Assembly (NCBI GenBank): GCA_964035575.1
Contig: OZ037910.1
Coordinates: 186,001 to 250,000 of the forward strand
Source: Rhynchopus sp. YZ270_cl-10
Taxonomy: Eukaryota; Euglenozoa; Diplonemea; Diplonemida; Diplonemidae
Direction: 5' to 3'
DNA length: 64,000 bases
A model generated the notes under the pieces. It was not told the origin of the DNA. It did no database searches and saw nothing but the letters and a program-made list of their open reading frames with translations. How positions within the stretch are numbered: position 1 is the first letter of the stretch; each line of letters starts with the position of its first letter. The translations under genes and the position numbers were made by a program. Of the stretch, positions 1-64,000 are shown piece after piece.

Positions 1-2109
1 AACCCGTCGAACATTCATCCCTTTCTCCCAATAGAGAGCTGACGAGTTCGGATAAATGGTGAAGTTGTTCACAGATTTCACATCCGTAATCTGTCTCGCT
101 CGTGGCCATGCGAATGCTGCAAAGAGACGGATGTCATCATCGGACACTTCGCACCCTTTGGAAACTGCACTGCATGCATCGCGAACAAGCTGGTGAAACT
201 CTTCCTGGCTCAGCAAAGCCTCCTCTTGTGTGCTGAGGGAAATGTTTTTGCCTTCTTTTGCATCACTGAGGTGGGTCTGCGGGTCGATCCCCGTGCATAC
301 AGGAAGCACCCTCACTCGCACACCCATGTCCTTTTGGAGCTCTCGCAGGTACTTCAGAGCAAACCGTGCGCCATCTGGACATTGCTCATCCAGCATCTGA
401 CCTTCATCAACGACGATGATGAGCACAAGGTCGGGTTGTTCCTGGGCTAGCTGCTTGAGTATCTCCCTCACTTTTGATTCTATTGTGGCCAAGTGCACGC
501 GCCGAAGCTGTTCCTTGGTCAGGGTGGGGAGTTCGAACTCCTTCTGCACGTCCGAGTTTTCAGTGTCAAGTTCATCTGGGTTCTTTAGCTTCCTGTATGC
601 ATTGAGCCAAGCAAACAAGCGGGAGCACAACAGCACTCTTATGGATTTCCGTGTTGGGTTCGCTGCGAGGAAGGATCTTTCGTCACAACTCATAGGTGAT
701 CTGCAGTTGAAGCCAATGTACGCCACCACCGGATTGTACTTCTTCTCCTTGTCCTGCTCTTGAAAACCTTGCCGTGCTGTCAATGTGCCAAACGTCTTCC
801 CCACTCCAGATCCACACGCCAACACCAGTGCTCTTGTCTCTTGCATCTTCATGCCATCCGTGATTCCCTCCACAGTGGAGACCAACACCTTGTTGAATCC
901 TTCACGCCCAAAACGCTTTTCTTGCCCGTTGGTACTTGGTAAGCATAGCGGAGTGTCCATCTTCGCGAGAACGTCGAGATCAAATGGCTGCTGTTGAGCT
1001 GCCGCAGCTGAAACGTACCCGAATATCCGGATAACAATCTCCAACTGATTATTGACGCTCTGTAAGTGTGTGGAAAATGAATGTACAAAACTACAAACAA
1101 CAAAATAACAACAAAGTTGCACCACACTGCGCATCACCACTGCCGACTTTGCAACCCCAACACACATGTTGCGAATGGGTCATGCTAGACAGATGAAACT
1201 AAAAGTGGGTGTCAAAAGCAAGTAGACCACTCGCCGTGCCTCCAAAAGGTCCGAGGTTCCCTGCGCCACACAGACAGTACAACCACATGTAATGACTCAA
1301 CTCAAAGGTTGAGTGAATAGAAACAGCAAAGAGTTCTGCACGACAAATATGTTGCGAACGGGTCATGCTGGACAGATAAAATAAACATCTGTGTGGAAAG
1401 CAAATGTTACATACCCCCAGCAGCTTCTCGAACTCGGCGATCTCGGCGTTGATAATTCTCTTGCCTTGCTTGCTGGTGCGGTTGTCGTTAGTGAGGTCCA
1501 CGTAGACGTCGAGGTGCTTCAGTTGTTCGACAGTCACCTTTCCATCCTTGCATTCCTTTAACGCTAGGATCTGCTCCTGCAGCTTGTCCTCCTTTGACTT
1601 CAGTTTAGTCACTCTCTCAAGAGCTTTGACCATGGGAGGCAAGTGTCCGCCCTCAGCAGGCATACTTGTGGGAGGGGAGGCCTTTACATAAGGCCTTTTG
1701 TGACCTTTTTTGCCCCTTCCTCTTCCTCTCTGCCTTCGTTTGGGTTTTTTGTTCTCTCCTTCATTGTTCGCTGTTGTTTTAGGGGAGCTTGTTTCCGTTC
1801 CTCCAAGTTTTGCAGGCATCAAGTCAAGGAGAAAGGGTACGTTGCTTGTGTGAGGGGAGGGGGATGTGAGATAGGGAGAGAGGTGTGTATCCTGTTGTGA
1901 TGTAGAGTAGGTTAGTTGGTGAGAGGAGGTTTCGGGGCTGATAAAATAAAGAGGAGGAGTCAGTAATGTACTGTGAGCCTGAAACACAACGCATGAAAAA
2001 CATAATATGATGGGAAACAGAACAGAAAATACAAAATACAGAACGAATCGAGGGAAGTACCACATCAAAAGAATCAACCTTCCTTTTTCTTCAAACATAC
2101 GCAAGACAT
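1..2109 (-). CDS. Crinkler/RHS-like NTPase-nuclease gene 1 (3' part outside window), module type A
   Basis: Inferred exons on the minus strand are 2101-2109 (Met-Ser-Cys end of a small first exon), 1415-1978 and 1-1059. Introns 1979-2100 and 1060-1414 are GT-AG with GTATGT donors, and all junctions are phase 0. The middle exon (188 codons) has a Ser/Thr/Pro-rich start, a basic stretch rich in KRR and RGRGRGKK, then coiled-coil module A (VKALERV... to ...FEKLLG). The last exon shows a P-loop (GSGVGKT) and Walker B (LVLIIVVDEGQ) and runs off the window before the nuclease domain. The segment after the acceptor (SVNNQLEIVIRIFGYV) differs from gene 2 and resembles gene 5. An alternative start is the Met at 1819 (MPAKLGG). 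Family assignment rests on the NTPase motifs and on intact siblings. Cellular target unknown; in the family these are effector or conflict proteins. Confidence 0.75.
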
Positions 2110-2628
2110 CTGTGGTGCACCCTTTGCGCCAACTGGGGTCACTCTGCGCTTTTTCTCTTTTCTTCCGAGGCTCCTGGGTCGTTGTTGGTGCGCATCTTTA
2201 ACTGCTGCTGCCGACCTCGGTGGTAATGGTGGCGGCCTTTACGGAACAAAACAAATCGACACAAATCACAACACAACACACAACACACAGGCAGAGAAAG
2301 AGAGAAAAGGGGGGACAACATTTAGACAGAACAGCGACATCCGCGTTCACTTTCTTTTCGCTTTTGCCATCTCCTCTCTTCACCTCTCAATAGTATTTTT
2401 GAATTGATTTCACTTTTGTTTCGTGACAACTGCTTTCTGTCCCCTTCTTTCTGCACTCGCCCCATATGCGGACACACCACCTGCGGCAATACAACACACG
2501 CAAACAATCATATCTTTCAACAAACAAACAATCAATCACTATTTTGTTTCCTTTACTTTCTTTCCCGATATTTCCCGAGCACAGATTGAAGGCCCATTGC
2601 ACTTTAGAGGAACCCTTCACTTTCTCTT
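2110..2628 (-). promoter_or_regulatory. Conserved leader/promoter block of gene 1
   Basis: This ~500 bp lies upstream of the first recognisable exon and is almost identical to blocks at 5903-6338, 37100-37542, 41205-41647 and 46656-47098. Similarity stops abruptly near 2628, so it marks the left edge of the repeated gene unit. Read on the minus strand it is A-rich, with a short upstream ORF (Met-Ala-Lys-Ala-Lys-Arg-Lys-stop) just after GAGGAG and a pyrimidine-rich stretch. No certain TATA box is visible. Promoter role is inferred from position and conservation only. Confidence 0.5.
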
Positions 2629-2669
2629 TGTATCACTCCGCCAGCTCTGTTGCTTCGTGGTTCGGTCTT

Positions 2670-2908
2670 CTAAATTAGTTTACAGATTCTCCGGAAGAAC
2701 GGCACGTGTCTCGTCATCATTGCTCTGGTCGGGGGTAGAGGTGTCTTCCACATGTGGTTGGGAATATGCGAGCCCCGAGACAGCAATGCAGGCCACACAG
2801 GACGCGATGACAACAGACTTCCGGGTGGTAATGCCTTGACCTCTTCCTTTCCAGTACTACTGTACAGAAGTGTCGTCATTGGCTCCCACGTTGTCGTCAG
2901 AGGACTCA
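2670..2908 (-). other. Shared family tail lying beyond the stop of gene 2
   Basis: The sequence matches the last ~75 codons of genes 3, 4, 6, 7 and 8 (ending FFRRICKLI in their frame). Here it follows the gene 2 stop, so gene 2 is shorter than its siblings. On the same strand another frame carries a hydrophobic run (VVIASCVACIAVSGLAYS). Which frame, if any, is translated cannot be told from DNA alone. Confidence 0.6.
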
Positions 2909-5902
2909 TCACACTGAGTCACCTTCGGTCTTGGAGTTGGTGATGAGAAGGTAATTCTGGTCTTTCCATGGAGCCACGCTGCATTTCTTGAGGTGCTCGA
3001 CATTCTCCACAGTCTCGGGCTTTTTCAGAATAGCCTGTAGTGATTCGTGGACGCGCTTCGCCTTGTTGCGCATGTCGAGGATCGTACCCCATTTTTCGGT
3101 TGGGTCAGTCTTGAACTTCGCGTCTGCGAAGCGGATCTGTAGTGTATGCTTCGTCTTCTTCTTCTCCAACGTCACCAAAATGAAGTCCAACGCTGCCGAT
3201 TCACCGCAATGCACCAGAATCGTGTCGCCATGTTCGCACAGCTTCAAAAGCGCGCCTCCAAACTCAACGCTGAGTGCTGTGCGTTCTTCGAGGCTTTGTG
3301 TGTTGAAGGGGTGAGACTGGTCCTGTGAGTTATCCAGTTTCTGCACCTGCACTACCTCCCCCACAGAAGGTGGAAACCATGTCCGGAGTGTCTGCGTAGT
3401 GCTCTCTGCCGGCAAGTATCTGTTGTCTACCCTATTGTGATAGAAGAACCCCAGGAAAAGAGCCAAAGTCTGGAAGGCGATAGCCTCGAAGCTGCGATCA
3501 TCCGGTGAAAGAGCTTGCAGGTTCACCGTGTCAGGAAAACAACGTAAGAAAAGTGGAATGTCCAACCATTCGAGGATGCTGTGAAGCAGGCTGTAGTCAA
3601 TCAACGGACGTTGCATCTCCTCCTGATCCACAAGACGAACCATGTTGCGAGGCACTGCGCCTCTCTCGAGCGTCTTGCCATCTGCAGCTGCCTGAAGAAC
3701 CTGTCGAACATCCATCCCTTTCTCCCAAAATAGAGTTGTCGACTCCGGATAAATGGTGAAGTTCTTATCCCTTGGCATAGTCATAACCATTCTCGCTCGT
3801 GGCCATGCGAATGCTGCAAAGAGACGGATGTCATCATCGGACACTTTGCGCCCTTTGGTCTTTTTTTTGGAAACTACCTTCTTCCATGCATTGGAAACAA
3901 GCTGGTGAAACTCTTCCTGGCTCAGCAAAGCCTCCTCTTGTGTGCTGAGGGAAATGTTTTTGCCTTCTTTTGCATCACTGAGGTGGGTCTGCGGGTCGAT
4001 CCCCGTGCATACAGGAAGCACCCTCACTCGAACACCCATGTCCTTTTGGAGCTCTCGCAGGTACTTCAGAGCAAACCGTGCGCCATCTGGACATTGCTCA
4101 TCCAGCTTCTGACCTTCATCAACGACGATGATGAGCACAAGGGTGCGTTGTTCCTTGGCTAGCTGCTCGAGTATCTCCCTCACTTTTGATTCTATTGTGG
4201 CCAAGTGCACGCGCCGAAGCTGTTCCTCTGTCAGGGTGGGGAGTTCGAACTCCTTCTGCACGTCCGAGTTTTCAGTGTCAAGTTCATCTGGGTTCTTTAG
4301 CTGCTTGTATGCATTGAGCCAAGCAAACAAGCGGGAGCACAACAGTACTCTTATGGATTTCGGTGTTGGGTTCGCTCTGAGGAATTCTTCCTCTTCCCAA
4401 CTCATACGTGATCTGCAGTTGAAGCCAATGTACGCCACCACCGGATTGTACTTCTTCTCCGTGTCCTGCTCTTGAAAACCTTGCCGTGCTGTCAATGTGC
4501 CAAATGTCTTCCCCACTCCAGATCCACACGCCAACACCAGTGCTCTTGTCTCTTGCATCGTCATGCCATCCGTGATTCCCTCCACAGTGGAGACCAACAC
4601 CTTGTTGAATCCTTCACGCCCAAAACGCTTTTCTTGCTTGTAGGTACTTGGTATGCATAGCGGAGTGTCCATCTTCGCGAGAACGTCGAGATCAAATGGC
4701 TGCTGTTGAGCTGCCGCAGCTGAAACGTTCGCAAGCACCTTGCGTGCACACAACAGCGCTTCTTCAACTCTCTGTGAGAGTGTGTGTAAAATATGTGTAC
4801 AAAACTACAAACAACAAAATAACAATAAAGTTGCACCACACTGCGCATCACCACTGCCGACTTTGCAACCCCAACACACATGTTGCGAATGGGTCATGCT
4901 AGACAGATGAAATAAAAATGGGTGTCAAAGCAAGAAGACCACTCGCCGTGCCTCCAAAAGGTCCGAGGTTCCCTACGCCACACAGACAGTACAACATGTA
5001 ATGACTCAACTCAAAGGTTGAGTGAATAGAAACTACAAAGAGTTCTACACGACACACATGTTGCGAATGGGTCGTGCTGGACAGATAACATAAACATGAG
5101 TGTGGAAAGCAAATATTACATACCCCTAGCAGCTTCTCGAACCCGGCGATCTCGGCGTTGATAATTCTCTTGCCTTGCTTGCTGGTGCGGTTGTCGTTAG
5201 TGAGGTCCACGTAGACGTCGAGGTGCTTCAGTTGTTCGACAGTCACCTTTCCATCCTTGCATTCCTTTAACGCTAGGATCTGCTTCTGCAGCTTGTCCTC
5301 CTTTGACTTCAGGTTAGTCACTCTCTCAAGAGCTTTGACCATGGGAGGCAAGTGTCCGCCCTCAGCAGGCATACTTGTGGGAGGGGAGGCCTTTACATAA
5401 GGCCTTTTGTGACCTTTGCCCCTTCCTCTTCCTCTCTGCCTTCGTTTGGGTTTTTCGTTCTCTCCTTCATTGTTTGCTGTTGTTTTAGGGGAGCTTGTTT
5501 CCGTTCCTCCAAGTTTTGCAGGCATCAAGTCAAGGAGAAAGGGTACGTTGCTTGTGTGAGGGGAGGGGGATGTGAGATAGGGAGAGAGGTGTGTATCCTG
5601 TTGTGATGTAGAGTAGGTTAGTTGGTGAGAGGAGGTTTCGGGGCTGATAAAATAAAGAGGAGGAGTCAGTAATGTACTGTGAGCCTGAAACACAACGCAT
5701 GAAAAACATAATATGATGGGAAACAGAACAGAAAATACAAAATACAGAACGAATCGAGGGAAGTACCACATCGAAAGAATCAACCTTCCTTTTTCTTCAA
5801 ACATACGCAAGACATCTGTGGTGCACCCTTTGCGCCAACTGGGGTCACTCTGCGCTTTTTCTCTTTTCTTCCGAGGCTCCTGGGTCGTTGTTGGTGCTGC
5901 AT
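2909..5902 (-). CDS. Crinkler/RHS-like NTPase-nuclease gene 2, module type A
   Basis: Exons: 5807-5902 (32 codons, basic, containing GRKEKKRR), 5124-5684 (187 codons, module A) and 2909-4771 (620 codons plus stop). Introns 5685-5806 and 4772-5123 are GT-AG; every junction is phase 0, giving ~839 residues. In the large exon (residue 1 = Arg at 4771) the P-loop GSGVGKT is at 83-89, Walker B LVLIIVVDEGQ at 211-221 (Asp218-Glu219), a sensor-like VCTGID at 254-259 and WPRAR at 323-327. The nuclease-like domain follows, with Asp529 on a strand (DFILVTL) and Asp550-Ala-Lys552 in FADAKFK, the pattern of a PD-(D/E)xK fold. The family's known role is ATP-driven action on nucleic acid, often in the host nucleus. 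The protein stops earlier than its siblings, so the 3' end looks altered (about one break). The Met at 5525 is an alternative start. Confidence 0.8.
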
Positions 5903-6338
5903 CTTTAACTGCTGCTGCCGACCTCGGTGGTAATGGTGGCGGCCTTTACGGAACAAAACAAATCGACACAAATCACAACACAACACACAACACACAGGCA
6001 GAGAAAGAGAGAAAAGGGGGGACAACATTTAGACAGAACAGCGACATCCGCGTTCACTTTCTTTTCGCTTTTGCCATCTCCTCTCTTCACCTCTCAATAG
6101 TATTTTTGAATTGATTTCACTTTTGTTTCGTGACAACTGCTTTCTGTCCCCTTCTTTCTGCACTCGCCCCATATGCGGACACACCACCTGCGGCAATACA
6201 ACACACGCAAACAATCATATCTTTCAACAAACAAACAAACAATCACTATTTTGTTTCCTTTACTTTCTTTCCCGATATTTCCCGAGCACAGATTGAAGGC
6301 CCATTGCACTTTAGAGGAACCCTTCACTTTCTCTTTGC
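5903..6338 (-). promoter_or_regulatory. Conserved leader/promoter block of gene 2
   Basis: Second copy of the leader block, near-identical to 2110-2628 up to the same AGAGAAAGTGAAGG boundary. Beyond it this copy continues into the P-loop fragment at 6311-6595, whereas gene 1's copy runs straight into the tail of gene 2. Upstream short ORF and pyrimidine tract are conserved. Confidence 0.5.
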
Positions 6339-6595
6339 AGGGAGGGCACAAACTTCAGTACCCCAAATGCCTCGTCTTCATCTAGACTGCCGAGATGGAT
6401 ATGTGCAGTCCTCTTTTTGCTCCCTTCCGTTTCTTCCAGTTCCTCATCGAATAAGTATGTCAACGAAGTCCAGACAAAACGGATCTCTGGGAAATACGTT
6501 TTGCCAGACCCGGGGATGCCGACCATAGTGATCACGTGCCACCGATTTGATGTTCGCGACGTGATCATTACGTGACATTCATTTGTTTGGCACAT
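6311..6595 (-). pseudogene. Orphan P-loop NTPase fragment (GIPGSGKT)
   Basis: A 94-codon frame contains a canonical P-loop (VGIPGSGKT) followed by RFVWTSLTYLFDEELEETEG and an acidic LGSLDEDEAFGVL segment. The P-loop sequence differs from the ACGSGVGKT of the tandem genes, so this is a piece of another NTPase, perhaps a different Crinkler/RHS clade. No Walker B or later domain follows, and the frame runs into the leader block. A near-identical copy lies at 47071-47355, with partial copies at 37515-37796 and 50370-50448. Looks like a fossil carried along with the repeat unit, though a short transcribed exon is not excluded. Confidence 0.5.
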
Positions 6596-6690
6596 TGCTA
6601 TTCACAAGGTAAGTTGATTACTTCACTCACTACGGAAACATGGCAGCCACACATCACTCCGCCAGCTCTGTTGCTTAGTGGTGTGGTCTT

Positions 6691-9401
6691 CTAAATTAGT
6701 TTACAGATTCTCCGGAAGAACGGCACGTGTGTCGTCATCATTGCTCTGGTCGGGGGTAGAGGTGTCTTCCACATGTGGTTGGGAATATGCGAGCCCCGAG
6801 ACAGCAATGCAGGCCACACAGGACGCGATGACAACAGACTTGAGGGTGGTAATGCCTTGACCTCAGGCACCTCTTCCTTTCCAGTACTACTGTACAGAAG
6901 TGTCGTCATTGGCTCCCACGTTGTCGTCAGAGGACTCATCACACAGTCACCTTCGGTCTTGAAGTTGGTGATGAGAAGGAAATTCTGGTCTTTCCATGGA
7001 GCCACGCTGCATTTCTTGAGGTGCTCGACATTCTCCACAGTCTCAGGATTTTTCAGAATAGCCTGTAGTGATTCGTGGACGCGCTTCGCCTTGTTGCGCA
7101 TGTCGAGGATCGTACCCCATTTTTCGGTCGGGTCAGTCTTGAACTTCGCGTCTGCGAAGCGGATCTGTAGTGTATGCTTCGTCTTCTTCTTCTCCAACGT
7201 CACCAAAATGAAGTCCATCGCTGCTGACTCATCGCAATGCACCAGAATCGTGTCGCCATGATCGCACAGCTTCAAAAGCGCGCCTCCAAACTCAACGCTG
7301 AGTGCTGTGCGTTCTTCGTGGCTTTGTGTGTTGAAGGGGTGAGACTGGTCCTGTGAGTTATCCAGTTTCTGCACCTGCACTACCTTGCACACAGAAGGTG
7401 GAAACCATGTCCGGAGTGTCTGCGTAGTGCTCTCTGCCGGCAAGTATCTGTTGTCTACCCTATTGTGATAGAAGAACCCCAGGAAAAGAGCCAAAGTCTG
7501 GAAGGCGATAGCCTCGAAGCTGCGATCATCCGGTGAAAGAGCTTGCAGGTTCACCGTGTCAGGAAAACAACGGAAGAAATATGGAATGTTCAACCTGTCG
7601 ATGATGCTGTGAAGCAGGCTGTAGTCAATCAACGGAAGTTGCATCTCCTCCTCCTGCACAAGACGAACCATGTTGCGAGGCACTGCGCCTCTCTCGAGCG
7701 TCTTGCCATCTGCAGCTGCCTGAAGAACCCGCCGAACATCCATCCCTTTCTCCCAAAAGAGAGTTGTCGAGTTCGGATAAATGGTGAAGTTCTTTGTACC
7801 TTGCATCTCCTTAACCATTCTCGCTCGTGGCCATGCGAATGCTGCAAAGAGACGGATGTCATCATCGGACACTTTGCGCCCTTTGGTCATTTCTTCGGAA
7901 ACTACCTTGTTCCATGCATTGGAAACAAGCTGGTGAAACTCTTCCTGGCTCAGCAAAGCCTCCTCTTGTGTGCTGAGGGAAATGTTTTTGCCTTCTTTTG
8001 CATCACTGAGGTGGGTCTGCGGGTCGATCCCCGTGCATACAGGAAGCACCCTCACTCGAACACCCATGTCCTTTTGGAGCTCTCGCAGGTACTTCAGAGC
8101 AAACCGTGCGCCATCTGGACATTTCTCATCCAGCTTCTGACCTTCATCAACGACGATGATGAGCACAAGGGTGCGTTGTTCCTGGGCTAGCTGCTCGAGT
8201 ATCTCCCTCACTTTTGATTCTATTGTGTCCAAGTGCACGCGCCGAAGCTGTTCCTCGGTCAGGGTGGGGAGTTCTAACTCCTTCTGCACGTCCGAGTTTT
8301 CAGTGTCAAGTTCATCTGGGTTCTTTAGCTGCTTGTATGCATTGAGCCAAGCAAACAAGCGGGAGCACAACAGCACTCTTATGGATTTCCGTGTTGGGTT
8401 CGCTCTGAGATAGGATCTTTCGTCACAACTCATAAGTGATCTGCAGTTGAAGCCAATGTACGCCACTACCGGATTGTACTTCTTCTTCATGCCCTGCTCT
8501 TGAAAACCTTGCCGTGCTGTCAATGTGCCAAACGTCTTCCCCACTCCAGATCCACACGCCAACACCAGTGCTCTTGTCTCTTGCATCTTCATGCCATCCG
8601 TGATTCCCTCCGCAGTGGAGACCAACACCTTGTTGAATCCTTCACGCCCAAAACGCTTTTCTTGCTTGTAGGTACTTGGTATGCATAGCGGAGTGTCCAT
8701 CATCGCGAGAACGTCGAGATCAAATGGCTGCTGTTGAGCTGCCGCAGCTGAAACGTTCGCAAGCACCTTGCGTGCATACAACAGCCTTAAATCAACTTGC
8801 TGTGAGTGTGTGTGTAAAATATGTGTACAAAACTACAAACAACAAAATAACAACAAAGTTGCACCACACTGCGCATCACCACTGCCGACTTTGCAACCCC
8901 AACACACATGTTGCGAATGGGTCATGTAAGACAGATGAAATAAAAATGGGTGTCAAAGCAAGAAGACCACTACCCGTGTCTCCAAAAGGTCCGAGGTTCC
9001 CTGCGCCACACAGACAGTACAACCACATGTAATGACTCAGCTCAAAGGTTGAGTGAATAGAAACTACAAAGAGTTCTGCACGACACACATGTTGCGAACG
9101 GGTCATGCTAGAAAAATAAAACAAGAATGGGTGTCAAAAGCAAGTGTCATACCTCCTTCTCCTTCTCGAGCTCGGCGATCTTGTCGGCGATCTTCTGCTT
9201 GCCATCAGGGGTGTCACGGTCGCTGTCCGTAAAACCCCACAGACGAAGCTGGTTCAACTTGCTGACGTCATAGCCTGGTGCACTTGCACGGAATCCCTCC
9301 AATGCATCGATCTGGTCCTTCAGCGTCTTCTGCTCGCCCTCCAGGTAAGTTACTCTCCTACCAGCAGTGCCTGCAGGAGGCAAGTCATCACCATCAGGCA
9401 T
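6691..9401 (-). CDS. Crinkler/RHS-like NTPase-nuclease gene 3, module type B
   Basis: Exons 9153-9401 (83 codons, Met-Pro-Asp-Gly-Asp-Asp start, module B) and 6691-8799 (702 codons plus stop); the 353 nt GT-AG intron 8800-9152 has a GTATGA donor. Module B reads VTYLEGEQKTLKDQIDAL, a ~30-residue linker, then IADKIAELEKEKE: two helices around a loop. The second exon has the intact P-loop (ACGSGVGKT), Walker B with Asp-Glu and the nuclease Asp ... FADAKFK, and ends in the tail shared by most copies. The family leader is gone: similarity stops near 9461 and repeat DNA follows, so the small basic first exon of the other genes is absent and the Met at 9401 is the likely start. The 5' half is near-identical to gene 8. 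Confidence 0.78.
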
Positions 9402-9461
9402 ACTTGGGATGTGAGAGGAGGAGAGAGAGGTGTGTATCCTGTTGTGATGTAGAGTAGGTTA

Positions 9462-10200
9462 GTTGTTTGCATGGGGCTTATATACAGGGCTGCCAAAAAA
9501 TTTGCACGTACTACAGTACTTACCAAGAGAGGGGGGTGGGCTTTCTGCTTGAAGAAAGTTGCCGATTTTTTTTGTGTTGTAAAGTTTTCTTCCAGATTGT
9601 GCAAGTAACGGGGGTTTTGATGTTTTCTGAAAAAACCTGGAGGGCGCACCAGGCCGCGTGCCGGAGGTGCTATGAGGGGGTTTCTTAGAAAACTTGTTCT
9701 CTACACTAACATCACACTGGCACCGTACTCATTTTAACAAAAACCAAGAACTTGCCCAATTCTGCAAATTGACCCCACCACAGAACGGACGGATTCCGGA
9801 AATGCAAATGCCGGTGTTTTCGCGCATTTTCATGTTTCAGCATGTGGGAGAGAAAATCTGGGTTGTGGGATTTACCTTGGCCCTTTACCTTACACTCATT
9901 TTGACCAAAACCAAGAACTTGCCATTTCTGCAAATTGACCCCACCACAGTGCGGACAGATTCCGGAAATGCCAATCGCAGTATGTTTTGGGGCTGAAAAA
10001 TTTTCAGGGGAAAATTTTTTTGAGCAGCATTTTTTGGCCGAAAATGGGCCCCACGTATAAGCAACCGGGCTCATATTTTCAAAAAATTTAAGTGGTCAAA
10101 AAATTGTCCAATTTTCGAGATTGACCCCACCACTGCACGGGTGAATCTCAAAAATGCAAATAAGGACGTTTTTGGCACAAAATAAATCTGCCAAAAAATT
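9462..10200. repeat. Dispersed AT-rich repeat with GACCCCACCAC cores replacing the gene 3 leader
   Basis: Starts where the family leader ends (GTAGGTTAGTTG). It is an inverted, diverged copy of 25250-25985, with CAGGGCTGCCAAAAAATTTG near 9484. It includes three GACCCCACCAC units (near 9770, 9940 and 10120), each followed by a CGGAYKGATTCCGGAAATGC-like or related sequence. No open reading frame worth calling. Confidence 0.6.
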
Positions 10201-10203
10201 TGT

Positions 10204-10446
10204 GTCCCGGATTGGATTTTCATAGATGGAACGCCCATATGGGCACCAAAAAATATGGGCAATATGGGCGGAAAAAATGTGCCCATATGCCCATATGGGC
10301 ATATGGGCGTAAATTTGGGCGAATATGGGCGCATATGGGCGGATATGGGCACATTTTCAAATATGGGCTACGGGCCCATATTTTTTAAGGTGGCCCATAT
10401 TTCGGATATGGGCGCCCATATTTCAATATGGGCGCCCAATCTTAAT
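10204..10446. repeat. GCCCATATGGGC palindrome array
   Basis: About fifteen ATGGGC/GCCCAT units in both orientations form repeated 12-base palindromes (GCCCATATGGGC) and wider ones (ATGGGCGCCCAT). A second array of the same unit in opposite order lies at 13561-13800, and both share the flanking string ATAGATGGAACGCCCATATG or its complement. No coding potential; translated frames are low complexity. Confidence 0.75.
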
Positions 10447-12283
10447 AATGGGGGCTGGGGCCGGAGCCCGAAAATTATGCCAAAAACCGCCAGCCACCCG
10501 GGAAAGGGTGAGCAGGCAGTCCACGTTGGGCCAGAACCGGTTCTAAGGAAGCCGTGTTCTGGGGCAACGTGGGGCGCAAAGTTTTACAATTTTCATGCAC
10601 GGGTGCTCCACAAATTACCAAGTATTCCTTCTTTGTTGAATTGAGAGAGAGTCGTGTTTAGCTGCCACGCGGGTGTGCTTAGAATTCCTTCGAGGCCGGC
10701 ACAATTTTATTTATGTGGTCGGTTAAGACAAGCCTATGAAGAACAACGAGGTCATCGTTGAAAGGAGCGAACTCCCCTTCCCACAACATCTCTCAGACTT
10801 CAACTCAGAATTCATACTTGGTTCTTTGCTTTGTCCATACGCAATCAAATTGTCATGCTTTCAAGAGCATGCCTGGCCAAAATGCAACAACGTGAAAAAA
10901 AATTGTTGTTGTTCCAAAAGGCAACAAGACCACCCACAAGGAGTGTTGAATTGTGCACTGTCCGGGGGAGCGCAAAGTTTTTTCCCTGTACACAGTGGAC
11001 ACATCTTTATCACTTTGGTCCCACGGGGACACATTTGGATACTGCACGCATGCAGAAGTGCCAAACATGTCCGCACGTGGAGTGGAGTGTCCACCATGTT
11101 TTCCTGGTTTCCAAAAAGCAGTTTTTTTGCACTTACTATTTGCCCCGGTGTCTGGCAATAGAAGTGGCTAACATTGTAATGAGTAGCATATACATACCGT
11201 TGTGATCCAAATGAGTAAGGCGCAACAAAGTCCTTTGGGATTTTTTGTTGTGTCGACAATCGCCGAGTAAACCCACCAGGTGGGAGAATTCGGGTCTGGC
11301 CGAAGCCTGTACTACGTCATTCGTCCTCAACCCTTGAGAGCAACTTTTAGGAAGAAAAGAACCTTAAAAGGGGTAGTCCGCATTAAAGTGTTGTACTTGT
11401 TATACAATGCTAAGAAGGGTTTTGGAGGTTACAGGTAAGAGACTGCCTTCATTTCAAAAAAGGTAGAGTGGGGAAACTGTAGCTTTAGAAATCGTAGTGT
11501 AGTGTAGACACCCGAGGATGCACACTACGCTCTCTTTTTTAAGGGGGTGTCCAGCGATTCGCAATTAATGAAATACCCAGACACATCACTTTGTAGGGTG
11601 TGGTTACACTGACCCCTGCAAATTCTCCGCGCACATGCTTCGAGACGAGGGGTACGTGTGCGAACCGATCGTCGAGGGGTGGTACCGCAGGCCCAGAACG
11701 CACGGAAGACGGGCTACAGCTGTACCCCGAAGGCGTTAAGAAGATCTTCTCCCAGGCTTTCGTCGAGAACACCCAGAAAGAAAGCTTGTTCAAACCCACC
11801 TCAATGCATCCAGCGTTGATTTCATGTTGGTAAAGAACAGGGGCCCAAGGCCCATGATATGGCCTACCACACCCGATTCTGGGCGAAAACAAAAAAAAAT
11901 AGTCAAAAATCGACGTGGACTTGCGAAGGAATTGCTAAGAAATCTGAAATGCGCGACACAAAAGTGCGATTTGGGTGCTTCTAAAGGGTCAAAACACCAA
12001 AATTTTGCGCTTTTTTTTTTTTTTTTTTTTTGCATTTTTGGTCACCCAAGGACCCACTATTTTGGGTGATTTTTTTCCCCCCCCTTTGCGAAAAAAAACT
12101 CAAAAATCACGGCTTTTAGAACGCTAAGGAAAAATCGATATTCATTTTTTGGGCAGAGAAGTGCGTTTTAGGTGCCCACAGATGGTCAAAACATCAAAAT
12201 TTTTGTGTTTTTGGCATATTTGGACACCCAAGGACCCAACTCAGGGGTCGAGATTTTCCCGAAAAAAAAAATTTTTTTTTTTT
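10447..12283. other. No recognisable gene; scattered repeat fragments
   Basis: Several overlapping frames of 60-140 codons occur, but none shows a domain I recognise. The stretch 10850-10970 is an inverted diverged copy of 29440-29545. 11890-12283 is AT-rich with long T and A runs and leads into the ~200 bp tandem units. I see no promoter, RNA gene or splice pattern here. Confidence 0.5.
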
Positions 12284-12680
12284 GAGATTTTCGATTTTTT
12301 GACAAGGCGCTGACCCATACAAAGTGCACTGGTGGTACAGAAAATGACTGGGGAATTAACTCTAGATGCTCAAAACAGCCCAATTCTTGCTTTTTTTGAC
12401 TTTTTGGTCCCAGAAGGGTACCTAGGGTGTAGTGAGCAGGCCTCAAAACACTTGTGAAAAAAAAATTGGGATTTTTTTTTTTTTTGAGATTTTCGATTTT
12501 TCGACAAGGCGCTGGCCCATACAAAGTGCACTGGTGGTACAGAAAATGGCCGGGAATAAACTCTAGATGCTCAAAACAGCCCAATTCTTGCTTTTTTTGA
12601 CTTTTTGGTCCCAGAAGGGTACCTAGGGTGTAGTGAGCAGGCCTCAAAAACACTTGTGTAAAAAAAAAAAAAAAAAAATG
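12284..12680. repeat. Two ~200 bp tandem units
   Basis: Two direct units start at 12284 and 12486. Each runs GAGATTTTCGATTTTT, GACAAGGCGCTG, CCCATACAAAGTGCACTGG, CTCTAGATGCTC, and ends CAGGCCTCAAAA...CACTTGTG. A third unit sits at 16759-16940 and a partial one near 20560. The unit behaves like a short interspersed or tandem element; no family was recognised. Confidence 0.7.
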
Positions 12681-12710
12681 GGCGCCCATCAGAGCTCGCG
12701 CTAAAATCCA

Positions 12711-13560
12711 TCCCTCATCCCGGGATTTTTGGGGGTTTTGGTAGGAACGTTTTTTTTTTGCAGTACAGGGATTTCATTAAGAAACCAGAAGTTCTAATAT
12801 TGTTGAGTAAGACCACCACATAGTGGACTTGCATATACATGTGACCCCGCCGTGGAACGCAATTGGCTCGGAAAGTCAAAAGAAAGAGGAGAAAAAAGAA
12901 AAGGAAAAAAAAAAAAAGTTGGTTACCGTGCGCCTGCGGCGCTGCCTGTTCCCTTCCAGTTTCTACAGGCAAACACTTGCCCCCTTTACCTTACACTGAC
13001 GGGTTTTGACCAAAACCAAGAACTTGTCCATTTCGGCAAATTGACCCCACCACAGAACGGACGGATTCCGGAAATGCAAATGCCGGTGTTTTCGCGCATT
13101 TTCATGTTGCAAGACGTCAGGATCAGGGAGAGAAAATCTGGTTGTGGGATTTACATTGGCCCTCTTTACCCACATGGATTTTGACCAAAACCAAAAAATT
13201 GGCCATTTCGGCAAAGTGACCCCACCACAGCGCGGACGGATTCCGGAAATTCCAATCGCGGTATGTTTTGGGGCTGAAAACCCACTGATTTTCAGGAGAA
13301 AAATTGCTTCCAAATCTCGGAATTTTCCGAATTTTCCTGAAAATGACCCTTGTTTACGAGTATGGGTTCATATTTTGCGAAAATTTAAGTCACTAAAATT
13401 TTGTCCATTTTTCCGTATATACCCCACCACAAGCCGGGATTGGCCCGGAAATGCCACAAAACGGGGTTTCCGGGCCTCCCCAGCTAACCTTTTCAAGGAA
13501 CGTTTTTCCGTACCCGAAATCCATTTTTTCCCCATTTTTTCCCATAATTAGCGCGACCAC
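12711..13560. other. Non-coding repeats, absent from the second copy of the locus
   Basis: Begins at the point where the duplicate copy jumps elsewhere. Contains a GCGCCTGCGGCGC hairpin near 12933 and three GACCCCACCAC units (near 13045, 13220, 13420), two of them with the CGGACGGATTCCGGAAAT extension. No gene seen. Confidence 0.5.
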
Positions 13561-13800
13561 TGGCGCCCATATTTTGGATATGGGCGCCCATATCCGGATA
13601 TGGGCGCCCATATCCAAAATATGGGCGCTTTTTCCCGATATGGGCGCATTAAAATATGTAAAATATGGGCGGGATATGGGCGGATATGGGCGCCTTTTTT
13701 GCCCATATCCGCCCATATGGGCAATATGGGCGCCCATATTGCCCATATCCTGTTTTTTGGGGTGCCCATATTAGCAGCTGCCCATATGGGCGTTCCATCT
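13561..13800. repeat. Second GCCCATATGGGC palindrome array
   Basis: Same unit as 10204-10446 in reverse order, again next to CATATGGGCGTTCCATCTAT. It ends in a block (TATTTAGAAATAGCCCTG, to 13843) that matches the right terminus of the hAT-like element at 25201-26058, so the array is probably internal to a larger related transposon. Confidence 0.7.
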
Positions 13801-13852
13801 ATGGATTTTGGACCCCCCGGACCCCATATTTAGAAATAGCCCTGGTGCAAGC

Positions 13853-14475
13853 AGGGTTTCCGCTTATCTTCATGGAAAATTTTTCCAAAACCGTGAAGAT
13901 ATGTCCAAAAAGGGGTCAAAAATTTTCGCGCTCCGCGCAAAAAAGCCCCTTCATTTCACGTAAATACGTGATAACGTGGGATGGTAACGTACATCAAGAA
14001 CCAAACGAACCCTTTTTCTCATGTTCCACGGAACCTTCCCTCAGTACAAGAAGAAACGGCGGTCAGAACTTTCTGGCGAAGCCACGGTACGCAACATTTC
14101 AAAAAATTGTGACCTAAAATTGAACATTTTTACAGCCAAACTATGGTAGAGGGCTGTGGGATTCCGCTCATAAGTTTTGAGTTGCGCCGCAGGCGCACGG
14201 TACGCTACTTTTTTATTTTTGCCGATCCCTTATTCTCACTCTTTTGTTCGGTCCGTCAAATGGTGCAAAGATTGAGTGAATTGGGGGCACGGTCTGAAAC
14301 TTCACCTCGCTATATCCTCTTCACAATGATGCCAGGAAGGGGATAAGACGCGCTTCGCGCGCGCTCGACTCCCTGCCTCCCCTTTTTTTTCTGGTGCGGG
14401 TTACGTACGTGGTGTCCCAAATGGGGGTATGTGCGGGTGACCCCCAACCACCCCCCATATCCTTTTTTTCCCAAG
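13853..14475. repeat. Dispersed element, inverted relative to 31960-32525
   Basis: Starts CAGGGTTTCCGCTTATCTTC and matches the reverse complement of 31960-32525 over ~550 bp with moderate divergence. It carries several three-base-loop hairpins: TGGCGAAGCCA (near 14073), GCGCCGCAGGCGC (near 14190) and CGCGCTTCGCGCG (14349-14361). The CAGGGTTTCCGC start resembles the terminus of the element at 30695-31386. No target duplication could be defined, so the boundaries are approximate. Confidence 0.6.
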
Positions 14476-14481
14476 TCAAAA

Positions 14482-14552
14482 TGCGTCCCCCCCCGGGGGG
14501 GGACGCGTTTCCCCCCAAAATCTGGGGGGGGGGGGGGGGGGGGGGGGGGACG
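14482..14552. repeat. Long G and C runs with a perfect palindrome
   Basis: GCGTCCCCCCCC followed by its complement makes a ~24-base palindrome near 14485-14510. A G-run of more than 20 then runs to about 14550. Candidate quadruplex or polymerase-slippage site; run length is likely to be unreliable in an assembly. Confidence 0.7.
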
Positions 14553-14599
14553 GCGTCCCCCCCCGCTCCCCCTAGAAAAAACCCTGCCCTCCACGTACT

Positions 14600-15020
14600 T
14601 TTGGGTGGGCGAGGAAAATAAAGCTTCACACGCGTGGATAAAACCTTTTTTCCTTTTACTTACCTACCGATCCTACTATTTTTTTGTTTTTTCCACAAAC
14701 CAGTAAACCTCGTTCTGGTTTTGAAACCAGCAAAAGTACCCAAGCTATTTCCCTGAATGTAGTGCTTCAATTGTTGCCACTTGTACAATCTCCACTGCAG
14801 TTTTTTCTTTTTTTCTTTTTTTTTTTTGGTGTGGTCGACGACCCCAAAATAGCAGAATATAGCACAAAATTACCTTCAGCCTTACCATTTTTTGTTTTTG
14901 TTTTTTGTTCTTTTCTTTTTTTTGAATGGTGTGGCACGTTACCCTACTTTTCAAGTACATACACAATACATAAGAACTACACAAAAATGACTTTTTTTTG
15001 GAGGTACCCTAAAATAGTGA
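14600..15020. other. No gene seen
   Basis: AT-rich sequence with T and A runs. The end (GAGGTACCCTAAA near 15001) is the left flank of a dispersed repeat that continues after the TTAA element at 16040 and recurs without that element at 19910. Confidence 0.5.
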
Positions 15021-15026
15021 TTTTAA

Positions 15027-16032
15027 CCCTTTACGGACCGGAGCCACTATAGTGGCTCGGCTAATCCCGCAAAAATCTGGGGGTGGACCTACTACATATT
15101 TCAAATCGATTTTTGTTTCTTTGGAAAGATTTTGTGTCAAATCTTTCAAAATACACCATTTTCGGGAAAAAATACACCCCCCTTCCACACTCACTGACGG
15201 GAGAGATTGGGGGTACCCTCCACTTTTTGGGATTTTCCACATTTTTGACCTGTTTTACCCCTATATCATGCCTTCGAAGGACGAGCCATCTAAGAAAGGG
15301 AATTTTGATTTTTGTCGCGGGGAGGATGAAGAAGAGGAAGAAAATAAGAAGACGAGCAGGGGAGGAAGGCGCAGATGGGGAAGATGGAGGCGCCGCCGAG
15401 ACTCCACAGGTGTTTGTGCTTTTGCGGCCAATGGTGTTCCGCCTGTAAGACGTCCATGTCAATCCTTAAGAGAGGGTGAGGCCCTACTGTCGGTACAGCG
15501 TGGGACGCAAGAGGGAGATGTTGTGATCCCCCCTTTGCTCTTGTCTCGGCAATCGCGCACCAAGAGTTGGGTGCGTGAACGGGAGAACCTGCAAGCTTCA
15601 CAACTCTTAAAAGTCCCAAAAGTTCCAACTTTTGTACGGTCTAACCTATGTACAACTACGGTATATCTAGTTGGTAGGTACCTTCTCTCCATGCAGTAAG
15701 ACATTATCTACTAGGACTTTTTGATCGATTTTTTTTTTCTTTTGAAAGATTTTGAACCGATCTTTCAAATAAAGCCATTTTCGAACACCGAAAAAACAGG
15801 TGCGCAGCCGGAATATTTTTTCCCCCGAAAATTTTCAGAAAAAAATATCAGCTCTCCTCTTTTCTATTTTTCATTTTTCTCATTTTATTTCGATTTCTGC
15901 TCCATTTGAAAGATCTGCTCGAAATCTTTCAATTGCGGCCAGGTACGATCAAAAATATGCATCAGATCTCATTTTACCTACGGGAGAGAAGATCATAGCA
16001 AATCACAAAAAACGGCCACGGTCCGTAAAGGG
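15027..16032. mobile_element. piggyBac-like non-autonomous element (TTAA insertion)
   Basis: Bounded by CCCTTTACGGACCG and its exact complement and flanked on both sides by TTAA (15023-15026, 16033-16036). TTAA target duplication with a CCCTTT terminus is the piggyBac signature. The 1,006 bp interior also has a perfect GAGCCACTATAGTGGCTC palindrome near the left end. A frame near 15270 (MPSKDEPSKKGNF..., then poly-Glu and RRR) does not reveal a transposase core. The flanks match a diverged repeat at 19907-19990 that lacks the element, giving a natural empty-site comparison. Confidence 0.8.
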
Positions 16033-16039
16033 TTAAATA

Positions 16040-16440
16040 AAAACGCTAAAAAAGGTAAAAATTTGGGGGGCTTTTTTCGGGTCAAAAAAGAGGGAAAAAA
16101 TAGTGAGGGAAGTTGGGTCCAGTCATAGGGGGTATAGCATATTTTTTGGAAAATTCTTCAAAAAAGCAAGGATTTTTGTTGAGCACAATGAAATTTTCAG
16201 AAAAATCCCAATTTTCGGCCAAATTTGGAGCAAATTATGGCCCACCCACCCCGATTTTGGGTCAAAAACCGACTTCATTTTTGCACAGGAGTGCCTACGA
16301 TTTCGTAAACCAGAGGTCCTCTGGATGCATGCATTGATAAACACAACACTGGAAATTGCAAGGAACGAGTCTGCATGTGCGTGTTCTCTAGCCACTACAG
16401 TCACAGGGTATGCACAAAATGCGTATTGTGGCTGAAGTTT
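16040..16440. repeat. Dispersed repeat, copy 1 of a pair
   Basis: Homologous to 19945-20310: shared strings include GGGGGTATAGCATATTTTTT, GAGTGCCTACGATTTCGTAA and GATAAACACAACACTGGAAA. Frames across it differ between copies, so it is unlikely to encode a protein. Confidence 0.7.
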
Positions 16441-17590
16441 GACTTGCGAAATTTCGCGAACATCTATTTCTGAGGTTTTCTTTGGATTCTTTGGGCCATT
16501 TTATGACCTACCACGCCCGATTTTGGGCGATAATTTATCATAAAACAAAATTTTGTCAGGTCAAAAATCGCCTAGTACTTGTGAAAAGAATTGCTAAGGA
16601 AATGTGTAATATGCGTGTTTTTGTACACAAAAGTACGTTTTTGGGTGCTTCTGAAGGGTCAAAACACCAAAATTTTGCGTTTTTTTTGCACTTTTTGGTG
16701 TGCCCAAAAACCCAACTCAGGGGTCGAAATTTTCCCGAAAAAAAAAAATTTTTTTTTTCGATTTTTCGATTTTTTGACAAGGCGCTGGCCCATACAAAAT
16801 GCACTGGTGGTACAGAAAATGGCCGGGGAATAAACTCTAGATGCTCAAAACAGCCCAATTCTTGCTTTTTTTGACTTTTTGGTCCCAGAATGGTACCTAG
16901 GGTGTAGTGAGCAGGCCTCAAAAACACTTGTGAAAAAAATTTTGGGATTTTTTTTTTTTTTTGAGATTTTTGAAAAATCGGCCGATTTTGCGACCAATTT
17001 TGGCTGGGGAATTTCGACGACCAAAGGGTCCCCCCTTTGGAAAAAAACGCGAATTGGCGCGAATTTCATACCCTAATCGTGTCGCGCCAATTCGCGTTTT
17101 TTTTCGCGAAAAAACGGCTAAGGGCATGGCAAGTATTTCTATTGTTTCGCGTCCTGCGTGCGTACAGATTTTTGAGAATTGGGAAAAAAAAACTAGTCCG
17201 AAAAAAAACTAGTTTAGGGTTACCTCTAGAGGTACTCGACTTGGTGGCGTGGTCGGTGCCCGACCGCAAACAAAAATGGGGTGGCGACGGGGGGTGCGCC
17301 GCAAAAAACACAAAAAAAAAAAAAAAAACCTGGACCACAAAAAATCACAAAAAATCACATGGTGGGTTTCACTGTACATTGACCCGTCACCAGCGTTCGA
17401 CAATACGTACTGATACGTATCAGTACGCGTACGTGGGGGGTATTTCTGGAAATACGTGACTTTATTTTTTCTCCTCTGAGATGGTGTGAACCGTTGTACG
17501 CGGTACAACCGCGGGAGACATACGGGCGAACCACGGGGAATCTGGAGGGGGTACCCCTTTTTATTTTATTTTCCCTGTTTTTTGGTGTTT
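16441..17590. other. AT-rich repeats; no gene seen
   Basis: Contains a TTTTGGGCCATTTTATGACC block that recurs near 20480 and 26410, the third ~200 bp unit (16759-16940), and an ATACGGGCGAACCACGGGGA block (near 17520) that recurs near 19651. No convincing coding sequence. Confidence 0.5.
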
Positions 17591-17599
17591 ACTCTCACG

Positions 17600-18460
17600 C
17601 AGTGTTGGCAGAGTACGTGTCCAATTTTAAAAAGTACGTAAAAAGTACAATAGTACAATAGTACAAAAAGTACGTAAAAAGTACAAAAAATACACAAAAA
17701 GTACATCTGGGTTTGTGGCCGGGTTTGTGCAGCTGGTGTACCAGTGTGGGGGCAAAAAAAAAGGTTTGAGGGCAGTATAGTACGGAAAATGATTAAAAAG
17801 TACAAATAGGAGGGTGCACAGAGCTATGAACGGCTTCTCAAGAATGTGCGCGTGCTTCGCAGGTTCACAGACAGCGGCACCTGGTTCTCGAACAGCGACG
17901 CCTCGGAGTCAAGAAGCAATGGGAGATGGTGTTTCCTGTCGGTCACGTGTGATCACGTGTGGTCCAACAAAGTCGAGATACAGTAGGGGGTAGATGACTA
18001 CACCTCGAACAGTTGGGAGGGGGAAAAGGGATGGGGTTATGGGGTTCACAGAATGGTAGTAAAGTCAATCTCGCTTACGGGCGCGTCATCAGTCTTCTTA
18101 CTCCGCTTTGTCGGTGGTTCGTTCTCCCCCTCCGGATTCTCCCTCACCAGCACTCCTCCCTGTTCGCCCTCAGTTTTTTGTACAGCGAGGTGGCGCGGTG
18201 AATGTTCACAGGTCCCATATTGTGCCGACGTGCACAAGTGACGAACCCCATATCGGAGAATGTTCCCTCGCACTGGCACGAGTGAGGGGGGATGCGGGTC
18301 AGCTTCACAGCGGTCAGCCAAAACGGACTTCTTCTTGTGTCGAATTCCCAGGGTAAAATATAGGGTCATAAAGTACGGATTTGGGCGCCAAAAAGTACGT
18401 CAAAAAGTACAAAAGTACAAAGTACAAAAAGTACAACGTACACGTACTCTGCCAACACTG
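17600..18460. mobile_element. hAT-like non-autonomous element, perfect 8 bp target duplication
   Basis: Termini CAGTGTTGGCAGAGTACGTG and its exact complement (20 bases) are flanked by CTCTCACG at 17592-17599 and 18461-18468. CAGTG ends with an 8 bp duplication are typical of hAT transposons. Subterminal AGTACAAAAAGTACG repeats lie inside both ends, as expected of transposase binding regions. The 861 bp interior has a 107-codon minus-strand frame ending in a basic PPTKRSKK-containing segment, but no hAT catalytic core is seen. Confidence 0.85.
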
Positions 18461-18588
18461 CTCTCACGGTGGTAAGGGTCACACAGAGTCACGGTTCTAA
18501 CCGAGCGGGGTCGCAAAATTTTCTAATGCGCTGAATTATCCCAAAAAAGTGGTTTTCTCGGGGAAAATTTTTTTTCAACCCCTACAGA

Positions 18589-18850
18589 CTGTACTGTACT
18601 GTACTGTACTGTACTGTACTGTACTGTACTGTACTGTACTGTACTGTACTGTACTGTACTGTACTGTACTGTACTGTACTGTACTGTACTGTACTGTACT
18701 GTACTGTACTGTACTGTACTGTACTGTACTGTACTGTACTGTACTGTACTGTACTGTACTGTACTGTACTGTACTGTACTGTACTGTACTGTACTGTACT
18801 GTACTGTACTGTACTGTACTGTACTGTACTGTACTGTACTGTACTGTACT
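18589..18850. repeat. (GTACT)n satellite, ~52 copies
   Basis: Essentially perfect pentanucleotide array. Each unit holds the GTAC palindrome, so the array is rich in self-complementary tetramers. Open frames across it on both strands are a by-product of a stop-free unit. Confidence 0.95.
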
Positions 18851-18870
18851 CCCAATCCCCTGTACTGTAT

Positions 18871-19042
18871 TGTGTATACTGTGTATACTGTGTATACTGT
18901 GTATACTGTGTATACTGTGTATACTGTGTATACTGTGTATACTGTGTATACTGTGTATACTGTGTATACTGTGTATACTGTGTATACTGTGTATACTGTG
19001 TATACTGTGTATACTGTGTATACTGTGTATACTGTGTATACT
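18871..19042. repeat. (TGTGTATAC)n satellite, ~19 copies
   Basis: Perfect 9 bp unit holding GTATAC. It follows the pentamer array after a ~20 bp spacer (CCCAATCCCC...). Confidence 0.95.
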
Positions 19043-19070
19043 CACAATTATCGCATTAATCAATTATCGC

Positions 19071-19482
19071 AGTGTGTACAGTGTGTACAGTGTGTACAGT
19101 GTGTACAGTGTGTACAGTGTGTACAGTGTGTACAGTGTGTACAGTGTGTACAGTGTGTACAGTGTGTACAGTGTGTACAGTGTGTACAGTGTGTACAGTG
19201 TGTACAGTGTGTACAGTGTGTACAGTGTGTACAGTGTGTACAGTGTGTACAGTGTGTACAGTGTGTACAGTGTGTACAGTGTGTACAGTGTGTACAGTGT
19301 GTACAGTGTGTACAGTGTGTACAGTGTGTACAGTGTGTACAGTGTGTACAGTGTGTACAGTGTGTACAGTGTGTACAGTGTGTACAGTGTGTACAGTGTG
19401 TACAGTGTGTACAGTGTGTACAGTGTGTACAGTGTGTACAGTGTGTACAGTGTGTACAGTGTGTACAGTGTATTGTACAGTG
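19071..19482. repeat. (TGTGTACAG)n satellite, ~44 copies
   Basis: Perfect 9 bp unit holding TGTACA. It is separated from the previous array by ~28 bp (CACAATTATCGCATTAATC...) and ends in a slightly altered unit near 19480. The same GTGTATACTG unit appears as a short run near 23045 inside another transposon. Confidence 0.95.
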
Positions 19483-19788
19483 AATTTTTTCTATAGGTCA
19501 ACAACTTGGCCATTTCTGCAAAATGACCCCACCACTTCCTGGGATTGGCTCAAAAATGCAAATGCCAGCGTTTTCCTTCACATTCCCGCAAACCCGGAAA
19601 AAAAAAATAAAACAGGGTACCCCCCAGCCTGGTGCATACCACGGGAGACATACGGGCGAACCACGGGGAATTTGGACCGGTGCCACACCATACAAAGTAA
19701 CAATAAACCATTTTTATTGCCCTGGTGAAAATTTTTTGCACTCTATTATGTACCCTCCACCCCCACTTTATACAACTCTACTCACTTT

Positions 19789-19890
19789 ATGGTCACTCCA
19801 TAAAGTAAATTTTCACTCCATAAAGTGATTTTTCACTCCATAAAGTGGTTTTTTCACTCCATAAAGTGAATTTTTCACTCCATAAAGTGA
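19789..19890. repeat. Array of CACTCCATAAAGTG mini-palindromes
   Basis: Five to six copies of TCACTCCATAAAGTGA, each an inverted repeat around CCATA, separated by T-runs. Related degenerate copies (CACCCCATAAAGTGA) lie near 22540. The regular spacing suggests a binding or structural array. Confidence 0.75.
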
Positions 19891-19906
19891 CCCATTTCCA
19901 GCTATT

Positions 19907-20320
19907 GGAGGTACCCTAAATTGGTCAAAAATGGTAAAAATGGTAAAAATGGTAGGAATTTTGGGGGCTTTTTTCGGGGAAAAAAAGGGTGAGGGGAGTT
20001 AGGTCCAGTCATAGGGGGTATAGCATATTTTTTGGAAAATTCTTCAAAAAATCAAGGATTTTTGCTGGGCACAATGAAAATTTTCAGAAAAATCCCAATT
20101 TTCGGCCAAATTTGGAGCAAATTATGGCCCACCCACCCCGATTTTGGGTCAAAAACCGACTTCATTTTGCACAGGAGTGCCTACGATTTCGTAAACCAGA
20201 GGTCCTCTGGATGCATGCATTGATAAACACAACACTGGAAATTGCAAGGAACGGGTCTGCATGTGCGTGTTCTCTAGCCACCACAGTCACAGGGTATGCA
20301 CAAAATGACCGAAGTGCAAT
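19907..20320. repeat. Dispersed repeat, copy 2, with empty site for the TTAA element
   Basis: Matches the two flanks of 15027-16032 (GAGGTACCCTAAA on the left, GGGGGCTTTTTTCGGG on the right) without the piggyBac-like insert, then continues as the partner of 16040-16440. Confidence 0.65.
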
Positions 20321-20688
20321 GGCGATAATGGAAAGATAGATGCCGGCATTGGTGAATTGCTGGAGTTCTGCACAGGAAGCTAGCATGACGTAGAATCACT
20401 GTGTGAACAAAATGACCGTATTTTGGTTAAAAATTTGACTTGAAATTTTTTTTCATAATTTGCCCAATCGAAGGTTTTCCTTGGATTTTTTGGGCCATTT
20501 TATATACCTCAGTGGTCGAAATTTTCCCGAAAAAAAAAAATTTTTTTTTTGAGATTTTTCGATTTTTTGCTAAGGCGCTGGCCCATACAAAACCAGAATT
20601 TGACACTTTTGAGCATCTGTGGGGGTCTAAAATGCGGTTTTGAGTTTCCAAAAAAATTTCCCCCATATACAATGCTGTGGTGCAAATA

Positions 20689-20767
20689 ATTTCACTCTCG
20701 AATCGGTGAGTGCTCTTCGAGTGCCCGAAGGGCACGAGAGGGGGCACAACGGATTCTCGAGTGAAAT
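20689..20767. repeat. 79 bp foldback element with GAA loop
   Basis: ATTTCACTCTCGAATCGGT at one end pairs imperfectly with the other (ATTCTCGAGTGAAAT). The centre is GTGCCCGAAGGGCAC, a 6 bp stem with a GAA loop. An inverted copy lies at 22654-22732 and the similarity continues into the flanks (CCAAATTGGGCC). Confidence 0.75.
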
Positions 20768-20911
20768 TTTGGCCCAATTTGGGGTTACTATAGTGGTTTG
20801 TGGGGGTGTATTTTACTTGAGGCTTGATTTCCCCTATCTCGACCCAATAAATAACGCCACCTATACCATTTCCCCAGAGAAAATGCGAAAAAATCACACA
20901 CCACAACACAA

Positions 20912-21344
20912 ACAAGTAATTGCTATCGGAAAAAAAACGGGGTGTGATGTGGAACTCCATCCTGTAGAAATAATCTACAACACGCCCAGCATTCTGCTCT
21001 TCTGCAAGTATGATAACGCTCTTCTGCCAGACCCACTGGGACGCCAGCATCTGAACGGTCAAACAGTGGGGCTCTCCTCTTCGTCCAGCACCATGTGCTC
21101 GATCGCGTTGTTGGACGTCGGCTCGGCAGGCTCGGCGTGTTCCAGCTCGTTTTTGTCCACAGGCTCCCCACATTGTCGTCGTCGTTGGAGCAGTGCGGAA
21201 GGAACACAGAATGCACAGACTACAACACATCGATCACACCAGGCGCATCAGCACCTCCAGCAAATCACCAGGATGCTACGGTGGTTTCGAAAATCGCGCG
21301 GAGTTTTCCACAGCACACCCCGTTTTTTCTTAGCAATTACTTGT
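20912..21344. mobile_element. 433 bp inverted-repeat element
   Basis: Ends ACAAGTAATTGCTA and its complement, continued by a poly-A/ACGGGGTGTG segment also present inverted at the right end, so the terminal repeat is ~35 bp. No clear target duplication. The interior is GC-richer than its surroundings; no transposase recognised. Confidence 0.6.
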
Positions 21345-21450
21345 CCTTGTTGTTATTGTTGTTTTCAACCACCTTCCTTCAACCCTTGTAGGGATCAGTT
21401 GTAATTTTTTTCGCGAAAACATGAAATTACACATTTCAAGAGAACAAATT

Positions 21451-22232
21451 AAAAAGGGTCCTTATTTGCATTTTTGGGCTCCGCCCGTGCAGTGGTGGGG
21501 TCAATCTCGAAAATTGGACAATTTTTTGAGCACTTAAATTTTGAGAAATATGAGCCCGGTTCCTTATACGTGGGCCCATTTTCGGCTAAAATTTTCCTCA
21601 AAATCTGGTTTTGTAAAATTGACCCTTTACTCCCCCCCCCACATCGATTTCAATACTATACCTTACTTCACCTACGGTTCCCCTACAGGGGGGTGAAGGA
21701 AGGTAAGTTGATAAAAAGGGTCCTTATTTGCATTTTTGGGCTCCGCCCGTGCAGTGGTGGGGTCAATCTCGAAAATTGGACAATTTTTTGAGCACTTAAA
21801 TTTTGAGAAATATGAGCCCGGTTCCTTATACGTGGGCCCATTTTCGGCTAAAATTTTCCTCAAAATCTGGTTTTGTAAAATTGACCCTTTACTCCCCCCC
21901 CACATCGATTTCAATACTATACCTTACTTCACCTACGGTTCCCCTACAGGGGGGTGAAGGAAGGTAAGTTGATAAAAAGGGTCCTTATTTGCATTTTTGG
22001 GCTCCGCCCGTGCAGTGGTGGGGTCAATCTCGAAAATTGGACAATTTTTTGAGCACTTAAATTTTGAGAAATATGAGCCCGGTTCCTTATACGTGGGCCC
22101 ATTTTCGGCTAAAATTTTCCTCAAAATCTGGTTTTGTAAAATTGACCCTTTACTCCCCCCCCACATCGATTTCAATACTATACCTTACTTCACCTACGGT
22201 TCCCCTACAGGGGGGTGAAGGAAGGTAAGTTG
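21451..22232. repeat. Three tandem ~261 bp units
   Basis: Three almost identical direct units start near 21451, 21713 and 21974. Each contains GTGCAGTGGTGGGGTCAAT, CTTATACGTGGGCCCAT, a C-run and CCCCTACAGGGGGGTGAAGG. Period 261-262, differing mainly in C-run length. The GTGGTGGGGTC core is the complement of the dispersed GACCCCACCAC motif. Confidence 0.9.
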
Positions 22233-22653
22233 AAAATGTTCCCGAAGAGGAAGAACGACCCGATGTGAGCATAATTTTTCTGTTTGAGTTCGGGTTGTAT
22301 CCCGTTCAGTACTCCCCCTGGGATGCTACTACTATGCTGCGGTAAACTGAGCATTGCTGGGTTGCTTTTGCAGTGACACCCCCGGAATTTCACTTTTTTT
22401 CTGATTTTTTTTACACTTCGCCCCCGATGTTACACTCCCATCCCCTCCTGTCACCCTTTTTTTGCCTGTTTGTGGTGTTTTTCAGTCAGAAAAACACAAA
22501 AAACCCCTGTTTTTGGGCCACAAAGTGAAAATACACCCCATAAAGTGAAGATACACCCCATAAAGCCACTTTATTTAACTCCAAAAATCAAGAGTGCTCA
22601 AAATTTTCACCACGGGCAATAAAACTACCTTATCAACTCCAAATTGGGCCATA

Positions 22654-22732
22654 ATTTCACTCTCGAATCGGTTCGTGCCCCTCTCGTGCCCTTCGGGCAC
22701 TCGAGGAGCACTCACCGATTCTCGAGTGAAAT
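22654..22732. repeat. 79 bp foldback element, inverted copy
   Basis: Partner of 20689-20767 in the opposite orientation, with TTC loop in GTGCCCTTCGGGCAC and the same ATTTCACTC...GAGTGAAAT ends. Confidence 0.75.
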
Positions 22733-22790
22733 AATGACCCATTATTTGTTGTTAATAAATAGCTATTCCCGGTGACCCCCCCCTCCCCAC

Positions 22791-23419
22791 CAGGTGTAGC
22801 CATAAGTCGGGGATCGATCCCCGGGCCAAAATTCCCAGATTTTCCCCCTAACAAACTGCATGGGAAATGCTGCCTTAGCAATATTAGATTTAAGGATCAA
22901 TTTGAATCCTGGGCCGGAACACGGATTTGGATTCAGAGGATCCCAATCTTTCCAATAACGACATTTTCTGGGGGTGGAAAAATACCCTGCTTTCTTGCGT
23001 GGGGGTTGGGCCAAAAAAATATAGGCACCCGAACAATCCCCAGTGTATACTGTGTATACTGTGTGCGGAAATTGACCAAAAACGAGAACTTGTCCATTTC
23101 GGCAAATTGACCCCACCACTGGCCGGACGGATTCCGGAAATGCAAATGCAAGTGTTTTCGGTGTGAACTGTGTGTACTCTATGTACTGTGCGCTACCACA
23201 GCACAGGACCTCATAAGCTCTCAGTAAGCTCTCACAAGGTTAACACCTTGCGCTGTCAGCGGTGGGTCGCGATTTTTTTCACAGTGTGCAAACGAACAGA
23301 TTTTTGACATTTTTTTACCGTTTTCCTGATTTTTCCTCATAAAACCCCCCCCTAAATTAAGCCGGGGATCGGGGATCGGGGATCGCGGGTTTTGACCCCC
23401 CTAGTTACGGCTACACCTG
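22791..23419. mobile_element. hAT-like non-autonomous element, 8 bp target duplication CTCCCCAC
   Basis: Begins CAGGTGTAGCC and ends with the complement GGCTACACCTG; flanked by CTCCCCAC at 22783-22790 and 23420-23427. GGGGATC repeats lie just inside both ends. The 629 bp interior includes a GACCCCACCAC unit (near 23110) and a short GTGTATACTG run. CAGG ends with an 8 bp duplication fit hAT. Confidence 0.82.
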
Positions 23420-23620
23420 CTCCCCACCCCCTATGTTACACGGAAAAACCGTTTTTCCGAATTTTCATTTATTGTAACAACAAGGCGCAGTGGACGTGCA
23501 CATCCGAAAACACCCGCATTTGCATTTCCGGAATCCGTCCGCACTGTGGTGGGGTCAATCTGCCGAAATGGACAAGTTCTTGTTGTTGGGAAAAGCCACT
23601 TTTTCCCGCCATTGTTCATA

Positions 23621-24157
23621 GGTTTCGAACGCGCGTTCGAAAATCGAAAACGCGCAAATCCAAAATCGGAAAACGCGCACATGAAAAAAAAAAAAAAAAC
23701 GCGCAAAAAAAATAAAAAACGCGCGTTCGAAAAGCCGGACGCGCGTAAAAAAAAAGGGCGTTTTTTTTTTTTTTTTTTCAAACGCGCGTTCGAAAAAGTG
23801 GTTTTTTCGAACGCGCGTTTGAAAAACTGGACGCGCGTTCGAAAAAACCACTTTTTCGACGCGCGTTCGAAAAACCTCCCCACGTAAACATGAGGCTTCC
23901 ACTTTTTCGAACGCGCGTTTTTTTTTTTTTCGTTTTTCAAACGCGCGTTTTTTTTCTCGTTTTTTTCGAACGCGCGTTTTTTTTCGTTTTTCAAACGCGC
24001 GTTTTTTTTCCGTTTTTTTCAAACGCGCGTTTTTTTCTCGTTTTTTCCGAACGCGCGTTTTTTTTTTCTCGTTTTTTCCGAACACGCGTTTTTTTTTTCG
24101 TTTTTCAAACGCGCACTCGAAAACGCCTAAAAAACGCGAACGCGCGTTCGAAACCTA
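23621..24157. repeat. ACGCGCGTT palindrome array bounded by inverted ends
   Basis: About nineteen copies of ACGCGCGTT or close variants, often inside the palindrome TTCGAACGCGCGTTCGAA, alternate with A- or T-runs. The block opens AGGTTTCGAACGCGCGTTCG and closes with its complement. CpG density is far above the neighbouring AT-rich DNA. Translated frames (FERAFEK-like) are artefacts of the unit. Confidence 0.85.
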
Positions 24158-24328
24158 TGATTGTTACAAAAAAAAAAGTTTTTCCCCCGGATTTCGGTCG
24201 GACCCCCTCCCCCCCCTTTATTGTTACTTTGTAACATTAAATGGAAAAACGAGCCTTCCCAAAGGGAAAAAGTAGAAGTCGAGTTTTTGAAATTCCACAA
24301 AATTCCACAAAAGTGCCGTGCCTCCTAT

Positions 24329-24402
24329 GAATGCAGGGACTCCGCTAGGTACTAAAGTTCTGTTGATTGTCAACAGAACTTTTTGAAAATGCACGGTGCG
24401 GT
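24329..24402. mobile_element. Left-end fragment of the CAGG..CCTG element family
   Basis: GGGACTCCGCTAGGTACTAA and the palindrome AGTTCTGTTGATTGTCAACA match the left end of 31639-31936, including the TATGAAT that precedes it; the rest of the element is missing. Confidence 0.65.
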
Positions 24403-24481
24403 CTGTCGTGCTTGGAGTGTGTAAATAACGGACTTACCCCCTGAGTCCGACAGTCGGACTCAGGGGTCCGACAGTCGGACC

Positions 24482-26244
24482 CAGAGTTTCCGCCAAGGTG
24501 TACCGGGGTGTACTTTGGTACACCCCAATATTTTTTCCGGAAAAATTTGGATTTTTACAGGGATTCGGGGTGTACCAAAGTACACCCCGAGAAAAATGGG
24601 GTTTTAGAGGTTGTCGATGACCCCCCGTGGTCATGTGACCCCACCGTGCAGAGTGTTTGGATCGCTGTGTCAAAAGAAGTGGAAGAAAAGGGGTAAAATC
24701 TAGGGGGGAAAGAAAAAAAAATAGCGTACCGTGCGCCTGCGGCGCTGTGTTGCTGGCTATTTGATGTTGCTATATTATCATTGACACTTCTGTGTGTTGC
24801 CTCCTTTTTTAAGGGAGGCTTCGGTGCAAGCGACGAGTGCATTCACTTTCTATTACATGTTCCGCAGCACTGTAATCACTGTGTAGCGCCATGCAATGAA
24901 AAAGCAAATGCCATCACCCTCTCACAAGACTCCTTTACCTTGTTAAGCTTCCACCCCCGACTTCCAAACGAACCACCTCTACCAGACAACACAGCTGTGA
25001 AGCTTAACATGGTTGCTGTGAAAGCTGGTGCTAAAAAGCCTGGTGCTAAAACCCAAAAGTTGTGCCAAAGCTGCGGCAGAGCCGACTTGTCTTGGTCAAG
25101 AAGGAGACCCCTCCCACGGTTGACGAGGCGATACGGCCAGTGGAAGTGACACCTCAACCGGTAGTGAGTGTATCTCGCGCCTCCCTCTGCCCTTTCAACC
25201 CAGGGCTATTTCTAAATATGGGGTCCGGGGGGTCCAAAATCCAATCCGGGACACAAATTTTTTGGCAGATTTATTTTGTGCCAAAAACGTCCTTATTTGC
25301 ATTTTTGGGATTCACCCGCGCAGTGGTGGGGTCAATCTCGAAAATTGGACAATTTTTTGACCACTTAAATTTCTTGAAAATATGAGCCCGGTTGCTTATA
25401 CGTGGGGCCCATATTCGGCCAAAAAATGCTGCTCAAAAAAATTTTACCCTGAAAATTTTTCAGCCCCAAAACATACCGCGATTGGCATTTCCGGAATCTG
25501 TCCGCGCTGTGGTGGGGTCAATTTGCCGAAATGGCCAAGTTCTTGGTTTTGGTCAAAATGAGTGTAAGGTAAAGGGGACCAGGTAAATCCCACAACCCAG
25601 ATTTTCTCCCCCAGATGCTGAAACATGAAAATGCGCGAAAACACCGGCATTTGCATTTCCGGAATCCGTCCGTTCTGTGGTGGGGTCAATTTGCAGAATT
25701 GGGCAAGTTCTTGGTTTTTGTTAAAATGAGTACGGTGCCAGTGTGATGTTAGTGTAGAGAACAAGTTTTCTAAGAAACCCCCTCATAGCGCCTCCGCGGC
25801 ACGCGGCCTGGTGCGCCCGCTAGGATTTTTCAGAATACACCAAAACCCCCGTTATTTGCACAATCTGGAAGAAAACTTTTCAACACAAAAAAAATCGGCA
25901 ACTTTCTTCAAGCAGAAATCCCATCACCCCTCTCTTGGTAAGTACTGTAGTACGTGCAAATTTTTTGGCAGCCCTGTATATAGGCCCCGTGCAAATTTTT
26001 TGGCAACTTTCATTTTCCAAAAATCAGGGACAGGGACAGGTTTTTAGAAATAGCCCTGTTTCAACCCTTCCCAAAAAAAAATTTTTGTAGCACCCCCCCG
26101 CACGCTTCGCCTTACCTGTGTCTGTCAGGGAGGCGCGCGCGAAGCGCGCGACGACCGCTTTTTCGGGGAGAAAAAAAATTTTTTGGGGGTCGTTTTCATG
26201 GTACACCCCGATTTCTGAAACCCCAAATCCTGGCGGAAACCCTG
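24482..26244. mobile_element. Terminal-inverted-repeat element interrupted by a hAT-like insertion
   Basis: Left end CAGAGTTTCCGCCA, right end TGGCGGAAACCCTG, flanked by CGGACC at 24476-24481 and 26245-26250. The solo relative at 30695-31386 shares the left ~700 bp (GTGTACC/GGGGACC inverted motifs, GCGCCTGCGGCGC hairpin, CACAGCTGTGAAGC) and the right end (GCGCGCGAAGCGCGC). The interior is split by the element at 25201-26058. Superfamily uncertain. Confidence 0.75.
25201..26058. mobile_element. hAT-like element nested in 24482-26244, target duplication TTTCAACC
   Basis: Ends CAGGGCTATTTCTAAA and its complement; flanked by TTTCAACC at 25193-25200 and 26059-26066. The 858 bp interior has three GTGGTGGGGTCAAT units and matches, inverted, the repeat at 9462-10200. 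Nesting shows that the outer element is older. Confidence 0.85.
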
Positions 26245-26250
26245 CGGACC

Positions 26251-27058
26251 CAAAAAAAAAAAAATTTTTTTTTTTGGCCAAAAAAATTTTTTTTGGCCGA
26301 AAATCGCCTTGTATAGCCACTACAGTACACATGGTATAACCAAAATAGCCGTATTTTGGCTGAAAATTTGACTTGAAAATTTTTTTCATTGTTTGGTCAA
26401 TCTGAGGTTTTCTTTGGATTTTTTGGGCCATTTTATGACCTACTACACCCAATTTTTGGGGGATTTTTTTTTTCTTGGTCAAAAAATAGCGCTTGTTGCC
26501 TACTACTGGGTATAGGCTTGTTCAGAGGTGTGTATTTGGTGTACCCAGACATGGTCAAAACACATGAATTTTGCGTTTTTTTGCATTTTTAGGTTCTCGA
26601 CCAACCAGGGGGCGACCAATTTGGGTACTGGGTACTGGGTACTGGGTACCAAGAGAAGGCAGCTTGACAGCAGCGAAGGCGGAGGCTACGGGGAAGACAA
26701 GGTATGTAAATGTTTAACTTTCAGTTACTTGTGTAGATGCAAACAACACACCCAGTGGTTTGCAGCATTTTATTTTCTTGTGTGCTTTCTCTTCTTTGAA
26801 TCGAAAGTATGTGAACCTTATTACATCATGATACAATGCAACGAGGCCGAAACAGCCTCACTAAGGCCTCTGAAAATAAATGTTCAGACTTGGCACTTAC
26901 TTATGTTTAGGTGTGCCTCAACCACACGCTTGAATATATTTAATTTGCCACACCTCAGATAGATTTTCCAGATATGCCTATGTTCAGGTGTTCCAGGCCT
27001 CGTCACAAATAGACAAAAAAACAAAAGCCAAAACAACAGAGAGAGAGCCAACAATTTT
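26251..27058. other. AT-rich repeats with a short GGGTACT run; no clear gene
   Basis: Contains the TTTTTTGGGCCATTTTATGA block shared with 16490 and 20480, and four copies of GGGTACT near 26623-26650. An exon-like stretch ends at a GACAAG|GTATGT donor near 26700, but no matching acceptor or second exon could be supported. Confidence 0.4.
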
Positions 27059-27360
27059 TTATCTCACTTGTGTAATAATGTTTAGCCGCGTTTTCGAAAT
27101 TCCTTCCTGGAGATTACACAAAATACAGTAGACATTATCTCCGCACACAAAGAACAAAACAAAACCCATGCCGAGAGTAGGCGCAAAAGCAATGTGGAGG
27201 AGATCTGCGCATGCAACCAAAAGGGTTGCAGTCATAGGACTTCGAGGAACTGTTCACCATACCCAACCTTGACGCCCCGTACTAGGTGGTCATACATCAT
27301 TTGTCAAATATACTGTAGGAATTTCGAAAACGCAGCACAACATTATTGCCCGTGAGATAA
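27059..27360. mobile_element. ~300 bp MITE-like element with ~40 bp inverted ends
   Basis: TTATCTCAC ... AATAATGTT ... GCGTTTTCGAAATTCC at the left recurs inverted at the right (GGAATTTCGAAAACGC ... AACATTATTGCCC ... GTGAGATAA). No coding potential; probably a short deletion derivative of a DNA transposon. Confidence 0.65.
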
Positions 27361-27404
27361 TAACTATTTATTCGAGTGAAATAAGAACTATTTTATTTCA
27401 CGCG

Positions 27405-27491
27405 CCACTAAAAAGGTGCCCGAGTGCGTTATTTCCCGAGCGAAGCGAGGGGAATAAGAGTGAGAGAGTCACGAGGGTGCCTTTTTAGTGG
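27405..27491. repeat. 87 bp hairpin centred on GCGAAGC
   Basis: CCACTAAAAAGGTGCCC pairs with GGGTGCCTTTTTAGTGG; inside, TTATTTCCCGAGCGAAGCGA pairs with GGGGAATAA. The apex is exactly GCGAAGC, the textbook ultra-stable DNA mini-hairpin. A self-folding element, source unknown. Confidence 0.75.
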
Positions 27492-27648
27492 CAAGTGCAA
27501 GAAAATGTTCTTATTTCACTCAATATGTAATTTTATTCCACAAGTGAAAAACGTATTTATAGGTGTAAACAGTGGAACGTTGAGCCCACGCTCCACCCCT
27601 CACACCACCACACTTCAAATTACAGATTATTTATTGCCTCTTACACAC

Positions 27649-27876
27649 ATGCCTAAACCCACGCGCAAGTTTGCGGAGATGGAGGATGCATATGACAACT
27701 TGTTCGACGACATGAACAGTGGTGTGCAGCACAGGAAAACATGGGACGATTTCCTCCGTTTCAACAGACTTTCAGGAGCGAACGAGCCCAGGGAAGAACA
27801 CGTCGTGTCCTTCAGATCACTCCGTGATCTTTTATTTCACTCCCCCACCCAATCCTTCACGATTTGCGTGAAATAA
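27649..27876 (+). CDS. Small hypothetical protein (75 aa) or first exon
   Basis: The frame starts MPKPTRKFAEMEDAYDNLF and continues with a charged, helix-like HRKTWDDFLRFNRL segment. Composition is protein-like, unlike the low-complexity frames around it. The TWDDFLRF pattern loosely recalls the N-terminal DNA-binding part of tyrosine recombinases, but this is too weak to assign. It ends inside a TTATTTCAC motif, so the last residues may not be genuine and it could be one exon. Repeated exactly at 59761-59988. Confidence 0.35.
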   Translation: MPKPTRKFAEMEDAYDNLFDDMNSGVQHRKTWDDFLRFNRLSGANEPREEHVVSFRSLRDLLFHSPTQSFTICVK

Positions 27877-28199
27877 AACGTGAAATAAAACGAATCTTAT
27901 TTCACTCACTTTTTCACCTGTTTACGTTTTTCACGCGTGGTATAAAATTACGTATCGAAAACTAAAGTGAACATTATTTAACTGATGGGTGATTCACAAA
28001 CTGGAATACGTGATACCCACTCGCTATCGCTCGTGACATCACTTTTATGATTACACTCACTTCACTCATGAAATCAAAATGCTGAACTCCACTCGCTTCG
28101 TGAAGTTGAGCCCCAGTTTGAGTCACCCACCACCTCGTGAAATAATGTTCACTGTATTTCATGACATAATAATTATCTAACTCAGTGAAATAAAACTCG

Positions 28200-29430
28200 T
28201 GTAATTTTGCAGATTATATGCCCTTTGTGTCACTCAATTGTAACCGAGAATGTAAGGCAGTGAGTATTTGATCTGCCCTTTATGTCGCGCTATGTTTGGT
28301 GTTTTGACGTCTTCCAAGCAGATGGATATTCCCTCACTTGCACGCAATCTACCGAGGAACCGACTGCCTTTCTCAAAAGCCAGTACATGTCGGGGTGTCG
28401 AGGTCCGTGTCAATACAAAGCGGACCAAGTCGCTCGAGGTTTGAAAACCGCAAGAACTCGTCCCATTTCTTCTTGTACACCTCCTTGCTTCTCATACCCG
28501 CTGAGACTTGGTATCCGTAAGTGTCATACATCCTGTCCTTCTTCGTTTTGGCAGTGTTTGAGGGTGTTTGAGGGGAGTGATGAAAAAGTTCTTTTTTTTA
28601 CTGAGTGATTTTTTTAACCAAAAGAAAACCGACGCAGGAGCTTTTCTGGAACTGTTTTATTCTCCCCACCCCAACAACATCACATTTCAAAAAAACATTG
28701 TTTTTTTCGTTTTTGTTCACTTTCTTTTCTTCTCCCTCACACCTGTTTGCTGTGAATTACATTTTTTCGTTTCGGCCTGGTCTCAAACGCGAGTTTTCCT
28801 GGAAGCGCAGGAAAAATGACTGGGGAGTGTTGGTGGCTCCGTGACGCCACAGAGCCGGCACACTCGTTGAGTGCCTCACAAAACCTCAAATTTATTCCGC
28901 TTTGATTTCATTTATTGTCTTCACGCTTTATCGTTGTTGTTGGGTTGGGAAATAAAATTTCATTCTCCCATACATTCTCGGTTACAATTGAGTGACAAAA
29001 GGGCACATTATCACCCACCTTTGTGGGAATTCACAAAATTACACGAGTTTTATCCACTTTTTTTTACCACATTAACCTCACCTTTCCCGAGAACTGCGTT
29101 TCTACACCATACATTTCATTCATTAATCACACTCCACATTTACACTCATCACAGGATCGTGAAATCTGAACTGCATCTGCGATTGTGATGAGAAGCCTCG
29201 CCGCGTCTCCGACATTCAGCAACTCAAAATCCAAAGAGTATCACCCGCATCAATCCATTCTGAGTTCGCGGACTAAGATCTGGGGTGGAAGGGGGATGGG
29301 TACACTTTGTCAGTCACTGCTATTGCCATTTAACCCAGGGAGCATAGCTAGTGCAAGAAATTCGACTTTGGAAACCTTCCGGAAAGTCTGTCCTCTGCTT
29401 GCGGAGGACGAGGCACAAGAAAATATTGCG
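28200..29430. other. No recognisable gene
   Basis: Overlapping frames of 60-108 codons exist on both strands without a recognisable domain or conserved partner elsewhere in the window beyond its exact duplicate. No tRNA-like or splice pattern was noticed. Confidence 0.45.
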
Positions 29431-29439
29431 TTCCCCCAG

Positions 29440-30135
29440 AAAACCAGTGCACATTTCACACTCCTTGTGGGTGGTCTTGTTGCCTTTTTGTCACAGTAAT
29501 TTTGGCCCAGGCATGCTCTTGAAGCATGACAATTTAGTGTGTATGGGGCAGGGTGTTGTTTTGTTCTGAATTCTCTTTGTTATAACATCTAAGTCAATCG
29601 CGGGTGGTGGTTTGTGTAGCGTGAGGCACTCTTTTTAACAAACTTCCTGCGGCTGCTAAAGCGTTATTTCTTCGGATTTAACAACGTACAGCGTAACATA
29701 GTGGATTCGCCTGGTCGACACAACCTTTGATAGATATGGGATAACCAACCCCCTTCGACCCCTCGTGGGTTCACTAAACAAGCCCTCGTGGTAGTTAAAC
29801 GCGATTGACATTTACATTCCTAGAGATGAAAGAACAAGACAACACTTCTGTACCCGCGCATCAAAATTGTGGAAAACTTTGCACCCCAAACACCCTCAAC
29901 AACGCCCGCCAAAAGGCGCCCCTTGTTGCTGGGAGTTGGTTCTCATGATACCTGCACAGCAGGCATTCCTCTGAGTCCAACGCATGTTTGGCCTGTCTGC
30001 GGCGTTGTACTTAAGGTGCACGAAGACAGGGTCTGGTGGTAAATTTTGCGTAGTACTGCGACGTGGTACTGCGTGGGTCTGGGAATATGGGCACCTGGGT
30101 ACAGGATATTGGTTGTCAAAGACATCTTCCACCAT
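29440..30135. repeat. Two diverged dispersed repeats, coding-like in places
   Basis: 29440-29545 is inverted relative to 10850-10970, and both keep a frame reading HSLWVVLLPF with PGMLLK further on. 29870-30060 is inverted relative to 44560-44700 and keeps PVFVHLKYNAADRPN (minus strand) against PVFVHLRYNAASRPN (plus strand at 44550). Frame conservation suggests remnants of transposon-borne proteins; the family is not recognised. Confidence 0.45.
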
Positions 30136-30578
30136 GCATTGAGGAGGGTAAGACAGTGGTCGCAGTTTCTACTTGATAGCATTACAACATTTAACTTCTC
30201 CACGGGGGTCTTGGGCCGTTCACTCGGTTATACCTTGACTACCGGAAGATATTCTTCTAGAATATCCGGTCTTCCCGAACGGAGGCACACTTTGTGTGTT
30301 ACTACGACCTGGCAATTTCCAGCAGTAGGTTAAGTAATCTTTCTTGTAAATTGTTGGAACATTATCTCCTCAGTGCATGAATGCCCCACGTGACTGGACA
30401 CTTTTGTGTTTGTCATGTGGAGCTGTGGTTGCTCTTTCACGACTTTTTTCCTGTTCCTGGGTACCTGTTCCTGGACCTGGACCTGGGTACCTGGGGACCT
30501 GGGTACCTGTGTACCTGGGCACCTGGGTGTGCCTGTCGGACCCCAGGGTCCGGCAGTCGGACTCAGGGGTCCGACTGT

Positions 30579-30638
30579 GAGTCCGACAGTCGGACCCCTG
30601 AGTCCGACTGTCGGACTCAGGGGGTCCGACTGTCGGAC
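30579..30638. repeat. ~60 bp near-perfect palindrome of GTCCGAC/GTCGGAC units
   Basis: Two arms of ~29 bases centred on the T at 30609 differ by one extra G. The unit TCCGACAGTCGGA is itself palindromic and repeats across 30540-30670, and in a shorter cluster at 24447-24480. Cruciform candidate. Confidence 0.8.
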
Positions 30639-30694
30639 CCCCTCGGACTCCGACAAAAGGGTCCGACATTTCCAGGACAGACTGCACCGTGTGG

Positions 30695-31386
30695 CAGGGT
30701 TTCCGCCAAGGGGGACCGGGGGGGGACCATGGACCCCCCCAATATTTTTCCCAGAAAAATCCGGATTTTTACAGGGGTTTGGGGGGGACCATGGTCCCCC
30801 CCAAGAAAAATGGGGTTTTGGAGGTTGTAGATGACCCCCCGTGGTCGTGCGACCACACCGTGCAGAGCATTTGGCTCGCTGTGCCAGAAGAAGTGGAAGA
30901 AAAAGGGGGTGGTGCAATCTTTTTTAAAAAGGGTAAAAGTAGCGTACCGTGCGCCTGCGGCGCTGTGTTGCTAGCCATGTGATATTGATATACTTCCATC
31001 GATACTTCCGTGTATTGCCCCTTTTTCTAAGGGGCTTCGGTGCAAGCGACGGGTAGTTATTCCATGTTCCCACTGCAGCACTGTAATGACTGTAGCACCA
31101 TACAATAGAAAAAGCAAACACCATCACCCTCCACTCTCACAAGACCCCTTACCTTGTTAACTTCCACCCCCGACCTCCAAACGAGCCACCTCTACCGGAC
31201 AACACAGCTGTGAAGCATGGCTGCTATCAAACCTGGTGCACCCTTCGCCTCTCCACTCTGTGGCCTGCAGGGAGGCGCGCGCGAAGCGCGCGACGACCGC
31301 TTTTGCGGGGAGGAAAAAATTTTTTGGGGGGTCTTTTTGATGGTCCCCCCCAATTCCTGAAACCCCAAATCCTGGCGGAAACCCTG
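30695..31386. mobile_element. 692 bp terminal-inverted-repeat element, TGTGG duplication
   Basis: CAGGGTTTCCGCCA at the left and its complement at the right, flanked by TGTGG at 30690-30694 and 31387-31391. Uninterrupted relative of 24482-26244. Contains the GCGCCTGCGGCGC hairpin near 30952 and a GAA-loop hairpin at 31276-31292. No transposase; superfamily uncertain. Confidence 0.78.
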
Positions 31387-31410
31387 TGTGGGGAAAAAAA
31401 AAAAAAAAAA

Positions 31411-31631
31411 AAAAGTTCTGCTGAGTGGTTCAGACCCGTTCTACCTGTCAAAAAAGCTCAGGAGAAGAAGATATGGAGAGGTGAGTGCTCAAACGTCCCA
31501 AAAAAGTCAAAATCGGGCGTTGAAAAAAAAAAAAAAGTTGCGTACCGTGCGCCTGCGGCGCAAGCATGTACCCCACCACGTGGACCATCAACAGAACATT
31601 TTCAAAATCGGAAATCCTAGCGGAGAGCCTG
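31411..31631. mobile_element. Partial CAGG..CCTG element, left end missing
   Basis: Near-identical to the right three quarters of 31639-31936 (GTTCTGCTGAGTGGTTCAGA, AGAAGAAGATATGGAGAGG, GCGTACCGTGCGCCTGCGG) and ends CCTAGCGGAGAGCCTG. Its left end is replaced by A-run sequence next to the 30695-31386 element. Confidence 0.7.
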
Positions 31632-31638
31632 TATGAAT

Positions 31639-31936
31639 CAGGCACTCCGCTAGGTACTAAAGTTCTGTTGATTGTCAACAGAACTTTTTGAAAATGGGGA
31701 AAAAAAGAGAAAAAAAAAAAGTTCTGCTAAGTGGTTCAGACCCGTTCTACCTGTCAAAAAAGCTCAGGAGAAGAAGATATGGAGAGGTGAGTGCTCAAAC
31801 GTCCCAAAAAAGTCAAAATCGGGCGTTGGTAAAAAAAAAAGTTGCGTACCGTGCGCCTGCGGCGCAAGCATGTACCCCACCAACGTGGACCATCAACAGA
31901 ATATTTTCAAAATCGGAAATCCTAGCGGAGAGCCTG
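31639..31936. mobile_element. 298 bp hAT-like MITE, target duplication GTATGAAT
   Basis: CAGGCACTCCGCTAGG and CCTAGCGGAGAGCCTG form the inverted ends; GTATGAAT flanks both sides (31631-31638, 31937-31944). A perfect palindrome AGTTCTGTTGATTGTCAACA... lies just inside the left end. Because TATGAAT also precedes the fragment at 24329, part of this flank could belong to a larger repeat. Confidence 0.7.
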
Positions 31937-31959
31937 GTATGAATGTATTAAAAAAAAAA

Positions 31960-32525
31960 AAAAACCAGAAAAAAAGGGGAGGCAGGGCGTCGCGCGCGCG
32001 CGAAGCGCATCTTATCCCCTTCCTGGTATCATTGCGAAGAGGAAAAAGCGAGGTAAAGTTTCAGACCGTGCCCCCAATTCCCTCAATCTTTGGACCATTT
32101 GACAAAGAGTGAGAATAAGGGATCGGCAAAAATAAAAAAAGTAGCGTACCGTGCGCCTGCGGCGCAAAACTTATTAGCGGAATCCCACAGCTCTCTACCA
32201 TAGTTTGTCTGTAAAAATGTTTGATTTTAAGTCACAATTTTTGAAATGTTGCGTACCGTGGCTTCGCCAAAAAGTTTTGATATTATGACCGCCGCTTCTT
32301 CCTGTACTGAGGGAAGGCAGGCGTAGAAAAAACATGAGAAAAAGGGTTGGTTTGGTTCTTGATGTACGTTACCATCCCACGTCATCACGTATTTACCTGA
32401 AATGGACAGACCTTTTCGCGCGGAGCGCGAAAAATTTTTTTTGACCCCTTTTTGGACATATCTTCATATCTTCACGGTTTTGGAAAAAAAAAATTTTTCC
32501 ATGAAGATAAGCGGAAACCCTGCCC
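31960..32525. repeat. Dispersed element, inverted relative to 13853-14475
   Basis: Reverse-complement partner of 13853-14475, ending GCGGAAACCCTG. It carries GCGTACCGTG next to two different three-base-loop hairpins (GCGCCTGCGGCGC near 32153; TGGCTTCGCCA near 32266) and TTTTCGCGCGGAGCGCGAAA at 32413-32433. Confidence 0.6.
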
Positions 32526-32955
32526 CAGAACCCGGTCTGGCAAAAAAGTGATCAAAAAAATTTTTTTCGCCTCCGGCGAAAATGTCCCGGTAAACCGTTA
32601 AAACTGCTGCATTCACTCGCATACTGCATATCATCTCACGTTCCCCGCCTTTGCGGAATAAGCAAAAAAATTATGTCAGGTCGGTAGCGCTACTGTGGGA
32701 AAAAAACCCACTGTATACCAAATTATAAAATGACACCAGGATGCATGTAAAGGACAGGTCCTTGACATGTCCTTTACATGTCCCCGACAGTTGTTCGGTA
32801 ACACCAATTACTAATGGTAAAAAATACTTCTTGAACTTTTGTGCGATTTTTTAACATGTTTTAGGGAGCCCCCGATAACGTTATAACACCCACAGTATGT
32901 ACAAAAAAAAGCCACACATCACTCCGCCAGCTCTGTTGCTTAGTGGTGTGGTCTT
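32526..32955. other. No gene seen; hairpin and short repeats
   Basis: Contains TTTTCGCCTCCGGCGAAAA (32564-32582, TCC loop) and a triplicated GGACATGTCCTT-like string near 32755. From ~32911 the sequence is the 3' flank of gene 4, shared with genes 3, 7 and 8. Confidence 0.5.
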
Positions 32956-35900
32956 CTAAATTAGTTTACAGATTCTCCGGAAGAACGGCACGTGTCTCGT
33001 CATCATTGCTCTGGTCGGGGGTAGAGGTGTCTTCCACATGTGGTTGGGAATATGCGAGCCCCGAGACAGCAATGCAGGCCACACAGGACGCGATGACAAC
33101 AGACTTGAGGGTGGTAATGCCTTGACCTCAGCCTTTCCAGTACTACTGTACAGAAGTGTCGTCATTGGCGCCCACGTTGTCGTCTCAGGACTCATCACAC
33201 AGTCACCTTCGGTCTTGGAGTTGGTGATGAGAAGGAAATTCTGGTCTTCCCATGGAGCCACTCTGCATTTCTTGAGACGCTCGACATCTTTGAGATTCTT
33301 GGGATTTTCGAGATTTTTGAGAATATCCTGTAGTGATTCGTGGACCTTCCCCGCTTTCTTGACGATTGTCTCTATTTCGTTCTTGCTACCCCATGGTTTG
33401 GTTCGGTCAGTCTTGAACTTCGCGTCTGCGAGGCGGATCTGTAGTGTATGCTTCGTCTTCTTCTTCTCCAACGTCACCAAAATGAAGTCCATCGCTGCTG
33501 ATCCACAGCAATGCAGCAGAATCGTGTCGCCATGTTTGCACAGCTTCAAAAGCGCGCCTCTAAAGTCATCGCTGAGTGCTGTGCGTTCATTGTGGCTTTG
33601 TGTGTTGAAGGGGTGAGACTGGGACTCTGAGTTATCCAGCTTCTCCAGCTGCACTACCTTGCACACAGAAGGTGGAAACCATGTCCGGAGTCGAGTTGTA
33701 GACATCTTTGTCGGCAAGTATCTGTCGTCTACCCTATTGTGATAGAAGAACCCCAGGAAAAGAGCCAAAGTCTGGAAGGCGATAGCCTCGAAGCTGCGAT
33801 CATCCGGTCTAAGAGCTTGCAGGTTCACCGTGTCAGGAAAACAACGGAAGAAATATGGAATCTTCAACCTGTCGATGATGCTGTGAAGCAGGCTGTAATC
33901 AATCAACGGAAGTTGCATCTCCCCCTGCACAATACTAACCATGTTTGTAGGCACTTCGCCTCTCTCGAGCTTCTCGTCATCTGCAGCTGCCTGAAGAACC
34001 TGTCGAACATCCATCCCTTTCTCCCAAAGGAGAGTTGTCGTGGTCGGTAAAATGATGAAGTACCCACGGTTCTCTGACATCTCCATAACCATTCTCGCTC
34101 GTGGCCATGCGAATGCTGCAAAGAGACGGATGTCATCATCGGACACTTTGCACCCTTTGGTCCTTTTCTTGGAAACTACCTTCTTCCATGCCTTGGAAAC
34201 AAGCTGGGGAAACTCTTCCTGGCTCAGCAAAGCCTCCTCTTGTGTGCTGAGGGAAATGTTTTTGCCATCTGTTTGATCACTGAGGTGGGTCTGCGGGTCG
34301 ATCCCCGTGCATACAGGAAGCACCTTCACTCGAGCACTCATCAGCAGTTGGAGCTCTCGCAGGTACCTCAGAGCAAACCGTGCGCCATTTGTACATTGCT
34401 CATCCAGCTTCTGACCTTCATCAACGACGATGATGAGCACAAGCTTGGGTTGTTCCTTGGCTAGCTGCTCGAGTATCTCCCTCACTTTTGATTCTATTGT
34501 GGCCAAGTGCACGCGCCGAAGCTGTTCCTCGGTCAGGGTGGGGAGTTCGAACTGCTTCTGCACGTCCGAGTTTTTTGTGTCAAGTTCATCTGGGTTCTTT
34601 AGCTTCCTGTATGCATTGAGCCAAGCAAACAAGCGGGAGTACAACAGCACTCTTATGGATTTCTCTGTTGGCTTCTTCGCTTTGAGGAAATCTTCCTCTT
34701 GCGCACTCATACGTGATGTGCAGTTGAAGCCAATGTACGCCACTACCGGATTGTACTTCTTCTTCTTCTTGTCCTGCTTTTGAAAACCTTGCCGTGCTGT
34801 CAATGTGCCAAACGTCTTCCCCACTCCAGATGCACACGCCAACACCAGTGCTCTTGTAGCTTGCATCGTCATGCCATCCCTGATTCCCTCCACAGTGGAG
34901 ACCAACACCTTGTTGAATCCTTCACGCCCAATACGCTCTTCTTGCTCGTAGGTATTTGGTATGCATAGCGGAGTGTCCATCTTCGCGAGAACGTCGAGAT
35001 CAAATGGCTGCTGTTGAGCTGCCGCAGCTGAAACGTTCGCAAGCACCTGGCGTGCACACAACCGCTCTTCGCGAACTAGCTGTAAGTGTGTGGAAAATGA
35101 ATGTACAAAACTACAAACAACAAAATAACAACAAAGTTGCACCACACTGCGCATCACCACTGCCGACTTTGCAACCCCAACACACATGTTGCGAATAGAA
35201 AGAGAAAATATACATGAATGCGGAAAGCAAGTGTTACATACCTTCAGCCGCTCTTCGAGATTGGCGAGGTGTCGAAACCCTTCGATAAATGCCTCGATCT
35301 TGCCGTTGTAGAAGATGCGCCCGAGCACTTTCTGGAAGCCGGGTGTCTCATTGTCGTATTCGCGGCGAACCTCCTTCTGAATGTCGTCAATCTCCTTCTG
35401 CAGCTTGTCCACCTCTGACTCCAGTTTAGTCACGCTCTGCCCAGCTTCGACCTCTTCGCGAACTAGCTGTGAGTGTGTGGAAAATGAATGTACAAAACTA
35501 CAAACAACAAAATAACAACAAAGTTGCACCACACTGCGCATCACCACTGCCGACTTTGCAACCCCAACACACATGTTGCGAATGGGTCATGCTAGACAGA
35601 TGAAACTAAAAGTGGGTGTCAAAGCAAGTAGACCACTCGCCGTGCCTCCAAAAGGTCCGAGGTTCCCTGCGCCACACAGACAGTACAACCACATGTAATG
35701 ACTCAACTCAAAGGTTGAGTGAATAGAAACAGCAAAGAGTTCTGCACGACAAATATGTTGCGAACGGGTCATGCTGGACAGATAACATAAACATGTGTGT
35801 GGAAAGCAAATGTTACATACCCCTAGCAGCTTCTCGAACTCGGTGATCTCGGCGTCGATTATTCTCTAGAAAAATAAAACAAGAATGGGTGTCAAAGCAA

Positions 35901-37099
35901 GTGTCATACCTCCTTCTCCTTCTCGAGCTTGGCGATCTTGTCGGCGATCTTCTGCTTGCCATCAGGGGTGTCACGGTCACTGTCCGTAAAACCCCACAGA
36001 CGAAGCTGGTTCAACTTGTTGACGTCATAGCCTGGTGCACTTGCACTGAATCCCTCCAATGCATCGATCTGGTCCTTCAGCGTCTTCTGCTCGCCCTCCA
36101 GGTTCGTCACGCTCTGCCCAGCTTCGACCTCTTCGCGAACTAGCTGTAAGTGTGTGGAAAATGAATGTACAAAACTACAAACAACAAAATAACAACAAAG
36201 TTGCACCACACTGCGCATCACCACTGCCGACTTTGCAACCCCAACACACATGTTGCGAATGGGTCATGTTAGACAGATGAAACTAAAAGTGGGTGTCAAA
36301 GCAAGTAGACCACTCGCCGTGCCTCCAAAAGGTCCGAGGTTCCCTACGCCACACAGACAGTACAACCACATGTAATGACTCAACTCAAAGGTTGAGTGAA
36401 TAGAAACTACAAAGAGTTCTACACGACACACATGTTGCGAACGGGTCATGCTGGACAGATAACATAAACATGTGTGTGGAAAGCAAATGTTACATACCCC
36501 TAGCAGCTTCTCGAACTCGGTGATCTCGGCGTCGATTATTCTCTTGCCTTGCTCGCTGGTGCGGTCGTCGTTAGTGAGGTCCACGTAGACGTCGAGGTGC
36601 TTCAGTTGTTCGACAGTCACCTTTCCATCCTTGCATTCCTTTAACGCTAGGATCTGCTTCTGCAGCTTGTCCTCCTTTGACTTCAGGTTAGTCACTCTCT
36701 CAAGAGCTTTGACCATGGGAGGCAAGTGTCCGCCCTCAGCAGTCATACTTGTGTGAGGGGAGGGGGATGTGAGATAGGAAGAGAGGTGTGTATCCTGTTG
36801 TGATGTAGAGTAGGTTAGTTGGTGAGAGGAGGTTTCGGGGCTGATAAAATAAAGAGGAGGAGTCAGTAATGTACTGTGAGCCTGAAACACAACGCATGAA
36901 AAACATAATATGATGGGAAACAGAACAGAAAATACAAAATACAGAACGAATCGAGGGAAGTACCACATCGAAAGAATCAACCTTCCTTTTTCTTCAAACA
37001 TACGCAAGACATCTGTGGTGCACCCTTTGCGCCAACTGGGGTCACTCTGCGCTTTTTCTCTTTTCTTCCGAGGCTCCTGAGTCGTTGTTGGTGCTGCAT
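32956..37099 (-). CDS. Crinkler/RHS-like NTPase-nuclease gene 4, modules A-B-C
   Basis: Longest member. Exons: 37004-37099 (32 codons, basic), 36498-36881 (128, short leader plus module A), 35910-36143 (78, module B), 35242-35466 (75, module C) and 32956-35079 (707 plus stop); ~1,020 residues, all junctions phase 0 with GTATGT or GTATGA donors. B and C exons both open with LVREEVEAGQSVT, as does part of the catalytic exon (LVREERL), showing that exon starts have been copied between modules. The P-loop is ACASGVGKT (Ala where siblings have Gly); Walker B and the nuclease Asp ... RLADAKFK are intact. Intron 35080-35241 is a multiple of three without stops, so retention keeps the frame. An exon A remnant without its start lies at 35821-35868. 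The tail is the shared one. Function inferred as for gene 2. Confidence 0.8.
35821..35868 (-). pseudogene. Remnant of a module A exon inside the B-C intron of gene 4
   Basis: The last ~16 codons of module A (to ...FEKLLG and the GTATGT donor) are joined at TCTAGAAAAATAAAAC to intron sequence found before module B. Marks a past recombination between modules. No acceptor is left, so it is probably skipped. Confidence 0.65.
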
Positions 37100-37542
37100 C
37101 TTTAACTGCTGCTGCCGACCTCGGTGGTAATGGTGGCGGCCTTTACGGAACAAAACAAATCGACATAAAACACAACACAACACACAACACACAACACACA
37201 GGCAGAGAAAGAGAGAAAAGGGGGGACAACATTTAGACAGAACAGCGACATCCGCGTTCACTTTCTTTTCGCTTTTGCCATCTCCTCTCTTCACCTCTCA
37301 ATAGTATTTTTGAATTGATTTCACTTTTGTTTCGTGACAACTGCTTTCTGTCCCCTTCTTTCTGCACTCGCCCCATATGCGGACACACCACCTGCGGCAA
37401 TACAACACACGCAAACAATCATATCTTTCAACAAACAAACAAACAATCACTATTTTGTTTCCTTTACTTTCTTTCCCGATATTTCCCGAGCACAGATTGA
37501 AGGCCCATTGCACTTTAGAGGAACCCTTCACTTTCTCTTTGC
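37100..37542 (-). promoter_or_regulatory. Conserved leader/promoter block of gene 4
   Basis: Same block as at 5903-6338, with a slightly longer CACAACACACAACACACA run, ending at the usual AGAGAAAGTGAAGG boundary and continuing into an NTPase/nuclease fragment. Confidence 0.5.
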
Positions 37543-37796
37543 AGGGAGGGCACAAACTTCAGTACCCCAAATGCCTCGTCTTCATCTAGACTGCCGAGAT
37601 GGATATGTGCAGTCCTCTTTTTGCTCCCTTCCGTTTCTTCCAGTTCCTCATCGAATAAGTATGTCAACGAAGTCCAGACAAAACGGATCTCGGGCAAACC
37701 TGATTCCGAAACCCGCCCTGGGTCAGTCTTGAACTTCGCGTCTGCGTAGCATATGTGCAGTATGGTATTCGTATTCTCCTTCTCCAACGTCACCAA
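37515..37796 (-). pseudogene. Chimeric fragment: nuclease-motif piece joined to the orphan NTPase piece
   Basis: The first ~25 codons resemble the nuclease strand of the main family (VTLEKENTNTILHICYADAK) but are divergent. The rest equals the post-P-loop part of the fragment at 6311-6595 (PEIRFVWTSLTYLFDEEL). A fossil recombinant of two family members; broken. Confidence 0.55.
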
Positions 37797-37907
37797 AATG
37801 AAGTCTTAACAAAACACAAATATCTTCCTTAAGGTCAGTATGTATGGTGCAGTGATTTATCCTGACCCATATTTTTATTTACCCTGACCAGCAAAAAGCA
37901 CCTCAGG

Positions 37908-40900
37908 CTATGCAGTATCTTGTCGGCGCCTCTTAGTCTCCTTGTCGCTGGTTGACCACTTCCGCTTCCGCTTCCGCGGATTTTGTGAGCCAGCACTTCC
38001 ATCCCCGTGTGTGCTCTTCTCCTCCTCCTCCTCTGTCTCTTCCTCTCCAGTACTACTGTACAGAAGTGTCGTCATTGGCTCCCACGTTGTCGTCAGAGGA
38101 CTCATCACACAGTCACCTTCGGTCTTGGAGTTGGTGATGAGAAGGTAATTCTTGTCGTTCCATGGAGCCACGATGCATTTCTTGAGGTGCTCGAGATTCT
38201 CCACAGTCTCGGGCTTTTTCAGAATAGCCTGTAGTGATTCGTGGACGCGCTTCGCCTCGTTGCGCATGTCGAGGATCGTACCCCATTTTTCGGTTGGGTC
38301 AGTCTTGAACTTCGCGTCTGCGAAGCGGATCTGTAGTGTATGCTTCGTCTTCTTCTTGTCCAACGTCACCAAAATGAAGTCCATCGCTGCTGATCCACCG
38401 CAATGCACCAGAATCGTGTCGCCATGATCGCACAGCTTCAAAAGCGCGCCTCCAAACTCAACGCTGAGTGCTGTGCGTTTTTTGCGGCTTTGTTTGTTGA
38501 AGGGGTGAGACTGGGACTTTGGGTTATCCAGTTTCTGCACCTGCACCACCTTGCACACAGAAGGTGGAAACCATGTCCGGAGTCGAGTTGTAGACATCTT
38601 TGTCGGCAAGTATCTGTCGTCTTCCCTTTTGTGATAGAAGAAGCCCAGGAAAAGATTCAAAGTCTTGAAGGCGACAGCCTCGAAGCTGTGATGATCCGGT
38701 GAAAGAGCTTGCAGTTTCACCGTGTCAGGAAGACAACAGAAGAAAAGTGGAAGTTTCAACTTTCTGATGATGCTGTGAAGCACACTGTAGTCAATCAACG
38801 GACGTTGCTTCCCCTCCTGATCCACAAGACGAACCATGTTTACAGGCACTGCGCCTCTCTCGAGATTCTCGTCATCTGCAGCTGCCTGAAGAACCCGCCG
38901 AACATCCATCCCTTTCTCCCAAAAGAGAGTTGTCGAGTTCGGATAAATGGTGAAGTTCTTTGTACCTTGCATCTCCTTAACCATTCTCGCTCGTGGCCAT
39001 GCGAATGCTGCAAAGAGACGGATGTCATCATCGGACACTTTGCACCCTTCGGAAACTGCATACCATGCATTGGAAACAAGCTGGCGAAACTCTTCCTGGC
39101 TCAGCAAAGCCTCCTTTGGTGTGCTGAGCGAAATGTTTTTGCCTTCTCTTGCATCACTGAGGTGGGTTTGCGGGTCGATCCCCGTACAGACAGGAAGCAC
39201 CCTCACTCGCTCACCCATCAGCTGTTGGAGCTCTCGCAGGTACCTCAGAGCAAACCGTGCGCCATTTGGGCATCTCTCATCCAGCATCTGACCTTCATCA
39301 ACGACGATGATGAGCACAAGGGTGCGTTGTTCCTGGGCTAGCTGCTCGAGTATCTCCCTCACTTTCGACTTCATTGTGTCCAAGTGCACGCGCCGAAGCT
39401 GTTCATTGGTCAGGGTGGGGAGTTTGAACTGCTTCTGCACGTCCGACTTTTTAGAGTCAATATCATCTCGGTTCTGCAGCTGCCTGTATGCATTGAGCCA
39501 AGCAAACAAGCGGGAGCACAACAGCACTCTTATGGATTTCTCTGTTGGGATGTCTTCGAGGAAGGATCTTTCTCCATCACTCATAGGTGATCTGCAGTTG
39601 AAGCCAATGTACGCCACCACCGGATTGTACTTCTTCTCCTTGTCCTGCTCTTGAAAACCTTGCCGTGCTGTCAATGTGCCAAACGTCTTCCCCACTCCAG
39701 ATCCACACGCCAACACCAGTGCTCTTGTCTTTTGCATCTTCATTTTACTCTTGATTTTCTTCACAGTGGAGACCAACACCTTGTTGAATCCTTTGCGCCC
39801 AATACGCTTGTTTACCTTGTTGGTCCTTGGTTTGCATAGCGGGGTGTGCATTCTCGCAAAATCATCGAGATCAAATGGCTGCTGTTCTGTAACGTTCGCA
39901 AGCGCCTTGAAAGCACCCTCCAGCTGCGTATTGACGCTCTGTAAGTGTGTGGAAAATGAATGTGCAAAACTACAAACAACAAAATAACAACAAAGTTGCA
40001 CCACACTGCGCATCACCACTGCCGACTTTGCAACCCCAACACACATGTTGCGAATGGGTCATGCTAGACAGATGAAACTAAAAGTGGGTGTCAAAGCAAG
40101 AAGACCACTCGCCGTGCCTCCAAAAGGTCCGAGGTTCCCTACGCCACACAGACAGTACAACCACATGTAATGACTCAACTCAAAGGTTGAGTGAATAGAA
40201 ACTACAAAGAGTTCTACACGACAAATATGTTGCAAACACACAACAGCCCTTCATCAACTCTCTGTGAGTGTGTGTGTAAAATATGTGTACAAACTGGTAC
40301 AAAGCAAGTGTTACATACCTTCAGCCGCTCTTCGAGATCGGCGAGGTCTCGAAACCCTTCGATAAATGCTTCGTTCTTGCCGTTGTAGAAGATGCGCCCG
40401 AGCACTTTCTGGAAGCCGGGTGTCTCATTGTCGTATTCGCGGCGAACCTCCTGCTGAATGTAGTCAATCTCCTTCTGCAGCTTGTCCACCTCTGACTCCA
40501 GGTTAGTCACTTCCTGCCTAGCTTCGACCTCTTCGCGAACTAGCTGTAAGTGTGTGGAAAATGAATGTACAAAACTACAAACAACAAAATAACAACAAAG
40601 TTGCACCACACTGCGCATCACCACTGCCGACTGTGCAACCCCAACACACATGTTGCGAATGGGTCATTTTAGACAGATGAAAATAAAAGTTGATGTAAAA
40701 AGCAAGTGTTACCTACCTTCAGCTGCTTCTTGGGCCTTGGACGTGTGCGCTTTGCTGCCTGGTTTTGCTTCATATTTTTTCCTTTTGCGCTTGTTCGCAT
40801 TTTACTTCTTCTGAGTTTTGCAGGCATCAAGTCAAGGAGAAAGGGTACGTTGCTTGTGTGAGGGGAGGGGGATGTGAGATAGGGAGAGAGGTGTGTATCC

Positions 40901-41204
40901 TGTTGTGATGTAGAGTAGGTTAGTTGGTGAGAGGAGGTTTCGGGGCTGATAAAATAAAGAGGAGGAGTCAGTAATGTACTGTGAGCCTGAAACACAACGC
41001 ATGAAAAACATAATATGATGGGAAACAGAACAGAAAATACAAAATACAGAACGAATCGAGGGAAGTACCACATCGAAAGAATCAACCTTCCTTTTTCTTC
41101 AAACATACGCAAGACATCTGTGGTGCACCCTTTGCGCCAACTGGGGTCACTCTGCGCTTTTTCTCTTTTCTTCCGAGGCTCCTGAGTCGTTGTTGGTGCT
41201 GCAT
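37908..41204 (-). CDS. Crinkler/RHS-like NTPase-nuclease gene 5, basic linker plus module C, NLS-like tail
   Basis: Exons 41109-41204 (32 codons), 40717-40986 (90, ending in a Lys/Arg-rich linker KRTRPRPKKQLK, donor GTAGGT), 40319-40543 (75, module C) and 37908-39938 (676 plus stop); ~873 residues, phase 0 throughout. The catalytic exon begins SVNTQLEGAFKALANVTEQQ and is the most divergent of the set, yet keeps ACGSGVGKT, LVLIIVVDEGQ, WPRAR and the nuclease Asp ... FADAKFK. After STGEEE the shared tail is replaced by an acidic run and a basic end (PRKRKRKW ... KRRRQD), a good bipartite nuclear localisation signal; with the 5' basic segments it points to the nucleus. The intron at 40215-40260 keeps a short remnant of another copy's catalytic exon start. 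Confidence 0.8.
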
Positions 41205-41647
41205 CTTTAACTGCTGCTGCCGACCTCGGTGGTAATGGTGGCGGCCTTTACGGAACAAAACAAATCGACATAAAACACAACACAACACACAACACACAAC
41301 ACACAGGCAGAGAAAGAGAGAAAAGGGGGGACAACATTTAGACAGAACAGCGACATCCGCGTTCACTTTCTTTTCGCTTTTGCCATCTCCTCTCTTCACC
41401 TCTCAATAGTATTTTTGAATTGATTTCACTTTTGTTTCGTGACAACTGCTTTCTGTCCCCTTCTTTCTGCACTCGCCCCATATGCGGACACACCACCTGC
41501 GGCAATACAACACACGCAAACAATCATATCTTTCAACAAACAAACAAACAATCACTATTTTGTTTCCTTTACTTTCTTTCCCGATATTTCCCGAGCACAG
41601 ATTGAAGACCCATTGCACTTTAGAGGAACCCTTCACTTTCTCTTTGT
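41205..41647 (-). promoter_or_regulatory. Conserved leader/promoter block of gene 5
   Basis: Near-identical to the other leader blocks. As at gene 1, it abuts the 3' tail of the next gene directly (from ~41648), without an orphan NTPase fragment between. Confidence 0.5.
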
Positions 41648-41685
41648 ATCACTCCGCCAGCTCTGTTGCTTAGTGGTTCGGTCTT

Positions 41686-43680
41686 CTAAATTAGTTTACA
41701 GATTCTCCGGAAGAACGGCACGTGTCTCGTCATCATTGCTCTGGTCGGGGGTAGAGGTGTCTTCCACATGTGGTTGGGAATATGCGAGCCCCGAGACAGC
41801 AATGCAGGCCACACAGGACGCGATGACAACAGAGTTGAGGGTGGTAATGCCTTGACCTCAGGCACCTCTTCCTTTCCAGTACTACTGTACAGAAGTGTCG
41901 TCATTGGCTCCCACGTTGTCGTCTCAGGACTCATCACACAGTCACCTTCGGTCTTGGAGTTGGTGATGAGAAGGAATTCGGAGGGTGTGAAGTTCGGTAT
42001 GGTGTACTCCTCTTCGAAATACTTCTGTAGTGATGTGTGGAGTTTTCTTGCCTCGTCAATCATCTCGTCGGCCTTGATCTTGTTTTCCTTGTCGGATTTG
42101 AACTTCGCGTCTGCGTAACGTATGTACAACGTCTTCTTCTCCTCCTTCTTCTCCAATGTCACCAAAATGAAGTCCATCGCTACCGATTCACCGCAATGCA
42201 CCAGAATCGTGTCGCCGTGTACCTTCACCTTATCAAACAACTCCTTGAACTGGACGCTGAGTGCTGTGCGGTCATTGTGATCTTGTGCCGCAAAGGGGTG
42301 AGCGGAGGAGCTTGAATCATCCAGCTTCTGCAGGCCCACAACGCGCCCCACAGAAGGTGGAAACCAATTCCGTAGTGGCTGTGTACTTTGGTCCCGCGGG
42401 AAGTAGTTGTCGTTTTCCCTGCCGTGATAGAAGAAGACCAGGAAAAGAGCCAAAGTCCTGAAGGCGACAGCCTCGAAGTCGTGCCAATCCTGTGTATGCA
42501 GCAGCTGCACCAGGCCAAGAACAGAAATGAAGAATGATGGAAGGTTCAACCTTCTGCTGATGCTCTGAAGCACACTGTAGTCAATCAACGAATATTGCTT
42601 CCCGTTCTGCTGTACAATACGAACCATGTTGCGAGGCACTGCGCCTCTCTCGAGCGTCTTGCCATCTGCAGCTGCCTGAAGAACCCGTCGAACATCCATC
42701 CCTTTCTCCCAAAGGAGAGTTGTCGACTCCGGATAAATGGTGAAGTTCTTATCCCTTGGCATAGTCATAACCATTCTCGCTCGTGGCCATGCGAATGCTG
42801 CAAAGAGACGGATGGTATCGTCAGAAACTCGTTCTCCTTCGGTTGTGGCAACTGCATTCCATGCATCGCGAACAAGGTCAGGAAACTCTTCCTGGCTCAG
42901 CAAAGCCTCCTCTTGTGTGCTGAGGGAAATGTTTTTGCCTTCTTTTGCATCACTGAGGTGGGTCTGCGGGTCGATCCCCGTGCATACAGGAAGCACCCTC
43001 ACTCGAACACCCATGTCCTTTTGGAGCTCTCGCAGGTACTTCAGAGCAAACCGTGCGCCATCTGGACATTGCTCATCCAGCATCTGACCTTCATCAACGA
43101 CGATGATGAGCACAAGGGTGCGTTGTTCCTTGGCTAGCTGCTCGAGTATCTCCCTCACTTTTGATTCTATTGTGGCCAAGTGCACGCGCCGAAGCTGTTC
43201 CTTGGTCAGGGTGGGGAGTTCGAACTGCTTCTGCACGTCCGAGTTTTCAGTGTCAAGTTCATCTCGGTTCTGCAGCTGCTTGTATGCATTGAGCCAAGCA
43301 AACAAGCGGGAGCACAACAGCACTCTTATGGATTTCGGTGTTGGGTTCGCTCTGAGGAAGGATCTTTCGTCACAACTCATAGGTGAGCTGCAGTTGAAGC
43401 CAATGTACGCCACCACCGGATTGTACTTCTTCTCCGTGTCCTGCTCTTGAAAACCTTGCCGTGCTGTCAATGTGCCAAATGTCTTCCCCACTCCAGATCC
43501 ACACGCCAACACCAGTGCTCTTGTCTCTTGCATCGTCATGCCATCCGTGATTCCCTCCACAGTGGAGACCAACACCTTGTTGAATCCTTCACGCCCAAAA
43601 CGCTTTTCTTGCTTCTGGGTACTTGGTATGCATAGCGGAGTGTCCATCTCCGCGAGAACGTCGAGATCAAATGGCTGATG
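41686..43680 (-). pseudogene. Crinkler/RHS-like gene 6, catalytic part, 5' end of exon replaced
   Basis: Open catalytic frame with P-loop ACGSGVGKT, Walker B LVLIIVVDEGQ and nuclease Asp ... RYADAKFKSD. The middle and C-terminal regions are strongly diverged from the siblings (for example FFISVLGLVQLLHTQDWHDF), suggesting diversification of the effector half. Similarity to the family ends at about 43680, inside the start of the exon; the usual acceptor is not there and foreign DNA follows. The matching front half lies at 46069-46655, 2.4 kb away. Probably broken as a gene (about one break); a new upstream exon is not excluded. Confidence 0.65.
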
Positions 43681-44336
43681 TTGGTGTATTACAGGGGGAC
43701 GGAGACAAATTAGAATTTGAAAACGAAAAACGAAAGACAAAAACTCCGTATTTGGGATTTTTGTAAGACCGCTGCGAAACAGATTTTCGCTGAGTTACCC
43801 CCTACTGGGTTGATGATATCTCAAAAAAAATCCCCAAAACCCCTTACCCGGGTCGATGGGTCGGTGGTTAGGCTGGGGCTTGACTGGTATTTCAACAACA
43901 ACAAATAAAAAAAAAAAAAAAAATCGTCACCAACGCAAACGTGCATACTGTATACCGCCGCCGAGCTTCCATCACCAACGCTAAAACAATAAAAGATAAC
44001 AATAAAAACGCTATTGTCTGCTGCTTCTGCACCTGCGCCAGCTCATTCATAACGCTCTGTTTGCGGGGGAAGTGAATGAAACAAAATAACAACAAAGTTG
44101 CCCAACACACATGCTGCGAATGGTTCATGCTAGACAGATGAAACTAAAATTTGTACCGTTTTTTTCCGGGTGTCGGTGGGCTGTAAAGGGAAATTGGGCA
44201 AAAATGCCGTATTTTGCCGTTTTTTTGCACTTTTGACTTGCTTTTCGGTCCCCACACCCCCAAATTTTCCCACTTATGTGCTGTTTCCCTACAAATCAAT
44301 ATAAAATCAAAAACTTTTGTTTGTGCGTAAAGTGTG
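43681..44336. other. Foreign DNA and an intron remnant between the halves of gene 6
   Basis: 43681-44070 matches nothing else in the window. 44080-44150 is a piece of the family intron (AACAACAAAGTTGC, CATGCTAGACAGATGAAACT). The remainder is unrecognised and leads into the TA-flanked element. Confidence 0.55.
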
Positions 44337-44338
44337 TA

Positions 44339-45029
44339 CCTACCCCCCCCCGTGCATAAGTCTGCGTATAAGTCCGATTTTTGGGGGGGCTGAGGGCCTC
44401 CGGACTTATACACGAGGTTTCGGACTTATGCACGGGTATCGGACTTATACACCGGTTTTGTGCACCCAGGTACCCACACCCATGCACATGACCTCAGTGT
44501 GAGTGACCCACATGTGACACCGCCCGCAAAATTTACCCTGTCTTCGTGCACCTTCGGTACAACGCCGCAAGCAGGCCAAACAGCATTGGACTCAGAGGAA
44601 TGCCTGCTGTGCAGGTATCAAACATGAGAACCAACTCCCAACAAGGGACACCTTTTGGCTGTTGAGACTGTTTGGGGTGCAAAGTTTTCCACAATGTTGC
44701 AGTAACAGGTTCACACCATTGAGAATTGTGAGGATGATGTTTTGACACGAGAAGCGTGAAGATGATCCCTGGTGAATACACCACCAATAAAAATAAAGTT
44801 ACGCTCGCTTCGCTCGCGGAAAAATACCTCAATTTTTTCCTCCCGCTCGCTTCGCGAGCGGGAAAACGCCTCAAAAAAAATTCTCCCCACTACCAGTACA
44901 CAAAACCGGTGTATAAGTCGGCCTGTGCATAAGTCCGATCCTGAGCCCAAATCTGCCCGGACTTATACACGGGTCATCGGACTTATGCACGGGTCATGGG
45001 GGTCGGACTTATGCACGGGGGGGGGTAGG
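44339..45029. mobile_element. TA-flanked inverted-repeat element (Tc1/mariner-like)
   Basis: CCTACCCCCCCCCGTGCATA and its complement form perfect ~24 bp ends flanked by TA (44337-44338, 45030-45031). Inside each end are several GGACTTATRCACG repeats, a usual arrangement for transposase binding. The 691 bp interior has a segment shared with 29870-30060 and the hairpin CCCGCTCGCTTCGCGAGCGG at 44842-44862. No transposase core; assigned by TA duplication only. Confidence 0.72.
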
Positions 45030-45031
45030 TA

Positions 45032-45862
45032 ATAAATATTCTGTGGTGATATTTTTATTACTGCAATACGCTCCCACTGACTACCTGGCAGTGAAGAGGA
45101 AACCTCTTTGAGGCCAAAAAGATGCCTTGGTGCGTGATCACAAATGCTGCACCTAATGCGAGAATGGAGGACACATGTACCGTTTCCCCCATTTGACTTG
45201 CAAGAAATGGCGTAAACCCGCTGATTTTAAACACCGGCAGTGCACTTTCGGAATCCGTCCGGCCAGTGGTGGGGTCAATTTTACGAAATGGACAAGTTCT
45301 CGTTTTTGGTCAATTTCCGCACAGTACACAAACCACCTGATTGCCAAAGCCAAAAATAGTATGAAAAAGTGTTATTATTGGGGTAAATGCCAGGTGGTCT
45401 GAAGAGTGATCTGACCATATTCTCCAGGTCTAACAAATACCCAAATAATTCATTGGAGAAGGAATTTTGTACTTTTGACCACCACAGACTACTGTGTTTT
45501 TACCGGTTTTCTATGTGCTAGTGTTACAATTTTCCAAGGTAAAAATGACATGTGTACGTACGTAGGTGAGGAAGAAGGCTGAGTGGGCGTGTAGTGCCAC
45601 AAAATATCTCTATCGTCACACCCTAGTTGAGTATCCCGTTTGACCCACTCAGAGGCTGGACCCCACCGTGTGAGCAAGCAAAACAGGTCACCCCCTGGTA
45701 AGCCCCGCTCAAAAACACCTGAGTTGTACTAGTGGTGTGACTGGGTGTAATTGGGCGTAATTGGGCAAAGTTGGGCTGAACTTGGGTATAATTGACCCCA
45801 AGTGGGTCCAGATGGGCTGTGTTGGGTCCGGTTGGATGGGTGAAAAAACGGTACATAAAAGC
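45032..45862. other. No gene; one dispersed motif and a degenerate TTGGGC repeat
   Basis: A GTGGTGGGGTCAAT unit with AATCCGTCCGGCC lies near 45250-45330. 45735-45835 is a degenerate TTGGGYNNAATTGGGC minisatellite. No coding region is supported. From ~45863 the family intron resumes (AAGACCACTCGCCGTGCCTC). Confidence 0.5.
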
Positions 45863-46068
45863 GGGTCTAAAAAGCAAGAAGACCACTCGCCGTGCCTCCA
45901 AAAGGTCCGAGGTTCCCTACGCCACACAGACAGTACAACCACATGTAATGACTCAACTCAAAGGTTGAGTGAATAGAAATTACAAAGAGTTCTACACGAC
46001 ACACATGTTGCGAACGGGTCATGCTAGAAAAATAAAACAAGAATGGGTGCCAAAAGCAAGTGTCATAC

Positions 46069-46655
46069 CTCCTTCTCCTTCTCGAGCTCGGCGATCTTGT
46101 CGGCGATCTTCTGCTTGCCATCAGGGGTGTCACGGTCACTGTCCGTAAAACCCCACAGACGAAGCTGGTTCAACTTGCTGACGTCATAGCCTGGTGCACT
46201 TGCACGGAATCCCTCCAATGCATCGATCTGTTCCTTCAGCGTCTTCTGCTCGCCCTCCAGGTAAGTTACTCTCCTACCAGCAGTGCCTGCAGGAGGCAAG
46301 TCATCACCATCAGGCATACTTGGGGTGTGAGAGGAGGAGAGGTGTGTATCCTGTTGTGATGTAGAGTAGGTTAGTTGGTGAGAGGAGGTTTCGGGGCTGA
46401 TAAAATAAAGAGGAGGAGTCAGTAATGTACTGTGAGCCTGAAACACAACGCATGAAAAACATAATATGATGGGAAACAGAACAGAAAATACAAAATACAG
46501 AACGAATCGAGGGAAGTACCACATCGAAAGAATCAACCTTCCTTTTTCTTCAAACATACGCAAGACATCTGTGGTGCACCCTTTGCGCCAACTGGGGTCA
46601 CTCTGCGCTTTTTCTCTTTTCTTCCGAGGCTCCTGAGTCGTTGTTGGTGCTGCAT
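46069..46655 (-). pseudogene. Front half of gene 6: basic exon and module B
   Basis: Exons 46560-46655 (32 codons) and 46069-46437 (123 codons: Ser/Thr-rich leader, MPDGDDLPPAGTAGRR and module B ending ELEKEKE), both phase 0 with GTATGT/GTATGA donors. The leader frame runs unbroken into module B here, unlike the copies at genes 3 and 8 that lost it. The expected catalytic exon is displaced beyond two blocks of foreign DNA, so this is either a broken gene or one with a very long intron. Confidence 0.6.
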
Positions 46656-47098
46656 CTTTAACTGCTGCTGCCGACCTCGGTGGTAATGGTGGCGGCCTTT
46701 ACGGAACAAAACAAATCGACATAAAACACAACACAACACACAACACACAACACACAGGCAGAGAAAGAGAGAAAAGGGGGGACAACATTTAGACAGAACA
46801 GCGACATCCGCGTTCACTTTCTTTTCGCTTTTGCCATCTCCTCTCTTCACCTCTCAATAGTATTTTTGAATTGATTTCACTTTTGTTTCGTGACAACTGC
46901 TTTCTGTCCCCTTCTTTCTGCACTCGCCCCATATGCGGACACACCACCTGCGGCAATACAACACACGCAAACAATCATATCTTTCAACAAACAAACAAAC
47001 AATCACTATTTTGTTTCCTTTACTTTCTTTCCCGATATTTCCCGAGCACAGATTGAAGGCCCATTGCACTTTAGAGGAACCCTTCACTTTCTCTTTGC
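46656..47098 (-). promoter_or_regulatory. Conserved leader/promoter block of gene 6
   Basis: Near-identical to the blocks of genes 2, 4 and 5, continuing upstream into the orphan NTPase fragment as at gene 2. Confidence 0.5.
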
Positions 47099-47355
47099 AG
47101 GGAGGGCACAAACTTCAGTACCCCAAATGCCTCGTCTTCATCTAGACTGCCGAGATGGATATGTGCAGTCCTCTTTTTGCTCCCTTCCGTTTCTTCCAGT
47201 TCCTCATCGAATAAGTATGTCAACGAAGTCCAGACAAAACGGATCTCTGGGAAATACGTTTTGCCAGACCCGGGGATGCCGACCATAGTGATCACGTGCC
47301 ACCGATTTGATGTTCGCGACGTGATCATTACGTGACATTCATTTGTTTGGCACAT
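47071..47355 (-). pseudogene. Orphan P-loop NTPase fragment, second copy
   Basis: Same 94-codon sequence as 6311-6595, with VGIPGSGKT. Flanks are the same on both sides, so it belongs to the repeated unit. Confidence 0.5.
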
Positions 47356-47450
47356 TGCTATTCACAAGGTAAGTTGATTACTTCACTCACTACGGAAACA
47401 TGGCAGCCACACATCACTCCGCCAGCTCTGTTGCTTAGTGGTGTGGTCTT

Positions 47451-49830
47451 CTAAATTAGTTTACAGATTCTCCGGAAGAACGGCACGTGTCTCGTCATCA
47501 TTGCTCTGGTCGGGGGTAGAGGTGTCTTCCACATGTGGTTGGGAATATGCGAGCCCCGAGACAGCAATGCAGGCCACACAGGACGCGATGACAACAGACT
47601 TGAGGGTGGTAATGCCTTGACCTCAGGCACCTCTTCCTTTCCAGTACTACTGTACAGAAGTGTCGTCATTGGCGCCCACGTTGTCGTCTCAGGACTCATC
47701 AGACAGTCACCTTCGGTCTTGGAGTTGGTGATGAGAAGGAAATTCTGGTCTTTCCATGGAGCCACGCTGCATTTCTTGAGGTGCTCGACATTCTCCACAG
47801 TCTCGGGCTTTTTCAGAATAGCCTGTAGTGATTCGTGGACACGCTTCGCCTTGTTGCGCATGTCTAGGATCTGGGTCGCGGTACCCCATTTTTCGGTTGG
47901 GTCAGTCTTGAACTTCGCGTCTGCGAAGCGGATCTGTAGTGTATGCTTCGTCTTCTTCTTCTCCAACGTCACCAAAATGAAGTCCAGCGGTGCTGATCCA
48001 CAGCAATGCACCAGAATCGTGTCGCCGCGAGTGTCGAGCTTTTTAAGCGACTTTTCAAACTCGTCGCTGAGTGCTGTGCGTTCATCGGAGTTTTCACTGT
48101 TGAAGGGATGACTCTTGCCTGTGTCACCCAGTTTCTGCCGCATAACCTTCCGTACAGAAAGTGGAAACCAGTTCAGTAGTCGCTGTGTCTTTGCAGACGT
48201 CGGCAGGTAGTTGTCGTTTTTCCTGCCGTGATAGAAGAAGCTCAAGAAAAGAGCCAAAGTCTGGAAGGCGATACCCTCGAAGTTGTGCCAATCCGGGTGA
48301 AGACCTGACAGCTTCACCATGCCGGGAAGAGAAACGAACTCAGGTGGAATCTCCAACTCCTTCGCGATGCTCTCCAGCACACCGAAGTCAATCAACGGAC
48401 GTTGCTTCCACTCCTGATCCACAAGACGGACCATGTTTACAGGCACTTTGCCACTCTCGAGATTCTTGCCATCTGCAGCTGCCTGAAGAACCTGTCGAAC
48501 ATCCATCCCTTTCTCCCAAAGGAGAGTTGACGAGTTCGGATAAATGGTGAAGTTGTTCACAGATTTCACATCCGTAATCTGTCTCGCTCGTGGCCATGCG
48601 AATGCTGCAAAGAGACGGATGTCATCATCGGACACTTCGCACCCTTTGGAAACTGCACTGCATGCATCGCGAACAAGCTGGTGAAACTCTTCCTGGCTCA
48701 GCAAAGCCTCCTCTTGTGTGCTGAGGGAAATGTTTTTGCCTTCTTTTGCATCACTGAGGTGGGTCTGCGGGTCGATCCCCGTGCATACAGGAAGCACCCT
48801 CACTCGCACACCCATGTCCTTTTGGAGCTCTCGCAGGTACCTCAGAGCAAACCGTGCGCCATCTGGACATTGCTCATCCAGCTTCTGACCTTCATCAACG
48901 ACGATGATGAGCACAAGGGTGCGTTGTTCCTTGGCTAGCTGCTCGAGTATCTCCCTCACTTTTGATTCTATTGTGGCCAAGTGCACGCGCCGAAGCTGTT
49001 CCTTGGTCAGGGTGGGGAGTTCGAACTGCTTCTGCACGTCCGAGTTTTCAGTGTCAAGTTCATCTGGGTTCTGCAGCTGCTTGTATGCATTGAGCCAAGC
49101 AAACAAGCGGGAGCACAACAGCACTCTTATGGATTTCGGTGTTGGTTTCGCTCTGAGGAAGGATCTTTCGTCACAACTCATAAGTGATCTGCAGTTGAAG
49201 CCAATGTACGCCACCACCGGATTGTACTTCTTCTCCTTGTCCTGCTCTTGAAAACCTTGCCGTGCTGTCAATGTGCCAAACGTCTTCCCCACTCCAGATC
49301 CACACGCCAACACCAGTGCTCTTGTGTAATGCATCGTCATGCCATCCTCGATTCCCTCCGCAGTGGAGACCAACACCTTGTTGAATCCTTCACGCCCAAT
49401 ACGCTTGTTTACCTTGTTGGTACTTGGTATGCATAGCGGGGTGTCCATCATCGCGAGAACGTCGAGATCAAATGGCTGATGTTGAGCTGCCGCAGCTGAA
49501 ACGTTCGCAAGCACCTTGCGTGCACACAACAGCCCTTCTTCAACTCTCTGTGAGTGTGTGTGTAAAATATGTGTACAAAACTGATACAAAGCAAGTGTTA
49601 CATACCTTCAGCAGCTCTTTGAGATCGGCGAGGTCTCGAAACCCTTCGATAAATGCTTCGTTCTTGCCGTTGTAGAAGATGCGCCCGAGCACTTTCTGGA
49701 AGCCGGGTGTCTCATTGTCGTATTCGCGGCGAACCTCCTCCTGAATGTCGTCAATCTCCTTCTGCAGCTTGTCCACCTCTGACTCCAGTTTAGTCACTTC
49801 CTGCCTAGCTTCGACCTCTTCGCGAACTAG
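47451..49830 (-). CDS. Crinkler/RHS-like NTPase-nuclease gene 7, module C, 5' end lost
   Basis: Exons 49606-49830 (75 codons, module C) and 47451-49547 (698 plus stop) are joined by an unusually short 58 nt GT-AG intron (GTATGT ... CTCACAG), phase 0. The P-loop (ACGSGVGKT), Walker B and nuclease Asp ... FADAKFK are intact; the region between NTPase and nuclease is divergent (PPEFVSLPGMVKLSGLHPDW). The end carries the shared tail. Upstream of 49830 the family intron continues to ~49968 and then gives way to unrelated DNA; only a broken leader remnant (50206-50315) is present, so no start exon can be given. Possibly unexpressed, or expressed from a new start. Confidence 0.7.
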
Positions 49831-49968
49831 CTGTAAGTGTGTGGAAAATGAATGTACAAAACTACAAACAACAAAATAACAACAAAGTTGCACCACACTG
49901 CGCATCACCACTGCCGACTTTGCAACCCCAACACACATGCTGCGAATGGGTCATGCTAGACAGATGAA

Positions 49969-50460
49969 AGTGAAGTTATTAATGCAGGCACCTCCGACTG
50001 ACCCACGTACGATGCCAGCCATCCGGATGAAAGCACAAGTACCCTGCGGCCAACAACAGAAGATGTAAAAAGGAAACCTAATGACTGGCCCGTACCGTAA
50101 GAGAACGAGGGCGGTTCACAACCGCTCGACAGCCGGCGGCCCACCTTCCGTTGAAGAGTTGTGAGCTTACAGGTACTGCAGTTCGCTGCACCCACCCACC
50201 CTGCTTGTGTGAGGGGAGGGGGATGTGAGATAGGAAGAGAGGTGTGTATCCTGTTGTGATGTAGAGTAGGTTAGTTGGTGAGAGGAGGTTTCGGGGCTGA
50301 TAAAATAAAGAGGAGTGGTTCGTGTGTGCGGTACATTGTCGTGAATAGACGAAGACGCAGCATAGCTCATGCCGACCATAGTGATCACGTGCCACCGATT
50401 TGATGTTCGCGACGTGATCATTACGTGACATTCATTTGTTTGGCACATTGCTATTCACAA
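49969..50460. other. Recombined 5' region of gene 7
   Basis: 49969-50205 is unrelated to other copies. 50206-50315 is a leader fragment (Ser/Thr-rich exon sequence, broken). 50316-50367 is unrelated. 50368-50460 is the start of the orphan NTPase fragment, cut before its P-loop lysine. The mosaic shows repeated breakage at the 5' ends of these genes. Confidence 0.6.
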
Positions 50461-50543
50461 GGTAAGTTGATTACTTCACTCACTACGGAAACATGGCAGC
50501 CACACATCACTCCGCCAGCTCTGTTGCTTAGTGGTGTGGTCTT

Positions 50544-53275
50544 CTAAATTAGTTTACAGATTCTCCGGAAGAACGGCACGTGTCTCGTCATCATTGATCT
50601 GGTCGGGGGTAGAGGTGTCTTCCACATGTGGTTGGGAATATGCGAGCCCCGAGACAGCAATGCAGGCCACACAGGACGCGATGCCAACAGACTTGAGGGT
50701 GGTAATGCCTTGACCTCAGGCACCTCTTCCTTTCCAGTACTACTGTAGAACAGAAGTGTCGTCATTGGCTCCCACGTTGTCGTCTCAGGACTCATCACAC
50801 AGTCACCCTTGGTATTGGAGTTGGTGATGAGAAGGAAATTCTGGTCTTTCCATGGAGCCACGCTGCAGTTCTTGAGACGCTCGACTTCCTCGAGATTCTT
50901 GGGGTTTTTGAGATTTTTGAGAATAGCCTGTAGTGATTCGTGGACCTTCTCCGCTTCCTTTACGATCTGCGTCTTCTGGGTCGTGGTACCCCATTCTTTG
51001 GTTGGGTCAGTCTTGAACTTCGCGTCTGCGAAGCGGATCTGTAGTGTATGCTTCGTCTTCTTCTTGTCCAACGTCACCAAAATGAAGTCCAACGCTGCTG
51101 ATCCACCGCAATGCAGCAGAATCGTGTCGCCATGTTCGCACAGCTTCAAAAGCGCGTCTTGAAACCCAACGCTGAGTGCTGTGCGTTCTTCGTGGCTTTG
51201 TGTGTTGAAGGGGTGAGACTGGGACTTTGGTTTATCCAGTTTCTGCACCTGCACTACCTCCCCCACAGAAGGTGGAAACCATGTCCGGAGTGTCTGCGTA
51301 GTGCTCTCTGCCGGCAAGTATCTGTTGTCTACCCTATTGTGATAGAAGAACCCCAGGAAAAGAGCCAAAGTCTGGAAGGCGATAGCCTCGAAGCTGCGAT
51401 GATCCGGTGAAAGAGCTTGCAGGTTCACCGTGTCAGGAAAACAACGGAAGAAAAGTGGAATGTCCAACCATTCGATGATGCTGTGAAGCAGGCTGTAGTC
51501 AATCAACGGAAGTTGCATCTCCTCCTCGTGCACAAGACGAACCATGTTGCGAGGCACTGCGCCTCTCTCGAGCGTCTTGCCATCTGCAGCTGCCTGAAGA
51601 ACCTGTCGAACATCCATCCCTTTCTCCCAAAATAGAGTTGTCGACTCCGGATAAATGGTGAAGTTCTTATCACTTGGCATAGTCATAACCATTCTCGCTC
51701 GTGGCCATGCGAATGCTGCAAAGAGACGGATGTCATCATCGGACACTTTGCGCCCTTTGGTCTTTTTTCTGGAAACTACCTTGTTCCATGCATTGGAAAC
51801 AAGCTGGTGAAACTCTTCCTGGCTCAGCAAAGCCTCCTCTTGTGTGCTGAGGGAAATGTTTTTGCCTTCTTTTGCATCACTGAGGTGGGTCTGCGGGTCG
51901 ATCCCCGTGCATACAGGAAGCACCCTCACTCGCACACCCATGTCCTTTTGGAGCTCTCGCAGGTACCTCAGAGCAAACCGTGCGCCATCTGGACATTGAT
52001 CATCCAGCTTCTGACCTTCATCAACGACGATGATGAGCACAAGGGTGCGTTGTTCCTTGGCTAGCTGCTCGAGTATCTCCCTCACTTTTGATTCTATTGT
52101 GGCCAAGTGCACGCGCCGAAGCTGTTCCTCGGTCAGGGTGGGGAGTTCGAACTCCTTCTGCACGTCCGAGTTTTCAGTGTCAAGTTCATCTGGGTTCTGC
52201 AGCTGCTTGTATGCATTGAGCCAAGCAAACAAGCGGGAGCACAACAGCACTCTTATGGATTTCGGTGTTGGTTTCGCTCTGAGGAATTCTTCCTCTTCCC
52301 AACTCATACGTGATCTGCAGTTGAAGCCAATGTACGCCACCACCGGATTGTACTTCTTCTTCTTGTCCTGCTCTTGAAAACCTTGCCGTGCTGTCAATGT
52401 GCCAAACGTCTTCCCCACTCCAGATCCACACGCCAACACCAGTGCTCTTGTCTCTTGCATCTTCATGCCATCCGTGATTCCCTCCGCAGTGGAGACCAAC
52501 ACCTTGTTGAATCCTTCACGCCCAAAACGCTTTTCTTGCTTGTAGGTACTTGGTATGCATAGCGGAGTGTCCATCATCGCGAGAACGTCGAGATCAAATG
52601 GCTGCTGTTGAGCTGCCGCAGCTGAAACGTTCGCAAGCACCTTGCGTGCATACAACAGCCTTAAATCAACTTGCTGTGAGTGTGTGTGTAAAATATGTGT
52701 ACAAAACTACAAACAACAAAATAACAACAAAGTTGCACCACACTGCGCATCACCACTGCCGACTTTGCAACCCCAACACACATGTTGCGAATGGGTCATG
52801 TAAGACAGATGAAATAAAAATGGGTGTCAAAGCAAGAAGACCACTACCCGTGTCTCCAAAAGGTCCGAGGTTCCCTGCGCCACACAGACAGTACAACCAC
52901 ATGTAATGACTCAGCTCAAAGGTTGAGTGAATAGAAACTACAAAGAGTTCTGCACGACACACATGTTGCGAACGGGTCATGCTAGAAAAATAAAACAAGA
53001 ATGGGTGTCAAAAGCAAGTGTCATACCTCCTTCTCCTTCTCGAGCTCGGCGATCTTGTCGGCGATCTTCTGCTTGCCATCAGGGGTGTCACGGTCGCTGT
53101 CCGTAAAACCCCACAGACGAAGCTGGTTCAACTTGCTGACGTCATAGCCTGGTGCACTTGCACGGAATCCCTCCAATGCATCGATCTGGTCCTTCAGCGT
53201 CTTCTGCTCGCCCTCCAGGTAAGTTACTCTCCTACCAGCAGTGCCTGCAGGAGGCAAGTCATCACCATCAGGCAT
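50544..53275 (-). CDS. Crinkler/RHS-like NTPase-nuclease gene 8, module type B
   Basis: Exons 53027-53275 (83 codons, module B from MPDGDD) and 50544-52673 (709 plus stop), with the 353 nt intron 52674-53026. Everything upstream of plus-strand 52367 equals gene 3, whereas the rest of the catalytic exon differs from gene 3 at many sites and resembles gene 2 in places (for example the EEEEFLRA segment). The gene is thus a chimera with its switch point inside the exon. Motifs: ACGSGVGKT, LVLIIVVDEGQKLDDQ, WPRAR, nuclease Asp ... FADAKFK, shared tail. The leader is replaced by repeat DNA as in gene 3, so promoter and start are uncertain; Met at 53275 chosen. Confidence 0.78.
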
Positions 53276-54077
53276 ACTTGGGATGTGAGAGGAGGAGAGA
53301 GAGGTGTGTATCCTGTTGTGATGTAGAGTAGGTTAGTTGTTTGCATGGGGCTTATATACAGGGCTGCCAAAAAATTTGCACGTACTACAGTACTTACCAA
53401 GAGAGGGGGGTGGGCTTTCTGCTTGAAGAAAGTTGCCGATTTTTTTTGTGTTGTAAAGTTTTCTTCCAGATTGTGCAAGTAACGGGGGTTTTGATGTTTT
53501 CTGAAAAAACCTGGAGGGCGCACCAGGCCGCGTGCCGGAGGTGCTATGAGGGGGTTTCTTAGAAAACTTGTTCTCTACACTAACATCACACTGGCACCGT
53601 ACTCATTTTAACAAAAACCAAGAACTTGCCCAATTCTGCAAATTGACCCCACCACAGAACGGACGGATTCCGGAAATGCAAATGCCGGTGTTTTCGCGCA
53701 TTTTCATGTTTCAGCATGTGGGAGAGAAAATCTGGGTTGTGGGATTTACCTTGGCCCTTTACCTTACACTCATTTTGACCAAAACCAAGAACTTGCCATT
53801 TCTGCAAATTGACCCCACCACAGTGCGGACAGATTCCGGAAATGCCAATCGCAGTATGTTTTGGGGCTGAAAAATTTTCAGGGGAAAATTTTTTTGAGCA
53901 GCATTTTTTGGCCGAAAATGGGCCCCACGTATAAGCAACCGGGCTCATATTTTCAAAAAATTTAAGTGGTCAAAAAATTGTCCAATTTTCGAGATTGACC
54001 CCACCACTGCACGGGTGAATCTCAAAAATGCAAATAAGGACGTTTTTGGCACAAAATAAATCTGCCAAAAAATTTGT

Positions 54078-54320
54078 GTCCCGGATTGGATTTTCATAGA
54101 TGGAACGCCCATATGGGCACCAAAAAATATGGGCAATATGGGCGGAAAAAATGTGCCCATATGCCCATATGGGCATATGGGCGTAAATTTGGGCGAATAT
54201 GGGCGCATATGGGCGGATATGGGCACATTTTCAAATATGGGCTACGGGCCCATATTTTTTAAGGTGGCCCATATTTCGGATATGGGCGCCCATATTTCAA
54301 TATGGGCGCCCAATCTTAAT
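54078..54320. repeat. GCCCATATGGGC palindrome array (duplicate)
   Basis: Duplicate of 10204-10446. Confidence 0.75.
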
Positions 54321-56158
54321 AATGGGGGCTGGGGCCGGAGCCCGAAAATTATGCCAAAAACCGCCAGCCACCCGGGAAAGGGTGAGCAGGCAGTCCACGT
54401 TGGGCCAGAACCGGTTCTAAGGAAGCCGTGTTCTGGGGCAACGTGGGGCGCAAAGTTTTACAATTTTCATGCACGGGTGCTCCACAAATTACCAAGTATT
54501 CCTTCTTTGTTGAATTGAGAGAGAGTCGTGTTTAGCTGCCACGCGGGTGTGCTTAGAATTCCTTCGAGGCCGGCACAATTTTATTTATGTGGTCGGTTAA
54601 GACAAGCCTATGAAGAACAACGAGGTCATCGTTGAAAGGAGCGAACTCCCCTTCCCACAACATCTCTCAGACTTCAACTCAGAATTCATACTTGGTTCTT
54701 TGCTTTGTCCATACGCAATCAAATTGTCATGCTTTCAAGAGCATGCCTGGCCAAAATGCAACAACGTGAAAAAAAATTGTTGTTGTTCCAAAAGGCAACA
54801 AGACCACCCACAAGGAGTGTTGAATTGTGCACTGTCCGGGGGAGCGCAAAGTTTTTTCCCTGTACACAGTGGACACATCTTTATCACTTTGGTCCCACGG
54901 GGACACATTTGGATACTGCACGCATGCAGAAGTGCCAAACATGTCCGCACGTGGAGTGGAGTGTCCACCATGTTTTCCTGGTTTCCAAAAAGCAGTTTTT
55001 TTGCACTTACTATTTGCCCCGGTGTCTGGCAATAGAAGTGGCTAACATTGTAATGAGTAGCATATACATACCGTTGTGATCCAAATGAGTAAGGCGCAAC
55101 AAAGTCCTTTGGGATTTTTTGTTGTGTCGACAATCGCCGAGTAAACCCACCAGGTGGGAGAATTCGGGTCTGGCCGAAGCCTGTACTACGTCATTCGTCC
55201 TCAACCCTTGAGAGCAACTTTTAGGAAGAAAAGAACCTTAAAAGGGGTAGTCCGCATTAAAGTGTTGTACTTGTTATACAATGCTAAGAAGGGTTTTGGA
55301 GGTTACAGGTAAGAGACTGCCTTCATTTCAAAAAAGGTAGAGTGGGGAAACTGTAGCTTTAGAAATCGTAGTGTAGTGTAGACACCCGAGGATGCACACT
55401 ACGCTCTCTTTTTTAAGGGGGTGTCCAGCGATTCGCAATTAATGAAATACCCAGACACATCACTTTGTAGGGTGTGGTTACACTGACCCCTGCAAATTCT
55501 CCGCGCACATGCTTCGAGACGAGGGGTACGTGTGCGAACCGATCGTCGAGGGGTGGTACCGCAGGCCCAGAACGCACGGAAGACGGGCTACAGCTGTACC
55601 CCGAAGGCGTTAAGAAGATCTTCTCCCAGGCTTTCGTCGAGAACACCCAGAAAGAAAGCTTGTTCAAACCCACCTCAATGCATCCAGCGTTGATTTCATG
55701 TTGGTAAAGAACAGGGGCCCAAGGCCCATGATATGGCCTACCACACCCGATTCTGGGCGAAAACAAAAAAAAATAGTCAAAAATCGACGTGGACTTGCGA
55801 AGGAATTGCTAAGAAATCTGAAATGCGCGACACAAAAGTGCGATTTGGGTGCTTCTAAAGGGTCAAAACACCAAAATTTTGCGCTTTTTTTTTTTTTTTT
55901 TTTTTTGCATTTTTGGTCACCCAAGGACCCACTATTTTGGGTGATTTTTTTCCCCCCCCTTTGCGAAAAAAAACTCAAAAATCACGGCTTTTAGAACGCT
56001 AAGGAAAAATCGATATTCATTTTTTGGGCAGAGAAGTGCGTTTTAGGTGCCCACAGATGGTCAAAACATCAAAATTTTTGTGTTTTTGGCATATTTGGAC
56101 ACCCAAGGACCCAACTCAGGGGTCGAGATTTTCCCGAAAAAAAAAATTTTTTTTTTTT
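54321..56158. other. No recognisable gene (duplicate of 10447-12283)
   Basis: Same content as the first copy; a T-run near 55890 is one base longer. Confidence 0.5.
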
Positions 56159-56555
56159 GAGATTTTCGATTTTTTGACAAGGCGCTGACCCATACAAAGT
56201 GCACTGGTGGTACAGAAAATGACTGGGGAATTAACTCTAGATGCTCAAAACAGCCCAATTCTTGCTTTTTTTGACTTTTTGGTCCCAGAAGGGTACCTAG
56301 GGTGTAGTGAGCAGGCCTCAAAACACTTGTGAAAAAAAAATTGGGATTTTTTTTTTTTTTGAGATTTTCGATTTTTCGACAAGGCGCTGGCCCATACAAA
56401 GTGCACTGGTGGTACAGAAAATGGCCGGGAATAAACTCTAGATGCTCAAAACAGCCCAATTCTTGCTTTTTTTGACTTTTTGGTCCCAGAAGGGTACCTA
56501 GGGTGTAGTGAGCAGGCCTCAAAAACACTTGTGTAAAAAAAAAAAAAAAAAAATG
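56159..56555. repeat. Two ~200 bp tandem units (duplicate)
   Basis: Duplicate of 12284-12680. Confidence 0.7.
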
Positions 56556-56593
56556 GGCGCCCATCAGAGCTCGCGCTAAAATCCAGTCGGACC

Positions 56594-58356
56594 CAGAGTT
56601 TCCGCCAAGGTGTACCGGGGTGTACTTTGGTACACCCCAATATTTTTTCCGGAAAAATTTGGATTTTTACAGGGATTCGGGGTGTACCAAAGTACACCCC
56701 GAGAAAAATGGGGTTTTAGAGGTTGTCGATGACCCCCCGTGGTCATGTGACCCCACCGTGCAGAGTGTTTGGATCGCTGTGTCAAAAGAAGTGGAAGAAA
56801 AGGGGTAAAATCTAGGGGGGAAAGAAAAAAAAATAGCGTACCGTGCGCCTGCGGCGCTGTGTTGCTGGCTATTTGATGTTGCTATATTATCATTGACACT
56901 TCTGTGTGTTGCCTCCTTTTTTAAGGGAGGCTTCGGTGCAAGCGACGAGTGCATTCACTTTCTATTACATGTTCCGCAGCACTGTAATCACTGTGTAGCG
57001 CCATGCAATGAAAAAGCAAATGCCATCACCCTCTCACAAGACTCCTTTACCTTGTTAAGCTTCCACCCCCGACTTCCAAACGAACCACCTCTACCAGACA
57101 ACACAGCTGTGAAGCTTAACATGGTTGCTGTGAAAGCTGGTGCTAAAAAGCCTGGTGCTAAAACCCAAAAGTTGTGCCAAAGCTGCGGCAGAGCCGACTT
57201 GTCTTGGTCAAGAAGGAGACCCCTCCCACGGTTGACGAGGCGATACGGCCAGTGGAAGTGACACCTCAACCGGTAGTGAGTGTATCTCGCGCCTCCCTCT
57301 GCCCTTTCAACCCAGGGCTATTTCTAAATATGGGGTCCGGGGGGTCCAAAATCCAATCCGGGACACAAATTTTTTGGCAGATTTATTTTGTGCCAAAAAC
57401 GTCCTTATTTGCATTTTTGGGATTCACCCGCGCAGTGGTGGGGTCAATCTCGAAAATTGGACAATTTTTTGACCACTTAAATTTCTTGAAAATATGAGCC
57501 CGGTTGCTTATACGTGGGGCCCATATTCGGCCAAAAAATGCTGCTCAAAAAAATTTTACCCTGAAAATTTTTCAGCCCCAAAACATACCGCGATTGGCAT
57601 TTCCGGAATCTGTCCGCGCTGTGGTGGGGTCAATTTGCCGAAATGGCCAAGTTCTTGGTTTTGGTCAAAATGAGTGTAAGGTAAAGGGGACCAGGTAAAT
57701 CCCACAACCCAGATTTTCTCCCCCAGATGCTGAAACATGAAAATGCGCGAAAACACCGGCATTTGCATTTCCGGAATCCGTCCGTTCTGTGGTGGGGTCA
57801 ATTTGCAGAATTGGGCAAGTTCTTGGTTTTTGTTAAAATGAGTACGGTGCCAGTGTGATGTTAGTGTAGAGAACAAGTTTTCTAAGAAACCCCCTCATAG
57901 CGCCTCCGCGGCACGCGGCCTGGTGCGCCCGCTAGGATTTTTCAGAATACACCAAAACCCCCGTTATTTGCACAATCTGGAAGAAAACTTTTCAACACAA
58001 AAAAAATCGGCAACTTTCTTCAAGCAGAAATCCCATCACCCCTCTCTTGGTAAGTACTGTAGTACGTGCAAATTTTTTGGCAGCCCTGTATATAGGCCCC
58101 GTGCAAATTTTTTGGCAACTTTCATTTTCCAAAAATCAGGGACAGGGACAGGTTTTTAGAAATAGCCCTGTTTCAACCCTTCCCAAAAAAAAATTTTTGT
58201 AGCACCCCCCCGCACGCTTCGCCTTACCTGTGTCTGTCAGGGAGGCGCGCGCGAAGCGCGCGACGACCGCTTTTTCGGGGAGAAAAAAAATTTTTTGGGG
58301 GTCGTTTTCATGGTACACCCCGATTTCTGAAACCCCAAATCCTGGCGGAAACCCTG
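56594..58356. mobile_element. Terminal-inverted-repeat element with nested hAT-like insertion (duplicate)
   Basis: Duplicate of 24482-26244. Its left end lies only 9 bases from the duplication junction, so the joint is next to a transposon end. Confidence 0.75.
57313..58170. mobile_element. Nested hAT-like element (duplicate)
   Basis: Duplicate of 25201-26058, with the same TTTCAACC flanks. Confidence 0.85.
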
Positions 58357-59170
58357 CGGACCCAAAAAAAAAAAAATTTTTTTTTTTGGCCAAAAAAATT
58401 TTTTTTGGCCGAAAATCGCCTTGTATAGCCACTACAGTACACATGGTATAACCAAAATAGCCGTATTTTGGCTGAAAATTTGACTTGAAAATTTTTTTCA
58501 TTGTTTGGTCAATCTGAGGTTTTCTTTGGATTTTTTGGGCCATTTTATGACCTACTACACCCAATTTTTGGGGGATTTTTTTTTTCTTGGTCAAAAAATA
58601 GCGCTTGTTGCCTACTACTGGGTATAGGCTTGTTCAGAGGTGTGTATTTGGTGTACCCAGACATGGTCAAAACACATGAATTTTGCGTTTTTTTGCATTT
58701 TTAGGTTCTCGACCAACCAGGGGGCGACCAATTTGGGTACTGGGTACTGGGTACTGGGTACCAAGAGAAGGCAGCTTGACAGCAGCGAAGGCGGAGGCTA
58801 CGGGGAAGACAAGGTATGTAAATGTTTAACTTTCAGTTACTTGTGTAGATGCAAACAACACACCCAGTGGTTTGCAGCATTTTATTTTCTTGTGTGCTTT
58901 CTCTTCTTTGAATCGAAAGTATGTGAACCTTATTACATCATGATACAATGCAACGAGGCCGAAACAGCCTCACTAAGGCCTCTGAAAATAAATGTTCAGA
59001 CTTGGCACTTACTTATGTTTAGGTGTGCCTCAACCACACGCTTGAATATATTTAATTTGCCACACCTCAGATAGATTTTCCAGATATGCCTATGTTCAGG
59101 TGTTCCAGGCCTCGTCACAAATAGACAAAAAAACAAAAGCCAAAACAACAGAGAGAGAGCCAACAATTTT

Positions 59171-59472
59171 TTATCTCACTTGTGTAATAATGTTTAGCCG
59201 CGTTTTCGAAATTCCTTCCTGGAGATTACACAAAATACAGTAGACATTATCTCCGCACACAAAGAACAAAACAAAACCCATGCCGAGAGTAGGCGCAAAA
59301 GCAATGTGGAGGAGATCTGCGCATGCAACCAAAAGGGTTGCAGTCATAGGACTTCGAGGAACTGTTCACCATACCCAACCTTGACGCCCCGTACTAGGTG
59401 GTCATACATCATTTGTCAAATATACTGTAGGAATTTCGAAAACGCAGCACAACATTATTGCCCGTGAGATAA
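59171..59472. mobile_element. ~300 bp MITE-like element (duplicate)
   Basis: Duplicate of 27059-27360. Confidence 0.65.
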
Positions 59473-59516
59473 TAACTATTTATTCGAGTGAAATAAGAAC
59501 TATTTTATTTCACGCG

Positions 59517-59603
59517 CCACTAAAAAGGTGCCCGAGTGCGTTATTTCCCGAGCGAAGCGAGGGGAATAAGAGTGAGAGAGTCACGAGGGTGCCTTTTTAG
59601 TGG
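59517..59603. repeat. 87 bp hairpin centred on GCGAAGC (duplicate)
   Basis: Duplicate of 27405-27491. Confidence 0.75.
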
Positions 59604-59760
59604 CAAGTGCAAGAAAATGTTCTTATTTCACTCAATATGTAATTTTATTCCACAAGTGAAAAACGTATTTATAGGTGTAAACAGTGGAACGTTGAGCCCA
59701 CGCTCCACCCCTCACACCACCACACTTCAAATTACAGATTATTTATTGCCTCTTACACAC

Positions 59761-59988
59761 ATGCCTAAACCCACGCGCAAGTTTGCGGAGATGGAGGATG
59801 CATATGACAACTTGTTCGACGACATGAACAGTGGTGTGCAGCACAGGAAAACATGGGACGATTTCCTCCGTTTCAACAGACTTTCAGGAGCGAACGAGCC
59901 CAGGGAAGAACACGTCGTGTCCTTCAGATCACTCCGTGATCTTTTATTTCACTCCCCCACCCAATCCTTCACGATTTGCGTGAAATAA
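59761..59988 (+). CDS. Small hypothetical protein or exon (duplicate)
   Basis: Identical to 27649-27876 (MPKPTRKFAEMEDAYDNLF...). See that entry for what can and cannot be said. Confidence 0.35.
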   Translation: MPKPTRKFAEMEDAYDNLFDDMNSGVQHRKTWDDFLRFNRLSGANEPREEHVVSFRSLRDLLFHSPTQSFTICVK

Positions 59989-60311
59989 AACGTGAAATAA
60001 AACGAATCTTATTTCACTCACTTTTTCACCTGTTTACGTTTTTCACGCGTGGTATAAAATTACGTATCGAAAACTAAAGTGAACATTATTTAACTGATGG
60101 GTGATTCACAAACTGGAATACGTGATACCCACTCGCTATCGCTCGTGACATCACTTTTATGATTACACTCACTTCACTCATGAAATCAAAATGCTGAACT
60201 CCACTCGCTTCGTGAAGTTGAGCCCCAGTTTGAGTCACCCACCACCTCGTGAAATAATGTTCACTGTATTTCATGACATAATAATTATCTAACTCAGTGA
60301 AATAAAACTCG

Positions 60312-61550
60312 TGTAATTTTGCAGATTATATGCCCTTTGTGTCACTCAATTGTAACCGAGAATGTAAGGCAGTGAGTATTTGATCTGCCCTTTATGTCGC
60401 GCTATGTTTGGTGTTTTGACGTCTTCCAAGCAGATGGATATTCCCTCACTTGCACGCAATCTACCGAGGAACCGACTGCCTTTCTCAAAAGCCAGTACAT
60501 GTCGGGGTGTCGAGGTCCGTGTCAATACAAAGCGGACCAAGTCGCTCGAGGTTTGAAAACCGCAAGAACTCGTCCCATTTCTTCTTGTACACCTCCTTGC
60601 TTCTCATACCCGCTGAGACTTGGTATCCGTAAGTGTCATACATCCTGTCCTTCTTCGTTTTGGCAGTGTTTGAGGGTGTTTGAGGGGAGTGATGAAAAAG
60701 TTCTTTTTTTTACTGAGTGATTTTTTTAACCAAAAGAAAACCGACGCAGGAGCTTTTCTGGAACTGTTTTATTCTCCCCACCCCAACAACATCACATTTC
60801 AAAAAAACATTGTTTTTTTCGTTTTTGTTCACTTTCTTTTCTTCTCCCTCACACCTGTTTGCTGTGAATTACATTTTTTCGTTTCGGCCTGGTCTCAAAC
60901 GCGAGTTTTCCTGGAAGCGCAGGAAAAATGACTGGGGAGTGTTGGTGGCTCCGTGACGCCACAGAGCCGGCACACTCGTTGAGTGCCTCACAAAACCTCA
61001 AATTTATTCCGCTTTGATTTCATTTATTGTCTTCACGCTTTATCGTTGTTGTTGGGTTGGGAAATAAAATTTCATTCTCCCATACATTCTCGGTTACAAT
61101 TGAGTGACAAAAGGGCACATTATCACCCACCTTTGTGGGAATTCACAAAATTACACGAGTTTTATCCACTTTTTTTTACCACATTAACCTCACCTTTCCC
61201 GAGAACTGCGTTTCTACACCATACATTTCATTCATTAATCACACTCCACATTTACACTCATCACAGGATCGTGAAATCTGAACTGCATCTGCGATTGTGA
61301 TGAGAAGCCTCGCCGCGTCTCCGACATTCAGCAACTCAAAATCCAAAGAGTATCACCCGCATCAATCCATTCTGAGTTCGCGGACTAAGATCTGGGGTGG
61401 AAGGGGGATGGGTACACTTTGTCAGTCACTGCTATTGCCATTTAACCCAGGGAGCATAGCTAGTGCAAGAAATTCGACTTTGGAAACCTTCCGGAAAGTC
61501 TGTCCTCTGCTTGCGGAGGACGAGGCACAAGAAAATATTGCGTTCCCCCA
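60312..61550. other. No recognisable gene (duplicate of 28200-29430)
   Basis: Nothing beyond what is described for the first copy. Confidence 0.45.
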
Positions 61551-62690
61551 GAAAACCAGTGCACATTTCACACTCCTTGTGGGTGGTCTTGTTGCCTTTT
61601 TGTCACAGTAATTTTGGCCCAGGCATGCTCTTGAAGCATGACAATTTAGTGTGTATGGGGCAGGGTGTTGTTTTGTTCTGAATTCTCTTTGTTATAACAT
61701 CTAAGTCAATCGCGGGTGGTGGTTTGTGTAGCGTGAGGCACTCTTTTTAACAAACTTCCTGCGGCTGCTAAAGCGTTATTTCTTCGGATTTAACAACGTA
61801 CAGCGTAACATAGTGGATTCGCCTGGTCGACACAACCTTTGATAGATATGGGATAACCAACCCCCTTCGACCCCTCGTGGGTTCACTAAACAAGCCCTCG
61901 TGGTAGTTAAACGCGATTGACATTTACATTCCTAGAGATGAAAGAACAAGACAACACTTCTGTACCCGCGCATCAAAATTGTGGAAAACTTTGCACCCCA
62001 AACACCCTCAACAACGCCCGCCAAAAGGCGCCCCTTGTTGCTGGGAGTTGGTTCTCATGATACCTGCACAGCAGGCATTCCTCTGAGTCCAACGCATGTT
62101 TGGCCTGTCTGCGGCGTTGTACTTAAGGTGCACGAAGACAGGGTCTGGTGGTAAATTTTGCGTAGTACTGCGACGTGGTACTGCGTGGGTCTGGGAATAT
62201 GGGCACCTGGGTACAGGATATTGGTTGTCAAAGACATCTTCCACCATGCATTGAGGAGGGTAAGACAGTGGTCGCAGTTTCTACTTGATAGCATTACAAC
62301 ATTTAACTTCTCCACGGGGGTCTTGGGCCGTTCACTCGGTTATACCTTGACTACCGGAAGATATTCTTCTAGAATATCCGGTCTTCCCGAACGGAGGCAC
62401 ACTTTGTGTGTTACTACGACCTGGCAATTTCCAGCAGTAGGTTAAGTAATCTTTCTTGTAAATTGTTGGAACATTATCTCCTCAGTGCATGAATGCCCCA
62501 CGTGACTGGACACTTTTGTGTTTGTCATGTGGAGCTGTGGTTGCTCTTTCACGACTTTTTTCCTGTTCCTGGGTACCTGTTCCTGGACCTGGACCTGGGT
62601 ACCTGGGGACCTGGGTACCTGTGTACCTGGGCACCTGGGTGTGCCTGTCGGACCCCAGGGTCCGGCAGTCGGACTCAGGGGTCCGACTGT

Positions 62691-62750
62691 GAGTCCGACA
62701 GTCGGACCCCTGAGTCCGACTGTCGGACTCAGGGGGTCCGACTGTCGGAC
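62691..62750. repeat. ~60 bp near-perfect palindrome (duplicate)
   Basis: Duplicate of 30579-30638, including the single extra G in one arm. Confidence 0.8.
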
Positions 62751-62806
62751 CCCCTCGGACTCCGACAAAAGGGTCCGACATTTCCAGGACAGACTGCACC
62801 GTGTGG

Positions 62807-63498
62807 CAGGGTTTCCGCCAAGGGGGACCGGGGGGGGACCATGGACCCCCCCAATATTTTTCCCAGAAAAATCCGGATTTTTACAGGGGTTTGGGGGGGA
62901 CCATGGTCCCCCCCAAGAAAAATGGGGTTTTGGAGGTTGTAGATGACCCCCCGTGGTCGTGCGACCACACCGTGCAGAGCATTTGGCTCGCTGTGCCAGA
63001 AGAAGTGGAAGAAAAAGGGGGTGGTGCAATCTTTTTTAAAAAGGGTAAAAGTAGCGTACCGTGCGCCTGCGGCGCTGTGTTGCTAGCCATGTGATATTGA
63101 TATACTTCCATCGATACTTCCGTGTATTGCCCCTTTTTCTAAGGGGCTTCGGTGCAAGCGACGGGTAGTTATTCCATGTTCCCACTGCAGCACTGTAATG
63201 ACTGTAGCACCATACAATAGAAAAAGCAAACACCATCACCCTCCACTCTCACAAGACCCCTTACCTTGTTAACTTCCACCCCCGACCTCCAAACGAGCCA
63301 CCTCTACCGGACAACACAGCTGTGAAGCATGGCTGCTATCAAACCTGGTGCACCCTTCGCCTCTCCACTCTGTGGCCTGCAGGGAGGCGCGCGCGAAGCG
63401 CGCGACGACCGCTTTTGCGGGGAGGAAAAAATTTTTTGGGGGGTCTTTTTGATGGTCCCCCCCAATTCCTGAAACCCCAAATCCTGGCGGAAACCCTG
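62807..63498. mobile_element. 692 bp terminal-inverted-repeat element (duplicate)
   Basis: Duplicate of 30695-31386 with TGTGG flanks. Confidence 0.78.
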
Positions 63499-63750
63499 TG
63501 TGGGGAAAAAAAAAAAAAAAAAAAAAGTTCTGCTGAGTGGTTCAGACCCGTTCTACCTGTCAAAAAAGCTCAGGAGAAGAAGATATGGAGAGGTGAGTGC
63601 TCAAACGTCCCAAAAAAGTCAAAATCGGGCGTTGAAAAAAAAAAAAAAGTTGCGTACCGTGCGCCTGCGGCGCAAGCATGTACCCCACCACGTGGACCAT
63701 CAACAGAACATTTTCAAAATCGGAAATCCTAGCGGAGAGCCTGTATGAAT

Positions 63751-64000
63751 CAGGCACTCCGCTAGGTACTAAAGTTCTGTTGATTGTCAACAGAACTTTT
63801 TGAAAATGGGGAAAAAAAGAGAAAAAAAAAAAGTTCTGCTAAGTGGTTCAGACCCGTTCTACCTGTCAAAAAAGCTCAGGAGAAGAAGATATGGAGAGGT
63901 GAGTGCTCAAACGTCCCAAAAAAGTCAAAATCGGGCGTTGGTAAAAAAAAAAGTTGCGTACCGTGCGCCTGCGGCGCAAGCATGTACCCCACCAACGTGG
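63751..64000. mobile_element. hAT-like MITE (duplicate), cut by window end
   Basis: Duplicate of 31639-31936, truncated at 64000. A partial relative precedes it at 63523-63743. Confidence 0.68.

Follow-up and report, generated by a model that had tools for sequence, protein, structure and literature searches.

A candidate modular conflict-protein family in Rhynchopus with coiled-coil header exons, a conserved predicted intron and exchangeable enzyme domains

Introduction

In the available portion of a review of Crinkler-RHS (CR) proteins (PMC5289972), recombination links header to toxin, some headers are unrelated alpha-helical domains, and introns are not mentioned. Although the modularity of CR proteins is known, the way in which header and toxin are joined outside the oomycetes is, in our judgement, not settled. 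A stretch of 64,000 nucleotides from Rhynchopus sp. YZ270_cl-10 (contig OZ037910.1, positions 186,001 to 250,000; here, the window) raises this question anew: what is an array of NTPase-nuclease genes that carry coiled-coil exons in front, and how are its parts put together? We argue below that modular conflict proteins working like the Crinkler/RHS class probably form a family spread across the genome, of which this locus is one array.

Results

Layout of the array

The window contains eight related catalytic exons, all on the minus strand (Table 1), as a prior sequence-only reading had counted. Beyond the window edges the array goes on, and 108 kb hold 16 catalytic exons. The uniformity that this reading had seen does not extend to every member: G1 is cut by the window edge, the frame of G2 is broken, G7 has no recognisable first exon, some 2.4 kb of other sequence interrupt G6, and a repeat-rich spacer of about 23 kb divides the array. 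The two copies of the duplicated block are identical in every stretch compared. The HNH-like gene L037, whose upstream region matches that of G4, lies on a different contig. Ten open reading frames (ORFs), nine in the spacer and one in the gene region, had no Pfam match, and scanning the window for Rfam families and tRNAs returned nothing.

Table 1. Positions of array features, numbered from the first nucleotide of the window
Feature	Position	Strand	Remarks
G1 catalytic exon	1..1059	-	truncated at window edge, frame open past edge
G1 conserved intron, 355 nt, GTATGTAAC...CACTTACAG	1060..1414	-	
G1 basic leader and coiled-coil module A, fused, 405 nt	1415..1819	-	
G2 catalytic exon	2670..4771	-	frame broken near 3' end; open part ends 2912
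G2 basic leader and module A, 402 nt	5124..5525	-	donor 5123
G3 catalytic exon, NTPase and nuclease-like	6691..8799	-	
G3 first exon, coiled-coil module C, 249 nt	9153..9401	-	
Spacer, repeat-rich, breaks array	9466..32900	.	about 23 kb
Duplicated block	24472..53104	.	recurs 32,112 bp further along contig; copy 2 from 56584
G4 catalytic exon	32956..35079	-	
G4 module B, 225 nt	35242..35466	-	
G4 intron with duplicated module A tail and that tail's donor	35467..35909	-	
G4 module C, B-type head, 234 nt	35910..36143	-	
G4 module A, own ATG, 249 nt	36498..36746	-	
G4 leader and upstream region	36747..37600	-	~860 nt 95.6% identical to upstream of L037 HNH-like gene
G5 catalytic exon, alternative basic C-terminal tail	37908..39938	-	
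G5 module B, 225 nt	40319..40543	-	
G5 small basic exon, 111 nt	40717..40827	-	
G6 catalytic exon	41686..43682	-	start uncertain
G6 module C, 249 nt	46069..46317	-	~2.4 kb of other sequence before catalytic exon
G7 catalytic exon	47451..49547	-	
G7 module B, 225 nt	49606..49830	-	then 58-nt intron; upstream without recognisable first exon
G8 catalytic exon	50544..52673	-	
G8 first exon, module C, 249 nt	53027..53275	-	53275 = ATG of coiled-coil exon

Predicted junctions and modules

Within the window, every one of the 10 junctions that could be modelled in full is in phase 0 at predicted splice sites, bearing out the phase-0 claim of the sequence-only reading; this count leaves out the donor of the duplicated module A tail in G4 and an unused acceptor-like site in G5, at each of which a different frame was longer, as well as G6, which has a clear donor only. 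Predicted donors read GTATG or GTAGG, and predicted acceptors end in CACTYACAG or a near variant. Donor, intron, acceptor and phase come back in the same form elsewhere in the genome, beyond what chance would give: outside the window, the longest reading was in phase 0 for 17 of 18 rows with the donor motif and 21 of 22 acceptor rows, these copies being homologous rather than independent and coming in part from one tandem array. The donor exception (L024, 5693) lies within an enzyme exon; at the acceptor exception (L039, 3503), the long frame is not phase 0. A 24-nt mini-exon considered for G5 was dropped because its donor is non-canonical.

Three types of coiled-coil exon occur, singly or three in tandem, and each module starts with VT-x-L-E/K, as had been proposed. 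Lengths are 249 nt for the first-exon form (two types), 225 nt for the third type and 234 nt for an internal chimaeric exon. One gene, G4, indeed carries three modules, but in our labels their order is A-C-B rather than the proposed A-B-C. The small basic exon is separate in G5 only and is fused to module A in G1 and G2. The near-identity of leaders and introns holds between many of the genes.

Domain identity of the catalytic exon

The catalytic exon appears to include a P-loop NTPase of the AAA+/ORC-STAND type, with Walker A, Walker B and an initiator-like fold. Its fold neighbours were CED-4, Avs3, BrxC, RdrA and ORC; the underlying AlphaFold model is weak (mean pLDDT, 61.6), and Foldseek returned nothing at E ≤ 0.001. 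DFILV and R-x-ADA(K/Q) are conserved in the nuclease-like half, where structural matches, spanning model residues 10 to 273, hardly reach. From this motif pattern, that half is a putative restriction endonuclease-like (REase-like) domain.

Protein searches for homologues beyond this genome returned 16 and 20 proteins, which by the lengths of their contigs may come from one genome or a few. A search of phage records with one protein as the query and a sequence search of solved structures returned no match. No curated profile matched the catalytic exon above cut-off. RHS (RHSP) profiles were without a match in Pfam among 17 members of A1 (E ≤ 1) and in NCBIfam among six proteins. Nor did Crinkler, Ubl or LxLFLAK profiles of Pfam match the catalytic exon, a single copy of each module (A, B and C), or the L032 and L037 enzyme exons. 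The Crinkler/RHS label given by the sequence-only reading is left without a curated profile of either family, but is reasonable by domain repertoire. The family fits CR in the wide sense, with a common header before interchangeable NTPase-REase, REase-kinase and HNH C-terminal domains, the REase parts being named by motif only and the Pfam matches lying below cut-off.

Mosaic evolution and amino acid change

Pairwise nucleotide identity among the catalytic exons of the window genes ranges from 79.6 to 96.1%. The exons are mosaics, and gene conversion is pervasive among the copies, as judged in part by column shuffling, a test that conserved blocks also upset. dN exceeded dS in 35 of 36 pairs, and pooled dN/dS was slightly above 1; gene conversion makes these pairs non-independent. 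The set was analyzed without the truncated G1, with the open part of G2 only, and with some end codons removed from G5 and L038.

These exons could be relics in decaying repeats, their apparent exons unexpressed, as the broken G2, headless G7 and interrupted G6 might suggest, together with the 35-residue enzyme exon of the C19 copies. We consider this highly improbable: in all but one of the eight window genes, the catalytic exon is still open over ~660 to 710 codons (G1 judged beyond the window edge), within the identity range given above, and there is constraint on the Walker A and nuclease-motif blocks. That several members are broken or headless also counts against the explanation preferred here.

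The excess of dN over dS would also suit proteins that are not secreted effectors but defence receptors inside the cell, with a coiled-coil sensor, a STAND/AAA+ NTPase and a nuclease in the manner of Avs, RdrA or NLR proteins. The NTPase fold neighbours listed above favor such receptors, as does the abundance of viral elements in the genome (49 Pox_A32 matches). We regard this as somewhat unlikely. In this view, viruses of the kind represented by the genome's Polinton-like elements would have driven diversification.

One intron, many enzymes

The window-type intron was found at no fewer than 32 further places (at least 85% identity over the matched part; 40 of 182 candidates scored), and related coiled-coil exons precede it in 17 of 20 fetched stretches. 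The exons behind it differ, comprising the NTPase-nuclease, three other NTPases, two HNH types and a nuclease-kinase with a weak DUF6826 match in its kinase-like protein, assigned mostly by motif. In one pair, the header residues and a 357-nt intron are identical and the downstream domains are unrelated. Some enzyme exons are short or broken (L022, L023 and L040). L022 and L023 belong to one tandem array, and L024 and L025 are neighbours. The L037a intron is only 63 to 68% like other copies; in that comparison, a short exon was replaced by a long downstream ORF, which visual inspection places after another short intron. An introner (transposing intron) family seems less likely and was set aside: the related header upstream in 17 of the 20 stretches speaks against it, with 40 of 182 candidates scored.

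Where does exchange occur? In three pairs, identity ends 38 to 60 nt past the acceptor, inside the exon and in the hinge helix; between G3 and L037b, divergence begins with the first bases behind the acceptor. The sequence-only reading had the locus generating new module combinations by recombination in conserved introns. New combinations are borne out and extend to unrelated enzyme-like domains elsewhere in the genome, but the breakpoints that can be placed in those three pairs lie within the exon behind the intron, and segmental exchange within the catalytic exon is at least equally prominent.

Plain tandem duplication with concerted evolution, in which near-identical introns and leaders reflect recent copying and gene conversion and no exchange of coiled-coil exons plays a part, would account for the block recently duplicated 32,112 bp away and for the pervasive gene conversion. 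It leaves unexplained the same header and intron before unrelated enzymes on other contigs, as well as the excess of dN over dS, and we hold it to be improbable.

Association with Polinton-type ATPase genes

Of the 20 fetched stretches, 7 have a Polinton-type (A32) packaging ATPase, in many cases incomplete, immediately upstream and in the same orientation; three others (L027, L029 and L034) contain post-ATPase sequence. Twelve intron-A32 pairs no more than 3 kb apart were observed against 0.06 expected, from 32 intron and 49 A32 places counted without the C78 array and shorter secondary matches; 9 of the 12 come from one C19 tandem array, leaving only four separate sites. An rve integrase and a pX-like ORF adjoin L021. 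The leaders of the window genes (n = 8) are 83 to 92% like those of the ATPase-linked L021 and L022 over 58 to 122 columns.

All of this is consistent with another explanation, that the family is cargo or former cargo of Polinton-like viruses (PLVs), which arose or travels beside the packaging ATPase, and that the window array is a host-resident expansion. Against it stand not only the small number of sites but also the lack of any listed intron copy within 3 kb of most of the 49 A32 matches, of any A32 or DUF5679-type match in the window, and of convincing terminal repeats around L021 and six other stretches. In the accessible text of one study of PLVs, viral genes that are endogenous are taken to lack introns (PMC10120064), and an HNH endonuclease beside a PLV packaging ATPase, which may serve packaging, is already described in the portion seen of another (PMC12220804). 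We treat viral cargo as a tentative alternative. The sole inverted arms enclosing a CR gene (L028; 282 bp, 86.5%) were rejected, because they belong to a dispersed repeat that L038 also carries at 98.9% identity. An IMG/VR scan with an A32-like protein found no relative.

Discussion

Taken together, the sequences show a modular architecture with a common intron, domain swaps, mosaic exons and a slight excess of amino acid change. In the CR-like family that we favor, a gene would begin with a header, made of the leader and between one and three exons for coiled-coil helical hairpins, and continue with a phase-0 intron mostly of ~350 nt, a short hinge helix and an exchangeable enzyme domain. In the window array, the enzyme would be an initiator-type (ORC/Cdc6/STAND-like) P-loop NTPase fused to an REase-like domain. 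Many members resemble one another in leader, intron and hinge, so that ectopic recombination at these places can join a header to another enzyme with the frame kept; gene conversion within catalytic exons, where dN equals or exceeds dS, would then diversify the copies. The predicted intron is presumably spliced, the helices may serve targeting or assembly, NTP binding might gate a DNA nuclease, and the proteins may be weapons in conflicts whose other party is a cell, a virus or a mobile element.

A more speculative proposal, to which we give rather little weight, is that intron-bearing CR-like toxins spread with PLVs as the gene behind the packaging ATPase, that the intron-hinge cassette picks up new enzyme domains, and that host arrays are captured and diversified toxin banks. 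Our literature search found no paper combining crinkler with Polinton-like virus; among the matches listed, both crinkler and polinton occur in a report on a giant virus in Phytophthora (PMC8204020), and two papers contain crinkler together with intron and exon shuffling.

The joint is visible here as a conserved phase-0 intron and a short hinge, with one pair differing only in the enzyme behind. The family suggests how conflict proteins may be re-assembled quickly and makes the mechanism of header-enzyme exchange testable; the adjoining viral ATPase genes do the same for the idea that such genes travel by way of viruses or transposons.

Among known systems, the PLV HNH endonuclease is likewise a nuclease gene adjoining a packaging ATPase gene, but it lies upstream of the ATPase, and the text available mentions no coiled-coil header (PMC12220804). 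The present family lies downstream, with a header, a predicted intron and several enzyme classes. The repeat-bounded genes of Diplonema papillatum differ in that the part of the source at hand describes no tie to a toxin-like family. From bacterial polymorphic toxins, the family differs in being eukaryotic and in having a predicted intron at the junction. Trypanosoma is a euglenozoan. Its RHS genes also form a large family, with mosaics arising by gene conversion and unequal crossing-over, according to the section available (PMC7563717); here, in contrast, there are no RHSP profile matches, introns are predicted in cis, the coiled coils lie on separate exons, and unrelated enzyme domains are swapped. 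Like the Crinklers (CRN) of oomycetes and fungi, as the excerpted review describes them (PMC5289972), the family places NTPase plus REase-like, REase plus kinase, and HNH C-termini behind a common N-terminal header. That header is built from coiled-coil exons and has no match to a Ubl/LxLFLAK header profile or to Pfam Crinkler, and where the Crinkler junction is an HVLVxxP motif, the junction here is a conserved intron followed by a hinge helix.

Organization of the gene family in the window

The minus strand of the window (bases 186001-250000 of contig C78; assembly of 152.4 Mb in 126 contigs) carries eight related genes, numbered G1 to G8 in left-to-right order. In each, short exons precede one long catalytic exon of about 660 to 710 codons; G1 is truncated at the window edge. 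The sequence-only reading had described an eight-member array of coiled-coil exons preceding one catalytic exon and a phase-0 exon design. Both descriptions hold, with phase 0 at all 10 fully modelled (predicted) junctions (the G2 junction was worked out by hand). At the ten modelled junctions, intron lengths range from 58 to 443 nt; eight are not divisible by three, and the frame is therefore maintained in the exons, not in the introns. The three proposed coiled-coil exon types were recovered as A (VTNLKSKEDK...), B (LVREEVEA...VTKLESE...), and C (VTYLEGEQKT...), but the order A-B-C gives way to the arrangement seen in G4 (see the table), and the small basic exon, separate in G5, is fused to A in G1 and G2. 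The exon picture otherwise needs these corrections: the catalytic frame of G2 is disrupted close to its 3' end, G7 is without a recognisable first exon, about 2.4 kb of other sequence lies ahead of the G6 catalytic exon, and about 23 kb of repeats splits the array. One intron of G4 contains a duplicated A tail plus an A-tail donor; a Diplonema report describes the end of a first exon repeated inside the first intron (PMC10161547). Also in the window is a nuclease-domain fragment fused to sequence found elsewhere upstream of the leader.

A whole-genome protein search placed 16 catalytic exons on contig C78 between 184,963 and 293,233 (counted by hand, with a split copy at 287,630/288,673 taken as one). 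Five are copies of G4 to G8, offset by 32,112 bp and identical in score. The repeated block (~28.6 kb) has its second copy from window position 56584 on, past the window edge. Of five stretches compared between copies, one of 7,417 bp and three of about 3,300 bp showed no differences; the fifth matched exactly for 1,901 bases and then became unrelated, which marks the right end of the block. Either the block was duplicated very recently or it is an artefact of assembly. Minisatellites and GCCCATATxxxATATGGGC-like arrays of the window are listed in the table.

Features of the window genes and of the fetched stretches (L handles)
Feature	Location	Strand	Description
G1, G2 header	window	-	basic leader fused to A
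G3, G6, G8 header	window	-	C
G4 header	window	-	A, then C with B-type head, then B
G5 header	window	-	separate basic exon, then B
G7 header	window	-	B
C-terminal tail, example	window 6694-6840		last 50 residues, as in most catalytic exons
Nuclease-domain fragment	window 37518-37805	-	fused
Repeated block	window 24472-53104		first copy
Spacer minisatellite	window 18588-18850		ACTGT x52.6
Spacer minisatellite	window 18872-19471		9-bp x66
Spacer minisatellite	window 21450-22233		261-bp x3
Spacer minisatellite	window 23903-24114		28-bp array
GCCCATATxxxATATGGGC-like arrays	window 10293-10452, 13562-13750
P-loop protein, GAMGKGKT	L025, L034		behind shared intron
P-loop protein, GLMGMGKT	L031, L039		behind shared intron
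P-loop protein, GTPGVGKT	L032		behind shared intron
HNH set, CxxC-N-CH	L021, L026, L027, L028, L029, L036		behind shared intron
Second HNH-like set	L024, L033, L037		behind shared intron
Nuclease-kinase	L034		Pkinase 4e-6, DUF6826 0.0011, both under Pfam's cut-off
Enzyme exon, unclassified	L035
Enzyme exon, short or broken	L022, L023, L040
Upstream A32-type ATPase	L021, L022, L023, L026, L028, L033, L035
rve integrase	L043 669-1268	+	Polinton-type, near header-HNH gene
DUF5679 ORF	L021 9104-9769	-	Polinton-type, near header-HNH gene
A32-like ATPase	L021 5801-6895	-	Polinton-type, near header-HNH gene
Dispersed repeat, ~276 bp	L028 507-782, 6766-7032; L038 1212-1485
Minisatellite, >8 kb	L043 1167-10000		open in more than one frame

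Different predicted enzymes lie behind a shared intron

As a DNA query, the G3 intron had at least 50 matches, spread over 15 contigs (40 of 182 candidates were scored), and a second intron at least 53 (40 of 193 scored); combined, and with the C78 array excluded, they mark at least 32 places. Twenty stretches of 10 kb were fetched around these places, not all independent: a single tandem array includes L022 and L023, and L024 lies next to L025. NTPase-nuclease exons like those of the window occur only in L030, L037, and L038. Labels for the enzymes found behind the intron (see the table) are mostly motif-based; Pfam supports the kinase and gives weak support to HNH_2 in L029 and L037. Relatives of the A, B, or C header exons were detected by tblastn in 12 of the 20 stretches; five more have a header-like phase-0 ORF, and every one of these five matches another header at E < 1e-4. 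Outside the window, 17 of 18 donor rows and 21 of 22 acceptor rows have phase 0 as the long frame. Among 12 matches to the nuclease-kinase, the four named ones are EukProt transcripts, one prefixed Rhum, which we take to be Rhynchopus humris, a diplonemid. A 19-base end of the euglenozoan spliced leader occurs twice in the genome, in retrocopy-like contexts, and a control not at all. The host is thus probably a diplonemid or some other euglenozoan. At C13:558277-629890, at least 12 ORFs of about 730 to 750 codons resemble the window protein over its C-terminal tail only; this array is probably another enzyme class.

Headers and enzymes have been exchanged. L024 and L025b, ~9.6 kb apart on contig C2, have identical headers (80 of 80 residues) and identical 357-nt introns, followed by an HNH-like protein in one and an NTPase in the other; the NTPases of L025a and L025b are 96% alike. 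Likewise, G3 and the HNH-like gene of L037 have headers and introns each 85% alike and unrelated enzymes, and ~860 nt upstream of G4 are 95.6% identical to the upstream sequence of the latter gene. G1 and G3 present the opposite case, with 85% identical enzymes (348 residues) and differing headers (35%). In three pairs the breakpoint falls inside the exon, agreement extending past the acceptor for 38 bases (the two genes of L034), 54 (L024/L025b), and 60 (the two genes of L037); beyond it, two pairs diverge to chance level, and the L034 pair does so more gradually. The shared cassette, as read from sequence, is thus the intron plus a putative hinge helix (often LLxAR, with ...TLAMEAQ at its end); exchange also reaches beyond the intron. 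The earlier proposal that recombination in introns generates new module combinations holds once modified and broadened: unrelated enzymes are swapped as well, and introns are not the sole site. A real modular gene family is strongly supported, with an inferred function.

Diversification within catalytic exons

Over ~4 kb upstream, including exon C and its intron, G3 and G8 show 0.0% divergence per 300-base block (one block, 0.3%); within the catalytic exon they are 2 to 16% divergent. The closest partner of each gene switches from block to block along this exon. Among nine sequences, seven from the window, 33 of 36 pairs had a longest shared run greater than in any of 300 column shuffles. By the Nei-Gojobori method, dN exceeded dS in 35 of 36 pairs (median ratio, 1.29). 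Pooled pN/pS was 1.23 (bootstrap, 1.07 to 1.44), with block values of 0.48 at Walker A, 0.57 at the nuclease motif, and above 2 in two blocks. In header exons, nonsynonymous codon changes outnumbered synonymous ones in 11 of 12 pairs and equalled them in the other. These tests can all be upset by gene conversion and by conserved blocks, and the pairs lack independence. Members share a near-invariant C-terminal tail even where the enzyme differs; G5 has a basic tail instead.

A viral packaging ATPase adjoins some header exons

In 7 of the 20 stretches, the header exon is directly preceded by a partial or whole A32-type packaging ATPase in the same orientation. In L026 it amounts to just 47 residues; in L021 its match to Pox_A32 scores 40.3 bits (cut-off, 22.8). 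Post-ATPase sequence is present also in L027, L029, and L034. Each leader of G1 to G8 is 83 to 92% like those of L021 and L022 over 58 to 122 columns. Beside the L021 gene lie a DUF5679 ORF, an rve integrase (44 bits; cut-off, 32.6), and a pX-like ORF under the cut-off. The L043 minisatellite adjoins a Polinton-like remnant. By eye, C2H2 zinc finger-like leaders replace the basic leader upstream of header exons in L026, L028, and L034.

Genome-wide, with 49 Pox_A32 matches, 12 pairs of intron copy and Pox_A32 fall within 3 kb (0.06 expected), nine from one C19 tandem array and the rest on C13, C51, and C90; in four pairs the ATPase is downstream and belongs to the following unit of the C19 array. 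That array (C19:1622944-1644353) has at least five head-to-tail units of ~4.64 kb, and the fetched units contain what is left of a viral ATPase together with a header exon, the shared intron, and a short enzyme exon. A search for terminal repeats around L021 and in six other stretches gave none that was convincing. Inverted arms around the gene in L028 (282 bp, 86.5%) were rejected as termini: they belong to a dispersed repeat that recurs in L038 as a 98.9% copy, and its two inverted L028 copies flank the header-HNH gene, one interrupting the ATPase remnant. The adjacency of the ATPase to genes of this family may reflect cargo, a hitch-hiking flank, or an insertion hot spot. For comparison, a report on a polinton-like virus describes an HNH gene, which may serve packaging, adjoining the packaging ATPase (PMC12220804).
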